A stretch of 64,000 bases of DNA from Phytohabitans houttuyneae (GTDB lineage Bacteria; Actinomycetota; Actinomycetes; Mycobacteriales; Micromonosporaceae): NCBI RefSeq assembly GCF_011764425.1, contig NZ_BLPF01000002.1, forward strand, positions 1,798,997 to 1,862,996. Direction: 5' to 3'. The notes beneath the pieces are model-generated. The model was not told the origin of the DNA, did no database searches, and worked only from the letters and a program-made list of their open reading frames with translations. The position numbers and the translations under genes are program-made. Each line of letters starts with the position of its first letter. Positions within the stretch are counted from its first letter, which is position 1. Positions 1-64,000 of this stretch are shown in pieces.

Positions 1-1
1 G

Positions 2-364
2 TACCACGCGCTGGTCGGCGAGTTCGACGCGGCGCTGACCGACTGCCAGGAGGCGATCCGGCTGCTGCGCCTGACCGGCGACCGGCACGGCGAGGCCAGC
101 ACCTGGGACAGCATCGGGTACGCCTACCACCACCTGGGCCGGTTCGACGAGGCGCTGGAAAGCTACCGGCTGGCGCTGGAGCTGTTCCGCGAGTTCGGCG
201 ACCAGTTCTACGAGGCCGACACGCTGGACCACGTCGGCGACACGCACCAGGCGACGGGCGACGCCGCGGCCGCCCGCGAGGCCTGGCACGCCGCGGTGTC
301 CATCTTGGACGGACTGGGACACCCGCGGGCGGCCGAGATCCGCGCCAAGGTCGCGGCCGTCTGA
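2..364 (+). CDS. C-terminal part of a TPR protein (SARP/AfsR-like regulator tail)
   Basis: This is an open frame entering from the left edge and ending in TGA. About 120 residues are visible. They hold at least two tetratricopeptide repeats of the type 'G..DAAL..C..AI.L.R..GDRHGEA' followed by 'GR.DEAL..Y..AL.LFRE.GD'. This spacing is typical of the C-terminal TPR region of actinobacterial SARP/AfsR regulators and NB-ARC-TPR proteins, where the repeats mediate protein contacts. The N-terminal DNA-binding and ATPase parts lie outside the window, so the family is inferred from the TPR style alone. Confidence 0.75.
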   Translation, partial: YHALVGEFDAALTDCQEAIRLLRLTGDRHGEASTWDSIGYAYHHLGRFDEALESYRLALELFREFGDQFYEADTLDHVGDTHQATGDAAAAREAWHAAVSILDGLGHPRAAEIRAKVAAV

Positions 365-427
365 GACCGGGCCGCCATTTCGGGGGTACCGGCGGTGCGG
401 GCCGATGCCGTACCTTCAGACGCCGTG

Positions 428-1684
428 ATGCCCACGCTCGCCGGCGTCTGCGCCCGCTGCCCGTCGACCACCGTGTCCGTCTCCGGCGCCGTGCCCTGGT
501 GTCCGAGCTGCGAGTGGAACCTCGACCTGTACGAGCCGGACCGCCGCCGCCCCGAGTTCGGGTGGCGATGGATCGACCGGCGCACGCACCGCCTCGCGAC
601 GCGCCTGACCCGCGGCCAGTTCACCCGCCTGCTCGCCGGCGGCCCCGACCGCTCCGGCGGCGGGTTCGCCCGGGTGGCGACGGTGGCCGCCTCGGTGGTG
701 CTGCTGGCTTTCGTCGCGTTCCTCGCCGCGTTCGGCGTGTGGCTCGTCGTGCACGACTTCCCGACGCTGACCATCCCGTTCGGCCTCGCGGCGATCGGCC
801 TGGCGTTCATGCTGCGTCCGCGGTTCGGCCGCCTCGACCCGTCCGCCGTGGTGCTCGACCGCGATCGGGCGCCGGCCCTGTTCAGGCTGGTCGACGAGGT
901 GGCGGCAGCGGTCGACGCGCCGGCGCCTGCGGTGCTGGCGGTCAACGACGGCTTCTCCGCCTACGCCACCTCGATCGGCATCCGCCGCCGGCGGGCGCTG
1001 TGCCTCGGCCTGCCGCTGTGGGCGACCCTGCCGCCGCAGGAGCGGGTCGCCCTGCTCGGCCACGAGCTGGGCCACTTCGTCAACGGCGACGTGCGCCGCG
1101 GCCTGCTGACCCAGCCGGCGTTCACGATGCTGGGCGAGGCGGCCGATCTCGTGCGCCCGGTCAGCTCCAGCATGGTGGAGAACAACGGGCCGGCGACGCT
1201 GCTGGCCGAGGTGCTCCAGCGGATGCTGTCGCGCCTGCTGTTCGGCGCGCACGTGGTGCTGCTCTGGCTCGGCCAGCGGGACGCCCAGCGCGCCGAGTAC
1301 CTCGCCGACCAGCTCTCCGCGCGGGCCGGCGGCTCGGCGGCGGCCGCCAGCCTGCAGGACGCGCTCGTGGTCTTCGACTCGGTCGAGATGGTCGTGCGCC
1401 GCGACATGCGGGCCGGCCACGGCCCCGCGCAGTGGCGCCGCTCGGCGGACGAGGCGCGGCTGTCGGCGAGCGAGCGGCTGGCGGCGCTGCGCCAGCTGTC
1501 GGTCCGCGACGAGCCGTCGCTGTTCGCCTCGCACCCGCCCTCGGGGCTGCGCGCGCGGATGATCCGGGAGCGCCCAGCACACAGCCCGGCGGTCACCCTG
1601 ACCGAGGGCCGGGCCGAAGAGGTCGACCGCGAGCTCGCCAAGCACTACGAGCGGGTCGCCCGCGACGTCAGCTGGGGCGGCTGA
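428..1684 (+). CDS. Membrane-bound M48-family zinc metallopeptidase with N-terminal zinc ribbon
   Basis: A protein of about 418 aa. The N terminus carries two Cys pairs (CARC and CPSC), a zinc-ribbon layout. Two hydrophobic segments follow at roughly residues 85-130. The peptidase core has the HExxH motif, HELGH at about residues 212-216, and a downstream EYLAD whose Glu is the usual third zinc ligand of M48 enzymes. It is probably a membrane-anchored protease with a cytosolic catalytic face, like HtpX/CAAX-type proteases; the substrate is unknown. ATG 428 is chosen because it starts just before the zinc ribbon. An in-frame GTG at 395 with a G-rich upstream stretch is an alternative. The gene converges on a DUF4360 gene across a strong hairpin. 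Confidence 0.9.
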   Translation: MPTLAGVCARCPSTTVSVSGAVPWCPSCEWNLDLYEPDRRRPEFGWRWIDRRTHRLATRLTRGQFTRLLAGGPDRSGGGFARVATVAASVVLLAFVAFLAAFGVWLVVHDFPTLTIPFGLAAIGLAFMLRPRFGRLDPSAVVLDRDRAPALFRLVDEVAAAVDAPAPAVLAVNDGFSAYATSIGIRRRRALCLGLPLWATLPPQERVALLGHELGHFVNGDVRRGLLTQPAFTMLGEAADLVRPVSSSMVENNGPATLLAEVLQRMLSRLLFGAHVVLLWLGQRDAQRAEYLADQLSARAGGSAAAASLQDALVVFDSVEMVVRRDMRAGHGPAQWRRSADEARLSASERLAALRQLSVRDEPSLFASHPPSGLRARMIRERPAHSPAVTLTEGRAEEVDRELAKHYERVARDVSWGG

Positions 1685-1738
1685 GTCGCCGCCGGCTCCC
1701 CGTCCGGAGGGCGGTCCGCGCGGCGGGACTCGCGGTGA

Positions 1739-1778
1739 CCGGGGGACCGCCGACGGCTGCCGGCCGGCGATCCCCCGG
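1739..1778. terminator. Hairpin between convergent genes
   Basis: An inverted repeat with 14-bp arms (CCGGGGGACCGCCG / CGGCGATCCCCCGG, one mismatch) and a 12-nt loop lies between the M48 peptidase stop and the convergent DUF4360 gene stop. There is no T-tract. The position fits a bidirectional, actinobacterial-style terminator. Confidence 0.6.
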
Positions 1779-1804
1779 GCAACTCCTGTGTGGAGTGTCG
1801 GGCC

Positions 1805-2467
1805 TCAGCGCTGGTTACAGCGCTGCCACTTGAAGTGGTAGACGGTCGAGATGTCGCCGTCGGTCGAGTCCATCGTCACGAAGCTGGTGCCGGTCGAGGA
1901 GCCCCGGGACACGCGCAGCTCGGTGTTGATGTTCAGGTTGCGCAGTTCGCCGCAGGGTCGCCAGACCAGGGCGGCGACCTCCACCTCGTCGGTGGCGATC
2001 CAGTTGTCGTCGAGCGGCGCGGTGAGCGGGTGTGTGGTGAAGCTGCCCTGCGACATGCCCTGGAAGTAGTAGTTGGCCCGCTGGATCGCGGTGGCGCCGC
2101 GCTCCACCAGCGCGTACCCGCGGTGGTCCACCTTGGCGATCGCGAAGGTGAAGCCCTGCGGCACGTGGACGAGCACGTTGATCTGGCAGTTCTTGCGTCC
2201 GTCGGCGACCGGCAGGCCCGGGCCGGCCTGCGCCAGGTAGTCGCTGTAGATGACGGTGAAGGCGGTGTTGTCCGGCGAAACCGCCACATCCGCGGTGCCG
2301 GGGCGGCAACCGGAGCCCGCCATCGCGATGAGGTCGATCACGACCTGGTCTGCCGGCGGCGGGATCGGCTCGTCCAGGAAGCCCTCGGCGGATGCGGGCG
2401 TCGAGCCGATCAGGGAGGAGGTCAACAGCGCCAGTACAACACCACTACGCACCAATAGCTTACGCAT
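1805..2467 (-). CDS. Secreted DUF4360 protein (paralogue 1)
   Basis: A 220-aa protein with a Sec signal peptide at residues 1-26 (MRKLLVRSG, hydrophobic core, then A-S-A). The mature part carries the DUF4360 pattern: 'GSGCRPGTADV', 'DGRKNCQINV', 'P.GF.FAI', 'HRGYALVERGATA', 'ANYYFQG', and a final 'F.W.RC'. Four Cys suggest two disulfides. ATG 2467 is chosen over an upstream in-frame start because AAGGAG sits just before it and the signal peptide begins there. DUF4360 proteins are small secreted proteins of fungi and actinomycetes with no assigned reaction. It is an inverted paralogue of the gene at 2941, with exactly the same length. Confidence 0.9.
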   Translation of the reverse strand: MRKLLVRSGVVLALLTSSLIGSTPASAEGFLDEPIPPPADQVVIDLIAMAGSGCRPGTADVAVSPDNTAFTVIYSDYLAQAGPGLPVADGRKNCQINVLVHVPQGFTFAIAKVDHRGYALVERGATAIQRANYYFQGMSQGSFTTHPLTAPLDDNWIATDEVEVAALVWRPCGELRNLNINTELRVSRGSSTGTSFVTMDSTDGDISTVYHFKWQRCNQR

Positions 2468-2940
2468 GGGACTCCTTTCGAAGCGGTGCGATGATGCGCG
2501 CGCGCCGGCCAATGTTATAAGTCGAATTGAAGGATATCAATGGCTGATTGTGGGCATGCTGCCCTGATTCAATCATTAATGAATCCTTCTAATTAAAGGT
2601 GCGCCGCGATGCGGTCCGCCAAGTCTGATCTAAGGTGCCAATCAACCGATATCAGGCCAGATCGCCGGACGTTTTCCGCGAGTACTTCCGTTTTGATCTA
2701 GCAATCGCGGCGCTGTTCGCAGTCGTAACATTATTTCGACGTCTATTTTCGATATGACAGGCATCAATGTCTTGTGTGATCTGTAAACGGCTGGCTACGA
2801 TCCCACGCGAGACGCCCAAACCCCAGGCGGCCACCAGTCGTCTCCAGCTTCCTCGCGACCGAGGGTCGGCGCGAGGCTGTCCGGCGACAAGGTGCGCGGC
2901 GCGGAGTCATCAATCAGTTTTCCCAACCTGAGGAGATCCC
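2468..2940. other. AT-rich intergenic region between divergent DUF4360 paralogues
   Basis: This 473-bp stretch drives two outward-facing genes. From about 2508 to 2790 it is far richer in A/T than anything else in the window. It contains TCATTAATGA (2573-2582) nested in GATTCA/TGAATC arms (2566-2585), a plausible regulator site. A 60-codon minus-strand frame (2652-2834) shows no family resemblance. A ribosome binding site (GAGGAG) precedes the gene at 2941. I see no RNA gene. Confidence 0.6.
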
Positions 2941-3603
2941 ATGACGGTAGGACCGATCGGCGCCGGACGCGCGATCACCGTCGCGCTCGCTGTGGCACTG
3001 GCACTGTCTCTGGCCGGGTCCGCCTATGCCGGGGTCACCGGCTCGGCGGCCGAGGTGGAGGCGGTCCCGGATGACGCGATCCACATCGACGTGGTGGCGG
3101 CCAACGGCTCGGGCTGCCCGCCCGGGACCGTGCGCGTCATCACCAACTCGGACCGGACCGGCTTCCGGCTCAGGTACAGCAGCTTCGTCGCCGAGGCCGG
3201 CGGGAGCGTCGACATCACCGACCGCCGCAAGAACTGCCAGGCCGCCCTGCTGGTGACGGTCCCGCCGGGCTGGACGTTCGCGGTCGCCTCGGCCGAGTAC
3301 CGCGGCCGTGCCCGGCTGGACAGCGGCGCCACCGCGCTGCACCGCACCAACTACTACTGGCAGGGCTCGTCGGAGAACAACCAGGCGGACCACACCTTCG
3401 CCGGCCCCCTGAACGGTGCCTGGCGGGCCGACGACAAGGCGTACGCGCTGGTCTACAAGCCCTGCGAGGAGCAGCGGATCCTGAACGTCAACACCGAGCT
3501 GCGGGTGGACGAGGGCAGCTCGACCAGGCGCAACAGCATCTCGATGAGCTCGAGCGAAGGTGACGTCGACACCCTGTTCACCTTCACCTGGCGGCGGTGC
3601 TGA
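2941..3603 (+). CDS. Secreted DUF4360 protein (paralogue 2)
   Basis: A 220-aa secreted protein. The signal peptide spans about residues 1-30 (MTVGPIGAGRAITVALAVAL, ending AYA). The mature domain repeats the DUF4360 landmarks of the neighbour: 'NGSGCPPGTVRV', 'DRRKNCQAAL', 'PPGWTFAVASAEYRG', 'TNYYWQG', 'PCEEQRILNVNTELRV', and a terminal 'F.WRRC'. The Cys positions match. GAGGAG lies directly upstream of the ATG. Sequence similarity runs along the whole length, so the pair arose by an inverted duplication or by capture of two related genes. The role is unknown; an extracellular or cell-surface protein is inferred. Confidence 0.9.
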   Translation: MTVGPIGAGRAITVALAVALALSLAGSAYAGVTGSAAEVEAVPDDAIHIDVVAANGSGCPPGTVRVITNSDRTGFRLRYSSFVAEAGGSVDITDRRKNCQAALLVTVPPGWTFAVASAEYRGRARLDSGATALHRTNYYWQGSSENNQADHTFAGPLNGAWRADDKAYALVYKPCEEQRILNVNTELRVDEGSSTRRNSISMSSSEGDVDTLFTFTWRRC

Positions 3604-3622
3604 TCCCCCAGCCGCCGGCTGG

Positions 3623-3660
3623 GCGCGGTGGTCACCGACGGCCCTTGGTGACCACCGCGC
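3623..3660 (+). terminator. Strong hairpin after DUF4360 paralogue 2
   Basis: A perfect 14-bp inverted repeat GCGCGGTGGTCACC / GGTGACCACCGCGC with a 10-nt loop begins 20 bp after the stop of the DUF4360 gene at 2941. No T-run follows. Its stem length and place make it a convincing terminator. Confidence 0.75.
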
Positions 3661-3703
3661 CGTCGTGCGTTTGGGCCGGACCGGCGGGGGTAGGCCGCAG
3701 ATC

Positions 3704-3913
3704 ATGACGGACGAAACGGGCGACCGCTCGCTGGCGCGGCTGCTGGACGGCGTGTACGCCGCGCAGGAACGGGCGACCCGCGACGACATCCTGCGGCACG
3801 CCCTCGCCGCGGACCTTCCCGCCGACCTGCGCACCCGACTCGACGCGCTGCCCGAAGGGGAGTACGCCCTGGACGAGGCGGCGGAGGCGCTCGGCACCCC
3901 CGAGCCCGGCTGA
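3704..3913 (+). CDS. Small DUF2795-like protein
   Basis: A 69-aa acidic, helical protein. The line 'LLDGVYAAQERATRDDILRH' followed by 'LRTRLDALPEGEYALDEAAEAL' resembles the DUF2795 module of actinobacteria (helix, Leu-rich strand, 'LP...Y', helix). DUF2795 has no established biochemical role. ATG 3704 follows a G-rich stretch (GGGGGTAGG) 10 bp upstream; a longer frame to the left would run back through the terminator and is unlikely. It lies alone, convergent with the FAD monooxygenase 8 bp away. Confidence 0.65.
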   Translation: MTDETGDRSLARLLDGVYAAQERATRDDILRHALAADLPADLRTRLDALPEGEYALDEAAEALGTPEPG

Positions 3914-3920
3914 GCGGGCC

Positions 3921-5541
3921 CTACCAGGGGCGGCAGAGGGTGCGTGCCAGGGCGGCGCCGACCGCGGCCCCGGGGTCGGCGACGGGGTCGTGGGCCCGCC
4001 ACGCGACCACGCCGTCCGGGCGCACGAGCGCGGCGCCACCCGGTCCGAGGCCGAACGCCGTGGTGAACCCGCCACCCGGATCCGCCACGTCGCCGCCGTC
4101 GCCGACCCGGCACACGTCCAGCGGCACGCCCAGCCGCTCGGCGGCGGCCACCGCGGCCGGCGCCCACGCGGCGCCGTCCGGGCCGGTGAAGAGCACCGCG
4201 TCGCGGCAGATGACGTCCAATGTGGACAGCTCGGTGCCGGCGCGCCGCACGCTCACGTGGGGGCAGCGCACGCCCGGCCGCCCGCTCGGCGCCCGCGGGT
4301 CCTCCCACGCCGCGCCGTCGTCCGGGCCGTCCTCCAGGATCGACCTGGACCGGTAGCGGTACCCGAGGTCGATCAGCGCGTCGTCAACCACCGGATCGAG
4401 GCCGTCGGTGCCCAGCCCGGATCCAGCCGGGTCACGTAGCGCGTGTACGCCTGCTCGACCGTCAGCCGCCCGACCGGCAGCCGCTCCGCCTCGTACGTGT
4501 CGAGCAACTCGGTGCCGGCCCGCCCGTCGAGCACGTACGCGAGCTTCCACGCCAGGTTGTGCGCGTCGTGCACGCCGGTGTTGCCGCCGTAGCCACCCGT
4601 CGGCGGCATCACGTGGGCGCAGTCGCCGGCGAGGAAGACGCGGCCGGCGCGCAGCCGCTCGGCCCACTCGGCGGCGGCGTTCCACCGCTGCACGTCCTCG
4701 ATCTCGACCGGCAGGTCGGGCGCGCCGAGCGCCTCCCGCACGTACCGGACGCAGTCCGCCTCGGTCGCGTTCTGCCCGATCGCCGTCGTGCGCCGCCCGT
4801 CGCCGTCCACGGCCGTGTTGACGACCAGGAAGCCCGACCGGCCGTCGAAGGAGAACCTGAAGAAGCCCTGCAGGCGCGGGCCAACCACGTAGACGACGCT
4901 GAGGTTGCGGCCGCGCAGCAGCGGGCGCACGTCGCCGCGGAAGTAGATCGTGATGCTGTCGGAGAACGTGCCGTGCCCGGCCGTCCCGATGCCCAGCTGG
5001 CCGCGGACCGCGCCGCGCACCCCGTCGGCGGCCACCGCGTACGCGGCGTGGACGGTGGACTCCTCGCCGGTGCCCCGGTCGCGCACGACCGCGGTGACGC
5101 CGGCCTCCTCGGCCCGCAGCGAGACGACCTCGCAGGAGTACCGCAGCTGCCCGCCCAGCTCGGCGGCCCGCGCGCGCAGCACCGGCTCCAGCCCGATCTG
5201 GGTCACGAAGATCCGCGGCGACGGGCTCAGGTGCTCGACGCCCGCGTTGATGTTTTCGAAGAACCACTGCAGCTCGCGCCCGCCGAGCGAGTCGACCGCC
5301 ACGATCGCGCCGTTCTGCGCGAACTCGCGCTCCGCGGCCGCGACCACCTCCTCCTGCAGCCCCACCCCGCGGTACAGCTCCACCGTCCGCTGCATCAGGA
5401 ACGCCGCGCGGGGTGGATCGCGGTGCCGGGATGGCGCTCGACGACCAGGTGCTCGACGCCGTGGTGGGCCAGGAACAGGGACGTGGACAGGCCGACGAGG
5501 CTGCCGCCCACCACCAGCACCGGAGTCTCCACGTGCCGCAT
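3921..5541 (-). pseudogene. FAD-dependent aromatic-type monooxygenase, two frameshifts as assembled
   Basis: Three consecutive frames together encode a typical class A flavin monooxygenase of about 540 aa. Frame 1 starts [20 protein letters not shown] (FAD-binding GG.L.G). Frame 2 holds 'QRTVELYR' through 'GDCAHVMPPTGGYGGNTG' (second FAD motif) to 'YTRYVTRLDP'. Frame 3 begins around 'GLGTDGLDPVVDDALIDLGYRYRS' and ends with the thioredoxin-like C-terminal domain 'VSVRRAGTELSTLDV...TLCRPW'. The breaks are at about 5410-5413 and 4415-4420, and each is repaired by one extra G/C. The intact family hydroxylates phenolic or polyketide substrates with NAD(P)H and O2. Every motif is preserved, so a sequencing error is likelier than decay. 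It is divergent from the AhpD-like gene. Confidence 0.8.
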
Positions 5542-5675
5542 ACGCAGGAAGGTACTCCGCGGCGAACGACCGAGTAAAGAGACGGATATCGATCCATCGG
5601 GTGCGTGAGACCTTTGCCCGCCGGCATCCGTCAGGGAAGCGAGAGACCGCTTCGAACCTCACGGGAGGACGCACG

Positions 5676-6143
5676 ATGGGACCGCGCATACCTGACATCA
5701 ACACGCACCTGCCCGAGATCGGCCAGGTCGCCGGCGCGCTGGCGAAGGCCACCGGAAACGGCTCGGTGCCGCCGGTCACCAGCAGCCTGGTCTACCTGCG
5801 GGCGGGCCAGATCGTGGGCAATACGTACCAGGTGATCCGGCACTCGACGGACCTGCGCAAGGCCGGCGAGCCCGAGGACCGGATCGCCGCCGTCGCGACC
5901 TGGTGGGACGCGCCGTGGTTCAGCGAGGCCGAGCGGGCGGCGCTGGCGCTGACCGAGGCCGTGTTCCAGCCGGCCGAACGCGGCCGCGAGCGCGTGCCCG
6001 ACGACCTGTACGCCGAGGTCGCCAAGCACTACGACGACAAGGCGCTGGCCACCCTCATGACGGTGCTCGCCTCGGCCGGCTTCTGGATGACCGTCGCGAT
6101 GGTGCTCAAGCCGCCCGCGGGCCAGGAGGCCGGAAAGGCCTGA
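5676..6143 (+). CDS. Carboxymuconolactone decarboxylase/AhpD-like protein without the redox cysteines
   Basis: A 155-aa all-helical protein. 'LVYLRAGQIVGNTYQVIRHS', 'AGEPEDRIAAVATWWDAPWFSEAERAALALTEAV' and 'DKALATLMTVLASAGFWMTV' follow the AhpD/CMD core (R.S...C.YC..H in active relatives). Here the CxxC segment reads NTYQ, and the whole protein has no Cys. The His of the core is kept. It cannot therefore be a thiol peroxidase by the usual mechanism; a CMD-type lyase or a binding role is possible. ATG 5676 follows GGGAGG. It is transcribed divergently from the FAD monooxygenase over about 134 bp, suggesting a shared promoter region. Confidence 0.85.
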   Translation: MGPRIPDINTHLPEIGQVAGALAKATGNGSVPPVTSSLVYLRAGQIVGNTYQVIRHSTDLRKAGEPEDRIAAVATWWDAPWFSEAERAALALTEAVFQPAERGRERVPDDLYAEVAKHYDDKALATLMTVLASAGFWMTVAMVLKPPAGQEAGKA

Positions 6144-6198
6144 CGCGAGCGGGTCGCGGTCGCGTATGACGGGCGCGCGTTGTTATAGACAAACTTCT

Positions 6199-7497
6199 AT
6201 GCAACGCTTTGTGGGTATGAGGCGCTTCATCATCGCGACCGCGACCGCCCTGCTGGCGGTCGCCGCCGCCTCCGGCACCGCCGGCGCCGCGAGCCAGCCG
6301 ACGCCCGCCAACCCGTACGAGGGCGCCCGGGTGTACGTCAACCCCGAGTGGAGCGCGAAGGCGCTCACCGAGCCCGGCGGCGACCGGGTCGCGCACCAGC
6401 CGACCGCGATCTGGCTGGACAGCATCGCGGCCGTCCACGGCGACACCGGCGCGATGGGCCTGGCCGCCCACCTCGACCAGGCGGTCGTGCAGGCGGCCGG
6501 CGAGCCGATGGTGGTCCAGGTCGTCCTCTACAACCTGCCCGGCCGCAACTGCGGGCGGATGGCCTCGGACGGCGAGCTGGGCGCGAGCGACCTGCCGCGG
6601 TACAAGGCGGAGTTCGTCGACCCGATCGCCGCGATCCTCGCCCGGCCCGCCTACGCCGGGTTGCGCATCGTCACCGTCGTCGAACCGGACTCGCTGCCGA
6701 ACCTGGTCACCAGCACCGGCTGGCGGTACGGCGCGACCCTGCTCTGCGACACGATGCTGGCCAACCGCGGCTACGTCGACGGGATCGGGTACGCGCTGGC
6801 GGCGCTCGGCGCGCTGCCCAACGTCTTCAACTACCTCGACGTCTCGCACCACGGCGTGATCGGCTGGGAGGACAACCTCGCGCCCACGGTGAGCCTGCTG
6901 GTACAGGCCGCCCAGGCGTCGGGCAGCACCACGGCGGCCGTGCGCGGCTTCGTCACCAACACGGCCAACTACTCGGCGCTGCGCGAGCCGTTCATCCCGA
7001 TGGTCTATCCGTACCGGTACTCGCGCTGGGTGGACTGGAACCAGTTCAACGACGAGGTGACCTTCGCCGGCTTCGCCGCCGGCATCGGCTTCCTGGTCGA
7101 CACGTCCCGCAACGGGTGGGGCGGCCCGGCCCGGCCGGTCGCGCCGTCCACGTCGATGGACCCGAACGTCTTCGTCGACGAGTCGCGCATCGACCGCCGC
7201 GTGACCAAGGGCAACTACTGCAACCAGGCCGGCGCCGGCCTGGGGGAGCGGCCCACCGCCGCACCCGCCGAGGGCATCCACGCCTACGCGTGGATCAAGC
7301 CGCCGGGCGAGTCGGACGGCGCGAGCATCCCGATTCCCGGCGCGGCCGCGTTCGACCGCATGTGCGACCCGACCTTCACCGGGCCGCCGCGGGGCAGCAG
7401 CACCCACACCGGGGCGCTGGCCGGCGCGCCGCCGTTCGGCGCCTGGTTCCCGGCGCAGTTCCAGCAGCTCATGCAGAACGCCTACCCGCCCCTGTAA
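6199..7497 (+). CDS. Secreted glycoside hydrolase family 6 protein (cellulase-like)
   Basis: About 432 aa. An Arg-rich N region, hydrophobic core and A-G-A cleavage zone form a Sec signal peptide. The family 6 TIM-like barrel is recognisable from the second signature 'IVTVVEPDSLPNLVT', which contains the acid Asp, and from 'YKAEFVDPIAAIL', 'LDVSHHGVIGW', 'FVTNTANY' and 'HAYAWIKPPGESDG' near the C terminus. GH6 enzymes cut beta-1,4-glucan with inversion. The first signature reads 'YNLPGRNCGRMASDGEL', with Asn where the family usually has Asp (RDC). There is no carbohydrate-binding module. The start is uncertain: ATG 6199 or ATG 6217, neither with a clear ribosome site. Confidence 0.88.
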   Translation: MQRFVGMRRFIIATATALLAVAAASGTAGAASQPTPANPYEGARVYVNPEWSAKALTEPGGDRVAHQPTAIWLDSIAAVHGDTGAMGLAAHLDQAVVQAAGEPMVVQVVLYNLPGRNCGRMASDGELGASDLPRYKAEFVDPIAAILARPAYAGLRIVTVVEPDSLPNLVTSTGWRYGATLLCDTMLANRGYVDGIGYALAALGALPNVFNYLDVSHHGVIGWEDNLAPTVSLLVQAAQASGSTTAAVRGFVTNTANYSALREPFIPMVYPYRYSRWVDWNQFNDEVTFAGFAAGIGFLVDTSRNGWGGPARPVAPSTSMDPNVFVDESRIDRRVTKGNYCNQAGAGLGERPTAAPAEGIHAYAWIKPPGESDGASIPIPGAAAFDRMCDPTFTGPPRGSSTHTGALAGAPPFGAWFPAQFQQLMQNAYPPL

Positions 7498-7501
7498 CCC
7501 C

Positions 7502-8572
7502 CTACCCGGACGCCGGGTAGGCGCGGGTCTCGGCGGCCTTGACCGCCGCCCACACCGGCTGGCCGGGGACGAGGTGCAGGTGGGCGGCGGCGGCCGGCGT
7601 GATGTCGGCGGCGACCACGATCGGCCCGTCGAGCTGGATGCGCAGGTTGTCACCGTGGCGCTGGATACCGGTGATCGTGGCCGGCCAGACGTTGCGCGGG
7701 CTGCCCTCGGGCCGCTGCGGGTGCAGCGCCACCGCCGACGGCGGGAACGCGACGAACGCGTCGCCGTCGAGCCGGTCGGCGGTGGACAGCGCGAACCCGT
7801 CGGCGACCCGGACGGTGTGCCCGCCGGCGGTGCCGCGGTAGAGGTTGAGGCCGACGAGGCGGGCGACGTAGTCGGTGCGGGGCCGGGCGGTGATGGTGGC
7901 GGCGTCGCCTTCCTGCACGATCACGCCGTGCTCGACGATGACCAGCCGGTCGGCCAGCACGAGCGCGTCGAGCGGGTCGTGGGTGACCAGCAGCGTGGCG
8001 CCCGGGTGCTCGGCGAGGTGGCGGTGCAGCTCCGCCCGGGTGTCCAGCCGGGTGCGGGCGTCCAGCGCGGCCAGGGGCTCGTCGAGCAGCAGCAGGGCGG
8101 GGTCGACGGCGAGCGCACGGGCCAGCGCCACCCGCTGCGCCTGACCGCCGGACAGGTGCCGCGGCTTGCGGGAGGCGTGCTCGGCCAGCCCGACCCGGTC
8201 CAGCCACCGCGCGGCCCGCTCGCGGGCGTCGTGGCGGTGCACGCCGTGGCGGCGCGGCCCGAACGCGACGTTGTCCACAGCGGACAGGTGCGGGAAGAGC
8301 AGGTAGTCCTGGAAGACCACGCCGATCGGCCGCCGCTCGGTCGGTGTCCACACGCGACGGTCGGGCCGGTCGAGGTCACGCCCGTCCACCCGGATGTACC
8401 CGTCGGTCAGCGGCTGCAGCCCGGCCAGCGCGCGCAGCGCCGTGGTCTTGCCGGCGCCGTTGGGCCCGAGCAGCGCCACCACCTCGCCCTTGTCGATGGC
8501 CAGGCGCACGTCCAGCCGGAACGTGCCGCGGTCGACGACGAGGTGCGCGTCCAGCAGCGCGGGGGCGGTCAT
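7502..8572 (-). CDS. modC: Molybdate ABC transporter ATP-binding protein ModC
   Basis: A 356-aa ATPase. Walker A is 'GPNGAGKTT' (about residues 36-44), followed by the Q-loop 'GVVFQDYLLFPHLS', signature 'LSGGQAQRVALARAL', Walker B 'LLLLDEPLAALD' and H-loop 'LLVTHDPLDAL'. The C-terminal 120 residues form a TOBE/Mop-like domain, as in ModC. It energises high-affinity molybdate (or tungstate) uptake at the membrane. Its ATG overlaps the modB stop (ATGA). It is the last gene of a four-gene operon, convergent with the GH6 gene 4 bp away. Assignment as ModC rests on the neighbours and the TOBE tail. Confidence 0.93.
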   Translation of the reverse strand: MTAPALLDAHLVVDRGTFRLDVRLAIDKGEVVALLGPNGAGKTTALRALAGLQPLTDGYIRVDGRDLDRPDRRVWTPTERRPIGVVFQDYLLFPHLSAVDNVAFGPRRHGVHRHDARERAARWLDRVGLAEHASRKPRHLSGGQAQRVALARALAVDPALLLLDEPLAALDARTRLDTRAELHRHLAEHPGATLLVTHDPLDALVLADRLVIVEHGVIVQEGDAATITARPRTDYVARLVGLNLYRGTAGGHTVRVADGFALSTADRLDGDAFVAFPPSAVALHPQRPEGSPRNVWPATITGIQRHGDNLRIQLDGPIVVAADITPAAAAHLHLVPGQPVWAAVKAAETRAYPASG

Positions 8573-9378
8573 GGGCTCGCGATCCACTTGTCGCGGAGGC
8601 TGGCGAGGATCGTGACGGAGACGGCGAGCAGGATGAGGCTGAGCACGATCGCGGCCTGCAGGTCGGTCTCCAGCGCGAGGTACACGGCCAGGGGCATGGT
8701 CTGCGTCCGGCCGGGGAAGTTGCCGGCGAACGTGATGGTCGCACCGAACTCGCCCAGCGCCCGCGCCCAGCACAGCACCGCCCCGGCGGCGACGCCGGGA
8801 GCGACCAGCGGCAGCGTCACGTGGGTGAAGGTGGTCCACCGGCCGGCGCCGAGCGTCGCCGCCGCCTCCTCGTAGCGGGTGTCCGCGCCGCGCAGCGCGC
8901 CCTCGACGGCGATGACCAGGAACGGCATCGCGACGAACGCCTCGGCCAGCACGACGCCGGTGGTGCTGAACGGCAGCGTGACGCCGAACGCCGAGTCGAG
9001 CCAGCTGCCGACGATGCCGCGGCGCCCGAACACCAGCAGCAGGGCCACGCCGCCGACCACCGGCGGCAGCACCAGCGGCACGGTGACGAGGGCCCGCACC
9101 AGCCGGCGGCCGGGAAACTGGACGCGGGCCAGCAGCCACGCGAGCGGCACGCCGAGGACGAGGCACAGCAGCGTGGCCAGGGTGGCGGTCTGCAGCGACA
9201 GCCGCAGCGCGGTGAGCACGCCCGGCTCGGTCAGCCGCTGCGGCAGCGTGGTCCACGGCGCCCGGATCAGCAGCCCCGCCAAGGGAAGCACGAGGAAGAG
9301 CAGGCCCAGCCCGGCGGGTACCAGGAGCGGCAGCGGCACCCGCCCACCGACCCGCCGGGACGCGCCCGCCGCCGTCAC
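8569..9378 (-). CDS. modB: Molybdate ABC transporter permease ModB
   Basis: A 269-aa integral membrane protein with five to six hydrophobic segments. The permease EAA loop reads 'EEAAATLGAGRWTTFTHVTLPLVAPGVAAG', and 'RALGEFGATITFAGNFPGRTQTMPLAVY' is highly characteristic of ModB/CysT-type permeases. It forms the membrane channel that pairs with ModC. GTG 9378 is used because it overlaps the modA stop codon (GTGA) and the first membrane helix follows about 15 residues later. It is translationally coupled on both sides. Confidence 0.93.
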   Translation of the reverse strand: MTAAGASRRVGGRVPLPLLVPAGLGLLFLVLPLAGLLIRAPWTTLPQRLTEPGVLTALRLSLQTATLATLLCLVLGVPLAWLLARVQFPGRRLVRALVTVPLVLPPVVGGVALLLVFGRRGIVGSWLDSAFGVTLPFSTTGVVLAEAFVAMPFLVIAVEGALRGADTRYEEAAATLGAGRWTTFTHVTLPLVAPGVAAGAVLCWARALGEFGATITFAGNFPGRTQTMPLAVYLALETDLQAAIVLSLILLAVSVTILASLRDKWIASP

Positions 9379-10166
9379 GGTGCCTGGAACCCGGCCGCGG
9401 TCAGCACGGCCTGGCCCTTGCCGGACCGCACGTACGCCACGAACGCGTCCGCGGCGGTCTTGTGGGGCGCGTCCTTCAGCACCACGATGGGGTAGTCGTT
9501 GACGGCGCCCGCCGACTCCGGAAACTCGACGCCGTCCACATCGGACGCCGCGGCCTTGACGTCGGTGCGGTACACCAGCGCGGCGTCGACCTCGCCCAGC
9601 TTCACTTTGGACAGTGCCGCCTTCACGTCCTGCTCCAGCGTCACCGGGGTCAGCCGCACGCCGGCCGCGTCGAGTGCCTTCCTGGCGGCGGCGCCGCACG
9701 GCACCTGCTCGGCGCAGAGCGCGACCTTCACGTCCGGCCCGGTGAGGTCGGCGAGGCCGGTGACCCCTTTGGGGTTTGCCTTGGGCACGGCGATGACGAG
9801 CTGGTTTCTCACGAAGGTGACCGGCGTGCCGCCGCCGTTGCCCGCGTCGGTGACCGTCTTCATCGTGGTGGGCGACGCGGCGGCGAAGACGTCCGCCGGG
9901 GCCCCTTGGTTGATCTGCGTGGCCAGCTGGGAGCTGCCGGCGAAGCTGAACGTGACCTTCGTGCCCGGGTTGACAGCCTCGAAGTCCGCGCCGATCCGGG
10001 TGAACGACTCGGTCAGCGACGCCGCCGCGAACACCGTCACCTCGCCGGTCACCGCCGAGCTGTCCGCCCCCGCCGCCGGCTCGTCGCCGGCACCGCAGCC
10101 GGCCACCGCCAGCAACCCGACCGTGGCCAACGCGGCCAGCCCGGCGCGGATGCCACCTGTGCTCAC
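9375..10166 (-). CDS. modA: Molybdate-binding lipoprotein ModA
   Basis: A 263-aa type II periplasmic-binding protein. The signal peptide ends in a lipobox 'LLAVAGC', so the protein is membrane-anchored outside the cell. 'VTVFAAASLTESFTRI', 'FSFAGSSQLATQINQGAPADVFAAAS', 'DVKVALCAEQVPCGAAARKALDAAGV' and 'GEVDAALVYRTDV' are the ModA oxyanion-binding segments (the Ser-rich loops). GTG 10166 follows GGGAGGG at good distance and overlaps the stop of the preceding regulator. It delivers molybdate to ModBC for molybdenum-cofactor enzymes. Confidence 0.95.
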   Translation of the reverse strand: MSTGGIRAGLAALATVGLLAVAGCGAGDEPAAGADSSAVTGEVTVFAAASLTESFTRIGADFEAVNPGTKVTFSFAGSSQLATQINQGAPADVFAAASPTTMKTVTDAGNGGGTPVTFVRNQLVIAVPKANPKGVTGLADLTGPDVKVALCAEQVPCGAAARKALDAAGVRLTPVTLEQDVKAALSKVKLGEVDAALVYRTDVKAAASDVDGVEFPESAGAVNDYPIVVLKDAPHKTAADAFVAYVRSGKGQAVLTAAGFQAP

Positions 10167-10585
10167 GCGCTGGCCCTCCCTCTGCCGCCGGCGGGTGCGG
10201 ACCGCTCCACCACCACCGTCGTCGACTTGATCACCGCCACGGCCACCGAACCGACCTCGAGGTCGAGCGCGTCCACCGCCTCGCGGCTCATCAGCGACAC
10301 CACCCGGAACGGCCCGGCCTGGATGTCCACCTGCGCCATCACGGTGTCCTTGACGACGGCGGTGACGATGCCGCGCAGCCGGTTGCGCGCGGAGGACTCC
10401 TCCGAGCGCTCCTCCCCGTCGACCGCCTGCGACCGCACGAAGCCGGCGAGGTCGGCGCCGGCGATGACCCGGTGCCCGTGCTCGTCCCGGCCCGCGGCGA
10501 GCCGGCCCGCGTCGACCCACCGGCGCACCGTGTCCGCGCTGACCCCGAGCAGCTCGGCGGCCTCACCAATCCGAAACACCGTCAC
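10163..10585 (-). CDS. HTH-TOBE molybdate-responsive regulator
   Basis: A 140-aa protein. The N-terminal part 'RIGEAAELLGVSADTVRRWVDAGRLAAGRDEHGHR' is an excisionase/MerR-type winged HTH. Residues 72-133 'RNRLRGIVTAVVKDTVMAQVDIQAGPFRVVSLMSREAVDALDLEVG..VAVIKSTTVVVER' form a Mop/TOBE domain that binds molybdate. This layout is known upstream of modABC in actinobacteria and plays a ModE-like role. It starts with GTG 10585, heads the operon, and its TGA overlaps the modA GTG. Autoregulation and control of modABC by molybdate is inferred. Confidence 0.9.
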   Translation of the reverse strand: MTVFRIGEAAELLGVSADTVRRWVDAGRLAAGRDEHGHRVIAGADLAGFVRSQAVDGEERSEESSARNRLRGIVTAVVKDTVMAQVDIQAGPFRVVSLMSREAVDALDLEVGSVAVAVIKSTTVVVERSAPAGGRGRASA

Positions 10586-10688
10586 ACCGAGCAGCCTAGC
10601 CCCCAGCACATGCCATGCAAACAGGCCAGTTTGGTTCGCATCGTCCAGGGTGCTGGACTCGTTGGCGCCGCAACTGCATGATGGTGAG

Positions 10689-11699
10689 ATGGCCGCTCGA
10701 CCGCAGCTGACCGACGAGCAGGCACGCCGCTGGTCGGAGGTGCTGGCCCACCTCGCCGCCGCGATCCCGGACGGCGCCCCGTCGGTCGTCGTCGACGGTG
10801 GCGCGCACACCCGGATGGTCGCCGACCGGCTGGCGGAGACGCTGCGCGCCGCGGGACGCGCCTGTGCCCGCCTCACCCCGGACAACGGCCGGCCCTCCGG
10901 CGGGATCGCGCTCGCCGATGGTCCGGGGTGGCGCGAGCGCCCGCCGGCCGGGCGGTGGGACGTGGTGATCTGGCTGCGCACGCCTGTCGCCGGCGGGGGC
11001 CGGCCCGCCGAGCGGCACCAGGACGCCGACATCGTGGTCGACATGTACGACCCCGGCTGGCCGGTGATCCGGCACCTCACCGCCCGGCTGGCCCGCCACG
11101 GCCACTGGTACGTGACGGAGTCCAGGGCGTTCTTCGCCGCCCGCGCGCACACCTGGGACACGAAGTTCGGTGACGACCTGCCGGCGTACGCGGCGGCCGT
11201 CGCCGATGCCGGCATCCCGCCGGGCGGCGTGGTCGTCGACGCCGGCTGTGGCACCGGCCGGGCGCTGCCGGCCCTGCGCGAGGCGGTCGGCCCCACCGGT
11301 ACCGTCATCGGCCTGGACCTGACCCCGCAGATGCTGGCCGTCGCCCGCCCCCGGGCGGAGGTGGCGGGCGCGGTCCTGCTCCTCGGCGACGCCCACCGCC
11401 TGCCGGTCGGCGCCGCCCGCGTCGACGCGGTCCTCGCCGCCGGGCTGATCACCCACCTGAGCGACCCCGCGACCGGCCTCACCGAGCTCGCCCGGATCAC
11501 CCGCCCGGACGGCCGGCTCGTGCTCTTCCACCCCTCCGGCCGCGCCGCGCTCGCCGCCCGCCACGGCCACGCCGTGCGTCCCGACGACCCGCTCGGCGAG
11601 GGGCCGCTGCGCGCGGCCATGGAGCGGACCGGGTGGCGGCTGAGCGTCTACGACGACGCGCCGCACCGCTTCCTCGCCGTCGGCCGCCGGCGGCCCTGA
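10689..11699 (+). CDS. SAM-dependent methyltransferase with degenerate kinase-like N-terminal domain
   Basis: A 336-aa protein. The C-terminal half is a class I methyltransferase: 'VVVDAGCGTGRALPALREAVGPTGTVIGLDLTPQML' (SAM-binding motif I and the acidic loop), 'LLLGDAHRLPV' and 'LARITRPDGRLVLFHPSGR'. The N-terminal 130 residues, 'SVVVDGGAHTRMVADRLAETLRAAGRACARL' ending 'ADIVVDMYDPGWPVIRHL', look like an actinobacterial uridine-kinase fold that lost its GxGKT P-loop. That resemblance is my inference. The methyl acceptor is unknown. It is divergent from the molybdate operon over about 100 bp. Confidence 0.85.
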   Translation: MAARPQLTDEQARRWSEVLAHLAAAIPDGAPSVVVDGGAHTRMVADRLAETLRAAGRACARLTPDNGRPSGGIALADGPGWRERPPAGRWDVVIWLRTPVAGGGRPAERHQDADIVVDMYDPGWPVIRHLTARLARHGHWYVTESRAFFAARAHTWDTKFGDDLPAYAAAVADAGIPPGGVVVDAGCGTGRALPALREAVGPTGTVIGLDLTPQMLAVARPRAEVAGAVLLLGDAHRLPVGAARVDAVLAAGLITHLSDPATGLTELARITRPDGRLVLFHPSGRAALAARHGHAVRPDDPLGEGPLRAAMERTGWRLSVYDDAPHRFLAVGRRRP

Positions 11700-11711
11700 C
11701 CAGAGTTGCGG

Positions 11712-11990
11712 TCAGGAGAGCCGGCCGACGCCGGGCCGGAAGCGGCCGACCCGTGCCGCGTACGCCCGGTAGACCGCGCCGTGGACCCGCGACAGGTACG
11801 GCTCCTCGACCATGCGTACCTGCATCTCGACCGCCGCCACCAGCACGGCGGTCGCCGCCAGCGCGATCGGGTTCGGCGCCATCGCGGTCAGGCCGAGGCT
11901 CGTCGCGGCCATCGCCGTGAAGGTCGGGTTACGGGCCAGCGCGAACGGACCCCCGGTCACCAGGCTCGTGCGCTCGCCGAGCCCGGCCAT
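11712..11990 (-). CDS. C-terminal half of an isoprenylcysteine methyltransferase-family membrane protein
   Basis: Ninety-two residues match only the second half of the PEMT/ICMT family: 'ERTSLVTGGPFALARNPTFTAM' (SAM-binding RNP motif), a membrane helix, then 'VRMVEEPYLSRVHGAVYRAYAARVGRFRPGVG'. Full-length relatives are about 180-200 aa, so roughly the first 90 residues with the N-terminal helices are missing. The ATG overlaps the TGA of the CDF transporter (ATGA), so the fragment is cleanly coupled into the metal operon. It may be a truncated remnant, or a short functional protein. Confidence 0.7.
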   Translation of the reverse strand: MAGLGERTSLVTGGPFALARNPTFTAMAATSLGLTAMAPNPIALAATAVLVAAVEMQVRMVEEPYLSRVHGAVYRAYAARVGRFRPGVGRLS

Positions 11991-12655
11991 CACGCCCGCA
12001 CCGCGGGTGTGCACTGTGGACAGCACGCGATCCCGCGCCAGGCGTCCCGGCCCTCCTTGACCGCGACGGCGGCGATGACGAGCGCGGCGGCCGGGTCGGC
12101 CCACCACCAGCCGAACAGCGAGTTCAGCACCAGCCCGGCCAGCAGGACGGCGGACAGGTACGTGCACAGCAGCGTCTGCCGCGAGTCGGCGACCGCGGAC
12201 GCCGAGCCCAGCTCGCGGCCCGCGCGGCGCTGCGCGGCCGACAGCACCGGCATCACGGCGAGCGACACCGCGGCCAGGCCGATGCCGACGGTCGAGTGCT
12301 CGGCCCGCTCGCCGCCGGCCAGCGCGCGCACGGACTCGACGGTGACGTAGGCGGCCAGGGCGAAGAACGAGAACGCGATGACCCGCAGCGCGGTCCGCTC
12401 GCGGCGGCGGTGGTCGGCCGCGGTGAACTGCCACGCCACCGCGGCGGCGGACGAGACCTCGATGACCGAGTCGAGACCGAACCCGACCAGTGCGGTGGAC
12501 GAGGCGAGGCTGCCGGCGGTGATGGCGACGGCGGCCTCCACCGAGTTGTAGGCGATGGTGGCGGCGACCAGCAGCCGCACCCGCCGGGCCAGCACGCGCT
12601 GCCGGGCGGACGGCGGGGCGGCGGCGGCCACCAGCGGCAGCGGCTTGCCGGCCAT
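11990..12655 (-). CDS. Cation diffusion facilitator-type metal efflux protein
   Basis: A 221-aa membrane protein with about six helices. 'TIAYNSVEAAVAITAGSLASSTALVGFGLDSVIEVSSAAAVAWQF' contains the Asp of the CDF family (GFGLDSVIE). 'ADSRQTLLCTYLSAVLLAGLVLNSLFGWWWADPAAALVIA' supplies a second D...C site. The tail ends with 'CCPQC', a soft-metal motif. It sits directly behind the CmtR-like sensor with an ATGA overlap, so export of Cd, Pb or a similar ion is the best guess. It lacks the large cytosolic C-terminal domain of classic CDF proteins. Confidence 0.88.
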   Translation of the reverse strand: MAGKPLPLVAAAAPPSARQRVLARRVRLLVAATIAYNSVEAAVAITAGSLASSTALVGFGLDSVIEVSSAAAVAWQFTAADHRRRERTALRVIAFSFFALAAYVTVESVRALAGGERAEHSTVGIGLAAVSLAVMPVLSAAQRRAGRELGSASAVADSRQTLLCTYLSAVLLAGLVLNSLFGWWWADPAAALVIAAVAVKEGRDAWRGIACCPQCTPAVRA

Positions 12656-12984
12656 CAGCAGCAGCCGTCCGTGTCCGCCGACGGGCAGGCGGCCGGGTCG
12701 ACGGCAAGCACCAGGCCCAGCAGGTCGCCGAGCGCGTGCGCGAGCCGCGGGTCGGCCAGTGCGTACCGCGTGCGCCGGCCTTCCGGGGTGGCCACCACGA
12801 GGCCGCAGCCGCGCAGGCAGGCCAGGTGGTTGGAGAGGTTTTGCCGGCTGGTGCCGAGCAGGTCGGCCAGGTCGGCCGGGTATCCGGGCGCGTCCCGCAG
12901 CGCGAGCAGCAGCCGCGCCCGGACCGGGTCGGACAGCGCGTGCCCGAAGCGGGCCAGCACCTGTCCGTGCGTCAACGTCTCCAC
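12655..12984 (-). CDS. cmtR: ArsR-family metal sensor, CmtR-like
   Basis: A 109-aa winged-helix repressor. 'ARFGHALSDPVRARLLLALRDAPGYPADLADLLGTSRQNLSNHLACLRGCGLVVATPEGRRTRYALADPRLAHALGDLL' aligns closely with Mycobacterium tuberculosis CmtR. The CmtR metal ligands are present: C56 and C60 in 'CLRGC', and C100 near the tail. An extra Cys pair ends the protein. CmtR releases DNA when Cd(II) or Pb(II) binds. GTG 12984 follows GGAG. A palindrome at 13009-13026 lies just upstream, and the CDF gene is translationally coupled downstream. Confidence 0.92.
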   Translation of the reverse strand: METLTHGQVLARFGHALSDPVRARLLLALRDAPGYPADLADLLGTSRQNLSNHLACLRGCGLVVATPEGRRTRYALADPRLAHALGDLLGLVLAVDPAACPSADTDGCC

Positions 12985-13003
12985 GGCATCGTCTCCACGG
13001 CGA

Positions 13004-13047
13004 AGACGATACAGCGAATGCTGTATTCAGCGGAAGATGTATCGTCT
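13004..13047. promoter_or_regulatory. Palindromic operator upstream of cmtR
   Basis: Two nested inverted repeats precede cmtR. The inner one is ATACAGC-GAAT-GCTGTAT (13009-13026). The outer one is AGACGATACA (13004-13013) against TGTATCGTCT (13038-13047). The inner dyad has the AT-rich, 7-bp arm form typical of ArsR/CmtR operators. The region is locally AT-richer than its surroundings, and its right end touches the stop of the MerT-like gene. Confidence 0.65.
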
Positions 13048-13331
13048 CAGCAGTCGCAGCCCGCAGTGCCGCATCCGGCGTGCGCGGCCGCGCGGCCGGG
13101 GGTGCGGCGGCGGTGCAGCCACCACATGCCCAGCGCGGCGGCGGCGAGCGCGGCGGCCGCGGCGACCAGCGTCTTCCGCAGGATCGCCGCGCCGGCCCCG
13201 GTGAGCACTCCGGCCGCGATGAGCAGCGGCAGCGCACAGCACGCGGCGCAGGCGAGGGCGGCCAGCGCGCCGGTCACCTTGCTGCGGGTCGGCGGTTCGC
13301 GGTCGAGGCGCACGGGCGTCCGCAGGCTCAC
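13047..13331 (-). CDS. Small MerT-like membrane protein with Cys-rich tail
   Basis: Ninety-four residues. After a charged N terminus there are two hydrophobic helices (about 20-45 and 52-68). The first contains 'ALACAACCALPLL', a CxxCC placed inside the membrane as in MerT/MerC-type mercury transporters. The tail 'AHAGCGTAGCDC' is metal-binding in character. GTG 13331 overlaps the TGA of the double-CCSF gene (GTGA), so the two are one transcription unit. Transport or sequestration of a soft metal is inferred. Confidence 0.75.
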   Translation of the reverse strand: MSLRTPVRLDREPPTRSKVTGALAALACAACCALPLLIAAGVLTGAGAAILRKTLVAAAAALAAAALGMWWLHRRRTPGRAAAHAGCGTAGCDC

Positions 13332-14377
13332 GCGGCCGCCTCCGCGCGCGGCCGGTCAGGGGTGCCGAGCACGGCCGCGAGCAGGTCCGCGGCGCCTTCC
13401 GGCATCCGCACCTCGAGCGTGAGGCCGGTGCCGTCGATGACGAGCGTGTACGAGCCGAAGGAGCAGCAGCGGTACTCGGCGGCGGCCAGCCGGGCCACCG
13501 CCGCGGCCAGATCGAGGTCGAGCGGGAAGCGCAGCGCCAGCCCGGTCGCGGTGTCCGGCAGCGGCTCGCGGGCCCGCACGCGAGCCAGGACCCGCTGCCA
13601 CGCGCCGATCCGCTCACCGGCCTCGCCGCCGTCGGCGACGAGGTCGCAGGTGAGCGCCTCCTGCCCGTCGGACGCCGGCTCCGCGATCCGGTACGAGCCG
13701 GCGGGCACGGACAAGGCGGTACCGCAGGGGCAGCCGGGTCCGCAGCGGCCGGCGTGCGGCCCGGCACCGGCCAGCGCGGCGGAGGCGGCCTGCAAGCGGG
13801 CGGCCTGCTCGGTCACCGGCAGGCTGTCCGCGGTCGCCCGCGCCCACTCGGCCGAGCCGGCGCCGGCCTCGGTGGCGCGGCGTATGAGGGCGGCGATCTC
13901 GCCTTCCACGGCGGCGGAGCGGCTGGCGAGCGCCTCCTCGAGCCGGTCGCGGGCCACGGGGCAGTCGCCGGAGCGCCACGCCGAGGCCAGTTCCCTCAGG
14001 TCCGCCTCCGGGATGCCGAGCCGGCCGGCGCGCTCCTGCAGCCACGCCACGGACTCCGCGCGCCGCGCGAGCGACTCGAGCACCTCGGTGTACGCCGCGG
14101 GCACCGTGATGTCCAACGTCAGCGCCTCATCGCCGGTGGCCGGCTCCGGGGTGATGGTGAAGGTGAAGAACGAGCAGCACTCGCTCTCCCGCGCGGTCAG
14201 GTCGCGTACCGTCTCGCCGAGCCCCGCCGGGCCGGACATCGCCATCCGCAGCCGCGCCTCGCCCACCCGCTGGACGCCGCGGACCGCGGTGGCGAAAAGG
14301 TCGTCGAACTCGGCCAGCCGCAGCGGCCGCTCCACCGTCGGCAACGTGCACGCGTCCGGTACCTGGAAATCCGTCAT
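13328..14377 (-). CDS. Double-CCSF protein with central MerR effector-like segment
   Basis: A 349-aa protein of unknown function. The N-terminal domain starts 'DACTLPTVERPLRLAEFDDLFA' and has 'ESECCSFFTFTI'. The C-terminal domain has the same plan with 'EYRCCSFGSYTLVI' followed by 'GLTLEVRMPE'. So two copies of one domain, each with a Cys-Cys-Ser-Phe motif, flank a middle part. The middle 'RAGRLGIPEADLRELASAWRSGDCPVARDRLEEALASRSAAVEGEIAAL' resembles the post-HTH helix of MerR regulators, and is followed by 'CGPGCPCG'. No HTH is present. The gene heads the metal unit, coupled to the MerT-like gene. Confidence 0.75.
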   Translation of the reverse strand: MTDFQVPDACTLPTVERPLRLAEFDDLFATAVRGVQRVGEARLRMAMSGPAGLGETVRDLTARESECCSFFTFTITPEPATGDEALTLDITVPAAYTEVLESLARRAESVAWLQERAGRLGIPEADLRELASAWRSGDCPVARDRLEEALASRSAAVEGEIAALIRRATEAGAGSAEWARATADSLPVTEQAARLQAASAALAGAGPHAGRCGPGCPCGTALSVPAGSYRIAEPASDGQEALTCDLVADGGEAGERIGAWQRVLARVRAREPLPDTATGLALRFPLDLDLAAAVARLAAAEYRCCSFGSYTLVIDGTGLTLEVRMPEGAADLLAAVLGTPDRPRAEAAA

Positions 14378-14384
14378 GCGTCCG

Positions 14385-14416
14385 ACCGTATGGCTGTACC
14401 TGGGTACCGGATGCAA
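14385..14416 (-). promoter_or_regulatory. MerR-type promoter with long spacer and dyad
   Basis: Reading leftward: -35-like TTGCAT (14416-14411), a 20-bp spacer, then -10-like TACGGT (14390-14385), only 7 nt before the ATG of the double-CCSF gene. The spacer contains the dyad GTACC-TG-GGTAC (14396-14407). A 19-20 bp spacer holding such a dyad is the hallmark of promoters controlled by MerR-family metal regulators. The short distance to the ATG suggests a leaderless transcript. Confidence 0.6.
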
Positions 14417-14462
14417 CCCCGAAACCTGGTGGCCCGGCGCGACGCGTGGTTCCATTTCGATC

Positions 14463-15293
14463 ATGACAGTGCAGCCACCGGCAGGTGGGGTGGTACGGGA
14501 AGAGGTCATCGCCCCCGAGCCCGCGGAAGCCCTCGCCAACCTCCTGGACGTCGAGATCCCCGGCGACGTGCTGCCGCCGATGTGGCACTGGGTGTACCTG
14601 CTGGAGCGCCGCCGCACCGCGGACCTCGGTCCGGACGGCCACCCCACGTCCGGTGTACCGGCGCCGCCCGGCCCCGGACTCAAGCGGATGTTCGCCGGCG
14701 GCCGGGTGACCACCGCGCGGCCGCTGCGGATCGGGCGGCGCGCGACGCGGCGCAGCTGGGTGACGCGGACCAGCGAGAAGGTGGGGCGCAGCGGCCCGCT
14801 GACGTTTCTGACGCTGCGCGGCGAGATCAGCCAGGACGGTCACGTCGCGATCGTGGAGGAGAGCGACCTGGTGTACCGCGCGGCGGACGCGTCCTCGCCG
14901 ACCGCCGGCGCGCCCGCGTCCGAGCCACCGGTGGGTCCGCGGCTGCGCCTGGCCGTCGACGAGGCGTTCTTGTTCCGCTTCTCGGCGCTGACCTACAACG
15001 CGCACCGCATCCACTACGACCTGGGCTGGGCGCGCGCGGAGGGGTACGCCGGCCTGGTGGTGCACGGTCCGCTGCAGGCGCTGATGATGGCCGAGTTCGC
15101 CCGGCGGCACGGTGACGGCCTGGTCGGGCGGACCTTCGCCTTCCGGCTGGTCGCGCCGATGGTGGGCACCCAGACGCTGACGGTGTTGCCCGGGCCGGAC
15201 GGCGCGCAGGTCCTGGACGCGGGCGGGCAGATCACGGCGCGCAGCGAGTTCGTTCCTGGAAACGTTGCCGGCGATTCGCCTGGTCAGGCCTGA
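14463..15293 (+). CDS. HTD2/mesaconyl-C4-CoA hydratase-like MaoC-fold (de)hydratase
   Basis: A 276-aa protein with two hot-dog halves. The N-terminal FAS1-like half has 'LPPMWHWVYLLER..TADLGPDGHP..GVP.PPG..RRMFAGG' in style. The C-terminal half has 'FRFSALTYNAHRIHYDLGWARAEGYAGLVVHGPLQALMMAE', with the hydratase His/Asp motif. This is the family of mitochondrial HTD2 and of bacterial mesaconyl-C4-CoA hydratase, which add or remove water on short CoA esters. A LacI-type operator word lies inside its 3' end. With the CaiB and CitE-type genes of the island it suggests a CoA-bound diacid step. Confidence 0.85.
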   Translation: MTVQPPAGGVVREEVIAPEPAEALANLLDVEIPGDVLPPMWHWVYLLERRRTADLGPDGHPTSGVPAPPGPGLKRMFAGGRVTTARPLRIGRRATRRSWVTRTSEKVGRSGPLTFLTLRGEISQDGHVAIVEESDLVYRAADASSPTAGAPASEPPVGPRLRLAVDEAFLFRFSALTYNAHRIHYDLGWARAEGYAGLVVHGPLQALMMAEFARRHGDGLVGRTFAFRLVAPMVGTQTLTVLPGPDGAQVLDAGGQITARSEFVPGNVAGDSPGQA

Positions 15294-15376
15294 CCCGACG
15301 GTCGCGACCGCGTTCGGGTCCGCTCGACCACTTGACCGCACGGTCATGATCGGGTCAGGATTAGAATCGTTTCCAG
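15256..15376. promoter_or_regulatory. Two LacI-type operator sites before the E1 operon
   Basis: CTGGAAACGTTGCCGG at 15256-15271 and, in the opposite orientation, GAATCGTTTCCAG at 15364-15376. Both match the word CTGGAAACGwT found at other promoters of this island. The second is 34 bp before the E1 beta start. A palindrome GGTCAGGCCTGACC (15282-15295) lies between them and spans the stop codon of the hydratase gene. Confidence 0.65.
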
Positions 15377-15409
15377 CCCGAGAAGATGCAGGCCGGAGGG
15401 GTAGGTCGG

Positions 15410-16426
15410 ATGGCGCGGATGCGGGTGCGGCAGGCGATTGCGGCGGCGTTGGCCGACGCGATGCGCGAGGACGGTTCGGTGCTGCTGTTCGGGGAGGACG
15501 TGGCGGCCGCCGAGGGCCCGTTCAAGACCTCCGAAGGACTGCTGGCCGAGTTCGGGCCGCTGCGGGTGCGGGACACCCCGATCTCGGAGATGGGCTTCGT
15601 CGGCGCCGCGGTCGGCGCCGCCGCGGTGGGCATGCGGCCGGTCGTCGAGATCATGTTCATGGAGTTCCTCGGCGTCGCGCTCGACCAGCTGGTCACCGAG
15701 GCGGCCAAGTTCCGCTACCTCAGCAACGGCCGGGTCAGCGTGCCGCTTGTCGTGCGCGCCAGCATCGGCTCCGGCCTCGGCTTCGGCACCCAGCACAGCC
15801 AGACGCTGGAAAACTGGCTCACCGCCACGCCCGGCCTCAAGGTCGCCGTGCCCAGCGACGCGCAGACGGCGTACGGGCTGCTCCGCGCCGCCATCCGCGA
15901 CCCCGACCCGGTCGCGATCCTGGAGCCCCGCGCGCTCTACGCCGAGCGCGGCGAGTGCGTCACCGGCGAGGAGGGGATCGTCCCGCTCGGCACCGCCCGG
16001 GTCGTCCGCGAGGGCGACGCGGTCACCGTCGTCGCGCTCGGGCAGACCGTGCGCGCCGCGGTGAGCGCGGCCGAGCGGCTCGGCACCGGCGTCGAGGTGA
16101 TCGACCTGTCCACACTCGTGCCCTGGGACCGCGACACGGTGCTCGCCTCGGTGGCCAGGACCGGCCGGCTCGTCGTGGTCGAGGAGTCGCCGTCCAGCGG
16201 CGGCTGGGGCAGCGAGGTCGTGTCGGCGGTGACCGCGGCGGCGTTCCGGGCGCTGCAGGCACCGCCGTTCCGGATCACCGCGCCGGACGTGCCGGTGCCC
16301 TACAACCGGGGGCTGGAGGCGCGCTTCAGCCCGTCCGTCGACGAGGTCGAATACCAGCTGAAGACGTACCTGGACACCGGCGAGGTGCCGGATCCGTGGT
16401 GGCGGCGTGAGGGAGTGGCGGCATGA
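15410..16426 (+). CDS. 2-oxoacid dehydrogenase E1 component, beta subunit
   Basis: A 338-aa transketolase-like subunit. 'MRVRQAIAAALADAMREDGSVLLFGEDVAAAEGPFKTSEGL', 'PISEMGFVGAAVGAAAVGMRPVVEIMFMEFLGVALDQLV', and the C-terminal 'VVVEESPSSGGWGSEVVS' with 'PDVPVPYNRGLEARFSPS' are standard for pyruvate/acetoin/branched-chain E1 beta subunits, which complete the ThDP site with E1 alpha. GGAGGGG precedes ATG 15410. The beta gene comes before alpha, the reverse of the usual order. It is the first gene of an operon running to about 20.8 kb. Confidence 0.93.
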   Translation: MARMRVRQAIAAALADAMREDGSVLLFGEDVAAAEGPFKTSEGLLAEFGPLRVRDTPISEMGFVGAAVGAAAVGMRPVVEIMFMEFLGVALDQLVTEAAKFRYLSNGRVSVPLVVRASIGSGLGFGTQHSQTLENWLTATPGLKVAVPSDAQTAYGLLRAAIRDPDPVAILEPRALYAERGECVTGEEGIVPLGTARVVREGDAVTVVALGQTVRAAVSAAERLGTGVEVIDLSTLVPWDRDTVLASVARTGRLVVVEESPSSGGWGSEVVSAVTAAAFRALQAPPFRITAPDVPVPYNRGLEARFSPSVDEVEYQLKTYLDTGEVPDPWWRREGVAA

Positions 16427-17421
16427 CCCTGGTGAGGTCGAACGACCCGGAGCGGCGGCGTGCGGCGCTGGCCGACCCGGTCGCGCGCTACGAGCGGATG
16501 TACGAGATCCGCCGCTTCGAGGACCGGGTCAACGATTTGTTCGCCCGCGGCGCCATCCACGGCACCACCCACCTGTGCGCCGGCCAGGAGGCGCTCGACG
16601 TCAGCCTGGCGCTGGAGCTGCGCCCCACCGACACGGTCAGCGCGACCTACCGGGGGCACGGCATCGCGCTCGCGCTCGGCATGACCGTCCACTCCGTGCT
16701 CGCCGAGATCATGGGCAAGGCCGACGGGTGTACCGGCGGCGTCGGCGGCTCGATGCACCTGTCGGACCCGGACGTCGGCCTGCTGCCCACGTTCGCGATC
16801 GTCGGTGCCGGCCTGCCGGTGGCCGCCGGTGCCGCCCTGGCGTACCAGACCCGCGGTGAGGACCACGTCGCGGTCTGCGTCTTCGGCGACGGCGCGGCCA
16901 ACATCGGCGCCTTCCACGAGGCGCTCAACCTCGCCGCCGTCTGGAAGCTGCCGGTCGTCTTCGTCTGCGACAACAACGTCTACGCCGAGTACAGCCGGAT
17001 CGACCTCACCACCCCGCTCAGCGACCTGCACCGCCGGGCCGGCTCGTACGACATCCCCGGCGTGCCGGTCGACGGCATGGACGTCACCGCGACGCGGGCG
17101 GTGCTGGCCGAAGCGGTCGCGCGGGCCCGGGCCGGCGAAGGGCCGACGCTGGTGGAGGCCAAGACCTACCGCTTCGCCGGGCACTCCCGCGCCGACCAGG
17201 CCACCTACCGGCCGGCGGGTGAGCTCGAAAGGTGGCGCGAGCGCGACCCGCTCACGCTGGCCAGGGCCGAGCTGCTGGCCGCCGGCGCCGCCTCCGAGGA
17301 CGACTTGACCGCGCTGGAGAAGGCGGTCGGCGAGGACCTCGACGCCGTCGCGGACGCGGTGGCCGCGCTGCCCGACCCCGAGCCGGCGGCCATGTTCCGC
17401 AACGTGTGGGCCGCGGCATGA
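16423..17421 (+). CDS. 2-oxoacid dehydrogenase E1 component, alpha subunit
   Basis: A 332-aa ThDP-dependent subunit. 'YEIRRFEDRVNDLFARGAIHGTTHLCAGQEAL', 'ATYRGHGIALALG', 'GGVGGSMHL', and the ThDP-Mg motif 'FGDGAANIGAFHEALNLAAVWKLPVVFVCDNNVYAEY' (GDG...NN) are all intact. The acetoin-dehydrogenase/pyruvate-dehydrogenase alpha family is the closest. It decarboxylates a 2-oxoacid and passes the acyl group to a lipoyl domain. The ATG overlaps the E1 beta TGA (ATGA). The substrate is not readable from sequence; pyruvate or lactaldehyde-derived 2-oxoacids fit the neighbours. Confidence 0.94.
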   Translation: MTLVRSNDPERRRAALADPVARYERMYEIRRFEDRVNDLFARGAIHGTTHLCAGQEALDVSLALELRPTDTVSATYRGHGIALALGMTVHSVLAEIMGKADGCTGGVGGSMHLSDPDVGLLPTFAIVGAGLPVAAGAALAYQTRGEDHVAVCVFGDGAANIGAFHEALNLAAVWKLPVVFVCDNNVYAEYSRIDLTTPLSDLHRRAGSYDIPGVPVDGMDVTATRAVLAEAVARARAGEGPTLVEAKTYRFAGHSRADQATYRPAGELERWRERDPLTLARAELLAAGAASEDDLTALEKAVGEDLDAVADAVAALPDPEPAAMFRNVWAAA

Positions 17422-17657
17422 AGGTGACCGTCAAGCTGCCCCGGGTGGCCGAGACCGTCGACGAGGTCGTGATCATCGAGTGGGAGGTCGCCGTCGGCGC
17501 CACCGTGGCGGCCGGCGACCCGCTCGTGAAGGTGGAGACCGACAAGGCCGTTGTCGAGGTTCCGTCCCCGGTGGCGGGCGTGGTGCGGGAACATCTGGTC
17601 AAGGAGGACGACGAGGTGCGCACCGGGCAGCCGATCGCCGTCATCCAGGCGGGCTGA
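17418..17657 (+). CDS. Stand-alone lipoyl domain protein
   Basis: Seventy-nine residues form one lipoyl domain: 'VTVKLPRVAETVDEVVIIEWEVAVGATVAAGDPLVKVETDKAVVEVPSPVAG'. The Lys in ETDKA is the lipoylation site. There is no peripheral-subunit-binding or acyltransferase domain, and no E2 core or E3 gene follows in the window. The ATG overlaps the E1 alpha stop (ATGA). The domain would shuttle acyl groups from this E1 to an E2/E3 encoded elsewhere, or act as a dedicated carrier. Confidence 0.92.
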   Translation: MKVTVKLPRVAETVDEVVIIEWEVAVGATVAAGDPLVKVETDKAVVEVPSPVAGVVREHLVKEDDEVRTGQPIAVIQAG

Positions 17658-17672
17658 GGAGGAGGTAGCGCC

Positions 17673-18557
17673 GTGCTGTCCATTGTCGACACCCACGTGC
17701 ACTTCTGGAACCACAAGCATCCGGAGCTGCGCTGGGACTGGCTGGCGCCGGAGGCGGTACACCCCATCCTCGGCGACATCGACGGCATCAAGAGCGAGGC
17801 GTTCGACGCCCGCCACGTGTGGGCCGAGGCGCGGTTCGCCGGCGTCACCCACTTCGTGCACGTGCAGGCGGCGATCGGCTCACCCGACCCGGTCACCGAG
17901 ACGGTGTGGCTGACCGAGATGGCGGCACAGTACGACGGCATCCCCGCCGCGATCGTCGGCCACGCCGACCTCGGGCTCGACGGCGCGCAGGCACAGCTCG
18001 AACGGCACCTGGAGTCACCGCTCTTCAAGGGCGTACGCGACTTCGCCGCCGAACCGGCCCTGGCCGCCGGCGAGCTGCCCGCCGCGTACGAGCGGTCGCT
18101 GCGCTTCCTGGCCGCCCACGACCTCGTGTTCGACCTCGACTGCGAGTACCCCAACATGGCCGCCGCCGGCGCGCTCGCCGCCCGCCACCCGGACCTGCGC
18201 GTCGTGCTGGAACACTTCGGCTACCCGCGGCGCCGCGACCCGGACTACTTCGCCGCGTGGCGCGCCGCGATCACCGAGCTCGCCAAACACCCCAACGTGA
18301 CCTGCAAGATCTCCGGGCTGGCGATGACCGACCCGCTCTTCAGCCGCGAGTCGCTGCGGCCGTGGGCCGAGCACTGCGTGGACAGCTTCGGACCGCAACG
18401 GTGCGTGGTGGGTTCGAACTGGCCGGTGGACCGCCTCTTCAGCTCCTACGACTCCATCATGGACTGTTACCGGGAATACGTGTCCACGCTGTCGGAGGAC
18501 GAGCAGCGGGCCGTGCTGTCCGGCAACGCGCTCGACCTCTACCGGCTGGCGCCGTGA
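17673..18557 (+). CDS. Amidohydrolase family 2, sugar-lactonase-like
   Basis: A 294-aa TIM-barrel hydrolase. 'IVDTHVHFWN' supplies the metal HxH. 'GVRDFA', 'VFDLDCEYPNM', 'LRVVLEHFGYP', 'NVTCKISGLAM' and 'RCVVGSNWPVDRL' are typical of the L-fuconolactonase/L-rhamnono-lactonase/4-sulfomuconolactonase group. These enzymes open aldonolactones formed by sugar dehydrogenases. GTG 17673 follows AGGAGG. Its place beside enolase-superfamily dehydratases, an SDR and a rhamnose mutarotase makes a deoxy-sugar lactone the likeliest substrate. Confidence 0.85.
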   Translation: MLSIVDTHVHFWNHKHPELRWDWLAPEAVHPILGDIDGIKSEAFDARHVWAEARFAGVTHFVHVQAAIGSPDPVTETVWLTEMAAQYDGIPAAIVGHADLGLDGAQAQLERHLESPLFKGVRDFAAEPALAAGELPAAYERSLRFLAAHDLVFDLDCEYPNMAAAGALAARHPDLRVVLEHFGYPRRRDPDYFAAWRAAITELAKHPNVTCKISGLAMTDPLFSRESLRPWAEHCVDSFGPQRCVVGSNWPVDRLFSSYDSIMDCYREYVSTLSEDEQRAVLSGNALDLYRLAP

Positions 18558-19678
18558 AAGTCGCCGCCGTCGAACCGATCCCGGTCGCCTACCCGGAGCC
18601 CAACGACTTCGGCGCGACCCGGTACCTGTGCCTGGTCAAGGTGACCACCGACGAGGGGGCGGTCGGCTGGGGCGAGGCCATCACCCAGTTTCCGGACGCC
18701 AACCACGCGGTCGCCCGCCTCATCGAGGGGATGGCCGAGGCGGTCGTCGGCCGCGACCCGGTGCACACCGAGGCGATCTGGCGGGTCCTGAAGGACCGCG
18801 CCTGGTGGTACGGCTACGGCGGAGGCCTCGCCTCCTACGCCATCGCCGCCCTCGACATCGCGCTGTGGGACCTCAAGGGGCAGGCACTCGGGCGCAGCGT
18901 GCTCGACCTGCTCGGCGGCCCGGTGCACGAGCGGCTGCCGGCCATCGCCTCCGCGCACGCCCACCGCGAGTCGATCCCGGAGATGGCGGAGGAGGCGGCC
19001 GGCTGGCTCTCCACCGGCCTGCAGGGCGTGAAGGTCGGCTTCGGCAAGCGCGGCAACGCGCGACTGGGCTACGAGCACGACCGCGACGTCGAGTACGTGC
19101 GGGCCATGCGCGAGGCGATCGGCCCCGACCGCGCCCTGATGATCGACCTCGGCATCGCCATCAAGTGGGACGTGGCCACCGCGGTGCGCCGGGTCCGCGC
19201 CTTCGAGGACCACCGCATCGAGTGGATCGAGGAGCCGCTCGGCGCGTGGGATCCGGAAGGTTACGCGACGCTGCGGGCCAAGACCCAGACCTCCATCGCG
19301 TACGGCGAGAAGGAATGGACCCTCGACGGCTTCGAACGCGTGCTCGCGACCGGCACCTGCGACGTGCTCGGCGTCGACCCCGCGCGGGCCGAGGGCATCA
19401 CCGGGTTCAAGAAGGTCGTCGACCGGGTGGAGTTCTACCGCCGGCAGGCCAACGCACACGCCTGGTCCTCGGCGATCGTAACGGCGGCGAGCCTCGCCAT
19501 CTCGTTCAGCACGCCGGCCTGCAAGGTCTTCGAGCTCAAGCCGCTGCCCAACCCGATGCAGCACGACCTCGTCGCCGAGCCCTTCGCGCACGTCGACGGC
19601 TGGATGCTGCCGCCGGTGGCACGGCCCGGGCTGGGCATCACGGTCGACGAGAGCGTCGTGGACCGCTACCGGGCATGA
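18554..19678 (+). CDS. Enolase-superfamily (mandelate racemase group) sugar-acid dehydratase
   Basis: A 374-aa protein. The N-terminal capping domain is followed by a barrel with the three metal carboxylates in 'LMIDLGIAIKW', 'IEWIEEPLGAWD' and 'IAYGEKEWT'. A catalytic-type His sits in 'NAHAWSSAIVTAASLAIS'. The second-strand motif is 'GVKVGFGK'. The pattern fits galactonate/rhamnonate-type acid-sugar dehydratases that make 2-keto-3-deoxy acids. GTG 18554 overlaps the lactonase TGA (GTGA). The exact sugar acid cannot be read from the sequence. Confidence 0.87.
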   Translation: MKVAAVEPIPVAYPEPNDFGATRYLCLVKVTTDEGAVGWGEAITQFPDANHAVARLIEGMAEAVVGRDPVHTEAIWRVLKDRAWWYGYGGGLASYAIAALDIALWDLKGQALGRSVLDLLGGPVHERLPAIASAHAHRESIPEMAEEAAGWLSTGLQGVKVGFGKRGNARLGYEHDRDVEYVRAMREAIGPDRALMIDLGIAIKWDVATAVRRVRAFEDHRIEWIEEPLGAWDPEGYATLRAKTQTSIAYGEKEWTLDGFERVLATGTCDVLGVDPARAEGITGFKKVVDRVEFYRRQANAHAWSSAIVTAASLAISFSTPACKVFELKPLPNPMQHDLVAEPFAHVDGWMLPPVARPGLGITVDESVVDRYRA

Positions 19679-20811
19679 GCACGCTCGCCGCCATCGCCGG
19701 GCACGCGGCCGCCGCCCCCGTCGACCGCGACCGTGCCCGCCTGCTGCTCGCCGACCACCTCGCGTGCGTGGCGGCGACGGACGCCCCGCCGCTCGCGCCG
19801 GCCGCCGCGCTGGCGGTGCGCGCACACGCCGGCGACCGCGACGACATCTTCTGGCCCGCCCGCATCCACCCCGGCTCGGTGGTGTGGCCCGCCATCCTCG
19901 CCGCTCCCGTCACGGCGGACGGACCTGTGGTGGAGGCCGCCGCCGCGGGCTACGAGGCCGCGGCCGTCACCGCGACCTGGCTCGGCGACGCCTACGCCGC
20001 CCGGTGGCACGCCACCGCCACCGCTGGAGCGGCGGGCGCCGCCGCGGCCGCCGCCGTCATGCTCGCCGGTGCGCGTGACCCGGACGCGATCGCCGCCGCC
20101 GTCGGCCTCGCCCTCACCACCGCCGGCGGGATCGGCCAGACCATGCGCGAACGCTCCCCGGCCGCCGCCTGGCACCGCGCCGCCGCCGCCCTGACCGGCC
20201 TGGAAGCGGCCCGCGCCGCCGCCTGGGGCATGCGCCCGCCCGCGGGTGTGCTGGACGGCCCGGCCGGCGTCGGCGCACTGCTCGGCGCGGCCGGCCCGCC
20301 ACCGGCCGCGGCAGGTGCGCTGGGGCAGACCGCCATCCGCCCGTACCCGGTGAACGGCTTCGCCCAGAGCGCGGTGGCGGCGGTGCTCGCCCTCCGCGCG
20401 CGCGTCTCCACAGTGGACGCGCTTGAGGCGTCGGTGGCGCCTGCGGCGGCGTCGAGCGATACCACGTTGTGGTGGGATTTGGCGGCGACCGTCGCCCGTG
20501 CGTGGGTGTCCAGCGACCCGTTCCACCTCGTGGCCGAGCGCCCGCCACTTGACGTGCGGATACACGCCGACGAGGGCCGCCCGATCCAGTCGGTGCGCCT
20601 CTGGCCCGCAGGCCGTCCGGAGGAGGCGGTCGAGGTCACGCACGCCCCCGGCGGCCCGGACCAGGACACGGTGCCCCTGGCCGAACGCAAGTGGTCAGCG
20701 ATGGGAGGCCTCGACGTGCTGACGCTGTGGACCCTCGCTGCGGCGGCGATCGAGGGCAGCGCTCCGCTTGAGTCCATTGTGGAGGCTGTGGGGAGGGGGC
20801 GGGGCGGCTAG
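19675..20811 (+). CDS. MmgE/PrpD family protein
   Basis: A 378-aa all-Ala-rich protein. 'DHLACVAATDAPP', 'ARIHPGSVVWPAILAA', 'AAGYEAAAVTATWLGD', 'RWHATATAGAAGAAAAAAVMLAG' and 'AIRPYPVNGFAQSAVAAVLALRA' match the MmgE/PrpD (2-methylcitrate dehydratase, cis-aconitate decarboxylase, immune-responsive gene 1) fold. It is shorter than the usual 450 aa. Members dehydrate or decarboxylate tricarboxylic or branched dicarboxylic acids. The ATG overlaps the preceding dehydratase stop (ATGA), making it the last coupled gene of the E1 operon. Confidence 0.85.
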   Translation: MSTLAAIAGHAAAAPVDRDRARLLLADHLACVAATDAPPLAPAAALAVRAHAGDRDDIFWPARIHPGSVVWPAILAAPVTADGPVVEAAAAGYEAAAVTATWLGDAYAARWHATATAGAAGAAAAAAVMLAGARDPDAIAAAVGLALTTAGGIGQTMRERSPAAAWHRAAAALTGLEAARAAAWGMRPPAGVLDGPAGVGALLGAAGPPPAAAGALGQTAIRPYPVNGFAQSAVAAVLALRARVSTVDALEASVAPAAASSDTTLWWDLAATVARAWVSSDPFHLVAERPPLDVRIHADEGRPIQSVRLWPAGRPEEAVEVTHAPGGPDQDTVPLAERKWSAMGGLDVLTLWTLAAAAIEGSAPLESIVEAVGRGRGG

Positions 20812-20821
20812 CATCGGACAC

Positions 20822-22081
20822 GTGTTCGACCTGGGTGTGGTGATCGGCGAGCTGGCGCGGGTGCCGGCCGGCGCCGACCTGGCCGCGGTCCTCGCCCGCA
20901 TCGACCGCTCCGCGCTGAATGGTTACGAGCTGGTGGAGGTGGTCAAGGCCACCAGCCGGCAGGTCGCCCACTACCAGGCCGAGCTGCTCGCGTCCGTGCG
21001 GGAGACCGCCTACTGCCCGCCCGGCGACGAGGCCAGCCCGCCCGAGCGCACGGAGCGCCCCGCTGAGTATGCGTCGGACGAGATCCGGCTGGCGCTGGCC
21101 ATCACCCGCCGGGCGGCCGACACCTTGCTGGGCCTCGCCTACGAGTTGACCGAGCGCCTTCCGGCGGTCGGCGAGGCACTGCGGTCCGGCCGGATCGACC
21201 TGCCCAAGGCGCGTGTCCTGGACGAGGAGACTGCGGCCCTGCCACCGCCGGTCGCCCAGGAGATCGTCGGCCACGTCCTGCCGGTCGCCGGTGGCCTGAC
21301 CACGGGGCAGCTGCGGATCCGGCTCCGCAAGCTGGTCATCTCCGCCGATCCCGACGCGGCCGCCCGCCGGCAGCAGCAGGCGCTGGCGATGCGCCGCGTC
21401 GAGCACGGCCTCGACCCGACCGGCACCGCCACACTCGCCGGATACCACCTGCCGCCCGATCGCGCCGCCACCGCCGCCGCCCGCATCGACGCGCTGGCCC
21501 GCGCCGCCAAGCGCGCCGGGGACGCGCGGTCGATGGACGCGCTGCGCGCCGACCTCTTCCTGGACATCCTCAACGGCGAGCACCCCACCGCCGAAACCCC
21601 GCGCCGCGGCGGCGTGGAGCTCGTCGTCCCGCTGGCCACCCTGATGGGCCTGTCGGAGCAGCCGGGCGCCATCAAGGGCTGGGGGCCGGTGCTCGCCGAG
21701 GTCGCGCGGAAGGTCGCGGATGGTGAGCGCGACGGTGCGTGGCGGTTCAGCGTCACCGGCGGCGAGGCCGGTGCCGTGGTGGCCCACGGCAGGCTGCGGC
21801 GGCGGCCGCCGGCAGGTGAGGCCGCGTTCGTGAGGGCCAGGGACAGGACGTGCCGCACGCCGGGCTGCCGGACACCCGCGCACAGGTGCGACCTGGACCA
21901 CACGCGAGCGTGGGAGGACGGCGGCCCGACCACGCCGGCCAACCTGGGTGTCCTGTGTAGACACTGCCACGGCTACAAGCACAGCGACGGGGTCTGCGTG
22001 ACCCAGCCGACGCCGGGCACCTTCGTGTGGCGCACCCGGCTCGGCCACACCTACACCACCGGTCCACCGGCGCCCATTTGA
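20822..22081 (+). CDS. DUF222 / 13E12-type HNH endonuclease domain protein
   Basis: About 419 aa. The N-terminal DUF222 part has 'LNGYELVEVVKATSRQVAHYQAELLASV' and 'DEIRLALAITRRAADTLLGLAYELTERLP'. The C-terminal HNH nuclease domain reads 'CRTPGCRTPAHRCDLDHTRAWEDGGPTTPANLGVLCRHCHGYKH', with zinc Cys pairs and the catalytic His/Asn. Such genes are multi-copy in actinomycetes (13E12 family) and are linked to repeats and mobile DNA. It sits 10 bp after the MmgE gene and is probably unrelated to the catabolic pathway. Start GTG 20822. Confidence 0.92.
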   Translation: MFDLGVVIGELARVPAGADLAAVLARIDRSALNGYELVEVVKATSRQVAHYQAELLASVRETAYCPPGDEASPPERTERPAEYASDEIRLALAITRRAADTLLGLAYELTERLPAVGEALRSGRIDLPKARVLDEETAALPPPVAQEIVGHVLPVAGGLTTGQLRIRLRKLVISADPDAAARRQQQALAMRRVEHGLDPTGTATLAGYHLPPDRAATAAARIDALARAAKRAGDARSMDALRADLFLDILNGEHPTAETPRRGGVELVVPLATLMGLSEQPGAIKGWGPVLAEVARKVADGERDGAWRFSVTGGEAGAVVAHGRLRRRPPAGEAAFVRARDRTCRTPGCRTPAHRCDLDHTRAWEDGGPTTPANLGVLCRHCHGYKHSDGVCVTQPTPGTFVWRTRLGHTYTTGPPAPI

Positions 22082-22134
22082 GACCACTCCGCCTCGGCGC
22101 GGCGGTAGCGGCCGGCACCTGACTCGAAGGAGGC

Positions 22135-23205
22135 TCAGGGCCGGGGCGCCACCGCGACCGTGCCGCCGCCCGCCGCGCTGGCGTAGAGCGCCTCCAGCAC
22201 CGCGACCGTGCGCGCGCCCAGCTCGCCCGGTGAGCAGTTCTCCGCCGCCCGCCCCAACGCCAGGTCCACGAGCGTGTGCGGCGGCCCGTCACACTCGTAG
22301 CGCCCGCTGCCCTCGGGGAAGGCCAGGTCGGCGTCACCGGTGCCCTCGCGGTAGGCGCGCAGGCGGTCGTTCTCCACGTCGAGCTGAAACTGCCCGTCCC
22401 GGCCGACCATGCGGACCTGCAGCTGGTCGCGGTAGCCCATCGCCTTCTGGTGGGCCGACGCGCCGCTGAGCGTGCCGATGCCCCCGCCGGCCAAGTGGAG
22501 CACCGCCGCGTCGTGCTGCTCCACCGTGCCGCCCAGCGGGCTCGCCACCACGGCCCCGACCGCCGTGACGTCGACCTCGTGCAGCCACAGCGCCAGGCCG
22601 AGCGCGTGCGTGAGCTGAGCCTGCCCGTACCCGCCGCCGGACAGCGCCGGATCCACCCAGGTGGCCATGTCGGGCGCGGAGAGGTCGGAGGCGCGGGCGT
22701 AGGCGCCGGAGCCGGACAGCAGCTCGCGCGTCCCGGAGGCCATGTGCACCATCAGCGACTCCACCGGACCGATGCCGCCGAGGCCGGCGAGGTGCTCCCG
22801 GGCGGCGCGCATCATGGGCCGGTAGTTGTACCCGTACGCGATGAGCAGGTGGCGCCCGGTGCGGGCGGCAATGTCGACGAGGTCCCAGGCCTGCGCGCTG
22901 GTGGCGGTGAAGGGCTTCTCCACCAGCACGTGCGCGCCAGCCTCGAGCGCCGCCTTGGCGTGCTCGTGGTGCAGCGCGGCCGGGCTGCCGACGAGCACGA
23001 TGTCGGCGCCCTGCGCGAGCACCTCGCGGTAGTCCTCGCTGGCGTACGCGAAGCCCCAGTCGTCGCGGATCCGGGCCAGCATGTCGCCGCCCAGCCGGCA
23101 GACGCCGTGGAAGTCCACGTCGTCGCGGCGCTTGGCCAGCTCGGGCAGGTGGGACGAGACGGCCCAGGAGCCGGCGCCGATGACGGAGAGCCGCAGCTTG
23201 CTCAT
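22135..23205 (-). CDS. Gfo/Idh/MocA family oxidoreductase
   Basis: A 356-aa NAD(P)-dependent sugar oxidoreductase. The Rossmann start is 'LRLSVIGAGSWAVSSHLPELAKR', followed by 'ADIVLVGSPAALHHEHAKAALEAGAHVLVEKPFT', the EKP active-site segment. 'YNYRPMMRAAREHL' and 'GGYGQAQLTHALGLALWL' belong to the substrate domain. Members oxidise or epimerise sugars, inositols and aldonates. The ATG overlaps the CaiB stop (ATGA), so both are co-transcribed leftward from the shared promoter at about 24.43 kb. Confidence 0.92.
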   Translation of the reverse strand: MSKLRLSVIGAGSWAVSSHLPELAKRRDDVDFHGVCRLGGDMLARIRDDWGFAYASEDYREVLAQGADIVLVGSPAALHHEHAKAALEAGAHVLVEKPFTATSAQAWDLVDIAARTGRHLLIAYGYNYRPMMRAAREHLAGLGGIGPVESLMVHMASGTRELLSGSGAYARASDLSAPDMATWVDPALSGGGYGQAQLTHALGLALWLHEVDVTAVGAVVASPLGGTVEQHDAAVLHLAGGGIGTLSGASAHQKAMGYRDQLQVRMVGRDGQFQLDVENDRLRAYREGTGDADLAFPEGSGRYECDGPPHTLVDLALGRAAENCSPGELGARTVAVLEALYASAAGGGTVAVAPRP

Positions 23206-24410
23206 GGTTGACCTCCGGTGGGGATGGCGCCGGCGCGCACGAGGTCGGCGATGTGATCGTCGGTGTAGCCGAGAAGATCCACAAGGACCTCGCGGGTGTG
23301 TTCGCCCAGGGTCGGGCCGCGGTCGCGGCGCGGGGGAGTGCTGCCGAAGCGAACCGGCGAGGCGACCTGCCCGACCTCGCCGAGCGTCGGGTGCGGGGTG
23401 CGGAAGACAAGGTCGCGGGCGACCACCTGGGCGTCGGCGAGGGCGGCGGCCACGTCGTTGACCGGCGCGCAGGGCACGCCGTGGCGGGTCAGCAGGGCCA
23501 GCCACTCAGCCGTCGTACGCCGGGTGAACTCGCCGTCGAGGATGGCGATGATCTCGTCCCGGTGGCGCAGCCGGTCGTCGAACGTGGCGAAGCGCGCGTC
23601 CGCCGCCAGATCCGGGCGCTGCATGGCAGCCGTCATCCGGGTCCAGAACTTCTCCTTGCTGCCGCCGGCCACGATCCAGCCGTCGGCGGTGGGGAAGTTG
23701 CCGAACGGGACGATCGTCGGGTGCCCGGAGCGCGGGATGCGGGCCGGCGCGTGGCCGCGGGTGAGCGTCCAGGTGGCGAGGTAGTTGAGCATCGACACTG
23801 CGGTGTCCAGCAGCGCCACGTCGGCGTCGCCGCCCACGCCGTCGCGGCGGGCCGCGTGCACCCCGATCATCAGCGAGAGCGCGGCGGCCAGGCCGGTGGC
23901 GAAGTCGACGGCGGACATGCCGGTCTTGGTCGGCGGGCCGTCCGGCTCGCCGGTGACGCTCATCCAGCCGGCCAGTCCCTGCACCATGTAGTCGAACCCG
24001 GGCTCGGCGGCGCGCGGCCCGGTCGTGCCGTACCCGGACAGGGAGCAGCAGACCACCCGCGGGTTGACGCCCTTGAGGTCGGCGTAGCGCAGGCCGAGCT
24101 TGGCCGGCACGTCGCCGCGCAGGTTGTAGAAGACCGCGTCGCTGCGCGCGACAAGGTCCTCCAGCACGCCGCGGCCGAGCGGGTGGGCGATGTCGAGTCC
24201 GACGCTGCGCTTGTTGCGGTTGAGCGACTCGAAGAAGAGGCTGTCCGTCCCCTCGCGGTACGGCGGGACGTAGCGGCCCACGTCCCCCACCGGCGGCTGC
24301 TCGATCTTGATGACGTCCGCGCCGAGGTCGGCCAGGTGCATGGAGCCGTAGGGACCGGCGCCGTACTGCTCGACGGCCACGATCCTGACGTCCGACAAGG
24401 GAAGAGACAC
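23202..24410 (-). CDS. CaiB/BaiF family CoA-transferase
   Basis: A 402-aa family III CoA-transferase. '[33 protein letters not shown]', 'SLNRNKRSVGLDI', 'GFDYMVQGLAGWMSVTGEPDGPPTKTG' (catalytic Asp in GFDY), 'AVDFATGLAAALSLMIGV' and 'GVPCAPVNDVAAALAD' mark the family. It moves CoA between organic acids, for instance formyl-, carnitinyl- or mesaconyl-CoA. GTG 24410 faces the enolase-type gene across a 72-bp region with LacI-type sites. It would activate the island's acid intermediate. Confidence 0.94.
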   Translation of the reverse strand: MSLPLSDVRIVAVEQYGAGPYGSMHLADLGADVIKIEQPPVGDVGRYVPPYREGTDSLFFESLNRNKRSVGLDIAHPLGRGVLEDLVARSDAVFYNLRGDVPAKLGLRYADLKGVNPRVVCCSLSGYGTTGPRAAEPGFDYMVQGLAGWMSVTGEPDGPPTKTGMSAVDFATGLAAALSLMIGVHAARRDGVGGDADVALLDTAVSMLNYLATWTLTRGHAPARIPRSGHPTIVPFGNFPTADGWIVAGGSKEKFWTRMTAAMQRPDLAADARFATFDDRLRHRDEIIAILDGEFTRRTTAEWLALLTRHGVPCAPVNDVAAALADAQVVARDLVFRTPHPTLGEVGQVASPVRFGSTPPRRDRGPTLGEHTREVLVDLLGYTDDHIADLVRAGAIPTGGQP

Positions 24411-24433
24411 GTTGACCTCTGAATGACGTTACC

Positions 24434-24458
24434 GGTAGCGTTTCCAGGAACGATACCG
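24434..24458. promoter_or_regulatory. LacI-type operator(s) in the divergent CaiB/enolase promoter
   Basis: GGTAGCGTTTCCAG (24434-24447) is the reverse complement of CTGGAAACGCTACC. The abutting TCCAGGAACGATACCG may be a second, weaker copy. It lies between the GTG of the CaiB gene and the ATG of the dehydratase, so one bound repressor could close both directions. Confidence 0.65.
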
Positions 24459-24482
24459 AACACGCTGCCCCAGGAGAAGTGC

Positions 24483-25598
24483 ATGCCGACGATCGAGGCG
24501 ATCGAGACGATCCCGCTGCGGGTTCCGTTACGCCACCACTACAAGGGCAGCTACTACTCGATGCGCAACCGCTGCACGATCATCACGCGCATCCGCACCT
24601 CGGACGGCGTCGTCGGCGAGGCCTACAACGCCGACACCGACGAGGAGCAGCACGAGGTGCTCGGCGTCATCCACAACGAGATCGCCCAGCGGGTGGTCGG
24701 GCTCGACGTGCTGCAGGTCGAGAAGGTGTGGCAGGCGATGCTCCCGGTCACCCTCGACCAGCTGCGCGACCGCGCGATCCCCATGCAGGCGATCGCCTGC
24801 GTCGACAGCGCGGTCTGGGATGCGGTCGGCAAGTACGCGGGCCAGCCGCTGTGGCGCCTGTGGGGCGGCTTCCGCGACCGCATCCCCATGATCGGGATCG
24901 GCGGCTACTACGGTTCCAGCGCCGCCGACCTGGAAAAGGAGCTGGAGTTCTTCAAGGCCGAGCACGGCATGGTCGGCATGAAGTTCAAGATCGGCGCGAA
25001 GCCACCGGCGGAGGATGCCGATCGCCTCCGCCAGGCCCGCAAGATCGTCGGGGACGACTTCCTGTTCGTCGTCGACGCCAACCAGGGGTACACGGTGAGT
25101 GAGGCCCTGGAGTTCCTCCGCCTGCTCGGCGACGACGTGCGGCTGCGCTGGTTCGAGGAGCCCACCCGGTGGCACGCCGACTGGCGCGGCCTGCGCGACG
25201 TGCGCTCCCGCGGCAACGTCAACGTGGCCGCCGGCCAGAGCGAGATCTCCCGGGTGGGCATGCGGGAGATCTTCGTCAACGGCGCGGTCGACGTCTGCAA
25301 CTACGACGCCTCCTGGGGCGGCGGCCCCACCGAGTGGCGGCGTGTGGCCGCGCTCGCCCTGGCCTTCGACGTGGAGCTCGGCCACCACGAGGAGGGCCAG
25401 GTCGCCTCGCACCTGCTCGCCTCGGTGCCCAACGGCACGTTCGTGGAGGCGTTCTCGCCCACCCGCGACCCGATCTTCTGGACGTTGCTGGCCAACCGGC
25501 CGGCACTGGTCAACGGCGAGCTGCCCCTGCCACAGGCCCCCGGTTTCGGGTGGGAGCTCGACGAGGACTTCATCCGCCGGCACCGGGCCGACGGATGA
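24483..25598 (+). CDS. Enolase-superfamily (MR/MLE) dehydratase or racemase
   Basis: A 371-aa protein. The KxK strand is 'GMVGMKFKIGAKPP'. The metal ligands are in 'FLFVVDANQGYT' (DxN), 'LRWFEEPTRWH' and 'VAAGQSEISR'. The C-terminal 'DVELGHHEEGQVASHLLAS' holds the His region. All catalytic features of an acid-sugar dehydratase are present, but the set differs from the paralogue at 18554, so the two probably act on different acids. ATG 24483 follows CAGGAG. It leads a rightward unit that continues into the LacI gene. Confidence 0.9.
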   Translation: MPTIEAIETIPLRVPLRHHYKGSYYSMRNRCTIITRIRTSDGVVGEAYNADTDEEQHEVLGVIHNEIAQRVVGLDVLQVEKVWQAMLPVTLDQLRDRAIPMQAIACVDSAVWDAVGKYAGQPLWRLWGGFRDRIPMIGIGGYYGSSAADLEKELEFFKAEHGMVGMKFKIGAKPPAEDADRLRQARKIVGDDFLFVVDANQGYTVSEALEFLRLLGDDVRLRWFEEPTRWHADWRGLRDVRSRGNVNVAAGQSEISRVGMREIFVNGAVDVCNYDASWGGGPTEWRRVAALALAFDVELGHHEEGQVASHLLASVPNGTFVEAFSPTRDPIFWTLLANRPALVNGELPLPQAPGFGWELDEDFIRRHRADG

Positions 25599-25649
25599 CC
25601 TGGTTTACTGCCCGTGACGAGCGGGACCCACTGGAGCGGGAGGACGTCG

Positions 25650-26723
25650 ATGGCAAGGTCCGACTCGGACGGCAGCGGAGCGACGATCCGCGACGTGGCC
25701 GTCCAGGCGGGTGTGGCGCTGTCGAGCGTCTCCCGGGTGCTCACCGGGCACCCGGACGTGTCGCCGGCCATGCGCGCCAAGGTGGAGGCGGCGGTCGCCG
25801 AGCTCGGCTACGAGCCCGACCTGCTGGCCCAGTCGCTGCGCAGCGGCTCGACCAAGACGATCGGGTTCGTGCTGCGCGACATCTCCAACCCGCTGTTCGC
25901 CAACATCGCCCGCGCCGCCGAGCAGGAGCTGCGCCGCTCCGGCTTCTCGATGCTGATCACCAGCTCGGACGGGCACCTCGACGTCGAGGCCCGCAACCTG
26001 GCGCTGCTGCGCCGCCGGCGGGTCGACGGGGTGATCGTCTCGCTGGTCTCGGAGGAGGCGGAGAGCACCCGCGCCGCGCTCACCGCGATCAACGGGCCGG
26101 TGGTGCTGCTCGACCGCGAGGTCGCCGGCCTGGGCGCCGCGGCGGTGCTCTGCGACCACTACTCCGGCGTGTACCGCGCCACCGGCGAGCTGCTGGCCCG
26201 CGGCCACCAGCGGATCGGCCTGGTCAGTGGCGCGCTCACCGTGCGCTCCTCGCGGGAGCGGCTGCGCGGCTACGAAGCGGCCTTCGCGGCCGCCGGCGTG
26301 CCGGTCGACCGGAGCCTGCTGGCTCTGGGCAGCTTCGACGCCGACTTCGCCAAGGCCGAGGTCATCCGGCTCTTCTCCCGCCGCGACGAGCCCACCGCGC
26401 TGATCACCGGCGGCATCGCCTCGGCGGCCGGCGCGCTGCAGGGCCTGCGGCAGCTGCGGCGGGCGATCGGCACCGACGTGGCGCTGGTGACGCTCGACGA
26501 GTGGCCGATGTTCGACGTGCTCGCGCCCGACCTCGCCTCCGTCTCCCGCGACTCCGGGGAGATGGGCACCGCCGCCGCCCGGCTGATGCTCGACATGCTC
26601 AAGGGCGCCGAGCCGCGCACCGTCGTCATCGACACCCATTTCACACCGCGCGACAGCGTCGGACCGGTCCGCCGGGCCACACCCGCGCCGCGCAAGGTGG
26701 CGCGCAAAGCCGCGTCGAAGTGA
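25650..26723 (+). CDS. LacI-family transcriptional regulator
   Basis: A 357-aa repressor. The N-terminal HTH 'ATIRDVAVQAGVALSSVSRVLTGHPDVSPAMRAKVEAAVAELGYEPD' is a classic LacI domain with the hinge helix 'DLLAQSLRSG'. The sugar-binding core runs 'TIGFVLRDISNPLFANIARAAEQELRRSGF' through 'GHQRIGLVSG' and 'ALVTLDEWPMFDVLAPDLASVSRD'. A basic tail (APRKVARKAASK) is added. GGGAGG precedes ATG 25650. It most likely binds the CTGGAAACG-type sites found at 15.26, 15.37, 24.44, 27.52, 27.62 and 27.65 kb and is released by a pathway sugar. Confidence 0.93.
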   Translation: MARSDSDGSGATIRDVAVQAGVALSSVSRVLTGHPDVSPAMRAKVEAAVAELGYEPDLLAQSLRSGSTKTIGFVLRDISNPLFANIARAAEQELRRSGFSMLITSSDGHLDVEARNLALLRRRRVDGVIVSLVSEEAESTRAALTAINGPVVLLDREVAGLGAAAVLCDHYSGVYRATGELLARGHQRIGLVSGALTVRSSRERLRGYEAAFAAAGVPVDRSLLALGSFDADFAKAEVIRLFSRRDEPTALITGGIASAAGALQGLRQLRRAIGTDVALVTLDEWPMFDVLAPDLASVSRDSGEMGTAAARLMLDMLKGAEPRTVVIDTHFTPRDSVGPVRRATPAPRKVARKAASK

Positions 26724-26751
26724 CGCCCCGCGGGGGCCGGAGGTGGCAGCC

Positions 26752-27507
26752 GTGACGAACACGCTCGACGGCACGTCCGTCGTGGTCACCGGGGCGACCG
26801 GCGGCATCGGCGCCGCGGTCGCGCGGCTGGTCGCCGCCGACGGCGCCGCGGTGCTCGCGGTCGACCTCGACCCGGGCCGGCTCGACTCCCTGGTGGCCGA
26901 CCTCCCCGGCGCCGGCCACCGCGCGATCCCCGCTGACCTGCGCGACCTGCGGTCGCACCAAGAAATCCTCGACGGGGTACGAGCCATCGGGCGCCCGCTC
27001 GCCGGGCTGGCCCACCTGGCGGCGGTCCTGCGTCGCCGGCACCGCCTCGAGGACATCACCGAGGAAGACTGGGACCTGCAGATCGACACCAACCTCAAGG
27101 CCACCTTCTTCCTCAACCGCGCGGTCGGCCTCCACCTGGCCGGCCAGGGGCGGGGCGGCTCGATCGTCAACCTCTCCTCGCAGGGCTGGTGGACCGGCGG
27201 GCTCGGCGGCTCGGTGGTCTACAACGCGGCCAAGGGCGCCGTCGTCTCCATGACCCGCGGCCTGGCCCGCACGCTCGCCGCCGACGGCGTACGGGTCAAC
27301 ACCGTGGCGCCTGGCTTCATCGACACGGCCATGATGCGCGGCGGCCTCTCCGACGAGCAGCTGGCCGCCTCGGTGGCGCAGGTGCCGCTGGGGCGGCTGG
27401 GCACGCCGGAGGAGGTCGCCGACGCGGTGGTCTACCTGCTGCGCCCCGGCGCCGCGTACGTCACCGGGGCGACGCTCAACGTCTCCGGTGGCCAGCTCAT
27501 GTACTGA
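26752..27507 (+). CDS. SDR-family sugar/polyol dehydrogenase
   Basis: A 251-aa classical SDR. 'SVVVTGATGGIGAAVARLVAADGA' is the cofactor-binding TGxxxGIG. 'VDLDPGRL' has an Asp favouring NAD. The catalytic set is 'GSIVNLSSQG' and the 'YNAAK' motif, followed by 'VNTVAPGFIDTAM'. GTG 26752 is preceded by GGAGG. Next to the LacI gene and the sugar importer, it is a candidate for the first oxidation of the imported sugar or a later 2-keto-3-deoxy acid oxidation. Confidence 0.9.
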   Translation: MTNTLDGTSVVVTGATGGIGAAVARLVAADGAAVLAVDLDPGRLDSLVADLPGAGHRAIPADLRDLRSHQEILDGVRAIGRPLAGLAHLAAVLRRRHRLEDITEEDWDLQIDTNLKATFFLNRAVGLHLAGQGRGGSIVNLSSQGWWTGGLGGSVVYNAAKGAVVSMTRGLARTLAADGVRVNTVAPGFIDTAMMRGGLSDEQLAASVAQVPLGRLGTPEEVADAVVYLLRPGAAYVTGATLNVSGGQLMY

Positions 27508-27515
27508 ACCACGTC

Positions 27516-27652
27516 CTGGAAACGACTCCATACTGCCGACGGGCGCCGCCATCGATCGATGACGGTCGTCCGGCGGATCATGCTGGGAGGGCGTTTCCGC
27601 AGGAAATAACGATTCTGGAAACGTTGCCAGAAGCGTTGACAAACGATTCCAG
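27516..27652. promoter_or_regulatory. Cluster of LacI-type operators before the sugar ABC importer
   Basis: Three sites lie in the 190-bp gap ahead of the importer: CTGGAAACGACTCCA (27516-27530), CTGGAAACGTTGCCAG (27615-27630) and AAACGATTCCAG (27641-27652, opposite orientation). A partial GCGTTTCC is at 27591. Their number and spacing suggest looping or cooperative repression of the importer operon. Confidence 0.72.
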
Positions 27653-27697
27653 CCAGCGTTAGCGTCCGCTAACAAGCTCGAAACATCTCCCTGGCAG

Positions 27698-29133
27698 GTG
27701 ACAGTGGGCACGCAGATATCCCCGACCCCCGGGACCACTCCCAGTCTTTTCTCCCGCCGCACCCTCCTGCGCGCCTCGGTGCTCGGCGCCGGCGCGCTGA
27801 CCACCGCCCCGCTGCTGGCGGCGTGCGGCTCCGACGACGGCGGCACCGCCGCCCCCGCTCCGCGCCCTCGCTGGTCAAGCCCAGCGGCACGGTGACGCTC
27901 ACGCTCTGGTCCTGGGCGTGGCCCGAGGAGCCGGCCGCCGGCAAGCTCAAGGCCGCGTTCGAGGCCGCCGTCCCCGAGGTCAAGCTCGAGATCAAAAAGT
28001 TCCCGTTCCCCGACTACGAGACCGCGCTGCGCACCGCCGTGCCCAACGGCACCTCCGGCGACGTGCTGCACCTGCAGACCGGCTCGATGATCCGGCAGTA
28101 CGCGCAGTTCCTCTCCCCGGTCGAAGACCTGGCCAAGCAGGCCTACGGCGAGGACTGGGAGACCCAGTTCCTGGAGGGCTCGGTCAAGGAGATCCGGGAC
28201 AGCGTGCCGCAGGGCCAGCCACTGGTCGCGATGCCCCAGCAGTACTCCATCGGTGGCGTCCTCTGGGTCAACCGGGCCGTCCTTGCCAAGGCCGGCGGCC
28301 AGGTGCCCACCTCGCACGAGGAGTTCGTGCGGATCTCCCGCGACCTGCGCGGCCAGGGCCTGGTCGGCGCCACCTGGGGTGCCAAGGACAACTGGCCCAA
28401 CACCGACTTCCTCGTCCAGTTCGCCAGCCAGTTCAAGCCGGGCATCGTCGCCGCGGCCGAGGCCGGCGAGGCGAGCTTCACCGACGACGCGATCGTGGCC
28501 GGCCTCGACTACCTCAAGCGCACGCTCGCCGACGAGCTGTGGAACAAGGCGCCCTTCGCGACACCGGCCTTCCCCGACGCGTACGACCTGTTCTTCAACG
28601 GCAAGGCCGGCGCCGCCTCGATCGGCACCTGGGGAGTCGGCGCGCTCTTCGCCGGACCCAACCGGCTCAGGGACTGGGCGGCCTGCCTGTGGCCGAAGCT
28701 GCCGGACGCGCCCGACGACAACTGGCTCGGCTCCAGCGTCTCCGGGCTCCCGCAGGCCTCCAGCACCTCGGCCGTGCGGCCGTGGCGCACCGTCAACGTC
28801 GCCTCCGCCATGCGCGGCGACCTCTCGCCGGACAAGCAGTGGGCGGCGTGGAAGTTCATCGAGTGGTCCTGCGGCGAGGACGGCCAGAAGGCCGGCTCGG
28901 CGACCTACACGCCGGCCCGCAAGGGCATCCGCCCCGACGGCCTCAACGCCGAGTGGGAAAAAATCTACGACTGGCACAACGAGCTCGGCAAGGGCGCCGA
29001 GCGCCGCGAGTTCGACTACATCGAGACCCGCAAGGCGATCGAGACCGCCATCGCGGCCGTGTGTGTCAACAACGCCGACCCCAAGGCCGAGCTCCAACGG
29101 GTGGACGCCGCCGCGGCGCGCGCGCGGAAGTGA
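27698..29133 (+). CDS. Sugar ABC transporter substrate-binding lipoprotein (one frameshift as assembled)
   Basis: The first frame gives a Tat-like/lipoprotein leader 'FSRRTLLRASVLGAGALTTAPLLAAC' with a lipobox Cys. It runs out of frame near 27852-27862. The next frame continues 'SLVKPSGTVTLTLWSWAWPEEPAAGKLKAAFEAAVPEVKLEIKKFPFPDYETALRTAVPNG' to a complete CUT1-type family 1 binding protein ('DDNWLGSSVSGLP', 'WAAWKFIEWSCGEDGQK'). One extra C in the five-C run restores a protein of about 478 aa. Its role is to capture an oligosaccharide or glycoside outside the cell for the two permeases that follow. The start may be GTG 27698 or 27704. Confidence 0.88.
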
Positions 29134-30098
29134 TGTCGAACGTGGGGTTGGACACCAGGGCGCAGGAGCGGCAGCCGGAGGTCGGGACGAAGACCGCCGG
29201 CGCCGCCCCCGCGCCCCGGCGCCGCCGCCGACCCTCACCCGGCTGGCTGTACGTCGCCCCCGCGCTCGCGGTCTTCGCCATCTTCGTGGCCTACCCGATC
29301 GTCGCGACGATCCGCTCCAGCTTCTACGACTACGACGGCATCTCCCCGATCCGCGAGTGGGTGGGGCTGGACAACTACCGCGAGATGCTCGGCGGGCTCG
29401 ACCCGTACTTCTGGAAGGCGGTCACCAACACTCTGCTGTGGACAGTGGTGACCGTGCCCGTGCAGCTGGCCATCGGGCTCGGCCTCGCCCTGCTGCTCGA
29501 CGGCGCGCTGCGCGGCCGGGTCGTGTACCGCACGGTGTTCTTCATGCCGGCCGTCCTCTCCTCGGCGGTCATCGCGTTCGCCTGGGGCTGGATCTTCAAC
29601 CCCGACGAGGGAGTCGCCACCCGCGTCATCCGCGCGACCGGCGGCACCGGCCAGGCGTGGCTCGCCGAGCCGGCGACCGCGATCTGGGCCGCCTTCGGCG
29701 TGAGCGCCTGGCGGTACTCCGGACTGTTCATGCTCTTCTACCTCGCGGCGATGCAGATGATCCCGCGCGACCTGTACGAGTCGGCGCGGATCGACGGCGC
29801 CTCGTGGTGGCAGCGCGCCCGCCGCATCACCGTGCCGCAGGTACGGCCGATGACCATGCTGCTGACCCTGTTCGGCGTGATCGGCGCGTTCCGGGAGTTC
29901 GAAGTGGTCTACATCCTGACCCGCGGCGGCCCCGCGCACGCCACCGACCTGCTCTCCATCCAGATCTTCGACCAGGCCTTCGACCTGTCCCGACCGGGCT
30001 ACGCGGCCGCCATCGCCACCGCGCTGCTGGCGCTGACCGCGATCTGCGCGATCGTGCTGCTGCGCCTGATCAGCTGGGCCAACCGGAGCGTCGAATGA
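29133..30098 (+). CDS. Sugar ABC transporter permease 1 (MalF-type)
   Basis: A 321-aa inner-membrane protein. After a basic N-terminal tail it has six helices starting 'GWLYVAPALAVFAIFVAYPIVATI'. The EAA loop 'YESARIDGASWWQRARRITVPQVRPMTMLLTLFGVIGAFREFEVVYILTRGGP' is typical of carbohydrate CUT1 permeases. ATG 29133 overlaps the TGA of the binding protein (TGATG). It forms a heterodimeric channel with the next gene. The ATPase is not encoded here; actinomycetes often share one MsiK-type ATPase. Confidence 0.94.
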   Translation: MSNVGLDTRAQERQPEVGTKTAGAAPAPRRRRRPSPGWLYVAPALAVFAIFVAYPIVATIRSSFYDYDGISPIREWVGLDNYREMLGGLDPYFWKAVTNTLLWTVVTVPVQLAIGLGLALLLDGALRGRVVYRTVFFMPAVLSSAVIAFAWGWIFNPDEGVATRVIRATGGTGQAWLAEPATAIWAAFGVSAWRYSGLFMLFYLAAMQMIPRDLYESARIDGASWWQRARRITVPQVRPMTMLLTLFGVIGAFREFEVVYILTRGGPAHATDLLSIQIFDQAFDLSRPGYAAAIATALLALTAICAIVLLRLISWANRSVE

Positions 30099-30931
30099 GC
30101 CCCACGACGACGAGCCGCGCCGCCCGCGACCGGCTGGCCTGGTCCCACCTCGCGCTGCTGCCGCTGGCAGTGCTGTGGCTGCTGCCGATCGCGCTGCTGC
30201 TCAACGGCGCGCTGCGCACCAGCACCGCCGACATCTTCAGCGTCACGCCGAGCGGGCTGACCCTGGAAAACCTCATCGCGGTATGGCGGGAGACCGACCT
30301 GCTGCGCATGTTCGTCAACAGCACGGTCGTCACGATCGCGTCGGTCGTGGCCGTCGTCGTGCTCGGCTCGCTGGCCGGCTTCGGGCTGGCCTTCTACCGC
30401 TTCCGCGGCTCCGGGATCGTGCTGCTGATCCTGCTGTCCGGCATCATGCTCGCACCCGCCGCGATCATCGTCCCGCTGTACGAGCTGATCCTCGACCTCG
30501 GCCTGCTCAACACCTACCCCGCCCTCGTCGGCCCGTACACCGCGCTGGGGCTGGCCGCGTCCGTGCTGCTGTACCGCAACGCCTTCCTGGCCCTGCCCAA
30601 CGAGCTGCGCGAAGCGGCCAGCCTCGACGGCGCCGGGAGCTTCCGCATCTACCTGCGCATGTACCTGCCGCTCGCCCGCACCGCCACCGTCACGATCGCG
30701 ATCCTGCAAGGGCTCGCGGCGTGGAACGACTACATCCTCGCGTTGCTGTTCATGACCGACGGCAAGCACGAGACGGTACAGCTCGCCTTCATCGCCTTCC
30801 AGGGACAGTACTTCTCGTCGCTGCCCAAGCAGTTCGCGGTCATGGCGATCGTCATGCTCCCCGTGCTGATCATCTTCCTCGTCGCGCAACGCGCCTTCGT
30901 CAGCGGCCTCTCGGCCGGCGCCGTCAAGTAG
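30095..30931 (+). CDS. Sugar ABC transporter permease 2 (MalG-type)
   Basis: A 278-aa membrane protein with six helices. The EAA motif reads 'ELREAASLDGAGSFRIYLRMYLPLARTATVTIAILQGLAAWNDYILALLFM', typical of MalG/CUT1. 'PAAIIVPLYELILDLGLLNTYPALVGPYTALGLAASVLLYRNAF' is also standard. The ATG overlaps the stop of permease 1 (ATGA). With the binding protein it makes a three-gene importer under the operator cluster at 27.5-27.65 kb. Confidence 0.94.
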   Translation: MSPTTTSRAARDRLAWSHLALLPLAVLWLLPIALLLNGALRTSTADIFSVTPSGLTLENLIAVWRETDLLRMFVNSTVVTIASVVAVVVLGSLAGFGLAFYRFRGSGIVLLILLSGIMLAPAAIIVPLYELILDLGLLNTYPALVGPYTALGLAASVLLYRNAFLALPNELREAASLDGAGSFRIYLRMYLPLARTATVTIAILQGLAAWNDYILALLFMTDGKHETVQLAFIAFQGQYFSSLPKQFAVMAIVMLPVLIIFLVAQRAFVSGLSAGAVK

Positions 30932-30951
30932 GCCACGAAAGCGAGACCACT

Positions 30952-32550
30952 GTGGACTGGAGCACCCTCGGCGTCGTGCAGGCGCTGGGCGGTGGGGCCG
31001 ACCCCGCCGCCGATCCCGGCACCTGCCGCGTCACCACCCCCGACGGCCACACCGTCGACATCCCCGCCTTCACCGGCGCCGACGGCCGGCTGCGGGCCCG
31101 GGTGCGGCACACCGCGCCCGGCACCTACGAGTTCACCTTCTCCGCCGGCACCACCGCCACCGTCGAGATGCCCGCGCCACCGCCGCCGCGCCGCGACCTC
31201 ACCGCCCGTCCGGGCGAGCGGTTCCTGCGCGACGAAAACGGCCAGCCGTTCCTGTGGGTCGCCGACACCTGGTGGTACGCGTTCAGCGAGCGCGCCGACG
31301 ACGCCGCCTTCGCCGAGCTGGTGCAGCTGCGTCGCACACAGGGGTTCACGGTCGTGCAGCTCGTCGCCGGCCTGTACCCCGAAACGACAGCCTTCACCCC
31401 GCAGGCCGCGACCGGCGGCCGGTGGTCCTGGACACCGGACCTGAGCCACCCCGATCCACAGTGGTGGGACGACGCCGAGCGGCGCCTGGCGGCGGTCGTC
31501 GCGGCCGGCCTGACCCCCGCCGTCGTCGGCGCGTGGAGCTACTACCTGCTCGACCTCGGCGACGAGCGCATCCGCCGGCACTGGCGCGAGATCATCGCCC
31601 GCTGGGCCGCCCTCCCGGTGCTCTGGTGCGTCTGCGGCGAGGTCGGGCTGCCGCACTACGACGAGCTGACCGCCGACGACCTGCCCGACCGCGTCGCCGA
31701 CCTGGTCACCCGCTGGTCCGCGATCGGCGCCGAGCTGCGCAGGACCGACCCCTACCAGCGGCCGGTCACGTACCACCCCTGCCCGGCGTTCCGGCACCAC
31801 ACCAGCCTCGACGCGGTCGGCGACCAGGCCGAGGTCGACCTCGTGTGGATGCAGACCGGCCACGCCGACCGGGGCTCGGTGGCGCAGTCGCTGCGCGCCC
31901 TCGACCAGGCCCGCGCCGCCGAACCCCCGCTGCCGGTCGTCAACTCCGAGGTCTGCTACGAGGGGATCGCGGCCGGCTCCTCCGCGACGCTGCAACGGAT
32001 GCTCTTCTGGTCGCACATGCTCGGCGGCGCGGCCGGCCACACCTACGGCGCGCAGGGCATCTGGGCCTTCGCCCGCGGCCGGGCCGACGACCCCGGCGAC
32101 GTGTGGGGCACGACCGACTGGCAGGAGGCGGCGCGGCTGCCCGGCGCGGCGCAGACCGGGCTCGGCGGGCGGCTGCTGTCGGAGCTGCGGTGGTGGGAGC
32201 ACCGCCCGTGGCAGAGCGGCGTGGCGCCCTACGCGACGCGGGAGAGCCCCTTCCTGCCGTACTGCGCGGGCACCGGCACCGAACGCGTCGTCTACGTACC
32301 CGCCAACAGCCTGCGCGAGCCCACCATCGGCATCTCGCTCGCGCTGCGCACCCTCGGGCTGCGCGAGCTCGGCGCCGGCACGTGGCGCGTCGACGTGGTC
32401 AACCCGCGCACCGGCGCGGTCGCCGCCACCCACGCCGCCCGCGTCGACGCGACAGGGGAGTGGGAGCTGCCCGGCACCCACTTCGCCACCTCCCTACCCA
32501 CCTTCGAAGACTGGTTGCTGATCTGCCGTAAGGAGGGCGACGCAGCATGA
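30952..32550 (+). CDS. DUF4038 (apiosidase-like) glycoside hydrolase
   Basis: A 532-aa protein without signal peptide, so probably cytosolic. The catalytic barrel begins 'RFLRDENGQPFLWVADTWWYAFSERADD', the DUF4038 start, and continues with 'LRRTQGFTVVQLVAG', 'WVCGEVGLPHY'-type and 'PVVNSEVCYEGIAAG' strands with candidate catalytic Glu residues. The last 90 residues ('RVVYVPANSLRE...WRVDVVNPRTGAV') resemble the small beta domain found after DUF4038. The founding relative (GH140) removes apiose from rhamnogalacturonan II. It probably hydrolyses an imported oligosaccharide. Start GTG 30952. Confidence 0.82.
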   Translation: MDWSTLGVVQALGGGADPAADPGTCRVTTPDGHTVDIPAFTGADGRLRARVRHTAPGTYEFTFSAGTTATVEMPAPPPPRRDLTARPGERFLRDENGQPFLWVADTWWYAFSERADDAAFAELVQLRRTQGFTVVQLVAGLYPETTAFTPQAATGGRWSWTPDLSHPDPQWWDDAERRLAAVVAAGLTPAVVGAWSYYLLDLGDERIRRHWREIIARWAALPVLWCVCGEVGLPHYDELTADDLPDRVADLVTRWSAIGAELRRTDPYQRPVTYHPCPAFRHHTSLDAVGDQAEVDLVWMQTGHADRGSVAQSLRALDQARAAEPPLPVVNSEVCYEGIAAGSSATLQRMLFWSHMLGGAAGHTYGAQGIWAFARGRADDPGDVWGTTDWQEAARLPGAAQTGLGGRLLSELRWWEHRPWQSGVAPYATRESPFLPYCAGTGTERVVYVPANSLREPTIGISLALRTLGLRELGAGTWRVDVVNPRTGAVAATHAARVDATGEWELPGTHFATSLPTFEDWLLICRKEGDAA

Positions 32551-35342
32551 CGCGGCTGAGCATCGAGGACCTGGGCTGGCGGCCGGCCGACCACCGGCCG
32601 GGCGACGGGACCACCACCGTCACCGCCGGCGACACCACAGTGGAGCTGCGCTGGCCACGCCCGGTCGTGGCCGAGCCGGACCAGCTCGCGCACATCTCCG
32701 GCTGGCGCACGATCCCCGGCGGCCGCCTCGGCGAGGAGCCCGGCGAAGAGGCCGGCCTGCGCGCCGGCTACCACGCCGCCGACCTCGACGACACCACCTG
32801 GTACGCGGCCTCCCGCGTCAACGAGGTCACCTTCGGCTTCCCCACCTGGGAAGGCGAGTCCTACGCCGGCTACCTCTGGTACCGCACCCGCGCCGCCCGC
32901 CCGGCCGCCGGCGGCCCGCTCGCCGTCACGCTCGGCTCCCCGCTGGAACGCCGCCGCCTCACCTGGCGCGTCTTCGTCGACGGCGTGGAGGCCACCGCCG
33001 CGCCGGTCCACAGTGGAATGGTCACCGTCGACCTGGCCGGCGCGGGCGGGGACGGTCGGGAGCTGACCATCGCCGTCCAGCTGCGGGTCGAGCCGGTGTT
33101 CGCCCCGGACCAGGCCCGCGAGCGCGAGGGCTGGCGCAACGTCGACAAGTACTGCTACCAGCACGTACACGTGGCCGGCGCGTTCCGCACCCTGGACGCG
33201 GTCGAGGCCCGGCCGGACGGCGACGGGCTCGCGCTCGCATACCCGGACGGCATCACCGCCACGGTCCGCTACGAGACCGCCGGCGACCTCGTCCGGCAAC
33301 GGGCCACCCTGCGCGGCGACGGGCCCTGGGTCTCGCACGTGCTCCTGACCGAGCAGGCGCGACCCGGCGCCGACTACCACGCCGACGGCGCGTGGGCGCG
33401 GTGGGACGGGCGGTTCCAGGCGGCGGTACATCCCGGCGCCGTCACCCACGCCGGCGACAGCGGACCGGTCAGCGCGTACTGGCCGGGCCGGCGCCTCACC
33501 ACCGGACAGCCGATGGAAGCGCCGGACGTGGTGATCGGCGTCGACGTGCGCGACCTGCTCGCCCGCATCGGCCGCGAGCGCACGCCGTACCGCATCTACG
33601 ACCCCTACGGCTGGTACCAGATCTCGCACGTCAACGAGCCGAAGATCGAGCTGACCGACGCGATGATGGGCGACATCGACACCGTGCTGGACCGGCTCAC
33701 CGCCGCCGGCGCCACGTTCGACGCCCTCTCGCTCGACTGCGGCTGGAACGACCCCGAAGACCTGAGCCGCTTCCACCCGGCCAACTTCGCCGACGGCCCC
33801 GCCTCGGTGCAGGCGGTCATCAAGCGGCACGACCTCGACCTGATCCTGTGGGTCTCGCCCAGCGACGGCGCCCGCGCGTTCCGCCACGAGCTGGGCATGG
33901 CCGAGCCGCGGCTGGAGGCGGCACAGGCGGCCAACGCGGCCTTCCCGTGGCGGCTCTGCCCGGCCGCCGACCCGTGGCGGGGCGAGTTCCGCGAGGCGCT
34001 GCTGCGGCACGTGACCGCCAACGGCGCCACCGGGTTCAAAGTGGACGGCACCGAGCTGTGGTGCGTCAACGCCGCGCACGCGCACGCGCCCGGCATCCAC
34101 AGCCTGCTCGCCACCACCGAGGCGCTCATCGAGACGTTCGAGGCGGTCATCGCCGCGGGCGCGCCGTTCCTGATGCTCTACTGGGGACTGCGCTCGCCGT
34201 GGTGGCTGCGCTACGGGGCGACGCTGTGGGAGCGCGACTACCTCGTCGAGGCGGCCGGCCCGTCCGGCGTAGCCTCGTGGCACCTGCGCCTGGCCGTGGC
34301 GTCCTCGCAGGACATCGGCCAGCAGTCGTACTGGTCCACCATCCCCGCCCACCAGCAGGACTCGCTCGGTGTGTGGGTGAGCACCACGCTCTGGGCCAGC
34401 AGGCAGGGCGCGGCGCAGTGGGAGGACGCGCAGATCCTCGACGTCGCCCGCGGCTCCCTGCTCAACCAGCTCTGGGGCGACCTGCGGATGGTCGACGAGG
34501 ACCGGGTCGCCGCCCTCTTCGCGCTGGAGCGGGCCCGCCAGCCCGAGCTGCTCGGCGACGGCCGCCCGGTCGGCCGGGCCTGGCACGACGACGCCTACGG
34601 CTACCTGTGGTCCAGCGACGCCGGCAGCTGGGTCGTGCTGTCCCGCCCCGGCCCCACCGGCACCGTCGAGGTCGAGGTGCCGGCCGGCCGGCGCGGCGTG
34701 CTCGTCGACTACCTCACCGGCGGCGCCACGGCGCGGGCGTCCCTCGACGGCGGCGTGCTGCGGGTGGCACAGTCCGGCGGCAGCGTCATCGCCGTCTACC
34801 TGTCCACCGAGGACGGACCGGCGAGCGCTGGCGAGGAGCCACCCGTCCCCACGGCATACGAGTGGAGCGCGGCGGGGCAGAGCCGGGAGGCGGCCGGCGA
34901 CGGCGTGAAGCCGGCCTACCTGGGGCGCGCGCCGCAGATCGCGAGCTGGATGAGAAACGAAAAGCCCGACGAGCTCACGCTGGACCGGATCGTCCCCTGC
35001 GTACCGGCCGCCGACCGCACGCTGGAGGTCGTGGAGCGGCGGTGGGAAGGCGAGGTCGACCTCGACATCGAGAGCCGGTGCGCGCTGGTGACGTCGGTGA
35101 CCCGCGCGGGCGCCGCCTGGCACAACGACCGCCTGCACGAGCTCGTCGCGGTGACGCTGGAGGTCGACGGGGCGCCGGTCACGCCCGAGCGCTGGCCGCA
35201 CTTCCACCACGAGCAGGCCGGCAGCTGGTCGTCCACAGTGGACGCGTTCACGCTGCCCGCCGGGCGGCACACGCTTCGGGCCACCGTCCGGTCGCTGCTG
35301 CCCGACACGGTCGACGCGACCACCGCGCTGTGGGTCCGCTGA
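32547..35342 (+). CDS. GH36/alpha-galactosidase-like glycosidase
   Basis: A 931-aa cytosolic protein. Beta-sandwich regions at both ends flank a TIM barrel. The barrel contains 'FDALSLDCGWNDPEDLSRFHPANFADGP', 'LDLILWVSPSDG' and 'GFKVDGTELW', where D500 occupies the place of the catalytic nucleophile of GH36/GH27-like enzymes. 'GLRSPWWLRYGATLWERDYLVEAAGP' and 'YWSTIPAHQQDSLGVWVSTTLWAS' follow. The N-terminal part has a galactose-binding-like 'DDTTWYAASRVN..F..W.G..YAGYLWYR'. The ATG overlaps the DUF4038 stop (ATGA). Substrate class: an alpha-linked deoxy- or galacto-sugar glycoside, by inference. Confidence 0.78.
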   Translation: MTRLSIEDLGWRPADHRPGDGTTTVTAGDTTVELRWPRPVVAEPDQLAHISGWRTIPGGRLGEEPGEEAGLRAGYHAADLDDTTWYAASRVNEVTFGFPTWEGESYAGYLWYRTRAARPAAGGPLAVTLGSPLERRRLTWRVFVDGVEATAAPVHSGMVTVDLAGAGGDGRELTIAVQLRVEPVFAPDQAREREGWRNVDKYCYQHVHVAGAFRTLDAVEARPDGDGLALAYPDGITATVRYETAGDLVRQRATLRGDGPWVSHVLLTEQARPGADYHADGAWARWDGRFQAAVHPGAVTHAGDSGPVSAYWPGRRLTTGQPMEAPDVVIGVDVRDLLARIGRERTPYRIYDPYGWYQISHVNEPKIELTDAMMGDIDTVLDRLTAAGATFDALSLDCGWNDPEDLSRFHPANFADGPASVQAVIKRHDLDLILWVSPSDGARAFRHELGMAEPRLEAAQAANAAFPWRLCPAADPWRGEFREALLRHVTANGATGFKVDGTELWCVNAAHAHAPGIHSLLATTEALIETFEAVIAAGAPFLMLYWGLRSPWWLRYGATLWERDYLVEAAGPSGVASWHLRLAVASSQDIGQQSYWSTIPAHQQDSLGVWVSTTLWASRQGAAQWEDAQILDVARGSLLNQLWGDLRMVDEDRVAALFALERARQPELLGDGRPVGRAWHDDAYGYLWSSDAGSWVVLSRPGPTGTVEVEVPAGRRGVLVDYLTGGATARASLDGGVLRVAQSGGSVIAVYLSTEDGPASAGEEPPVPTAYEWSAAGQSREAAGDGVKPAYLGRAPQIASWMRNEKPDELTLDRIVPCVPAADRTLEVVERRWEGEVDLDIESRCALVTSVTRAGAAWHNDRLHELVAVTLEVDGAPVTPERWPHFHHEQAGSWSSTVDAFTLPAGRHTLRATVRSLLPDTVDATTALWVR

Positions 35343-35662
35343 TGGAACGGATCTGCTTCCAGCTGCACGTCCGGCCGGACGCCGTCGAGGAGTACCGCCG
35401 CCGCCACGCCGAGGTCTGGCCGGACATGCGGGCGGCGCTCAGCGCGGCCGGCTGGCACAACTACAGCCTCTTCCTGCGCCCGGACGGGCTGGCCGTCGGC
35501 TACCTGGAGTCGCCGGACTTCGCCGCCTCGCTGGAGCGCATGGACGGCCTCGACGTCAACACCCGGTGGCAGGCCGAGATGGCGCCGCTGGTCGTCCGCG
35601 CCACCGGGCGGCGGGCCGACCAGAGCCTGGAACAGCTGCCCGAGATCTTCCACCTCGACTGA
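35342..35662 (+). CDS. rhaM: L-rhamnose mutarotase
   Basis: A 106-aa ferredoxin-like-fold protein. 'RICFQLHVRPDAVEEYRRRHAEVWPDMRAALSAAGWHNYSLFLRPDGLAVGYLES.DFAASLERM' is the RhaM/RhaU (DUF718) family signature, including the His of 'RRRH' and the W-P pair. It interconverts alpha and beta anomers of L-rhamnose, and relatives act on L-fucose. The ATG overlaps the stop of the GH36-like gene (TGATG). This is the best single clue that the island handles a 6-deoxyhexose. Confidence 0.92.
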   Translation: MERICFQLHVRPDAVEEYRRRHAEVWPDMRAALSAAGWHNYSLFLRPDGLAVGYLESPDFAASLERMDGLDVNTRWQAEMAPLVVRATGRRADQSLEQLPEIFHLD

Positions 35663-35676
35663 GGAGCCACCCCCAC

Positions 35677-36633
35677 ATGGAACGTGCCGCGCGTATCCGC
35701 CGCTCCTGCCTGGCGGTGCCGGGTTCGAGCGTGAAGATGCTTGAGAAGGCTCGGGGTCTGCCGGCGGATCAGGTGTTTTTGGATTTGGAGGATGCGGTCG
35801 CGCCGTTGGCGAAGCCGGATGCGCGTAAGAACGTGGTGGCGGCGTTGAACGAGGGTGACTGGGGTGGGCGGACGCGGGTGGTGCGGGTCAATGATTTGAC
35901 GACGCCGTGGACGTACCGGGATGTGGTGGAGGTGGTCGAGGGGGCGGGGGCGAGCCTTGACTGTGTGATGTTGCCGAAGGTGCAGTCGGCGTCTCATGTG
36001 CAGTGGCTGGATTTGACGTTGACGCAGGTCGAGAAGGCGTTGGGTTTGGAGGTGGGGCGGATCGGGATCGAGGCGCAGATCGAGAATGCGGCTGGTCTGG
36101 TGAATGTGGATGCGATCGCGGGGGCTTCGCCTCGGGTGGAGACGGTGATTTTCGGGCCGGCGGATTTCATGGCGAGTGTCAACATGCGTTCGTTGGTGGT
36201 GGGTGCGTTGATTCCGGAGTATCCGGGGGATCCGTATCACTACATCCTGATGCGGATCTTGATGGCTGCGCGGATGCATGACAAGCAGGCGATCGATGGC
36301 CCGTTCCTGCAGATCCGGGATGTGGATGGGTTTCGTGAGGTGGCGAAGCGGTCGGCGGCGTTGGGGTTTGACGGTAAGTGGGTGTTGCACCCGGGTCAGA
36401 TCGACGCGGCGAATGAGGTGTACTCGCCGGCTCAGGCGGATTATGACCATGCCGAGTTGATCCTGGACGCGTACGAGTTCTACACGTCGGAGGCGGGTGG
36501 CCGGCTGGGTGCGGTGATGCTCGGTGACGAGATGATCGACGAGGCGTCGCGGAAGATGGCGTTGGTCATCGCGGCCAAGGGGCGCGCGGCCGGGATGAGC
36601 CGCACGACCTCCTTCACACCACCCGAGGGCTGA
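35677..36633 (+). CDS. CitE-type CoA-ester lyase (HpcH/HpaI aldolase family)
   Basis: A 318-aa barrel lyase. 'RRSCLAVPGSSVKMLEKARGLPADQVFLDLEDAVAP..K..AR..V', 'MLPKVQSASHV', 'IGIEAQIENAAGLVNVDAIA' and 'VIFGPADFMASVNM' carry the Arg and the two Mg-binding acids. 'KWVLHPGQIDAANEVYSP' is typical of CitE/Mcl (malyl-, citramalyl-CoA lyase). GAGGAG precedes ATG 35677. Codon use differs strongly from its neighbours between about 35735 and 36560 (many TTG, GAT, GGT, GTG). It overlaps the convergent XRE-TetR gene by 20 bp. Confidence 0.9.
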   Translation: MERAARIRRSCLAVPGSSVKMLEKARGLPADQVFLDLEDAVAPLAKPDARKNVVAALNEGDWGGRTRVVRVNDLTTPWTYRDVVEVVEGAGASLDCVMLPKVQSASHVQWLDLTLTQVEKALGLEVGRIGIEAQIENAAGLVNVDAIAGASPRVETVIFGPADFMASVNMRSLVVGALIPEYPGDPYHYILMRILMAARMHDKQAIDGPFLQIRDVDGFREVAKRSAALGFDGKWVLHPGQIDAANEVYSPAQADYDHAELILDAYEFYTSEAGGRLGAVMLGDEMIDEASRKMALVIAAKGRAAGMSRTTSFTPPEG

Positions 36634-37477
36634 CCAGGCACATCAGGTCGAGGGCGAAGCGCACGTAGCGCCGGGCGATCTCCTCGGGCGACTCGGGGCC
36701 GCCGGCTTTGTACCAGTGCGGGATCGACGTGCACATGGTGACCACCGCGCGGGCGGCGTCTCTCGGGTGGGGTGTGCCGAACAGGCCCTCGCGGTGCGCC
36801 GCCTCGGCCTCGGCGTCGACCATCCGCTGCTGGCGGTTGCGCAGCCCGCGGATCCGCTCCCGGTCGGGCGGCCCCAGGCTGCGCATCTCGCTGAGCCCGA
36901 CGAAGGCGAGCGCGCGCCGGTACGTGTGGTGCAGGGCCAGGCACTCCACGATCCGGGCGAACCGCTCGACCGGGTCGGCGCCGCCGTCGCGGGCGGCGGT
37001 CGTGCGCCACCACAGCGAGTCCAGGTACGCGTCCAGCAGCGCGACGAGCATGTCCTGCTTGCTGGCGTAGTGGTGGTAGAGGCCGGGCACCGACATCTCG
37101 CACCGCCGGGCGATGTCGCGGACCGCGGCGCCGGCGTAGCCGACCTCCAGGAACGCCTCCAGTGCCGCGGTGAGGACCGGGTCGAGGTCCATCGGCGGGA
37201 ACGAGCGCCAGTCCCCGCCGGTGGCCGCCGCGGGCGGGCGGGTGCGCGGGGTGCCGTCCCGCTCGGCGTCCGGGCCGATCAGCTCGGTGACGGCGACGTC
37301 GAGCAGCTCCGCGACCCGGGCCAGCCGGGAGACCGTCACGCCGGTGCGGCCGTGCTCGATCTGTGACACCGTGGCCGCGCTGACCCCGAGCCGGCGGGCC
37401 AGCTCGCGCAGCGAGAGCCGCCGCCGCTGGCGCAGCTCGCGGATGCGCCGGCCGAGCGCGGCGGGATCGAGGGTCAT
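36614..37477 (-). CDS. XRE-TetR fusion transcriptional regulator
   Basis: A 287-aa regulator with two DNA-binding domains. Residues 8-65 'RRIRELRQRRRLSLRELARRLGVSAATVSQIEHGRTGVTVSRLARVAELLDV' form a complete XRE/Cro HTH. From about residue 100 a TetR domain follows: 'LEAFLEVGYAGAAVRDIARRCEMSVPGLYHHYASKQDMLVALLDAYLDSLWW'. The ligand-binding helices continue to the C terminus ('RNRQQRMVDAEAEAAHREGLF', 'ARAVVTMCTSIPHWYKAGGP'), a pattern like KstR2-type regulators of acyl-CoA catabolism. It is divergent from the crotonase operon at 37602, which it probably controls. Confidence 0.9.
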   Translation of the reverse strand: MTLDPAALGRRIRELRQRRRLSLRELARRLGVSAATVSQIEHGRTGVTVSRLARVAELLDVAVTELIGPDAERDGTPRTRPPAAATGGDWRSFPPMDLDPVLTAALEAFLEVGYAGAAVRDIARRCEMSVPGLYHHYASKQDMLVALLDAYLDSLWWRTTAARDGGADPVERFARIVECLALHHTYRRALAFVGLSEMRSLGPPDRERIRGLRNRQQRMVDAEAEAAHREGLFGTPHPRDAARAVVTMCTSIPHWYKAGGPESPEEIARRYVRFALDLMCLVSPRVV

Positions 37478-37505
37478 GTCCGGTGTTTAGCTCAGCCAAA
37501 CACCG

Positions 37506-37540
37506 TTGTCAACCAACCGGTCGTTGACGGTCGGTCAACG
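37506..37540. promoter_or_regulatory. Operator-like repeats between XRE-TetR and crotonase genes
   Basis: A perfect inverted repeat CGTTGAC-GGTCG-GTCAACG spans 37522-37540. Just left of it is GTCAACCAACCGGTCG, and 20 bp to the right CCCAACCGAACG. The 124-bp divergent gap therefore has several CAACC/GGTTG half-sites related to the TetR-type word seen at 44.58, 48.48, 54.40 and 59.1-59.2 kb. Confidence 0.6.
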
Positions 37541-37601
37541 GTCACCGTAGAGTCGTTCCCAACCGAACGACTGGTAACGATCGAGCGATTGCGAGGAACC
37601 G

Positions 37602-38438
37602 GTGGACGACGCGCCGCGCCTGTTGCTCGACGTCGACGGCGGCCTCGCGCGGATCACCCTCAACCGGGCCGAGGCGTACAACGCGATCGACCTCGCCACG
37701 GCCCGCGCCTTCACCGCCGCCGTCCGCGCGGTCGGCGAGGCGCCCGGCGTCCGCGCGGTGCTGCTGAGCGGCAACGGGCCGGCGTTCTGCGCCGGCGGCG
37801 ACGTCAAGGCGATGGCCGCCGCGGCCGACCGCGCCGCGTTCCTGCGGGAGCTGGCCGCCGAGTTCCACGACGGCCTCGCCCTGCTGGCCGAGCTGCCCTG
37901 GCCGGTCGTCGCGGCGGCGCAGGGCGTGGCCGCAGGAGCTGGCCTGGGCCTGCTGCTCTGCGCCGACCTGGTCGTCGCCGAGGAGACCGCGCGGCTGTCC
38001 ACCGCGTACGGCGCGGTCGGCCTGTCCCCGGACAGCGGCGTCTCGTACCACCTGCCCCGGGTGGTCGGGCCCGCCCGGGCCTTCCGGCTCAGCCTGACCG
38101 GCAAGGTGCTGTCGGCGGCCGAGGCGGTCGCCTGGGGCCTGGTCGCCGAGGTCGTGCCCGCCGGCCGCGGCCTGACCCGGGCCGAGGCCGTGGCCCGCGC
38201 GCTCGTGACGGCGCCGCAGCCGGCGGCCACCGAGACCAAGCGCCTGCTGCGCGCCGCGGCCGCCCGCGACCTGCGCACCCACCTGGACGACGAGGCCCGC
38301 GCGATCGCCCGTGCCGGCGCCTCGGCCGACGCCGGCCGCCTGATCGGGGCGTTCACCGCCGGCCGGCGCGCGCGGACCGGGGCGGCCGGGGCCGAGGCAA
38401 GCCAGCGGGTGGAGCCCCGAGCCGGAACCGAGCGGTAG
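37602..38438 (+). CDS. Enoyl-CoA hydratase/isomerase, PaaG-like
   Basis: A 278-aa crotonase. The oxyanion-hole strands are 'AFCAGGDVKAMA' and 'QGVAAGAGLGLLLCADLVVAEETARLSTAYGAVGLSPDSGVSYHLPRVVGPARAFRLSLTGKVLSAAEA'. The two Glu of true hydratases are absent (GLGLLL; AYGAVG), while the Asp in 'PDSG' matches the isomerase residue of PaaG-type enzymes. So a delta3-delta2 isomerase role is favoured over hydration. GTG 37602 has GAGGAA upstream. It is the first gene of a crotonase, ACAD and SDR unit. Confidence 0.88.
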   Translation: MDDAPRLLLDVDGGLARITLNRAEAYNAIDLATARAFTAAVRAVGEAPGVRAVLLSGNGPAFCAGGDVKAMAAAADRAAFLRELAAEFHDGLALLAELPWPVVAAAQGVAAGAGLGLLLCADLVVAEETARLSTAYGAVGLSPDSGVSYHLPRVVGPARAFRLSLTGKVLSAAEAVAWGLVAEVVPAGRGLTRAEAVARALVTAPQPAATETKRLLRAAAARDLRTHLDDEARAIARAGASADAGRLIGAFTAGRRARTGAAGAEASQRVEPRAGTER

Positions 38439-38446
38439 GAGCGACC

Positions 38447-39601
38447 ATGCCCGTCGAGCGCATGATGCCCACGCCGGAGGCCGCCGACCTCATCGACCTG
38501 GTCCGCGAGATCGCGGCCCGGGACCTCGCGCCGGTGGCGGCCGGGCACGAGGCGGCCGGTACGTTCCCGCGCGACACCTTCCGCCTGCTCGGCAAGGCGG
38601 GACTGCTCGGCCTTGTCGGTCCGGAGCGGCACGGCGGGGGCGGCCAGCCGTACGAGGTCTACCTCCAGGTGCTCGAGGAGATCGCCACCGCGTGGATGAG
38701 CGTCGCCGTCGGGGTCAGCGTGCACACGCTGTCGTGCTACCCGCTCGTCGCGTACGGCACGGAGACGCAGCGGCGGCAATGGCTGCCCGCGATGCTCGGC
38801 GGCGACCTGCTCGGCGCATACTCGCTGTCCGAGGCGCAGTCCGGCTCCGACGCCGCCTCGCTGCGGACCCGCGCCGAACGCCAGGCGGACGGCGGCTACC
38901 GGGTCACCGGCACAAAGGCGTGGGTCACGCACGGCGGGCAGGCCGACTTCTACACGCTGTTCGCGCGCACGGCGCCGGGGCAGCGCGGGATCTCCTGCTT
39001 CCTGGTGCCTGCCGGCGCGCCCGGGCTGGCCGCCGCCCGGCCGGAGGAGAAGATGGGCCTGACCGCCTCCACGACCGCGCAGCTGCACCTCGACGGCGTA
39101 CCGGTGCCGGCGGAGCGGCTCGTCGGCGCGGAAGGCGAGGGCTTCCCGATCGCGATGTCCGCCCTCGACGCCGGCCGGCTCGGCATCGCCGCCTGCGCGA
39201 CCGGGCTGGCGCAGGCCGCGCTCGACGCCGCCGTGGCGTACGCGCACGAACGCGAACAGTTCGGCCGGCCGGTCGCCAGCTTCCAGGGGCTGTCGTTCAT
39301 GTTCGCCGACATGGCGGCCGCCGTCGCGTCCGCCCGGGCCACCTACCTCGACGCGGCCCGGCGCATGGACCGGGGGCTGCCGGTCACCCGGGAGGCGGCG
39401 ATCGCCAAGCTCGTCTGCACCGACGGCGCCATGCGCGTCACCACCGACGCGGTACAGGCACTGGGCGGCTACGGGTACACAAAGGACTTCCCGGTCGAGC
39501 GCTACATGCGCGAGGCCAAGGTGACGCAGATTTTCGAGGGTACGAACCAGATCCAGCGGATCGTCATCAGCCGTGCGCTCGCGGCCGGCGCGGCCCGCTG
39601 A
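38447..39601 (+). CDS. Acyl-CoA dehydrogenase
   Basis: A 384-aa FAD enzyme. 'LVGPERHGGGGQPYEVYLQVLEEIA', 'LGAYSLSEAQSGSDAASLRTRAER', 'GYRVTGTKAWVTHGGQADFYTLFART', 'REQFGRPVASFQGLSFMFADMA' and 'QALGGYGYTKDFPVERYMREAKVTQIFEGTNQIQRIVISR' are canonical. The Glu in IFEGTNQIQR is the catalytic base of short-chain/butyryl-type ACADs. It introduces the alpha-beta double bond in an acyl-CoA and passes electrons to ETF. It starts at ATG 38447, 8 bp after the crotonase. Confidence 0.95.
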   Translation: MPVERMMPTPEAADLIDLVREIAARDLAPVAAGHEAAGTFPRDTFRLLGKAGLLGLVGPERHGGGGQPYEVYLQVLEEIATAWMSVAVGVSVHTLSCYPLVAYGTETQRRQWLPAMLGGDLLGAYSLSEAQSGSDAASLRTRAERQADGGYRVTGTKAWVTHGGQADFYTLFARTAPGQRGISCFLVPAGAPGLAAARPEEKMGLTASTTAQLHLDGVPVPAERLVGAEGEGFPIAMSALDAGRLGIAACATGLAQAALDAAVAYAHEREQFGRPVASFQGLSFMFADMAAAVASARATYLDAARRMDRGLPVTREAAIAKLVCTDGAMRVTTDAVQALGGYGYTKDFPVERYMREAKVTQIFEGTNQIQRIVISRALAAGAAR

Positions 39602-39627
39602 ACCGGACACAGAGGACGGTCATCGCC

Positions 39628-40392
39628 GTGGACATCAAGGACACCGTCGCCGTGGTCACCGGCGGGGGCTCCGGCCTGGGCCTCGCCACCGCGCGCCACC
39701 TGACCAGCCTCGGCGCGCGGGTGGGCGTGGTCGACCTGCCGACGCCCTCGGCCCGGGAGGCGGTCGCGGCGCTCGGCCCGGCCGCCGCCTTCTTCGCGGC
39801 CGACGTCACCGACTCCGAGCAGCTCGAGGCGGCGGTCGGCGGCGCGGCCGCGCTGGGCCCGCTGCGGGTCGCGGTCGCCTGCGCCGGCATCGCCACCGCC
39901 CGGCGGATCCTCGGGCGCGACGGCACCCCGCTGCCGCTGGCCGAGTTCCGGCGGGTCGTCGACGTCAACCTCGTCGGCACGTTCAACCTCATCCGGCTCG
40001 CCGCCGCCCGGATGGCCGGCAACGAGGCGGTCGACGGCGAGCGTGGCGTCATCGTCTGCACGGCCTCCATCGCCGCGTACGAGGGGCAGGTGGGCCAGGC
40101 CGCCTACGCCGCCTCCAAGGCCGGCGTGGCCGGGCTGACGCTGTGCGCCGCGCGGGACCTGGCCGACCGGCAGATCCGGGTGCTGTCCATCGCGCCCGGC
40201 CTCTTCGAGACGCCCATGCTCGCCGGGCTGCCGGAGGCCGCGCGGGAGGCGCTCGGCGGGCAGCTGCCGCACCCGAGCCGGCTCGGGCGGCCGGACGAGT
40301 ACGCCCGCCTCGTCGCCCACGCGATCGACGTGCCGATGCTCAACGGCGAGGTCATCCGCCTCGACGCGGCGCTGCGCCTCGGCCCGCGTTGA
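39628..40392 (+). CDS. SDR, 3-hydroxyacyl-CoA dehydrogenase type II-like
   Basis: A 254-aa SDR. 'DTVAVVTGGGSGLGLATARHLTSLGARVGVVDLP' (TGGGSGLG with Asp, NAD-type), 'VACAGIATARRIL', 'RVVDVNLVGTFNLIRLAAARMAGNE', 'GVIVCTASIAAYEGQVGQAAYAASKAGVAGLTLCAARDLA' and 'IAPGLFETPMLAGLP' match HSD17B10/HADH2-like enzymes. Such enzymes oxidise 3-hydroxyacyl-CoA or 2-methyl-3-hydroxybutyryl-CoA. Start GTG 39628 behind AGAGGA. With the two preceding genes it makes a compact beta-oxidation set (isomerase, dehydrogenase, hydroxyacyl dehydrogenase). Confidence 0.93.
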   Translation: MDIKDTVAVVTGGGSGLGLATARHLTSLGARVGVVDLPTPSAREAVAALGPAAAFFAADVTDSEQLEAAVGGAAALGPLRVAVACAGIATARRILGRDGTPLPLAEFRRVVDVNLVGTFNLIRLAAARMAGNEAVDGERGVIVCTASIAAYEGQVGQAAYAASKAGVAGLTLCAARDLADRQIRVLSIAPGLFETPMLAGLPEAAREALGGQLPHPSRLGRPDEYARLVAHAIDVPMLNGEVIRLDAALRLGPR

Positions 40393-40400
40393 GTGGGCGG

Positions 40401-40865
40401 TCAGGCCGGCGCGGCGGGCAGCCTGATCCGGCTGTTGTCCCAGCTGAGGATCCGCTCGTCGGGCACCAGCCGGAGCGTGACCCGGTCGCGGTAGACGGCC
40501 CGCGCGGCGGCCGGCATGCGCTCGTCGGGCAGCCGGTGCGCCGCGTACTTGGCGTCGAACAGCCCGCCCACGAGCGCGACCGTCCGCTCGTCGGTGACCA
40601 CCGAGAGCCGCCCGCTCAGGTGCACCGCGGCCAGCTCGGTCCAGGCCCGCCCGGACTCCACGAGAAACGAGGCGCGCGGGTCGCGCCGCGCGCGGGCCAC
40701 CTTCTTGCCGCCCGGCGGCGTGGTGAAGCAGACGGTCCGCTCCAGCACCACGAACCAGACCGGCAGCGCCACCGGGAAACCGTCCCGGCGCAGCGTCGTC
40801 AGGATGCCGGTGTGCGCTCCCTCCACGAACGCCCAGGCCTCGTCCGGCGTCAGCCTGATGCTCAC
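40401..40865 (-). CDS. PNPOx-like F420/FMN-binding protein
   Basis: A 154-aa split-barrel protein: 'EAWAFVEGAHTGILTTLRRDGFPVALPVWFVVLERTVCFTTPPGGKKVARARRDPRASFLVESGRAWTELAAVHLSGRLSVVTDE'. This is the pyridoxamine-5'-phosphate-oxidase-like fold, whose actinobacterial members bind F420 or flavin and reduce unsaturated compounds. GTG 40865 overlaps the TGA of the crotonase (GTGA), so it is translated with it. The specific cofactor cannot be decided from sequence. Confidence 0.88.
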   Translation of the reverse strand: MSIRLTPDEAWAFVEGAHTGILTTLRRDGFPVALPVWFVVLERTVCFTTPPGGKKVARARRDPRASFLVESGRAWTELAAVHLSGRLSVVTDERTVALVGGLFDAKYAAHRLPDERMPAAARAVYRDRVTLRLVPDERILSWDNSRIRLPAAPA

Positions 40866-41611
40866 TCGCTCTCCCCTCCGGCACGGCGCCGTGCCTCGTC
40901 CCGCCCCGCGGCGGCGAACCCGGCCGGGTCGAACGGCCGCTCCAGCGCCACCGCCTGCTCCCACTCGCTCGCGGCGGCGGCCGCCGCGCCCGGCCCCCGG
41001 TCGTACAGCCGCAGCACGTCCCGCACCGCGCCGGTCCGCGGGACCTGGCCGGCCAGCTCGCCGGCGAAAGGCAGCAGCCGCTCGTGCGGCACCACGTGGT
41101 TGACCAGGCCGATCCGCTCCGCCTCCGCCGCGGACACCGACCGTCCGGTCAGCGACATCTCGCGCGCCCGCCGGACGCCCACGGCCTGCGGCAGCAGCGC
41201 GGTCAGCCCCCAGGTCGGCACGACGTCCAGCCGCGCGTGGGTGTCGGCGAACGTGGCCCGCTCGGAGGCGACCACGAACGACGCGCTGAGCGCGATCTCC
41301 AGCCCGCCGCCGACGCACGCCCCGTTGACGGCGCAGATGACCGGCTTTCCCATCGCCCACAGGGCGCGCGCCGGATGGTGCCAGAAGCGCTTGCCGTACC
41401 GGTCCGCGAACTGTGCCGCGTCGGTGAAGTCGTTGCCCGCGCAGAACGCCGGGTCGGCGCCGGTGAGGATCACCGCGCGCACCGCGCCGTCCTGGTCGGC
41501 CTCGGCGAGCAGCCGGCACAGCTCGACCTGCATGTCGCGGGAGAGGGCGTTTCGCTTGTGGGGGCGGTCGAGGACGATGGTCACGACCCCGTCGCGGCCG
41601 GAGACGCGCAT
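40862..41611 (-). CDS. Enoyl-CoA hydratase/isomerase family protein
   Basis: A 249-aa crotonase. 'VTIVLDRPHKRNALSRDMQVELCRLLAEAD', 'AVILTGADPAFCAGNDFTDAAQF' and 'VNGACVGGGLEIALSASFVVASERATFADTHARLDVVPTWGLTALLPQAVGVRRAREM' define it. The first catalytic Glu (GLEIAL) is kept. At the second position the sequence has THARLD in place of a Glu, so simple hydration is doubtful. It is divergent from the ACAD pair across 46 bp that hold the ATCAT-TAAG-ATGAT site. Confidence 0.92.
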   Translation of the reverse strand: MRVSGRDGVVTIVLDRPHKRNALSRDMQVELCRLLAEADQDGAVRAVILTGADPAFCAGNDFTDAAQFADRYGKRFWHHPARALWAMGKPVICAVNGACVGGGLEIALSASFVVASERATFADTHARLDVVPTWGLTALLPQAVGVRRAREMSLTGRSVSAAEAERIGLVNHVVPHERLLPFAGELAGQVPRTGAVRDVLRLYDRGPGAAAAAASEWEQAVALERPFDPAGFAAAGRDEARRRAGGESE

Positions 41612-41648
41612 GCCGTCGAAGCTACCTGAGTACAGCCTTTTCTGCTAT

Positions 41649-41662
41649 ATCATTAAGATGAT
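41649..41662. promoter_or_regulatory. ATCAT-TAAG-ATGAT dyad overlapping the ACAD start
   Basis: A perfect 5-bp-arm dyad in an otherwise AT-poor region, overlapping the start codon of the gene at 41658 and lying 38 bp from the divergent crotonase. Related AT-rich words occur at 57.12 and 60.41 kb. A repressor bound here would block both directions or translation. Confidence 0.5.
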
Positions 41663-42809
41663 GTCTGGCGAGCTGCGCGACGAGGTCCGGCGGTGGTGCG
41701 CCACCCACGTCCCCCCGGACTGGCGGCGGGAGCAGGCCGGTGCCGGGCACGACGAGTTCGTCCGGTTCCAGCGGTGGTGGTTCAACGAGCTCAAGGGCGG
41801 CGGGTACGCGTTCCCGCACTGGCCGGGCGAATGGGGCGGCGGCTACGACCTGGCCCGGCAGGCGGTCATCTTCGAGGAGCTCGCGCGGGCCGACGCGCCC
41901 CGCCTCGTGCTGCACTTCGTGGCCCTGCACCACGCGGCCGCCACGCTCTTCGCCGCCGGTACCGAGCAGCAGCGGGCGCGGCACCTGCCGGCGATCCGGG
42001 ACGGCGAGATCTGGTGCCAGGGCTTCTCCGAGCCCGACGCCGGATCCGACCTCGCCTCGCTGCGCACCCGGGCCGAGCGGCGCGGCGACGTGTACGTCGT
42101 CAACGGGCAGAAGATCTGGGCGAGCGGCGCGCTGGACGCCGCGTGGTGCCTGCTGCTGGCCCGCACCGACCCGTCCGCGCCGAAGCGCCGGGGCATCTCG
42201 TACCTGATCATGGACATGCGCGCGCCCGGCGTGACCGTACGGCCGATCCGGCAGATCACCGGCGAGCAGCACTTCTGCGAGATCTTCCTGACCGACGTCG
42301 AGATCCCGGTCGCCGACCGCGTCGGCGCGGAGAACGACGGCTGGCGCATCGCGCAGAGCACGCTGAACTCCGAGCGCGGCGGCACGATGATCGAGCTGGC
42401 CGAGCGGCTGGCGCACGGGTTCGAGTGGCTCGTCGAGCTGGCCGCCCGAAACGGCGCGGTGGACGACCGCCTCGCCCGGCTGGCCAGCGAGGTGCAGGCG
42501 CTGCGGCTGCTCGTGCGGCGCCCGCTCGCGCGAGGCCACGACGGCGCGGCCTACGGCGCTTTCGCCTCCACCGTCAAGCTCTTCTACAGCGAGCTGCTGC
42601 AGCGGATGACCGGGTACGGCGTCGAGCTCAGCGGCCTCGCGGGCCAGGAGCGCCGGCCGCGCCCCCTCAGCTCCGGGTGGGAGTCGGGGCTGTGGCTGCT
42701 GGACTACATCGGCTCGTGGGAGTGGACGATCCCCGGCGGCACCAGCGAGATCCAGCGCAACATCATCGGCGAACGCGGGCTCGGCCTGCCGAGGGAGGCC
42801 CTGTCGTGA
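41658..42809 (+). CDS. Acyl-CoA dehydrogenase family protein (subunit 1 of a pair)
   Basis: A 383-aa ACAD fold. 'GGGYAFPHWPGEWGGGYDLARQAVIFEELARADAP', 'WCQGFSEPDAGSDLASLRTRAERRGDVYVVNGQKIWASGAL', 'YLIMDMRAPGVTVRPIRQITGEQHFCEIFLTDVEIP', 'LNSERGG' and 'WEWTIPGGTSEIQRNIIGERGLGLPRE' resemble mycobacterial FadE subunits that form alpha2-beta2 enzymes. The IFEGT catalytic-Glu motif is replaced by PGGTSE. The start lies on the ATG within the dyad; ATG 41661 is an alternative. GTGA coupling to the next ACAD supports a heteromer. Confidence 0.92.
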   Translation: MMSGELRDEVRRWCATHVPPDWRREQAGAGHDEFVRFQRWWFNELKGGGYAFPHWPGEWGGGYDLARQAVIFEELARADAPRLVLHFVALHHAAATLFAAGTEQQRARHLPAIRDGEIWCQGFSEPDAGSDLASLRTRAERRGDVYVVNGQKIWASGALDAAWCLLLARTDPSAPKRRGISYLIMDMRAPGVTVRPIRQITGEQHFCEIFLTDVEIPVADRVGAENDGWRIAQSTLNSERGGTMIELAERLAHGFEWLVELAARNGAVDDRLARLASEVQALRLLVRRPLARGHDGAAYGAFASTVKLFYSELLQRMTGYGVELSGLAGQERRPRPLSSGWESGLWLLDYIGSWEWTIPGGTSEIQRNIIGERGLGLPREALS

Positions 42810-43999
42810 CGCTCGACGAGGCGGACCGTGCGGCGCTGCGGGAGCTGGCCGGAACGCTCGCCGCCGCGCTCGCCACCCCGGCCCGGGTGCGCGCCGCCAT
42901 GGACGCCGGCGGCCGGCCGGACCGCGAGCTGGACGCCGAGCTCGCGTCCACCGGGCTGTGGGGGCTGGAGGCGCCGGAGGAGTACGGCGGCGGCGGGGCG
43001 AGCTTCCACGAGCTGGCCACCGTGCTCCAGGAGCTGGGCGCGCGGGCGGCGCCGTCGCGGCTCACCACGAGCGCCGTGCTCTGCGCCGGCGCCGTGCTAC
43101 TGGGCGGCACCGCCGCGCAGCGCGAACGGTGGCTGCCGGCCCTGGCGGCCGGGCAGGCGTACGGCACGGCCGCGCTCACCGAGTGGTGCGCCACCACCCC
43201 ACCGACCGGTCGGGTACAGGCGGAGCGGCACGGCAGCGGTTGGGTCCTGCGCGGGGCGGCCGCACACGTCCTCGACGCGCGGGTGAGCGACCTGCTCGTG
43301 GTGCCGGCGGTGGCCGGCCCGGACAGCCTCGTCGCGGTCGTGCCGAGCCGGGCCGGCGGGGTGGCGACCCGGCCGGTCGCGATGACCGACGGGACGCGCT
43401 GCGCCGACCACGTCACGCTCGACGGCGTGTCCGTGCCCGACGCCGACGTGCTGGCCGTCGGCAGCGACGCGGACCGGCTGATCGCGGCGCTGGTCAACCG
43501 CGCCGCCGCCGCGATCGCCGCCGACTCGGCGGGCAACGCCCAGCGGGTGCTGGCGATGACGGTCGGGTACGCCGGCGAGCGCCAGCAGTTCGGCCGGCCG
43601 ATCGGCTCCTTCCAGGCGGTCAAGCACCAGGCCGCGGACATGCTCGTCAACGCCGAGACCGCCGCCGCCCTGCTGGACGCCGCCGTCCGCGAGGCGGCGG
43701 CGGAGCCGGCGGAGTGCGAGGTCGCGGTGTCGATGGCCAAGGAGTACGGGTGCGAGCGCGCGGCCGCCAACGCCGGCACGGCGCTGCAGCTGCACGGCGG
43801 GATCGGCTACACCTGGGAGCACGACCTGCACATCTACCTCAAGCGCGCGAAGCTCAACGAGTTCCTCTTCGGCGACGGTCGATGGCACCGCGCCCGCGTC
43901 GCCCGGTCCCTGGTGCGGCGCGCCGGACCGCCGGCTGGCCTATCATCATCAGGTCCCGGCGAAAGGAACAATGGTGCCTCGGCCATCACGACGCGCTGA
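42806..43999 (+). CDS. Acyl-CoA dehydrogenase family protein (subunit 2 of a pair)
   Basis: A 397-aa ACAD. 'ELASTGLWGLEAPEEYGGGGASFHELATVLQELGARAAP', 'TALT'-type middle segments with 'AERHGSGWVLRGAAAHVLDARVSD', 'AGERQQFGRPIGSFQAVKHQAADMLVNAETAAALLDAAV' and 'LQLHGGIGYTWEHDLHIYLKRAKLNEFLFG' define it. It lacks the FEGT Glu, as does its partner. GTG 42806 overlaps the previous stop (GTGA). The last 29 bp overlap the TetR gene at 43971, so the regulator is probably co-transcribed. Confidence 0.92.
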   Translation: MTLDEADRAALRELAGTLAAALATPARVRAAMDAGGRPDRELDAELASTGLWGLEAPEEYGGGGASFHELATVLQELGARAAPSRLTTSAVLCAGAVLLGGTAAQRERWLPALAAGQAYGTAALTEWCATTPPTGRVQAERHGSGWVLRGAAAHVLDARVSDLLVVPAVAGPDSLVAVVPSRAGGVATRPVAMTDGTRCADHVTLDGVSVPDADVLAVGSDADRLIAALVNRAAAAIAADSAGNAQRVLAMTVGYAGERQQFGRPIGSFQAVKHQAADMLVNAETAAALLDAAVREAAAEPAECEVAVSMAKEYGCERAAANAGTALQLHGGIGYTWEHDLHIYLKRAKLNEFLFGDGRWHRARVARSLVRRAGPPAGLSSSGPGERNNGASAITTR

Positions 44000-44558
44000 A
44001 GTGCGGACCACAGCGGCACGCCTCATCCGCGAGCACGGCTACGACGCGGCGACCATGGATCTGCTGGCCGACGAGCTTGGCCTCAACAAGGGCACGCTGT
44101 ACCACTACTACCCGTCCAAGAGCGCCATCCTCTACGAGCTGCTCTCCGACCAGGTCGACGCCACGCTGGAGCTGGTCGGCCGGGTGCCCCGCGACGGGAG
44201 CGCCACCGACCGGATGCGGTCGCTCATCAGGCTCCAGGTCGAGCACGTGGCGACCAAGCAGGACGAGCTGGTGGTCTTCTTCCAGGAGCTGCCCTGGATC
44301 GAGCAGCACCTGGACGAGGAGCAGGCGACCGACCTGCGGCGGCGCATCGACCGGTACGAGCGCTTCACCCGGCAGCTGATCACGGCTGGCGTACGGGCGG
44401 GGGAGTTCCGCGAGCTCAACGTCAACATGATCATGTACTCGGTCATCGGCATCCTGGCGTACGTGCCGAACTGGTTCCGCGGCACCGCCCGCAAGGCCCA
44501 GGAGTCGCTCGTCGACGAGCTGTCGGAGTTCGTCGTCAACGGGATCCTGCGGCGCTGA
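43971..44558 (+). CDS. TetR-family transcriptional regulator
   Basis: A 195-aa repressor. 'RAEVRTTAARLIREHGYDAATMDLLADELGLNKGTLYHYYPSKSAILYELLSDQVDATLELV' is a standard TetR HTH. The ligand domain 'VEHVATKQDELVVFFQELPWIEQHLDEEQATDLRRRIDRYERFTRQLITAGVRAGEFRELNVNMIMYSVIGILAYVPNWFRG' resembles KstR2/fatty-acyl-CoA-type regulators. AAAGGA precedes ATG 43971. A perfect ACCAACC-AGTT-GGTTGGT palindrome lies 20 bp downstream of it, before the next crotonase. It is the leading candidate to bind that word across the island. Confidence 0.93.
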   Translation: MVPRPSRRAEVRTTAARLIREHGYDAATMDLLADELGLNKGTLYHYYPSKSAILYELLSDQVDATLELVGRVPRDGSATDRMRSLIRLQVEHVATKQDELVVFFQELPWIEQHLDEEQATDLRRRIDRYERFTRQLITAGVRAGEFRELNVNMIMYSVIGILAYVPNWFRGTARKAQESLVDELSEFVVNGILRR

Positions 44559-44578
44559 CGGCCCCGGCGGCGTAGATT

Positions 44579-44596
44579 ACCAACCAGTTGGTTGGT
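44579..44596. promoter_or_regulatory. TetR-type operator, site 1
   Basis: ACCAACC-AGTT-GGTTGGT, perfect 7-bp arms and 4-bp spacer, 16 bp before the GTG of the crotonase at 44612. It is the best copy of a word repeated at four other promoters in this half of the window. Confidence 0.75.
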
Positions 44597-44611
44597 CTGG
44601 GAGGAGTCGCC

Positions 44612-45388
44612 GTGCCGGAACGTACGCTGATCGTGGAAGAGCCGGCGCCCGGCGTCGTGCTCGTCCGGCTCAACCGTCCGGACCGGCTGAACGCGTTGAG
44701 CGCCGACCTGATGGCGGCGCTGGAAGAGCTGTGGACCCGGTTGCGGCGGGGTTCCGGCGTGCGCTGCGTGGTCCTCACCGGCAACGGCCGCGGCTTCTGC
44801 TCCGGGGCGGACGCCGGCTTCCTCGCCGCCGACCGGGCCCCGCGCGGCGCGGGCCTCGACGGCGAGCTGTCGTTCGTGCCCGGCCGGATCCTCGACGTGC
44901 CCGTCGTCGTCGCGGTCAACGGCGTCTGCGCGGGCGGCGGCCTGCACTTCGTCGCCGACGCCGACATCGTCATCGCCGCGGAAACTGCCACCTTCCTCGA
45001 CCCGCACGTGTCGGTCGGCCAGGTCAGCGGGATCGAGCCGCCGTCGCTGGCGCTGCGCCTGCCGCTGCCGGTGATCTCCCGGATGGCCCTCATGGGGCGC
45101 GACGAGCGGCTGACCGCCCGCCGGCTGTACGAGCTGGGGCTCGTCACCGAGCTCGTCGACGAGGCCGGCCTCGTCGACCGGGCGGTGGAGATCGCCCGCG
45201 TGGTCGCGTCGGCGTCACCGGCCGCGGTCCGCGCCACCCGCCGCTCCTGGCGGCGGCTCAGCGACGGCCTCGTCGAGCCGGCGATGCGCGAGGGCTGGGA
45301 CGACGTCCAGAAGCACTGGCCACACCCCGACGCCGCCGAGGGACCGGCCGCCCTGCGCGACAAGCGCCCTCCGGTGTGGACGGACTGA
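44612..45388 (+). CDS. Enoyl-CoA hydratase/isomerase family protein
   Basis: A 258-aa crotonase. 'VVLVRLNRPDRLNALSADLMAALEELW', 'VVLTGNGRGFCSGADAGFLA' and 'VNGVCAGGGLHFVADADIVIAAETATFLDPHVSVGQVSGIEPPSLALRLPLPVISRMALMG' define the fold. Both hydratase Glu positions are His (GLHF; DPHVS), as in several mycobacterial EchA proteins of unknown reaction. GTG 44612 has a strong GGGAGGAG. It stands alone under the TetR-type operator site 1. Confidence 0.92.
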   Translation: MPERTLIVEEPAPGVVLVRLNRPDRLNALSADLMAALEELWTRLRRGSGVRCVVLTGNGRGFCSGADAGFLAADRAPRGAGLDGELSFVPGRILDVPVVVAVNGVCAGGGLHFVADADIVIAAETATFLDPHVSVGQVSGIEPPSLALRLPLPVISRMALMGRDERLTARRLYELGLVTELVDEAGLVDRAVEIARVVASASPAAVRATRRSWRRLSDGLVEPAMREGWDDVQKHWPHPDAAEGPAALRDKRPPVWTD

Positions 45389-45714
45389 CCCCGGGACAGA
45401 TGTTTGCCCCGGCCCGCGTCACCTGCGGACCGCACGCGCGGGGCCCCCGGGGAAACGTGGAGCGCAGCGGAGCGTTTTTGGGGTGCTTTCCCGCGGGCAC
45501 CGCAGAGGCCGGCGGCTCGCGGGGCTCGCCGAGATCCCCGGCCTCCGCTGCCGGGTCCGCGGGGTCAAGCCCACCGTCGCCGCGTGGTAAGCGCGAAACC
45601 GTGACCAACGGCGGCGGGTGAGGCCGCGGGAGCAACGGTCCGGACCACGGCGGACGTCGCGGTAGCCCGGATCTGCCTCTGGAAGTTGGTCCAATGTGGC
45701 CGGAGGGAGCCCGG
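45389..45714. other. Intergenic region between convergent crotonase and SDR genes
   Basis: A 326-bp gap with no convincing gene. Around 45439-45502 an imperfect inverted repeat (GCCCCCGGGGAAA ... TTTCCCGCGGGC) encloses GGAGCGCAGCGGAGCG and TTTTTGG, which could terminate both converging transcripts. The rest (45520-45714) is ordinary GC-rich sequence with a small TTGGTCCAA dyad near 45687. Short frames here show no family resemblance. Confidence 0.5.
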
Positions 45715-46554
45715 CTAGAGGAAGAAGTCCGGCTCGAGGTCCGCGCCCGGCACGGTGGCGTAGGTGTCGAGGTCGGTGACCCCGGCGGCGCGCAGCACGT
45801 CGTCGTCGACGAGCGTCCGGCCGGTGAGCGCGGCGGCCGGCGCCGTCAGGATCACGTGGGCCGCGTCCGCCATGATCTGCGGGCTGCGCGTGCGGGCCAG
45901 GGCGTCGCCGCCGCCGAGGAGGTTGGCGACCGCGTCGGTGGCGATGGTCGTGCGGGGCCACAGGCAGTTGGCGGCGACCGGCACGCCGGCGAACTCGGCG
46001 GCGAAGCCAAGCGTGGCCAGCGTCATGCCGTACTTGGCGAGCATGTAGGCCGGATGGGCGCCGAGCCACCGCGGCTCCAGGTTGAGCGGCGGGCTCAGCG
46101 TGAGCACGTGCGGGTTTCCGGCCTTGACGAGTTCGGGCAGGCACGCCTTGGTCAGCATGAACGTGCCGCGCGTGTTGACGTCCTGCATGAGGTCGTAGCG
46201 GCGCGGCGCGATCCGCGCGGTGCCCGACAGGTCCAGCACGCTGGCGTTGTTGACGCAGATGTCCACGCCGCCGAACTCGTCGACCGCGGCGCGTACCGCC
46301 CGCTCGATCGTCTCGTCGGAGCGCACGTCGCCGACGACCGGCACCGCCCGCCCACCCGCGGCGCGGATCTGCTCCGCCGCCGTGTGGATGGTGCCGCGCA
46401 GCTTGGGATGCGGGGTGTCGGTCTTGGCGATCAGCACGATGTTGGCGCCGTCCCGCGCCGCCCGCAGCGCGATGGCCAGGCCGATGCCGCGGCTGCCGCC
46501 GGACATGACGATCGTGCGGCCGGCGAGCGTGCCGCCGCCTCCGTGCGGGTTCAC
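45715..46554 (-). CDS. SDR, hydroxysteroid dehydrogenase-like protein 2 type
   Basis: A 279-aa SDR. 'GRTIVMSGGSRGIGLAIALRAARDGANIVLIAKTDTPHPKLRGTIHTAAEQIRAAGG' is very close to the HSDL2 subfamily, which recognises the 'AKT..PHPKLPGTI' stretch. 'VNNASVLDLSGTARIAPRRYDLMQDVNTRGTFMLTKACLPEL', 'PAYMLAKYGMT' (YxxxK) and 'NCLWPRTTIATDA' follow. Its substrates are probably 3-hydroxyacyl- or branched acyl-CoAs. GTG 46554 overlaps the upstream stop (GTGA). It is the last gene of a three-gene minus-strand unit. Confidence 0.93.
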   Translation of the reverse strand: MNPHGGGGTLAGRTIVMSGGSRGIGLAIALRAARDGANIVLIAKTDTPHPKLRGTIHTAAEQIRAAGGRAVPVVGDVRSDETIERAVRAAVDEFGGVDICVNNASVLDLSGTARIAPRRYDLMQDVNTRGTFMLTKACLPELVKAGNPHVLTLSPPLNLEPRWLGAHPAYMLAKYGMTLATLGFAAEFAGVPVAANCLWPRTTIATDAVANLLGGGDALARTRSPQIMADAAHVILTAPAAALTGRTLVDDDVLRAAGVTDLDTYATVPGADLEPDFFL

Positions 46555-47687
46555 CGGATCTCCTCGGGGATCGGCACCGGGCGCCGGCCCAGCACGTCGG
46601 GGATGGTGCGCAGGTCGGCGGCGGGGTACGCGAAGCCCGGCGCCAGCAGGATGCCCGGTGGCGCCGCGACGACGGCCGGGATCGTCTGCACCAGCTGGAC
46701 CGCGGTCGCGAGGTTGGCGGCCGACTGGCGGTCGTCGACGCCGAACACGTCGCGGGCGTCGCTGGTCGTCAGGTCGGCGCGGGTGCGCACGTCGACGGGC
46801 AGGCCCTTGACCTCCACCTCGTACATGTCGCCGGAGACGAGGTCCACCGCGCCGTCCACGAGGTCCCGGTCCAGGTACCACAGCTCCCGGATGGTCACGA
46901 CGGGCGAGTCGCCGGCGTACCCGGTCCAGGTGCCGTCCAGCGCGCCCACGGTGCCCGCCCGCACGGTCACGGCGGCGCCGTCGACGTCGCGCTCGCTCGT
47001 CAGGTAGCGGACGTCCGCCGCCATCCGGTCCACCTGCAGGCCGAGGTGGTGCGCCAGGCCGGCGATGCACTCGAAGTAGTACCGGCTCAGCAGCGTCTTG
47101 CGGGTCCTGGTACCCAACCGTTCGGGCGGTTGGCCGAAGCCGATGGCGGCGATCGTCTCGCCGGCGTGGTGGCTGAGGTCGCAGATCTCCCGCAGGTGTA
47201 CGGCGTGCACGACGGTGCACAGGCTCGTCGCGGTGAGCGCGAACCGTTCCACGAACCAGCCCGGGTGGATGCCCGTGCCGTGCAGCGTGGTGCCGCCCTC
47301 CGCGCAGGCGGCTTCGAGCGGCGCCACGTACTCCTCGCCGCGCTGCCACGGGAAGAAGTAGGCGGTGGAGGTGACGACGTTCTTGCCGCCGCGCAGCAGG
47401 GTGGTGATCTCCTCGTGCCGCGACGACTCGTCCGGCAGCGCGCGCCCGGCGTAGAGCACCACGTCCGCGTCGAGGTCGTAGATGGCGCGCGGGTCGTCGA
47501 CGACCGCGACCCCGGCCGGCGCCTCGCCGACCAGCTCCATGGCGTCCCGCCCGACCTTCGCCGGGCTGTACGCCAGGCAGCCCACGAGCCGCAGCTCCGG
47601 CCGCCGGGCGATCTCGCGCAGCGCCTGCGAGCCGGTGTAGCCGGGCCCCCAGACGACCACCCGGTACGGCTCGGTCCGCGCCGTCAT
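46551..47687 (-). CDS. NAD(P)-binding amine dehydrogenase/dihydrodipicolinate reductase-like protein
   Basis: A 378-aa protein. 'YRVVVWGPGYTGSQALREIARRPELRLVGCLAYSPAKVGRDAMELVG' is a Rossmann start with the GPGYTG variant seen in the DapB-like, 2,4-diaminopentanoate dehydrogenase-related group. 'DADVVLYAGRALP', 'LLRGGKNVVTSTAYFFPW' and 'GTTLHGTGIHPGWFVERF' follow. In actinobacteria such genes cluster with lipid-like acyl-CoA catabolism, but the reaction is not established. It is coupled on both sides by 4-bp overlaps. Confidence 0.85.
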   Translation of the reverse strand: MTARTEPYRVVVWGPGYTGSQALREIARRPELRLVGCLAYSPAKVGRDAMELVGEAPAGVAVVDDPRAIYDLDADVVLYAGRALPDESSRHEEITTLLRGGKNVVTSTAYFFPWQRGEEYVAPLEAACAEGGTTLHGTGIHPGWFVERFALTATSLCTVVHAVHLREICDLSHHAGETIAAIGFGQPPERLGTRTRKTLLSRYYFECIAGLAHHLGLQVDRMAADVRYLTSERDVDGAAVTVRAGTVGALDGTWTGYAGDSPVVTIRELWYLDRDLVDGAVDLVSGDMYEVEVKGLPVDVRTRADLTTSDARDVFGVDDRQSAANLATAVQLVQTIPAVVAAPPGILLAPGFAYPAADLRTIPDVLGRRPVPIPEEIR

Positions 47688-48442
47688 CCCGCCACCCTCC
47701 CGCCCGCCACGAGCGCGCCGCCGTCCACCACGAGCACGTGTCCGGTCAGCCAGCCGGCCCGGTCGGACAGCAGGAAGCTCGCCGCGGCGGCGATGTCCGC
47801 GGGCGTGCCGAAGCGCCCCATCGGGATGCCGGCCAGCAGCGCGGCCCGCTCCGCGTCCGGTATCGCCGCGGCCATGTCGGTGTCGACGAGGCCGGGCGCC
47901 ACCGCGTTGACCCGTGCCGCCGGTGCCAGCTCGGCGGCCAGCTGCCGGGTGAGGTAGTCCAGGGCCGCCTTGGTGGCGTTGTAAAAGCCGGTCTTCGGGG
48001 TGGGTGCGGCGGCGCCGATCGACGTGACGTTGACGACCGCACCGCCGTGCACACGCATGCCGGCCCGCCACACCAGCTGCGTCCACAGCAGCGGAGCCCA
48101 CTGGTTCACCTCCGTCAGCTTCGTGGCCAGCGGCGCCGCCAGGTCGATCGTGGGTCCCCACTGCGGGTTGGTGCCGGCGTTGTTGACCAGATAGTCGATC
48201 CGGCCGAACGCCTCCATCGCGTACGCCACGCACCGCTCGGCGGCCGGCGCGTCGGCGGCATGGCAGGCGCGCCAGAGGCAGGCCGGCCCGAGCGCGGCCG
48301 CGGTGGCCTCCAGCGCGGCCCGCCTGCGCCCGGTGATGAGCACGCGGGCGCCGGCCGCGACCAGCTCGCGCGCCACCTCCCGGCCGATCCCCCGGGACCC
48401 GCCGGTGACGATCGCGGTCCTGCCGTCGTGGTCGATCCGCAC
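47684..48442 (-). CDS. SDR-family oxidoreductase
   Basis: A 252-aa classical SDR. '[45 protein letters not shown]' (Arg-rich, NADP-type), '[16 protein letters not shown]', '[39 protein letters not shown]', '[16 protein letters not shown]' and '[17 protein letters not shown]' give the full set. GTG 48442 is preferred over a longer frame because GGAAGG lies 6 bp upstream. It is the first gene of the leftward unit, directly behind TetR-type site 2. Confidence 0.92.
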
Positions 48443-48480
48443 TGGCCACCTTCCGCCGCCTGGGAAGGCGAACGTACCAA

Positions 48481-48498
48481 ACCAACCAGTGGGTTGGC
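48481..48498. promoter_or_regulatory. TetR-type operator, site 2
   Basis: ACCAACC-AGTG-GGTTGGC in the 86-bp divergent gap between the SDR unit (leftward) and the LLM/crotonase/CaiB unit (rightward). Six of seven arm positions match site 1, and the spacer differs by one base. Confidence 0.72.
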
Positions 48499-48528
48499 TA
48501 CGAGGTGCGGTTGCCATATGCTCGCCGG

Positions 48529-49461
48529 GTGGAAGGTGTCGAGCTCTCGGTCGGTGTGCGAAACTTCGCCGCCCGCCCGCCGGCGGACTGGCGCCACATC
48601 CTCGACCAGGCGCGCGCCGCCGACGACGCCGGCGTCGACCGGGTATTCGTCGCCGACCACCTCGTCTTCGGGCGCGACCTGACCGCGTACGGCGACCCGG
48701 CCGCCGGGGGAGTGGCCGGCGGCGTCCAGCCGACCGGGCCGGACGGCGAGTGGCTGGAGCCGCTGGCGGCCCTGTCCGCGATGGCCGCGGTGACCACCCG
48801 GGTCAGGCTCGCGACCAACGTGCTCGTCGCGCCGCTGCGCCAGGCGGTGCTCCTGGCGAAGATGGCATCCACTGTGGACGCCCTGTCGCACGGGCGGCTG
48901 GAGCTCGGCGCCGGCGTCGGCTGGCAGCGGGCGGAGTACCGCGCGGTGGGCGTGCCCTTCGCCGAACGCGGCCGCGTGCTCGACGAGACCCTCGACGTGT
49001 GCCGTGCACTGTGGACACGCGACGAGGTGACGTACGCGGGGCGCGGCTTCGACCTCGACGCCGTGCACATGATGCCGAAGCCGTTGCACCCGGGCGGCGT
49101 GCCGATCTGGCTCGGCGGGCGGGCCATCCCGGCCGCCGCCCGCCGGCTCGCCCGGCACGGCACCGGCTGGATCCCGTGGGGCGTCACGCCGGAAAACCTC
49201 GCCGCCGTGCTCGGGCGGATGCGGTCGCTGGTGGCGGAGCACGGGCGGGACTTCGCCACGATCCGCGTCTCGTACGCGCTGCCGACGGCCGTCAAGGACG
49301 GCGCCCTCGACTTCCCGCGCATGTTCGCCGGCATCCCCGAAGCCCTCGCGCTCGGGGTGACCGACTTCCGGACGCTGGCCCGGATACCGCCCGACTACGC
49401 CGGCGCGCGCGCCTTCCTCGACGAGCTGCACGGGCGCTTCCGGGAAGCCGCGCGCGGATGA
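48529..49461 (+). CDS. LLM-class flavin-dependent oxidoreductase (F420 or FMN)
   Basis: About 310 aa, a luciferase-like barrel. '[44 protein letters not shown]', '[69 protein letters not shown]' and '[15 protein letters not shown]' are typical of the TIGR03619-like F420-dependent group. It may be involved in oxidative ring or chain steps. The start is uncertain: GTG 48529 begins at the conserved strand, while GTG 48505 would add 8 residues. A crotonase and a CaiB gene follow in the same unit. Confidence 0.9.
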
Positions 49462-50377
49462 GGGTCGGACTGGCACTCGGCCCGGCCGCCTCGGTGGTCG
49501 CCGACGCGCGGCGGGCCGAAAAGTGGGGCTTCGACTACCTGGCCTGCGGCGAGCACCTGTTCTTCCAGGTCGCACCGAACCCGTTCGTCCAGCTCGCCGC
49601 GGCCGCCGCCGTGACGTCCCGGATCCGGCTGGTCAGCACGGTCAGCCTGCTGCCGCTCTACCCGGCCGCGCTGGCCGCCAAGCTCGCCGCGGAGCTGGAC
49701 CAGGTCTCGGGCGGGCGGTTCGAGCTCGGCGTCGGCGCGGGCGGCGAGGCGCCGGACGAGTTCGCCGCGGCGGGCGTGGACCCGGCCGACCGCTTCCGCC
49801 GGCTGGACGAGGGACTCGACGTGGTGCGCCTGCTCTTCGGCGGCGGGCCGGTGTCGTACGAGGGGCGCTTCACGCGGCTGCGCGGGGTCGCCCTGGACCC
49901 GCCGCCGGTACAGCCGGGCGGGCCGCCGATCTGGATGGGCGGACGCAAGGACGGCGCGATCCGCCGCGCCGGCCGGTACGCCCACCGGTGGATGCCGTAC
50001 ATGGTGACGCCGGAGGCGCTCCACGCGGGCCTGCGCGGGGTCCGCGCGGCGGCCGCCGCGCACGGCCGCGACCCGGCGGGGGTCGGCGGCGCGCTGTTCG
50101 CCTTCGCCTGCGCCGACCGGGACGGCGACTGGGCCCGGCGCACCGGCACGGCGGCGGTCAGCGCCACCTACCGGCAGGACTTCGCGCCGCTGGCCGGCCG
50201 TTACCTGCTGCTCGGCACGCCGGCGCAGGTGGTGCGCCGCGTGCGCGAGTTCGCCGGCGCCGGGCCGGAGCGGTCATCCTGCAGGTCGCCGCCGGCCCCG
50301 AGGAACGCGACCGGGTGCTGCGCACCATCGCCGAAGACGTACTGCCCGAGCTGCGGGTCGAAGGAGGGCGGCAATGA
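49458..50377 (+). CDS. LLM-class flavin-dependent oxidoreductase (C-terminal frameshift as assembled)
   Basis: The frame from ATG 49458 encodes a luciferase-like protein: '[35 protein letters not shown]', '[43 protein letters not shown]' and '[31 protein letters not shown]'. Near 50258-50270 it leaves frame. The expected ending '[30 protein letters not shown]' is in the next frame. One extra G in the GGG at 50262 gives about 306 aa ending at 50377. The stop then overlaps the next ATG (ATGA), supporting the repaired reading. The paralogue of the preceding gene is linked by ATGA. Confidence 0.85.
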
Positions 50378-51156
50378 CCGAGCGGGTACGCCTGGACCGG
50401 CGGGGCCGGATCGCGGAGCTGGTCCTGAACCGGCCGGACAAGCTCAACGCCATCGACCACGACACCCTGGTACAGCTCGAGGGCGCGCTCACGGCCGCGG
50501 AGGCCGACCGCGAGATACGGGTACTCGTCGTGCGGGGCGAGGGGCGGGCGTTCTGTGCCGGCGCGGACCTCGGCGCCGTCGACGACAAGGTGGGCGACGC
50601 CGGCCGCCTCGCCGCGCACCTCGACCTGTGGCACCGCGCCTTCGGGCACCTCACCGACTCACCGCTGCCGTCGATCGCCGCGGTACACGGCGTCGCGTTC
50701 GCCGGCGGCTTCGAGCTGATGCAGGCGTGCGACTTCGTGGTCGTCGCGGACGACGCCAGGATCGGCGACCAGCACGCCACCTACGGGCTGTTTCCCGGCG
50801 GCGGAGGCTCCCAGCGGCTGCCCCGGATCATCGGCGAGCGGCGGGCCAAGTGGCTGATGTGCAGCGGCGCCACTATCGACCCGCGGGACGCGCTGGCCGC
50901 CGGGCTCGTCAACGCGGTACGGCCGGCCGGCGAGGTGCTCGACCACGCGCGCGAGATGGCCGGCGTGCTCGCCCGGCGCAGCCCCGTCGTGACGGCGCGG
51001 GTCAAGCGCGCGGTCCGCCTCGGCATGGCCAGCGGGCTGGCCGGCGGGCTGGAGATCGAGCGCCTGCTCGCGCTGGAGCACATGACGTCAAAGGACTCCC
51101 GGATCGGGCTGGCCGCGTTCGCGAGCCGCACGGTGCCGGAGTTCGTCGGGGAGTGA
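50374..51156 (+). CDS. Enoyl-CoA hydratase/isomerase family protein
   Basis: A 260-aa crotonase. '[33 protein letters not shown]', '[24 protein letters not shown]' and '[59 protein letters not shown]' define it. The first Glu (FELM) is present; the second is His in 'DQHATYG'. The GGGGS loop is hydratase-like. It is coupled to the LLM gene upstream and to the CaiB gene downstream by 4-bp overlaps. Confidence 0.93.
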
Positions 51157-52312
51157 GCCGGATGCCGGCGGCCACCGGCGGTCCGCTCACCGGCCTGCGG
51201 GTCGTGGAGCTGGCGAGCATCGGGCCCGGGCCGCACGCCGCGATGATCCTCGCCGACCTCGGCGCCGACGTCGTGCGGATCCCGCGGCCGGGAGGCTCCC
51301 TCACCCTCGGCGCGCCGAATTCCCCGGCGAGCGGAGCGACCGCGGCCCGGGACGTGCCGGATCCTTTGCTGCGTGGGCGGCGCAACGTGCCGGCGGACCT
51401 GAAGCGGGACGCCGGCCGGGAGGCGGTGCTGCGCCTGGTGGACCACGCCGACGTGCTGCTGGAGGGCTTCCGGCCGGGCGTCACCGAGCGGCTCGGCGTC
51501 GGTCCCGACCACTGCCACGCCCGCAACCCGCGGCTCGTCTACGCGCGGATGACCGGGTGGGGGCAGGACGGCCCGCTCGCACCGACCGCGGGGCACGACA
51601 TCAACTACATCGCGCTGACCGGCGCGCTGCACGCGACCGGGCGGGCGGGGCAGCGGCCGGTGCCGCCGCTGAACCTGGTGGGCGACTTCGGCGGCGGGTC
51701 GATGCTGCTCGTCATCGGGGTGCTCGCGGCGGTGTGGGACGCGCGCCGCACCGGCCTCGGGCAGGTCGTCGACGCCGCGATGGTCGACGGTGCCTCGACG
51801 CTGGTGCAGCTGGTGTGGGCCTGCTGCACGCCGGGGCGTGGCGGGACGCGCCCGAGCAGAACATCATCGACGGCGCCGCGCCGTTCTACGACACGTACAC
51901 CTGCGCGGACGGCCGGCACGTCGCGGTCGGCGCGATCGAGCCCCGCTTCTACGCCGCGCTGCTGGCCGGCCTCGGCCTGCGCGCCGGCGAGCTGCCCGAC
52001 CAGCACGACCGGGCCCGGTGGCCGGTGACGAAGGCGCGGCTGGCCGGCGTGTTCGCCACCCGCACGCGGGACGAGTGGGTCGAGGTGTTCGCCGGTACCG
52101 ACGCCTGCGTGACGCCGGTGCTGTCGTTCGCGGAGGCGGCGCGGCACCCGCACATGACCGCCCGGGGCACGGTCGTGCGGCACGGCGGCATGCTCCAGGC
52201 GGCGCCGGCGCCCCGGTTCTCCCGCTTCGCCGCCGCCGTGCCGGACATCGACGACACGGTGTACGACGCCGAGGCGATCGTGGGGGAGTGGGCCGGTCAG
52301 AGCGGCCGCTGA
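51153..52312 (+). pseudogene. CaiB/BaiF (AMACR-type) CoA-transferase/racemase, one frameshift as assembled
   Basis: The first frame runs '[39 protein letters not shown]', '[76 protein letters not shown]' and breaks at the GGG of 51817-51819. The continuation '[54 protein letters not shown]' is one frame over. One added G gives about 386 aa, the normal length of alpha-methylacyl-CoA racemases. Such enzymes epimerise 2-methylacyl-CoA so that ACADs can act. It is probably intact in the organism. It overlaps the convergent phosphotransferase gene by 16 bp. Confidence 0.85.
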
Positions 52313-53337
52313 GCCAGCTCGATCCAGGCGTCGCAGGCCACCACGAACCGGGTGGTGTCGACGTCGTCGTTCATCACGCCGGAGCGGTACCGGTTGAGCG
52401 CCCGCAGCGCGGTGCCCGCCACCCGCCAGCACGCCATCCGGTAGTGGAAGTCGAAGTCGGAGAGGTCCTCCCCGGTGAGTGCGGCGTAGTGCGCGACCGC
52501 CTCGTCGAGGCTCGCGGCGCCCGGCGCGGACGTGGCCAGCCGGACGCCGAGCATCGCCTCGGCCGGCGGGTCCCAGAACGCGGCCAGCAGCCCCAGGTCG
52601 GCAAGCGGCTCGCCGAGCGTCACCAGCTCCCAGTCCAGCACCGCGCGGATGCCGCCGCCGGCGTCGACGATCGCGTTGCCGAGCCGGTAGTCGCCGTGCA
52701 CGACGCGGCTGCGGTCGTCCCGCGGCATCCGCCGCTCCAGCCGCGCGGCCATCGCCTCCAGCCGCGCGGCCCGGGGCGCCGCCTCGCCGGCGGACGAGCG
52801 GGCGATCACCGAACGCCAGCGGTGCAGCTGGCGCCGCAGGTAGGCGCCGCGCGGACCGAGGTCGCCGAGCCCGACCTCGTCGGGGTCCACGGCGTGCAGG
52901 GCGGCCAGGGTGGCCACGACCGACAGCGAGGCGTGGCGCAGCGCCGCCGGGTCGAGCAGCGTGGCCGCCGCGTCCGCGTCGGCGAGCACGTGGCCGTCCA
53001 CGAAGTCGGTCACGTGGCAGGGCAGGCCGAGCGGGTCTCCCGCCGTGCCGACGAGCCGGACCCGCGGCACCGGTACGGCCGTCGGGTGCAGCGCCGACAT
53101 GGCCCGCGCCTCGCGGCCGGTGTCGTGCGCGCCGCCGTCGTGGCGCCCGGCCGGCCGGTGGCGCAGCACCCACGCGTGGCCGGCCACGTCGGTGACCCGG
53201 TAGGTGAGCATGCTGTAGCCGCCGGCGATCCGCTCGGCGCGGAACGGCGGCACGGACTCGGGCAGTCCCCGGGCGAGCCACCCGCCGACCGCCGCGGGCA
53301 CTCCCGTGGCCAGCGGCGCGGCCGATGTCGCGGTCAC
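52297..53337 (-). CDS. Phosphotransferase family protein (APH/ACAD10-11-like)
   Basis: A 346-aa kinase-like protein. 'RAERIAGGYSMLTYRVTD..GHAWVLRHRP', 'PVPRVRLVGTAGDPLGLPCHVTDFVDGHVLAD', 'SRVVHGDYRLGNAIVDAGGGIRAVLDWELVTLGEPLADLGLL' (HGD catalytic loop and the DWE metal site) define the APH fold seen in ACAD10/11 and in mycobacterial acyl-CoA clusters. Known mammalian relatives phosphorylate 4-hydroxyacyl-CoA during breakdown, so a role with hydroxylated acids is conceivable. GTG 53337 overlaps the upstream stop (GTGA). Confidence 0.9.
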   Translation of the reverse strand: MTATSAAPLATGVPAAVGGWLARGLPESVPPFRAERIAGGYSMLTYRVTDVAGHAWVLRHRPAGRHDGGAHDTGREARAMSALHPTAVPVPRVRLVGTAGDPLGLPCHVTDFVDGHVLADADAAATLLDPAALRHASLSVVATLAALHAVDPDEVGLGDLGPRGAYLRRQLHRWRSVIARSSAGEAAPRAARLEAMAARLERRMPRDDRSRVVHGDYRLGNAIVDAGGGIRAVLDWELVTLGEPLADLGLLAAFWDPPAEAMLGVRLATSAPGAASLDEAVAHYAALTGEDLSDFDFHYRMACWRVAGTALRALNRYRSGVMNDDVDTTRFVVACDAWIELAQRPL

Positions 53338-54380
53338 GCCCGGGGCAGCGGTCCGGCCGCCGCCGTCGCCGCCATCCCGATGGGCCGGCCGTCCACCATC
53401 TGGTCGAGCATCTCCACGACGCCCAGGCCGCGCCGCCCGTCGCTGGTGACGAACTCGTACGCCGAGTAGCCGATCCGGGTGACCAGCTCCGTGCCGTCCT
53501 CGGTGGTGCGCCGGTGCCGCAGCGGCACGAACCGCTCCGGCGCCCGGGCGGTGCCGGTCAGGGTCACCGGCCCGCCGGCGGTGCCGACCTCGCACACGGC
53601 GCGGCGGCAGAAGCCGTCGGCGGTCCACTCGACCGACAGGTCGGTCAGCTCGGCCTGGGTCGCGACACCGCCGCTGACGGCGGCGGCGCGGCGGGTCCGC
53701 ACACCGTCGCGGCGCAGGACGTCCAGGGTCATGACGGCCGAGCCGTCGTCGAACGCCGCGGTGATCCAGCGGTACAGCACCGGCCCGGCCCAGTCGCGCG
53801 GTCCCCAGGAGTGGTCCCGCAGGCCGCCGCCGCGCAGCCGCAGCGACAGGTCGCCCGCGGCCAGCTCGCCGTCGACGTGGATGAACTGCTCGTAGTGGCC
53901 GATCGCCAGCGAGTCCTCCAGGACGTTCTCCGGCGTCTCGCCGTTGGTGCCGAACGAGGCGCCGTTGCCGGTGACCGAGAGCCGGATGCGGGTCTCGCGC
54001 TTCGGCGCCTCCCGGAAGGCGGTGCCGGGTGTGGCCAGCACGGTCGGGTCGGCGAAGGAGGACAGCGGCCCGTCGAACGACAGCCGCTGCCGGCGGTGTG
54101 GTTCGAGGATGTCGAACGCGAGCCCGCCCACGGCGAGCCCGGCGGCGGGGACCGAGGTGGTCCGCTCGTAGCCGAACAGCGTCTCGCCGTCCGGCAGGAA
54201 CACCAGGACGCCGGCCTGGCCGGCCGGTTGGTTGGGCTGCATCGCCACCCGCATCCAGCCGACCACGCCCGCCTCCGGGCAGCAGAAGTTGTAGTACGTG
54301 CTCTCGTTGTAGGCGGGCTGGTCGTCGGGGACGTGCCGGTACTCGTGCTCGGGTGCGATCGTCTCGGCGAACATCGACAT
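53334..54380 (-). CDS. DUF7064/7065-type beta-barrel protein (paralogue A)
   Basis: A 348-aa protein of unknown reaction. 'NESTYYNFCCPEAGVVGWMRVAMQPNQPAGQAGVLVFLPDG', 'YEQFIHVDGELAAGDLSLRLRGGGLRDHSWGPRDWAGP' and 'RRTTEDGTELVTRIGYSAYEFVTSDGRRGLGVVEMLDQMVDG' are the conserved landmarks, with DHSWGxRDW the most diagnostic. The fold resembles the lipocalin-like barrels of the CrtC/AttH family, which hydrate or bind hydrophobic compounds. AGGAGG precedes ATG 54380. It is coupled to the phosphotransferase. A second such protein lies at 58031. Confidence 0.8.
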   Translation of the reverse strand: MSMFAETIAPEHEYRHVPDDQPAYNESTYYNFCCPEAGVVGWMRVAMQPNQPAGQAGVLVFLPDGETLFGYERTTSVPAAGLAVGGLAFDILEPHRRQRLSFDGPLSSFADPTVLATPGTAFREAPKRETRIRLSVTGNGASFGTNGETPENVLEDSLAIGHYEQFIHVDGELAAGDLSLRLRGGGLRDHSWGPRDWAGPVLYRWITAAFDDGSAVMTLDVLRRDGVRTRRAAAVSGGVATQAELTDLSVEWTADGFCRRAVCEVGTAGGPVTLTGTARAPERFVPLRHRRTTEDGTELVTRIGYSAYEFVTSDGRRGLGVVEMLDQMVDGRPIGMAATAAAGPLPRA

Positions 54381-54389
54381 GGCGCCTCC

Positions 54390-55796
54390 TCAGCGCGTGT
54401 TACCAACCATCCGTTTGGTTAAGAACGTACCACCACCGGCAGCCACCGGGATGGCGGCGGCCAGCGCGGTGGCGAGCGCCATCGAGACGGCCAGCACCAC
54501 GAAGCCGGCGGTGTAGCCGGACGCGAGCGGTACGCCGCCGCCGTCGAGGTGGGCGGTGACGACCGTGGCCGTCACCGCGGTGCCCACGGCGCCACCGATG
54601 TTGCGGGCGTTGAAGTTGACCGCTCCCGCGACCGCGGTCTGCGACGCCGGTACCGACACGACGACCAGGGTCGCCAGCGACGCGAGCGCGACGCCGAGCG
54701 CCAGACCGTAGACGCCGAGGGCGGTCACGAGCTGCCACGCGGTGGCGTACCGCCAGGCGACGGCGGCCAGGCAGACCGCGATGACGGCGCAGGCCGCCAC
54801 GACCACGCGCCGGGAGCCGGCCCGCCGTACCAGCCGGGCGGCGGCCAGCCCGCCCAGGAAGACCGCGCTCGCCAGCGGCAGCATCAGCAGCCCGGAGCCG
54901 GTCACGCTGGTACCCGCGCCGTACCCGGTCGAAGCCGGCGCCTGCAGGATCTGCGGCACGAACGCGTACACGGCGAACATCGCGAACCCCAGCAGGAACG
55001 ACACGATGTTGCCGGAGCGGACCGCCGGGATCGCCATCATCCGCAGGTCGATCAGCGGGTGCGCGGCGCGGGACTCCAGCCGGTACCACAGCAGGCCGAG
55101 CAGCGCGGACAGGGCGTACAGGCCGGCCGTGCGCCGGTCCGTCCAGCCCCATCCGGAGGCGTTGGTGGTGGCGAGCACGAACGTCGCCAGCGCCCCGGCG
55201 AGAAACGGCGCCGGCGCCCAGGAGATCGGCTCGGCGCGGGTGGCCGACGGGCGGACGACGGCGGCGGCCGCGGCCGCGGTCACCACGAGCACCACCATCG
55301 GCAGCAGGAACAGCCAGCGGTAGCCCCACAGCGCGACGAGCGGGCCGGCCAGCACCAGGCCGGCGCTCGCCCCGATCCCGCCCAGGGCGGCCAGCACGCC
55401 GATCGCGAACGGGACGCGGTCGCCGGGAAACTCGTCCCGCACGATGCCGAAGGCCAGCGGCATCACCGCGCCGCCGATCCCCTGCAGCGCCCGCGCCGCG
55501 GTCATCACCCGGATGTCCGGCGCGAACGCGGCGCCGAGCGAGCCGGCCGCCAGCAGGAGCAGCGCGGTGACCAGCATCGGTTTCTTGCCGACCGCGTCGC
55601 CGAGCCGCCCGACGACCGGCGTCGCGACCGCGGCGGAGAGCAGGTAGGCGCTGACCACCCAGGTCACGCTGCGCGCGTCGGTGTCCAGCGCGCGCTGGAT
55701 CTGCGGCAGCACGGGAATCACCATCGCCTGGAGCAGGGCGAAGGCGGTCGCGGCGACGACCAGCACGCCGAACGTCGCGGTGGTGCGCCGGCTCAT
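54390..55796 (-). CDS. MFS transporter (DHA-type exporter)
   Basis: A 468-aa membrane protein with 14 hydrophobic segments. 'MVIPVLPQIQRALDTDARSVTWVVSAYLLSAAVATPVVGRLGDAVGKKPMLVTALLLLAAGS' (the GRLGDxxGKK loop between helices 2 and 3), 'RALQGIGGAVMPLAFGIVRDEF' and 'GGIGASAGLVLAGPLVALWGYRWLFLLPM' (motif C, typical of antiporters) mark the EmrB/DHA2-like group. It probably exports a drug or a toxic pathway intermediate by proton antiport. The ligand is not readable. It stops 9 bp before the next unit. Confidence 0.92.
   Translation of the reverse strand: MSRRTTATFGVLVVAATAFALLQAMVIPVLPQIQRALDTDARSVTWVVSAYLLSAAVATPVVGRLGDAVGKKPMLVTALLLLAAGSLGAAFAPDIRVMTAARALQGIGGAVMPLAFGIVRDEFPGDRVPFAIGVLAALGGIGASAGLVLAGPLVALWGYRWLFLLPMVVLVVTAAAAAAVVRPSATRAEPISWAPAPFLAGALATFVLATTNASGWGWTDRRTAGLYALSALLGLLWYRLESRAAHPLIDLRMMAIPAVRSGNIVSFLLGFAMFAVYAFVPQILQAPASTGYGAGTSVTGSGLLMLPLASAVFLGGLAAARLVRRAGSRRVVVAACAVIAVCLAAVAWRYATAWQLVTALGVYGLALGVALASLATLVVVSVPASQTAVAGAVNFNARNIGGAVGTAVTATVVTAHLDGGGVPLASGYTAGFVVLAVSMALATALAAAIPVAAGGGTFLTKRMVGNTR
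54402..54419. promoter_or_regulatory. TetR-type operator, site 3, inside the MFS gene end
   Basis: ACCAACC-ATCC-GTTTGGT, one arm mismatch against site 1. It lies 22 bp upstream of the DUF7064-type gene start and within the last codons (TKRMVGNT) of the MFS gene. Repression here would act on the DUF7064-phosphotransferase unit. Confidence 0.65.
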
Positions 55797-55840
55797 CCGT
55801 GCTCCGTCCTGTCGACGCCCGCCGGCCGGCGGGCACGCGG

Positions 55841-55865
55841 CTGGGCACCCGTCACGGGTGCCCAG
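55841..55865 (-). terminator. Perfect hairpin after the Liv-type binding-protein gene
   Basis: CTGGGCACCCG-TCA-CGGGTGCCCAG: 11-bp perfect arms and 3-nt loop, 26 bp after the stop of the binding-protein gene (leftward) and 44 bp before the MFS start. There is no T-tract, but stability and place support termination. Confidence 0.72.
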
Positions 55866-55891
55866 CCAGGTGTGTCATCTCGCGGTCGCGG

Positions 55892-57100
55892 TCACGTGCT
55901 CGGGACGCTGAGCCCCTTGTCGACCGGGCCGTAGGTGGTGAAGACGAAGTCCTCCGGGCCGAAGGTGGGGAAGTGGTTGTCGGCGGAGAACGTCACCGGG
56001 TTCACGTAGAGCGGCATGTCCGCCGCCTTGGCGCCCTCCAGCGCCTTGGCCATCTTCTCGGCGTCGAGGCTCTTGGCGAGGTTGGCCGCCGACGCGGCGA
56101 GCACCACGTCGTGGTACGCGACAAGGTAGGTGTTGATCGGGAACGGCAGCTTGCCGCCCGCCTTGGCCAGCAGCGCGTCGTAGAACTTCTTGAACGCGGC
56201 GCTGTCGGTCTGCGGTGTGCCCTTCACGCTGGTCGCCAGCTGCTGGAAGGTGATGCCGGCGTAGTCGCTCTCGGCGGCCAGGTCGGCGAGGTTGTTGGCG
56301 GAGAAGGTCTGCGCGCCGAGCGTCGGCAGCTTGACGCCCAGCTTGGTACGGGCCTTGGCCATCGCGCCGGCGGCCGGGCTGTAGCCGGCGAAGACGAGCG
56401 CCTGCGGGTTGCCGGAGAGGACCTGCTGCAGCTGCGGCGTGGCGTCGATCGACTCCGGCGGCACCTGGGCGAACGTCACCGAGATGCCGGCCTCGCCGAA
56501 CGCCGGCTTGGCGACCGCCTCGAACGCCTCACCCGAGGCGTCGTCGATGTCGAGGACGCCGATGCTCTTGTAGCCCTGCTTCTTCGCCTCGTCGACGAGG
56601 CTGCCGACGTAGTCCGGGATGGTGTGCGCGTTGCCGAACGAGAGCGGGTACTTCTTGGGGTCGTTGAACGTGGCCGAGGTGAAGTGCTGCGAGGTGAAGA
56701 TGCCGGCCTGGGCGAGGATCGGGATGCCGGCCGGGATCTCGGAGGCGCTGCCCGGGATCACCGCGTGCGGCTTGCCGCCGCTGAGCAGCTCCTGCAGCTT
56801 CGCGGCCGACTGGTCCGCGCTGCCGCCGTTGTCGATGTAGGCGATCTCCAGGGGCTTGCCCAGGACACCGCCGCTTTCGTTGACGAGCTGGACCGCGACG
56901 TCCATGCCCTGCTGCATCGCCGCGCCCACCACGGCGATCGGGCCGCTGAGCGCCACAAGTGCCTGGATCTTCATGGGGCCTTCGGACGAACCGCCGCCCG
57001 ATGACCCGTCTGTGCCCGAATCGGAGTCTCCTCCACACGAGCTGACCGCCAGTACAGACGCCGCGAACGCCGCGACGAGCGCGGCCCGCCTGGATCTCAT
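55892..57100 (-). CDS. Branched-chain amino acid-type ABC substrate-binding lipoprotein
   Basis: A 402-aa lipoprotein. The signal ends with lipobox 'LAVSSC' followed by a Gly/Ser linker. The type I binding fold runs 'MKIQALVALSGPIAVVGAAMQQGMDVAVQLVNESGGVLGKPLEIAYIDNGGSADQSAAKLQELLSGG', 'ASEIPAGIPILAQAGIF' and 'GYKSIGVLDIDDASGEAFEAVAKPAFGEAGISVTFAQVP'. It pairs with the Liv-type permeases at 60.5-63.9 kb. In this context it probably binds a carboxylic acid rather than an amino acid (inference). ATG 57100 begins the signal peptide; a start at 57124 is possible. Confidence 0.93.
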   Translation of the reverse strand: MRSRRAALVAAFAASVLAVSSCGGDSDSGTDGSSGGGSSEGPMKIQALVALSGPIAVVGAAMQQGMDVAVQLVNESGGVLGKPLEIAYIDNGGSADQSAAKLQELLSGGKPHAVIPGSASEIPAGIPILAQAGIFTSQHFTSATFNDPKKYPLSFGNAHTIPDYVGSLVDEAKKQGYKSIGVLDIDDASGEAFEAVAKPAFGEAGISVTFAQVPPESIDATPQLQQVLSGNPQALVFAGYSPAAGAMAKARTKLGVKLPTLGAQTFSANNLADLAAESDYAGITFQQLATSVKGTPQTDSAAFKKFYDALLAKAGGKLPFPINTYLVAYHDVVLAASAANLAKSLDAEKMAKALEGAKAADMPLYVNPVTFSADNHFPTFGPEDFVFTTYGPVDKGLSVPST

Positions 57101-57117
57101 GACCTCAGCCCCAATCC

Positions 57118-57143
57118 AAATCATTAATTTCGTTTAGATGATT
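57118..57143. promoter_or_regulatory. AT-rich operator word before the binding-protein gene
   Basis: AAATCATTAATTTCGTTTAGATGATT: the arms AATCAT (57119-57124) and ATGATT (57138-57143) are inverted. The left part TCCAAATCATT recurs exactly at 60409-60419 before the permease operon, giving the split importer a shared site. Confidence 0.6.
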
Positions 57144-57218
57144 AGCGGGACCCTAGCTGTCAGGATCGCGTGTCGTCAAGGTCACAACGGGGTTACCAGA
57201 CGCTCATGGAGAGGCCGC

Positions 57219-58031
57219 TTACTCGTAGGTGAACGAGGGGGATCGATGCTCCCGGAAGGCATCCCGGGCCTCGCGGCTGTCGGCCGTCCGGGCGCTCAGC
57301 ACCTGCTGCCGGTTTTCCAGCTCGATGGCCGCGTCCAGCGACGGCAGCTCCAGGCCGAGCCACATGGCCTGCTTGGTCAGGTCCAGCGACATCGGCGCGG
57401 CGGCTAGCAGGCCGTCGACCACACCGTCCACTCTGGATCCGAGGTCGGCGGGGGCCACGGCATCGGCGAGCAGCCCGATCCGCAGCGCCTCGGCGGCGTC
57501 GAAGCGGCGGGCGGTGAGCATCAGCTCGTGCGCCCGGCCGGCGCCCACCAGGCGTGGCAGCAGCCAGCTCACGCCGAGGTCGCAGCCGCTGGCGCCGACC
57601 CGGATGAACGAGGTCGCGAAGACGGCCGTCGTGGCGGCGACGCGGACGTCGCAGGCGCACACCAGCGCCAGCCCGAAGCCCGCGGCCGGGCCGTTGACCT
57701 GGGCGATCACCGGCTTGGGGAGCCGGCGCACGCGCTGGATGAGCGACGCGACAAGCCGCTGGAACGCGAGGTCCCGGTACACCTGGCCCATGCCCGAGGT
57801 GCCCGGCGCGTCACCGTACCCGTTGAGGTCGAGGCCCGCGCTGAAGCCGCGGCCGGCGCCGGTGATGACCACGACCCGGCACAGCGGGTCGCTCTCGGCC
57901 TCGGCGAGCGCGTCGTGCAGCCGCAGGGCGAGCGCGTCGTTGACGGCGTTGAGCGAGGCCGGCCGGTTCAGCGCGATGCGCCGCACGGACGGCCGGGGCT
58001 CGGTGACCAGGACGGCGTCCCCGGCGCCCAT
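57219..58031 (-). CDS. Enoyl-CoA hydratase/isomerase family protein
   Basis: A 270-aa crotonase. 'VRRIALNRPASLNAVNDALALRLHDALAEAESD', 'VVVITGAGRGFSAGLDLNGYGDAPGTSGMG' and 'VNGPAAGFGLALVCACDVRVAATTAVFATSFIRVGASGCDLGVSWLLPRLVGAGRAHELMLTARRF' define it. Neither hydratase Glu is kept. The Asp in 'CDLGVSW' takes the place used by isomerase-type members. TGATG overlap with the upstream DUF7064-type gene makes a two-gene unit under TetR-type sites 4 and 5. Confidence 0.92.
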   Translation of the reverse strand: MGAGDAVLVTEPRPSVRRIALNRPASLNAVNDALALRLHDALAEAESDPLCRVVVITGAGRGFSAGLDLNGYGDAPGTSGMGQVYRDLAFQRLVASLIQRVRRLPKPVIAQVNGPAAGFGLALVCACDVRVAATTAVFATSFIRVGASGCDLGVSWLLPRLVGAGRAHELMLTARRFDAAEALRIGLLADAVAPADLGSRVDGVVDGLLAAAPMSLDLTKQAMWLGLELPSLDAAIELENRQQVLSARTADSREARDAFREHRSPSFTYE

Positions 58032-59083
58032 CAGCCCGGGCCGCCCACCGCGAAGGGGAAGTTGCCGGCCTGGGTGCCCCACTCGTGGACCGCCTCGCCG
58101 GAGAGCTTGGTGACGCGGCCCCAGTGGTACAGCTCGGCGTCGACCGCGCCGACCTGGCGGCAGTAGTACGCCCCGGGGGTGCCGTTGAGCTCGAACTGGT
58201 CGCTGACCTGGCCGCCGGTGAGCCGGGCGAAGAACTCCAGGTCGCCGGCCGCCGCCTTGAGCGTGACGACCTCCGGCCTCGGCAGCCCGGTGGCGGGTTC
58301 GAGGCAGAACCGCTCGACGTACGAGGCGAAGGCGAACGTGCTCAGGATCGGCTCGCCGCCCCGGTACAGGACGAACGGCGTGAAGTGCCGGAAGCCGAGC
58401 TGCTCCGAGGCGGCCGAGTCGGTCCACACCCCCGTGTAGTCGCCGCAGCTGAAGTGCCCCCAGGTCCAGACCGACTGCGCGGACCGGGACCGGCTCGCAC
58501 CGGCCAGCGGGAGCGAGGAGAGCTGCTTCTCGGCGTGCATCCGGCCGCGCACGTCCACGACGCTGTCGTCGACCCAGATGCGGCCCGAGACGTCGGTGCG
58601 CGGCGCGACCGGCCACCAGCCGACGGCGGTGCCGCTGTCCGGCCGGTAGTGGGTGAAACCGGGGGAGGCGGTGGTGAACTTGACGCCGGCGCACACGACG
58701 CTGCCGCTCAGGCGCAGCCGGACACCGCCGACCTCCAGGCGGACGCGGAACGAGACGGGGTCGCCGGCGGCGGACACCTCGCCTTCCAGCTCGTTTCCGG
58801 TGCCCCACCGCCCGCCGAACGGCAGCGGCTCGAACTCCTCCGGCTCGAAGGTGGTGTGCAGCTCCAGGTACTTGTGGCCGGGGCGGAGCAGGTTGACGGT
58901 GATCGCGGGGCGCCCGCCGTCGTACGGGCGGGAACGGTACAGGCCGATGCCCAGCTGCCATCCGTTGTCGAGGGCGGCGTCCAGCCACCACAGCTCGACG
59001 TAGTCGGGGTCGCCGGCGCCCAGGTCGGTCTGCCAGGCCAGCTCGGCCGGCGTGATCGGGCGGAAAGCTCGGACACCGTGCAT
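58031..59083 (-). CDS. DUF7064/7065-type beta-barrel protein (paralogue B)
   Basis: A 350-aa protein. 'WQLGIGLYRSRPYDGGRPAITVNLLRPG', 'FTHYRPDSGTAVGWWPVAPRTDVSGRIWVDDSVVDVRGRMHAEKQLSSLPLAG', 'VWTWGHFSCGDYTGVWTDSAASEQLGFRHFTPFVLYRGGEPI' and a final 'GEAVHEWGTQAGNFPF' recall AttH/CrtC-like lipocalin barrels and the DUF7064/7065 group. It is distantly similar in plan to the protein at 53334 but not close in sequence. GGAGG precedes ATG 59083. The function is unknown; handling of a hydrophobic substrate is inferred. Confidence 0.72.
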   Translation of the reverse strand: MHGVRAFRPITPAELAWQTDLGAGDPDYVELWWLDAALDNGWQLGIGLYRSRPYDGGRPAITVNLLRPGHKYLELHTTFEPEEFEPLPFGGRWGTGNELEGEVSAAGDPVSFRVRLEVGGVRLRLSGSVVCAGVKFTTASPGFTHYRPDSGTAVGWWPVAPRTDVSGRIWVDDSVVDVRGRMHAEKQLSSLPLAGASRSRSAQSVWTWGHFSCGDYTGVWTDSAASEQLGFRHFTPFVLYRGGEPILSTFAFASYVERFCLEPATGLPRPEVVTLKAAAGDLEFFARLTGGQVSDQFELNGTPGAYYCRQVGAVDAELYHWGRVTKLSGEAVHEWGTQAGNFPFAVGGPG

Positions 59084-59127
59084 AGCCTCGCCTCCGGGCT
59101 GGTAGCTCAGAGCAGCGAGGCTATCAA

Positions 59128-59217
59128 ACCGACCAGATGGTTGGCTACAAGGTTGGTTGTCGCGCGGCCGCTCCTCTGCTGTACTGGCCCGAACGGGTAG
59201 CCAACCTATCGGTCGGT
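59128..59217. promoter_or_regulatory. TetR-type operators, sites 4 and 5
   Basis: Two copies in one divergent promoter: ACCGACC-AGAT-GGTTGGC (59128-59145), near the leftward DUF7064/crotonase unit, and GCCAACC-TATC-GGTCGGT (59200-59217), 15 bp before the rightward ACAD start. They are close to mirror images of each other. Confidence 0.7.
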
Positions 59218-59232
59218 CAGGGAGCACGCCAG

Positions 59233-60387
59233 GTGGACTTCGGCGAGTCGAGCGAGCACCTCGCGCTGCGCGAGGCGGTGAGCGGGATCGCGGCCGGCTA
59301 CGGCCACGACTACTTCGCGCGGTGCGCGGCGCAGGACCGGTTCACCGGCGAGCTCTGGTCGGCCATCTTCGACAGCGGCTTCGGCGGGGTGAACCTGCCC
59401 GAGGAGTACGGCGGCGGGGGCGGCGGGCTGCTGGAGATGGCGATCGTCATCGAGGAGCTGGCCGCGCAGGGCTGCCCGCTGCTGTTCCTCATCGTCGCCG
59501 GGATGTGCGGCCCGATCATCAACGAGTTCGGCACACCCGAGCAGAAGGAGCGGTGGCTGCCGCCGCTGGCCGCCGGGCGGACCAAGATGGCCTTCGCGGT
59601 CACCGAGTCCGGCGCCGGCTCGAACGCGCCCAACATCTCCACCGCGGCGGCGCGCGACGGCGACACGTGGGTGATCAAGGGCGCGAAGCAGTACATCACC
59701 GGCATGGACGTGGCCGACGCCGTCCTCGTCGTCACCCGCACCGGCACCGACGCGCGCGGCCGCGGGATATTGACGCTGTTCATCGTGGACACCGGCGCGC
59801 CGGGCCTCGCGTTCACCCCGATCCCGATGGAGATCAAGGCGCCGGACCGGCAGTTCACGGTCTTCTTCGACGACGTCGTGGTGCCCGCCGACCGGCTGAT
59901 CGGCGGCGCCGCGGACCAGGGGCTGCGGCAGATCTTCTCCGGCCTCAACCCCGAGCGGGTCAACGTCGCCGCGCAGGCCGTCGGGCTCGGCCGGTACTTC
60001 GTCGGCAAGGCCGTGGCGTACGCCCGCGACCGCGCGGTGTGGGGCGTGCCGATCGGCGCGCACCAGGGCGTGGCGCACCCGCTCGCCGAGGCGAAGATCG
60101 AGCTGGAGCTCGCCCGCCTGATGACCTACAAGGCGGCCTGGCTCTTCGACCGCGGGCTCGACGGTGTGGGGGAGGCGGCCGCCGTCGCGAAGCTGGCCGC
60201 CGCCGACGCCGCGCTGCACGCCTTCGACCAGACCGTGCAGGTGCACGGGGGCAACGCGTTCGCGACCGAGTACGGCATCGGCGACCTGTGGGGCCTGACC
60301 CGGCTCATGCGGTCGGCACCGGTGAGCCGCGAGATGGTGCTGAACTACGTCGCGCAGCACTCGCTGGGCCTGCCGCGCTCGTACTGA
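59233..60387 (+). CDS. Acyl-CoA dehydrogenase family protein
   Basis: A 384-aa ACAD. 'FGGVNLPEEYGGGGGGLLEMAIVIEELAAQGCPLLFL', 'KMAFAVTESGAGSNAPNISTAAARDGDTWVIKGAKQYITGMDVADAVLVVTRTG', 'DRQFTVFFDDVVVPADRLIG' and 'VQVHGGNAFATEYGIGDLWGLTRLMRSAPVSREMVLNYVAQHSLGLPRSY' are typical of actinobacterial acyl-CoA dehydrogenases. The IFEGT Glu is absent in the terminal helix. GTG 59233 follows GGAG. It stands alone between TetR-type site 5 and the AT-rich site of the Liv operon. Confidence 0.93.
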   Translation: MDFGESSEHLALREAVSGIAAGYGHDYFARCAAQDRFTGELWSAIFDSGFGGVNLPEEYGGGGGGLLEMAIVIEELAAQGCPLLFLIVAGMCGPIINEFGTPEQKERWLPPLAAGRTKMAFAVTESGAGSNAPNISTAAARDGDTWVIKGAKQYITGMDVADAVLVVTRTGTDARGRGILTLFIVDTGAPGLAFTPIPMEIKAPDRQFTVFFDDVVVPADRLIGGAADQGLRQIFSGLNPERVNVAAQAVGLGRYFVGKAVAYARDRAVWGVPIGAHQGVAHPLAEAKIELELARLMTYKAAWLFDRGLDGVGEAAAVAKLAAADAALHAFDQTVQVHGGNAFATEYGIGDLWGLTRLMRSAPVSREMVLNYVAQHSLGLPRSY

Positions 60388-60410
60388 GCACGCCCGGCGC
60401 CGCTTCGTCC

Positions 60411-60428
60411 AAATCATTTAGTTGATTT
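60411..60428. promoter_or_regulatory. AT-rich operator before the Liv permease operon
   Basis: AAATCA-TTTAGT-TGATTT, with 6-bp inverted arms, about 74 bp before the first permease. Its left part TCCAAATCATT is identical to that before the binding-protein gene, and the ATCAT/TGAT theme also occurs at 41.65 kb. Confidence 0.62.
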
Positions 60429-60501
60429 CCACGATATTACGGCTTAGGGTCGTTGGACAGCGCGGCTGGCGAGCCGCGCCAAGGACTGCGTAGGGGCTGC
60501 C

Positions 60502-61368
60502 GTGACGATTGTCTGGGCTGGGCTGTCGGTCGGCGCGGTCTATGCGCTGACCGCCATCGGCTACAACATCACGATGACGTTCGGCGGAGTGTTCAACTTC
60601 GCCCACGGGGCGTTCGTCATCCTCAGTGCCTTCTTCTCCTGGTTCATCATGGTCGACCTGGGGTGGCCCTGGTGGTCCGCGGCGCTCTTCGGTGCGGTCC
60701 TCGGCGCGCTGGTCGGCGCCGCCGAGGAGCTCATCGCCGTGCGCCCGGTCGTGCGCCGCACCGACACGCGGGCGCTGCTGGTGACCACCGTCGGCGCGTT
60801 CGTCGTCATCGAGGGCGTGCTCGGCGCCACGTGGGGCGCGACGCCCAAGTCGGTCGAGTTCTTCGGCGGATCGGATCCCTTCACGCTTCTCGGCGGCCGC
60901 ATGGCACCGGTGGACGTGTGGCTCATCGCCGTCGCCATCGTCATCGGCGGCGGCCTGCACGTCTTCTCCCGCCGCAGCCTCTGGGGCCTGGCCGCCCGCG
61001 GCGCCACGAGCGACCCGGACGCCGCCAGGACGCGCGGCATCAACGTCGGCGCGCTGCGCACCGGCGGGTTCGCGCTCGCCGGCGCGCTCGCCGGACTACT
61101 CGGCCCGCTCGTGGCACCGAAGACCGGCGCGAGCGTCGGCATCGCGGTCAGCGTCACCATCTTCGGCTTCGTGGCGCTCGCGGTCGGCGGCTTCGGCAGC
61201 TTCGTCGGCTGCGTCGTCGGCGGCATGGCGATCGGGCTCATCCAGGCGTACGGCGGCCGCTACCTCGGCGTCGAGTACCCGCCCGTGCTGCTGTTCGCCG
61301 TGCTGCTCGCCGTGCTGCTGCTCAAACCCTCCGGCCTGCTGGGCCGGCACGGCGTGCGGGCGGTGTGA
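60502..61368 (+). CDS. Branched-chain-type ABC permease (LivH-like)
   Basis: A 288-aa membrane protein with about eight helices. 'WAGLSVGAVYALTAIGYNITMTFGGVFNFAHGAFVIL' (the G...N.AHG..) and 'RGINVGALRTGGFALAGALAGLLGPLVAPKTG' are the LivH signatures. 'SVTIFGFVALAVGGFGSFVGCVVGGMAIGLIQAYG' is the conserved C-terminal helix pair. It starts at GTG 60502 and forms the importer with the next fused protein and the binding lipoprotein at 55892. Confidence 0.94.
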   Translation: MTIVWAGLSVGAVYALTAIGYNITMTFGGVFNFAHGAFVILSAFFSWFIMVDLGWPWWSAALFGAVLGALVGAAEELIAVRPVVRRTDTRALLVTTVGAFVVIEGVLGATWGATPKSVEFFGGSDPFTLLGGRMAPVDVWLIAVAIVIGGGLHVFSRRSLWGLAARGATSDPDAARTRGINVGALRTGGFALAGALAGLLGPLVAPKTGASVGIAVSVTIFGFVALAVGGFGSFVGCVVGGMAIGLIQAYGGRYLGVEYPPVLLFAVLLAVLLLKPSGLLGRHGVRAV

Positions 61369-63179
61369 CGATGACCGCCAGGCTCCGCTCCGTCCTGCTG
61401 GACACCCCGCTGTTCGTGTTCGTCGGCTTCGTGGTCGTCGCCGCCCTGCCGTACCTCGGGCTCGACTTCTACTGGCAGCGCCAGGTCATGCTGATCGCCG
61501 TCTACACGTTGCTGTGCAGCGGCCTCAACCTCAGCTTCGGCTACGCCGGTGAGCTGGCCCTCGGGCAGGTCGCGGTCTTCGCCTCCGGCGCCTACGCCGC
61601 CGCGATCCTGTTCAACCACGGGCACACCGACATCCTGCTCGCCTTCGCCGTCGCCACCGTGCTGGCCGGCGTCGCCGGGCTCGTCTCGGGCGTACCCGGA
61701 CTGCGGCTGAGCCACTGGTCGCTCGCCCTCGTCTCGTTCTTCTTCGTGCTGCTCATCCCGAGCCTGGTCACGATCCTCAAGGAGTACACCGGCGGCAACG
61801 CGGGCCTGCCCGGCGTGCTCGGACCGACGCTGTTCGGCCGGCCGCTGTTCGGCAAGGAGTTCTACCTCGTCGCGATCGCCGTCACCCTGCTGTGGATGCT
61901 GGTCATGCGCAACATGGTCGTCTCCCGCTTCGGCGCGTTCCTGCGGGTCATGGCGGAGAGCCCCACCCTCGCCGAGTCGCTGGGCGGGTCGGTCTACCTG
62001 CTGCGCGTGCAGGCGTACGTGATCGGCGCGCTGCCCGCCGGGATCGCCGGCGTGCTGTTCACGTACATGACCGGGTTCATCAGCCCCACCGCGTTCACGC
62101 TCACCCTGCTCATCGCGCTGCTCGCGGCGACCGTGCTGGGCGGCGCGGACAGCGTGTGGGGTGCGCCGGTGGGCGCGGCGATCCTGGTGCTGGGCCCGCT
62201 GCAGGCCGCCTCGTTCCAGAAGTACTCGACCGCGGTGTACGGCGCGTTCCTGATCTTCGTCGGCGTCGCGTTCTCGATGGGCCTGGCGGGCCTGGCCCGA
62301 ATCCTGCGGCGCCGCCTGCTCGAACGGCGCCTCGCCGCCCCCGCCGCGGCGGCGGAGGGCGGGGCCGAGCCGGCCGCGCTGTCGATACCGGGGCAGCGGC
62401 TGGAGGTCACCGGCGTCGCCAAGGCGTTCGCCGGGCTCAAGGCGCTCAACGGGGTCGACCTCGTGGTCGAGCCGGGCACGATCACCGCGATCATCGGGGC
62501 CAACGGGGCGGGCAAGACCACCCTGCTGAACCTGATCTCCGGCGTCCTGCGCGCCGACGAGGGCACCGTCACCCTCGCCGGCCGCCAGATCACCGGGCTG
62601 CGCGCCCACCGGGTCAGCCGGCTCGGCGTCGGGCGCACCTTCCAGACCCCGTTGATCCCGCCCCGCATGACGGTCCTGGAGGTGGTCGAGTCCGGCCGGC
62701 TCCGGGACGGCGAGGTCGGGCTGCTCAAGGCCATCGTCCGGCTGCCCGCCCACTACCGGGTGCGCCGGCAGGACCGGGAGGCGGCGCTGGCCGCGCTCTC
62801 CTTCGCCGGCCTCGGCCACCTGGCCGACCAGCCGGCCGGGTCGCTCCCGCTGGGCACCCGCCGGCTCCTGGAGGTGGTACGCGCCGTCGCCGGCAAGCCG
62901 CACGTGCTGCTGCTGGACGAGCCCGCCGCGGGACTCGACGACGACGGCCTGCGCGAGCTGGAGATGCTCATGCGGCGTACCCGCGAGGCCGGCGGCACGG
63001 TGGTCCTCGTCGAGCACAACGTCCCGTTCGTGATGGACGTCGCGGACCAGGTCTTCGCGATGGAGCTCGGCCGGGTCATCGCCTCCGGGCCGCCGGAGGC
63101 CGTCCGCCGCGACCAGCGGGTCATCGACAGCTACCTCGGCCGGCGCGGCCAGGTGGCGGAGGAATCGGGGGTGGCGTGA
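61365..63179 (+). CDS. Fused ABC permease-ATPase (LivM-LivG)
   Basis: A 604-aa protein. Residues 1-325 are a LivM-like permease ('LCSGLNLSFGYAGELALGQVAVFASGAYAAAIL', 'RVQAYVIGALPAGIAGVLFTYMTGFISP', 'LLIALLAATVLGGADSVWGAPVGAAIL'). An Ala-rich linker leads to a LivG-like ATPase from about residue 346: Walker A 'GANGAGKTT' (378-386), 'VGRTFQTPLIPPRMTVLEVVESG', signature 'LPLGTRRLLEVVRAVAG' and Walker B 'VLLLDEPAAGLD'. Such fusions are known in actinomycete HAAT transporters. GTG 61365 overlaps the LivH stop (GTGA). Confidence 0.93.
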   Translation: MTMTARLRSVLLDTPLFVFVGFVVVAALPYLGLDFYWQRQVMLIAVYTLLCSGLNLSFGYAGELALGQVAVFASGAYAAAILFNHGHTDILLAFAVATVLAGVAGLVSGVPGLRLSHWSLALVSFFFVLLIPSLVTILKEYTGGNAGLPGVLGPTLFGRPLFGKEFYLVAIAVTLLWMLVMRNMVVSRFGAFLRVMAESPTLAESLGGSVYLLRVQAYVIGALPAGIAGVLFTYMTGFISPTAFTLTLLIALLAATVLGGADSVWGAPVGAAILVLGPLQAASFQKYSTAVYGAFLIFVGVAFSMGLAGLARILRRRLLERRLAAPAAAAEGGAEPAALSIPGQRLEVTGVAKAFAGLKALNGVDLVVEPGTITAIIGANGAGKTTLLNLISGVLRADEGTVTLAGRQITGLRAHRVSRLGVGRTFQTPLIPPRMTVLEVVESGRLRDGEVGLLKAIVRLPAHYRVRRQDREAALAALSFAGLGHLADQPAGSLPLGTRRLLEVVRAVAGKPHVLLLDEPAAGLDDDGLRELEMLMRRTREAGGTVVLVEHNVPFVMDVADQVFAMELGRVIASGPPEAVRRDQRVIDSYLGRRGQVAEESGVA

Positions 63180-63922
63180 TGCCCGACTCGTACCCGGACC
63201 GGGGCGCACCGCTGCTGGACGTGACCGACGTCCGCGTCGCCTACGGCGACCTGGTCGCCGTCTGGGAGGTCTCGCTCCAGCTGCGGCCCGGTGGCATCAC
63301 CGCCCTGGTCGGCCGCAACGGCGCCGGCAAGACCACCTTGATCAACGGGCTGTGCGGGCTGCTCCCGGTGCGCTCCGGCACGGTGCTGCTCGACGGCCGG
63401 GACATCACCGCCCTGCCGCCGTGGGCCCGGGTGTCCCGCGGCCTCACCGTGGTACAGGAGGGCAAGCGCGTCTTCCGCGAGCTGACCGTGCGGGACAACC
63501 TCGTCCTCGGCCTGCGCGGCGGCGGAGTGAAGCGCGGCGAGCGGGAGAGCGAGCTGGAGCGGCTCTACGCGCGCTTCCCGATCCTCGGCGACCGCCAGCG
63601 CCAGCGCGCGGCCGACCTGTCCGGCGGCCAGCAGCAGATGCTGGCCATCGCCACCGCGCTCGCCACCCGGCCGCGCGTGCTGCTCGTCGACGAGCCGTCG
63701 TCCGGCCTGGCACCGGTCTTCGTCGACCTGGTGTTCGAAGCGCTGGCCGCCCTGCGCGACGAAGGGCTCGCCATCCTGCTGGTGGAACAGCTGGTCGACG
63801 AGGTGCTCGGGGGCATCGCCGAGGACGTGATCGTGCTCGACCGGGGACGCGTCGTGGTCCGTGACCGGGCGTCCAACCTGTCGGTCGAGGACGTGGCGAC
63901 TAGCATCTACTCGTCCTTGTGA
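63179..63922 (+). CDS. Branched-chain-type ABC ATP-binding protein (LivF-like)
   Basis: A 247-aa ATPase. Walker A 'GRNGAGKTT', 'GLTVVQEGKRVFRELTVRDNLVLGL' (LivF's 'P.gr.iF..lTV.eNL'), signature 'LSGGQQQMLAIATALATRPRVLLVDEPSSGLAP' and 'ILLVEQLVDEVL' are complete. It pairs with the ATPase half of the preceding fusion. The ATG overlaps its stop (TGATG). It is the last transporter gene of the operon. Any following enzyme, such as the partial gene at the edge, may share the transcript. Confidence 0.95.
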   Translation: MPDSYPDRGAPLLDVTDVRVAYGDLVAVWEVSLQLRPGGITALVGRNGAGKTTLINGLCGLLPVRSGTVLLDGRDITALPPWARVSRGLTVVQEGKRVFRELTVRDNLVLGLRGGGVKRGERESELERLYARFPILGDRQRQRAADLSGGQQQMLAIATALATRPRVLLVDEPSSGLAPVFVDLVFEALAALRDEGLAILLVEQLVDEVLGGIAEDVIVLDRGRVVVRDRASNLSVEDVATSIYSSL

Positions 63923-63945
63923 CCAGACGAGACGGGGGACTGTCG

Positions 63946-64000
63946 ATGGTGAGTGCGGGCCGGGAGCGGCGTGCGGTGCCCAATGTCCCGCCGCGGCTCA
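63946..64000 (+). CDS. Start of an unidentified gene at the window edge
   Basis: ATG 63946, behind GACGGGGGAC, opens a frame of only 18 residues (MVSAGRERRAVPNVPPRL) before the window ends. Spacing of 23 bp from the LivF-like stop suggests co-transcription. Too short to identify. Confidence 0.45.
   Translation, partial: MVSAGRERRAVPNVPPRL

Follow-up and report, generated by a model that had tools for sequence, protein, structure and literature searches.

A 64,000-nucleotide stretch of the Phytohabitans houttuyneae genome (the window) carries, at 14463-36633, an island that is a jointly controlled gene set for the uptake and oxidation of a sugar. We regard it as evenly balanced whether, within this LacI-controlled catabolic island, a dedicated 2-oxoacid dehydrogenase E1 turns a 2-keto-3-deoxy sugar acid into a CoA thioester by oxidative decarboxylation. 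The available text of one survey describes three fates of such acids, namely aldol cleavage, dehydration and dehydrogenation-hydrolysis (PMC6336799). An ending of this kind, in a CoA-bound compound formed by a dedicated relative of pyruvate dehydrogenase, would be so far undescribed.

Every family that a preliminary description of this DNA had listed is encoded within the island:
14463..15293, plus strand: FAS1-DH/MaoC-type enoyl-CoA hydratase (PF13452, 32 bits; 8khg, itaconyl-CoA hydratase, 164 bits)
15410..16426, plus strand: 2-oxoacid dehydrogenase E1 beta (PF02779/PF02780; EMGF motif)
16423..17421, plus strand: 2-oxoacid dehydrogenase E1 alpha (PF00676, 257 bits; TPP motif GDG...NN)
17406..17657, plus strand: lone lipoyl-domain protein of 83 aa (PF00364, 74.5 bits; motif ETDKA), without an E2 catalytic domain
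17673..18557, plus strand: PF04909 amidohydrolase, probable sugar lactonase (152 bits)
18554..19678, plus strand: MLE1, enolase-superfamily (MR/MLE) acid-sugar dehydratase by family match (galactonate dehydratase model, 173 of 311 bits)
19675..20811, plus strand: MmgE/PrpD-family protein (PF03972, 67 bits)
20822-22081: DUF222/HNH gene, inside the island
22135..23205, minus strand: Gfo/Idh/MocA oxidoreductase (PF01408, 72 bits)
23202..24410, minus strand: CaiB/BaiF class III CoA transferase (PF02515, 400 bits)
24483..25598, plus strand: MLE2, enolase-superfamily (MR/MLE) acid-sugar dehydratase (PF13378, 170 bits)
25650..26723, plus strand: LacI-family regulator (PF00356, PF13377)
26743..27507, plus strand: SDR oxidoreductase (PF13561, 179 bits)
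27823..29133, plus strand: ABC importer substrate-binding protein (PF01547, 66 bits)
29133..30098, plus strand: ABC importer permease (PF00528)
30095..30931, plus strand: ABC importer permease (PF00528)
30952..32550, plus strand: DUF4038/PF13204 apiosidase-like glycosidase (198.5 bits, cut-off 26.5)
32547..35342, plus strand: presumed glycosidase of 931 aa (motifs; no Pfam match at 0.001)
35330..35662, plus strand: RhaM-family sugar mutarotase (PF05336, 94 bits)
35677..36633, plus strand: CitE-type lyase (5ugr, 243 bits)

The lone lipoyl gene was absent from the earlier list, and the signal peptide of the substrate-binding protein is encoded upstream in another reading frame.

At the family level, the island encodes a predicted apparatus for non-phosphorylative sugar oxidation, comprising a sugar 1-dehydrogenase (SDR or Gfo/Idh), a PF04909 lactonase and two MR/MLE dehydratases. 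The amidohydrolase scored 127 bits with the L-fucono-1,5-lactonase model, below its cut-off of 400, and the mutarotase matched PF05336 while falling below the L-rhamnose mutarotase model TIGR02625 (58.5, cut-off 99.6). The PF13204 catalytic domain, which we take to define the GH140 apiosidase family, places the 30952..32550 protein in that family as a predicted apiosidase. The gene described as 'GH36-like' is present, and that label draws on motifs only, with no GH36 or GH27 match in Pfam, a best weak match to GH31 at E 0.16, and no match in a PDB search. Its structure model (pLDDT 38.5) is too low in confidence for fold comparison, and among 150 genomes of the order the protein was found in one, its own.

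Linkage was examined around MLE2 homologues, using the best 80 of 300 matches that were confirmed in a single pattern scan. E1 alpha/beta genes occur in 49 of these best 80 neighbourhoods, spanning Actinomycetota, Chloroflexota and Pseudomonadota. The claimed linkage of sugar and CoA genes is thereby borne out for E1, for which the CoA genes did not travel separately from the sugar genes, the outcome named beforehand as counting against it. Within the best 80, the lone lipoyl protein is present in 31 of the 49 loci with E1, MLE1 in 33/49 loci with E1 versus 5/31 without, and SDR homologues (at least 40%) in 34/49 versus 1/31; MLE1 homologues at 69-76% occur in Planktophila, Chloroflexota and Alphaproteobacteria loci. 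Distances of MLE2 and E1 alpha correlate (r 0.81; 0/2000 permutations as high) in a Mantel test, which, like the Fisher tests used here, ignores kinship among loci. Viewed from E1, four of eight retrieved foreign matches with at least 50% identity lay in loci of this kind (L202, among these four, is L072 again), versus 0/11 retrieved matches below 50%. None of the 13 other MR/MLE loci of the same genome has a match to E1, lipoyl, CaiB, CitE or PrpD. Synteny is retained in three relatives with MLE2 94-97% identical. MLE2 is under purifying selection (dN/dS 0.08-0.09) and retains its catalytic motif, residues K167, K169, D198, E225, D275, H301 and H302 being invariant in six rows; the MmgE/PrpD protein is less conserved than its neighbours (dN/dS 0.21-0.31).

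The E1 subunits in the window carry the TPP motif, found in 49 of 50 E1 alpha rows, and the lipoyl domain carries the lipoylation motif ETDKA. The cluster contains no E2 acyltransferase, a lone lipoyl protein being present instead, and E2 genes lie elsewhere in the genome. A full-length E2 comes after the E1 pair in loci from Mesorhizobium, Bauldia, Rhodospirillales, Solirubrobacteraceae and Conexibacter, which identifies E1 in those five as a true 2-oxoacid dehydrogenase. In two loci (L079 and L088) E2 lies 6-10 kb away, together with genes that, judged by eye, resemble E3 and lipoate synthesis. In 13 of the 49 E1 loci (best 80 of 300 matches) neither a lipoyl protein nor E2 was found in the available stretch, some of these being truncated where a contig stops. 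In P. versatilis just two genes carry an E2 domain, neither of which adjoins E1, so the supply of E2 in trans is an assumption.

Joint regulation is indicated by a LacI-type operator candidate, TGGAAACGNTNCCA, with five operator-like sites preceding three transcription units of the island (5' of the E1 operon, between CaiB and MLE2, and 5' of the importer operon):
15257..15270, no strand: upstream of E1 beta, within the hydratase gene's 3' end; L035 (P. suffuscus) has a similar site at 1469
15362..15375, no strand: upstream of E1 beta; same site in L035 at 1575
24433..24446, no strand: between the divergent CaiB and MLE2 genes; same place in L035-L037
27517..27530, no strand: before the importer operon
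27616..27629, no strand: before the importer operon; matches the pattern exactly, as it does in L035 and L036

The window holds six sites in 64 kb versus 1.29 expected, and 0/100 shuffles gave as many as six. The pattern was picked after inspection of these same promoters, so its behaviour across other loci weighs more than this count: there, 147 of 202 sites fall in upstream zones, versus 53 expected by area. Across loci the candidate precedes E1, MLE2, CaiB, Gfo, rhaM, SDR, importer and CitE genes, and it recurs 5' of homologous genes in other phyla. The island had been called co-regulated, and these sites support that view; the comparison likewise supports, as a prediction, one conserved and jointly regulated set of sugar and CoA-level genes. 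The hydratase gene has no operator candidate 5' of it in the window. A chance assembly of two or three unrelated operons would accommodate the DUF222/HNH gene, whose sole match among the neighbourhoods compared is in P. flavus, and the sporadic MaoC and CitE genes, but synteny in three relatives, linkage across three phyla and common operator candidates make it exceedingly unlikely.

Enzymes that cleave sugar acids were sought by a Pfam scan of 98 cluster representatives from the 49 E1 loci, which yielded no match to FAH (PF01557), DHDPS (PF00701) or HpcH (PF03328). The scan took one gene per cluster, covered unassigned genes of 200-440 aa only, as delimited by our own gene calls, showed every family at E 1e-8, and left out recurring clusters already named otherwise. 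Pfam likewise found no FAH- or DHDPS-family enzyme in the window's island. The scan replaced a BLAST and HMM search with FAH/DHDPS queries from the same genome that was insensitive, the HMM missing three control genes without their own protein. FAH or DHDPS genes occur in three of the 13 control MR/MLE loci versus 0/49 E1 loci from the best 80 matches (p 0.008, kinship ignored). The insensitive search gave one match in the 31 loci of the best 80 without E1, so the absence may mark MLE2 loci generally rather than E1 loci; CitE-type lyases, potential aldolases, occur in 7/49. A conventional non-phosphorylative pathway ending in pyruvate plus an aldehyde or hydroxy acid, its cleaving enzyme encoded elsewhere and E1 serving as an additional pyruvate (or acetoin-type) dehydrogenase that the sugar induces, would fit the score of E1 alpha with the pyruvate dehydrogenase model (333 bits, below the cut-off of 394) and the genome's four FAH and six DHDPS-family matches outside the window, five of the latter above cut-off. 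We consider it unlikely, as it requires unlinked cleavage genes in the 49 loci as scanned above though the other steps are linked, a separate AceE is already present (6/6 genomes tested), and full E2 genes adjoin E1 in the five loci above.

The remaining CoA-level genes are less constant. CaiB is retained in the three closest relatives; its nearest solved relative is succinate-HMG CoA-transferase (250 bits), and it scores 243 bits with the succinyl-CoA:mesaconate transferase model, whose cut-off is 700. Among the best 80 loci neither CaiB at 45% identity or more (7/49 with E1, 2/31 without; p 0.47) nor CitE (7/49 and 3/31; p 0.73) is specifically tied to E1. The CitE gene has a 99.4% nucleotide copy at C1:4.81 Mb in the same genome and is evidently a housekeeping gene's recent duplicate. 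The single CitE copies of P. flavus and Asanoa sit in housekeeping context, P. flavus having no CitE within 12 kb of its rhaM. The hydratase is kept in both Phytohabitans relatives, absent from the Asanoa locus and present in 4/80 MLE2 loci (best 80 of 300); it is lineage-specific, upstream of the E1 operon, and both it and CitE are sporadic. The genes labelled 'mesaconyl-C4-CoA-hydratase-like' and CitE-type are present, but their nearest relatives are instead itaconyl-CoA hydratase and malyl-CoA/beta-methylmalyl-CoA lyase.

The preliminary description's mesaconyl-CoA/citramalyl-CoA route was thus not borne out as the core, and C5 diacid cleavage is not supported in that role; a C5-C6 diacid intermediate is possible. 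That scheme, in which a branched or deoxy sugar acid yields a C5-C6 diacid that undergoes CaiB activation, MaoC-type hydration and CitE cleavage to acetyl-CoA and pyruvate, is very unlikely: the lyase reaches 145.3 bits with the citramalyl-CoA lyase (RipC/Ccl) model against a cut-off of 375, malyl-CoA lyase fitting better, the hydratase is rare and lacks its operator candidate, rhaM of P. flavus has no adjoining CitE, and the E1 and lipoyl genes receive no role. It is consistent with the nearest relatives of the hydratase and CaiB, the presence of CitE, and similar sets beside MLE2 in L060, L062 and, without CaiB, L093. Alternatively, E1 could convert 4-hydroxy-2-oxoglutarate, a dehydrated pentarate, to malyl-CoA, which CitE splits to acetyl-CoA and glyoxylate or from which CaiB releases malate; this would narrow the main reading to one case, with the lyase central. 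The resemblance of CitE to malyl-CoA lyase points that way, as does a tartrate dehydrogenase above the curated cut-off adjoining E1 in Chloroflexota L077 and L083. It is nevertheless distinctly unlikely, given the scarcity of CitE and the recent origin of the window's copy, tartrate dehydrogenase in only 3/49 E1 loci (best 80 of 300), and a mutarotase and lactonase that indicate a neutral sugar.

For the decarboxylation of a 2-keto-3-deoxy sugar acid, we infer the substrate, the reaction order and the roles of CaiB, CitE, hydratase and PrpD. A glycoside would be imported and cleaved inside the cell, and the released sugar mutarotated and oxidized at C1 by SDR and/or Gfo/Idh. The amidohydrolase would open the lactone, and MLE1 and/or MLE2 dehydrate the aldonate to the 2-keto-3-deoxy acid. 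E1 alpha/beta, served by the lone lipoyl protein as its swinging carrier and presumably by E2/E3 in trans, would then yield a 3-hydroxyacyl-CoA one carbon shorter. CaiB may hand CoA on, and the hydratase and malyl-CoA-lyase-like CitE may be lineage-specific additions that finish the CoA ester. The broader proposition is a widespread, so far undescribed 'Route IV' of non-phosphorylative sugar catabolism, in which dedicated 2-oxoacid dehydrogenases, some pared down to E1 alpha/beta and a lone lipoyl carrier with borrowed E2/E3, would take 2-keto-3-deoxy sugar acids to hydroxyacyl-CoA without pyruvate. Shared by Actinomycetota (streamlined freshwater Planktophila among them), Chloroflexota and Alphaproteobacteria and controlled through a single conserved LacI operator, it is more tentative, at somewhat less than even. 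If true, sugars would enter metabolism at the CoA level, bypassing pyruvate; this CoA-ester route would add a fourth to the three fates described for such acids, would change genome-based prediction of sugar catabolism for freshwater and soil bacteria, and would account for a 1.3-Mb genome retaining a further E1 set with a lone lipoyl protein. The outcome for testing is a named enzyme set and one operator.

Itaconate degradation proceeds through a CoA transferase, Ich/RipB and Ccl/RipC. The island has a CaiB-type transferase, MaoC-type hydratase and CitE-type lyase in common with it, but its lyase falls far below the RipC cut-off, closer to malyl-CoA lyase, and relatives carry the set sporadically. 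The non-phosphorylative Routes I-III for pentoses and deoxyhexoses, as the available text presents them, likewise cluster a 1-dehydrogenase, lactonase, acid-sugar dehydratase, ABC importer and regulator; they use an aldolase, second dehydratase or hydrolase, whereas the scan of the E1 loci found none of these, and E1 alpha/beta and a lipoyl protein occur instead, the CoA transferase being a further difference (PMC6336799). The fuc operon of Campylobacter jejuni similarly unites an SDR dehydrogenase (FucX), a hydrolase (Cj0487) and a mutarotase (Cj0488), but has a DapA-type synthase and a dehydratase, with E1, lipoyl protein and CoA transferase absent from the gene list in the available text (PMC6946681). 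SAR202 pathways for fucose and rhamnose also combine COG4948 dehydratases with COG1028 and COG3618, but their proposed ends are pyruvate and lactate or lactaldehyde via COG3836 aldolases, the available text describing no 2-oxoacid dehydrogenase (PMC10444878). Pyruvate and branched-chain 2-oxoacid dehydrogenase complexes share the TPP motif of E1 alpha/beta and the lipoyl motif with the island, which differs from them in its lone lipoyl protein in place of E2, its sugar-acid gene context and its sugar-regulon operator candidates.

The main novelty of the island lies in the coupling of sugar-acid dehydratases of the enolase superfamily to a dedicated 2-oxoacid dehydrogenase, often only E1 and a lone lipoyl protein, a coupling for which a literature search of open-licence PMC papers found no earlier description. 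Gene calling, with Pfam and NCBIfam scans, confirmed every gene family named in the preliminary description, and strand and spacing suggest three transcription units, (a) to (c), in which MLE1 and MLE2 are the two MR/MLE dehydratases and E1 is the alpha/beta pair:

14463-15293: hydratase, upstream of unit (a)
15257 and 15362: LacI-type sites TGGAAACGNTNCCA, before E1 beta
15410-20811, plus strand: unit (a), with E1 beta, E1 alpha, an 83-aa lone lipoyl protein, amidohydrolase, MLE1 and PrpD
22135-24410, minus strand: minus arm of unit (b), with CaiB and Gfo/Idh, divergent from the MLE2 arm
24433: LacI-type site TGGAAACGNTNCCA, between CaiB and MLE2
24483-27507, plus strand: plus arm of unit (b), with MLE2, LacI and SDR
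27517 and 27616: LacI-type sites TGGAAACGNTNCCA, before the importer
27823-36633: unit (c), with importer, PF13204 glycosidase, a 931-aa protein, RhaM and CitE

For the ten island proteins scanned, no model reached its curated NCBIfam cut-off, so substrates are not nameable from the families. The importer belongs to the SBP_bac_1 type and neither glycosidase has an evident signal peptide at its start on sequence inspection, which would fit a glycoside that is imported and then cleaved inside the cell. The importer's binding protein has its lipobox signal peptide encoded in another frame than the mature part (27690-27900), an apparent frameshift, either real or an assembly error; Phytohabitans suffuscus and Asanoa have both portions in a single frame. 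The 931-aa gene turned up in a single genome among the 150 searched from the order, the window's own, and the predicted structure model of its product was unusable. A DUF222/HNH gene between PrpD and Gfo/Idh (20822-22081) is present in P. flavus and absent from the P. suffuscus and Asanoa loci. A regulator with an XRE-type N-terminal and a TetR C-terminal part (36614-37477) adjoins enoyl-CoA hydratase, acyl-CoA dehydrogenase and SDR genes, all unmatched in the P. suffuscus stretch beyond CitE.

Co-regulation of the island, proposed earlier, is supported by candidate LacI-type sites before all three units, which recur across 80 neighbourhoods of MLE2 relatives. The window holds six operator-like sites in 64 kb (palindromic pattern, one mismatch; the sixth, at 2792, outside the island) against 1.29 expected, and none of 100 shuffles reached six, the pattern having been derived first from the same island promoters in which it was then counted. 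The 80 loci hold 202 sites, 147 of them in the zones upstream of called genes, where area alone predicts 53; one mononucleotide shuffle of all 80 loci gave 46 sites. These sites precede MLE2, E1, CaiB, Gfo, RhaM, SDR, importer and CitE genes, and operator candidates also occur in Chloroflexota (L057, L059) and Mesorhizobium (L104). Such candidate sites support a single regulon over sugar and CoA-level genes.

Among the matches listed from the named genome collection, MLE2 has its closest relatives in two Phytohabitans species, P. suffuscus and P. flavus (both 97%), followed by Asanoa iriomotensis (94%), so that the window's genome, which measures 11.3 Mb, most probably belongs to Phytohabitans. 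Within the class, MLE2 was found at E 1e-80 in six of 197 genomes and MLE1 in four, own genome included in both counts. One genome-collection scan yielded 300 confirmed MLE2 relatives, the best 80 of which were kept (L035-L114); by identity thresholds, E1 is present in 49 of these 80 loci. Several island genes are more frequent in these 49 E1 loci than in the other 31: MLE1 (33/49 vs 5/31; Fisher p 9e-6), SDR (34/49 vs 1/31; p 1e-9), LacI (34/49 vs 12/31; p 0.01), RhaM (17/49 vs 1/31; p 8e-4), Gfo (19/49 vs 6/31; p 0.09) and amidohydrolase (12/49 vs 2/31; p 0.07), though these p values overstate independence given that related freshwater genomes supplied many of the loci and that some loci are short. 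E1-bearing loci span Actinomycetota, Chloroflexota and Pseudomonadota. A tree with the E1 label cut at 6 kb mislabels the Phytohabitans and Asanoa rows, which have E1 at a distance of 7-8 kb. Across 47 rows, the distances for MLE2 and for E1 alpha are correlated (r 0.81; kinship uncorrected), and E1, lipoyl protein, CaiB, CitE and PrpD were found at 1e-10 in none of 13 control 20-kb stretches around other MR/MLE matches of the window's genome.

The linkage was also approached from E1, with 20 of 84 listed E1 places fetched, including eight of the nine foreign places with at least 50% identity. Four of these eight lie in sugar loci (L199, L201, L202, L207) and four elsewhere, and none of the 11 fetched foreign E1 places below 50% lies in a sugar locus; the island-type E1 subfamily is thus enriched in sugar loci, not exclusive to them. 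L199 and L201 are sugar loci without MLE2 within the stretch, and L202 is the same locus as L072. The window's genome carries a second E1 alpha/beta pair outside sugar loci (G000:C4:95301-96233, L206), its E1 alpha 51% identical to the island's. A chance mosaic of operons was rejected, given synteny and the operator candidates that the units have in common; the island is judged to be a single functional unit. Among the loci themselves, three come from metagenome-assembled genomes titled Streptomyces griseus or Bifidobacterium breve (L041, L047, L058), with MLE2 near-identical to that of Planktophila-type actinobacteria, and the titles are probably wrong. The Planktophila-type group (L038-L058) carries phosphotriesterase-, creatininase-, ceramidase- and 2,4-diaminopentanoate-dehydrogenase-like genes 3' of MLE2. 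In Acidimicrobiia and relatives, some sugar-acid loci (L107:5177-6289 and six others) encode a conserved ~370-aa protein with no NCBIfam match at 1e-20.

The E1 pair is accompanied by a lone lipoyl protein in 31 of the 49 E1 loci and followed by a full E2 in five (L072, L075, L101, L104, L109); the remaining 13 show neither in the stretch examined, which for some is cut off by a contig border. Of 50 E1 alpha rows, 49 keep an intact TPP motif; among the lone lipoyl proteins the lipoylation motif is intact in 33 of 34 rows, a set that includes three rows from genomes outside the 80 loci. That E1 is the housekeeping pyruvate dehydrogenase was rejected, as AceE is a separate gene in all six genomes tested. 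In the 1.3-Mb genome of Candidatus Planktophila versatilis, the E2 domain occurs in two genes only, neither at the E1 locus, so the lone lipoyl protein is either served in trans or works otherwise. Three loci (L079, L088, L089) have an E2 gene and lipoate-synthesis-like genes 6-12 kb from the E1-lipoyl genes, with an E3-like gene in L079 and L088. A ~98-aa protein, muconolactone-isomerase-like by eye, lies beside E1 or SDR in loci without a lipoyl protein (L082:16209-16505, L090, L095, L099, G200) and is possibly a lactone isomerase of the pathway.

Diacid cleavage, one part of the pathway suggested earlier, is not the island's main novelty. CitE occurs in 10 of the 80 loci, the hydratase in 4 and a RipB/Ich-like hydratase in 2. 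At C1:4.81 Mb (G000:C1:4810083-4810966; L156, L157) lies a second copy of the window's CitE gene, 99.4% identical over 936 bases, which has two gaps and was read in two pieces. P. suffuscus also has two CitE copies, 97.7% identical to each other, against a difference of 12% between the species; each pair is more alike than the species, as in gene conversion. In P. flavus, rhaM has no CitE copy within 12 kb; this species, like Asanoa, carries one copy only, which stands in housekeeping context. Recent copying or gene conversion seems to have brought a housekeeping gene of malyl-CoA-lyase-like type into the island, and the solved relatives closest to this CitE are malyl-CoA lyases (243 and 200 bits). 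A core role for CitE is weakened by this origin and by the lack of specific association with E1 (no commoner with E1 than without, p 0.73). CaiB identity is 87-94% in the three nearest relatives and 49-57% in loci from Chloroflexota and other Actinomycetota, falling to 31-35% in the Planktophila group, where the homologue is divergent to E1. At 45% or above it occurs in nine of the 80 loci, no more often with E1 than without (p 0.47), and at any level in 20/49 E1 loci vs 5/31 others (p 0.03). A tartrate dehydrogenase above its curated cut-off adjoins E1 in two Chloroflexota loci, so the CoA ester may be malyl-CoA.

Enzymes for the known fates of 2-keto-3-deoxy acids belong mostly to the FAH and DHDPS families. 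A search with eight own-genome proteins (four of four FAH and four of six DHDPS matches) found these families in 0/49 E1 loci and 1/31 others, a search that is insensitive, as leave-one-out HMMs missed control genes. Both this search and a Pfam scan of 84 of 148 neighbour genes (25 of 101 families listed) were superseded by a Pfam scan of 98 cluster representatives of 116 unassigned 200-440 aa genes in the 49 E1 loci (all families at E 1e-8). None of the 98 matched FAH (PF01557), DHDPS (PF00701) or HpcH (PF03328); the families hit by single members included PEP_mutase, PfkB, Aldedh and Thiolase_N. By comparison, FAH/DHDPS occurs in 3/13 control MR/MLE loci of the window's genome vs 0/49 E1 loci (p 0.008), an absence that may be a trait of MLE2 loci generally, since the representative scan covered E1 loci alone. 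As the E1 pair is what the loci share, it is proposed to act on the 2-keto-3-deoxy acid, which, to judge from gene content, E1 would take as its substrate and convert to a CoA thioester. The fates set out in the accessible part of PMC6336799 are aldol cleavage, dehydration, and dehydrogenation then hydrolysis, and the accessible part of PMC9795676 does not name oxidative decarboxylation. Searches of open-licence PMC papers turned up neither an account of this gene set nor one in which the proposed CoA esters are sugar catabolites.

Clues to the sugar disagree. For MLE1 the top-scoring model is a galactonate dehydratase, for MLE2 those for arabinonate and talarate/galactarate, each score falling far short of its cut-off, and the PF13204 glycosidase suggests apiose; the first candidates are L-fucose, L-rhamnose, D-arabinose and relatives. 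A canonical rhamnose operon was among the readings rejected; in Planktophila versatilis, rhaM and a CitE-like gene stand with isomerase-, aldolase- and kinase-like genes on sequence inspection. The island's combination of RhaM-family mutarotase, amidohydrolase lactonase and SDR recalls the fuc operon of Campylobacter jejuni, as described in the accessible part of PMC6946681.
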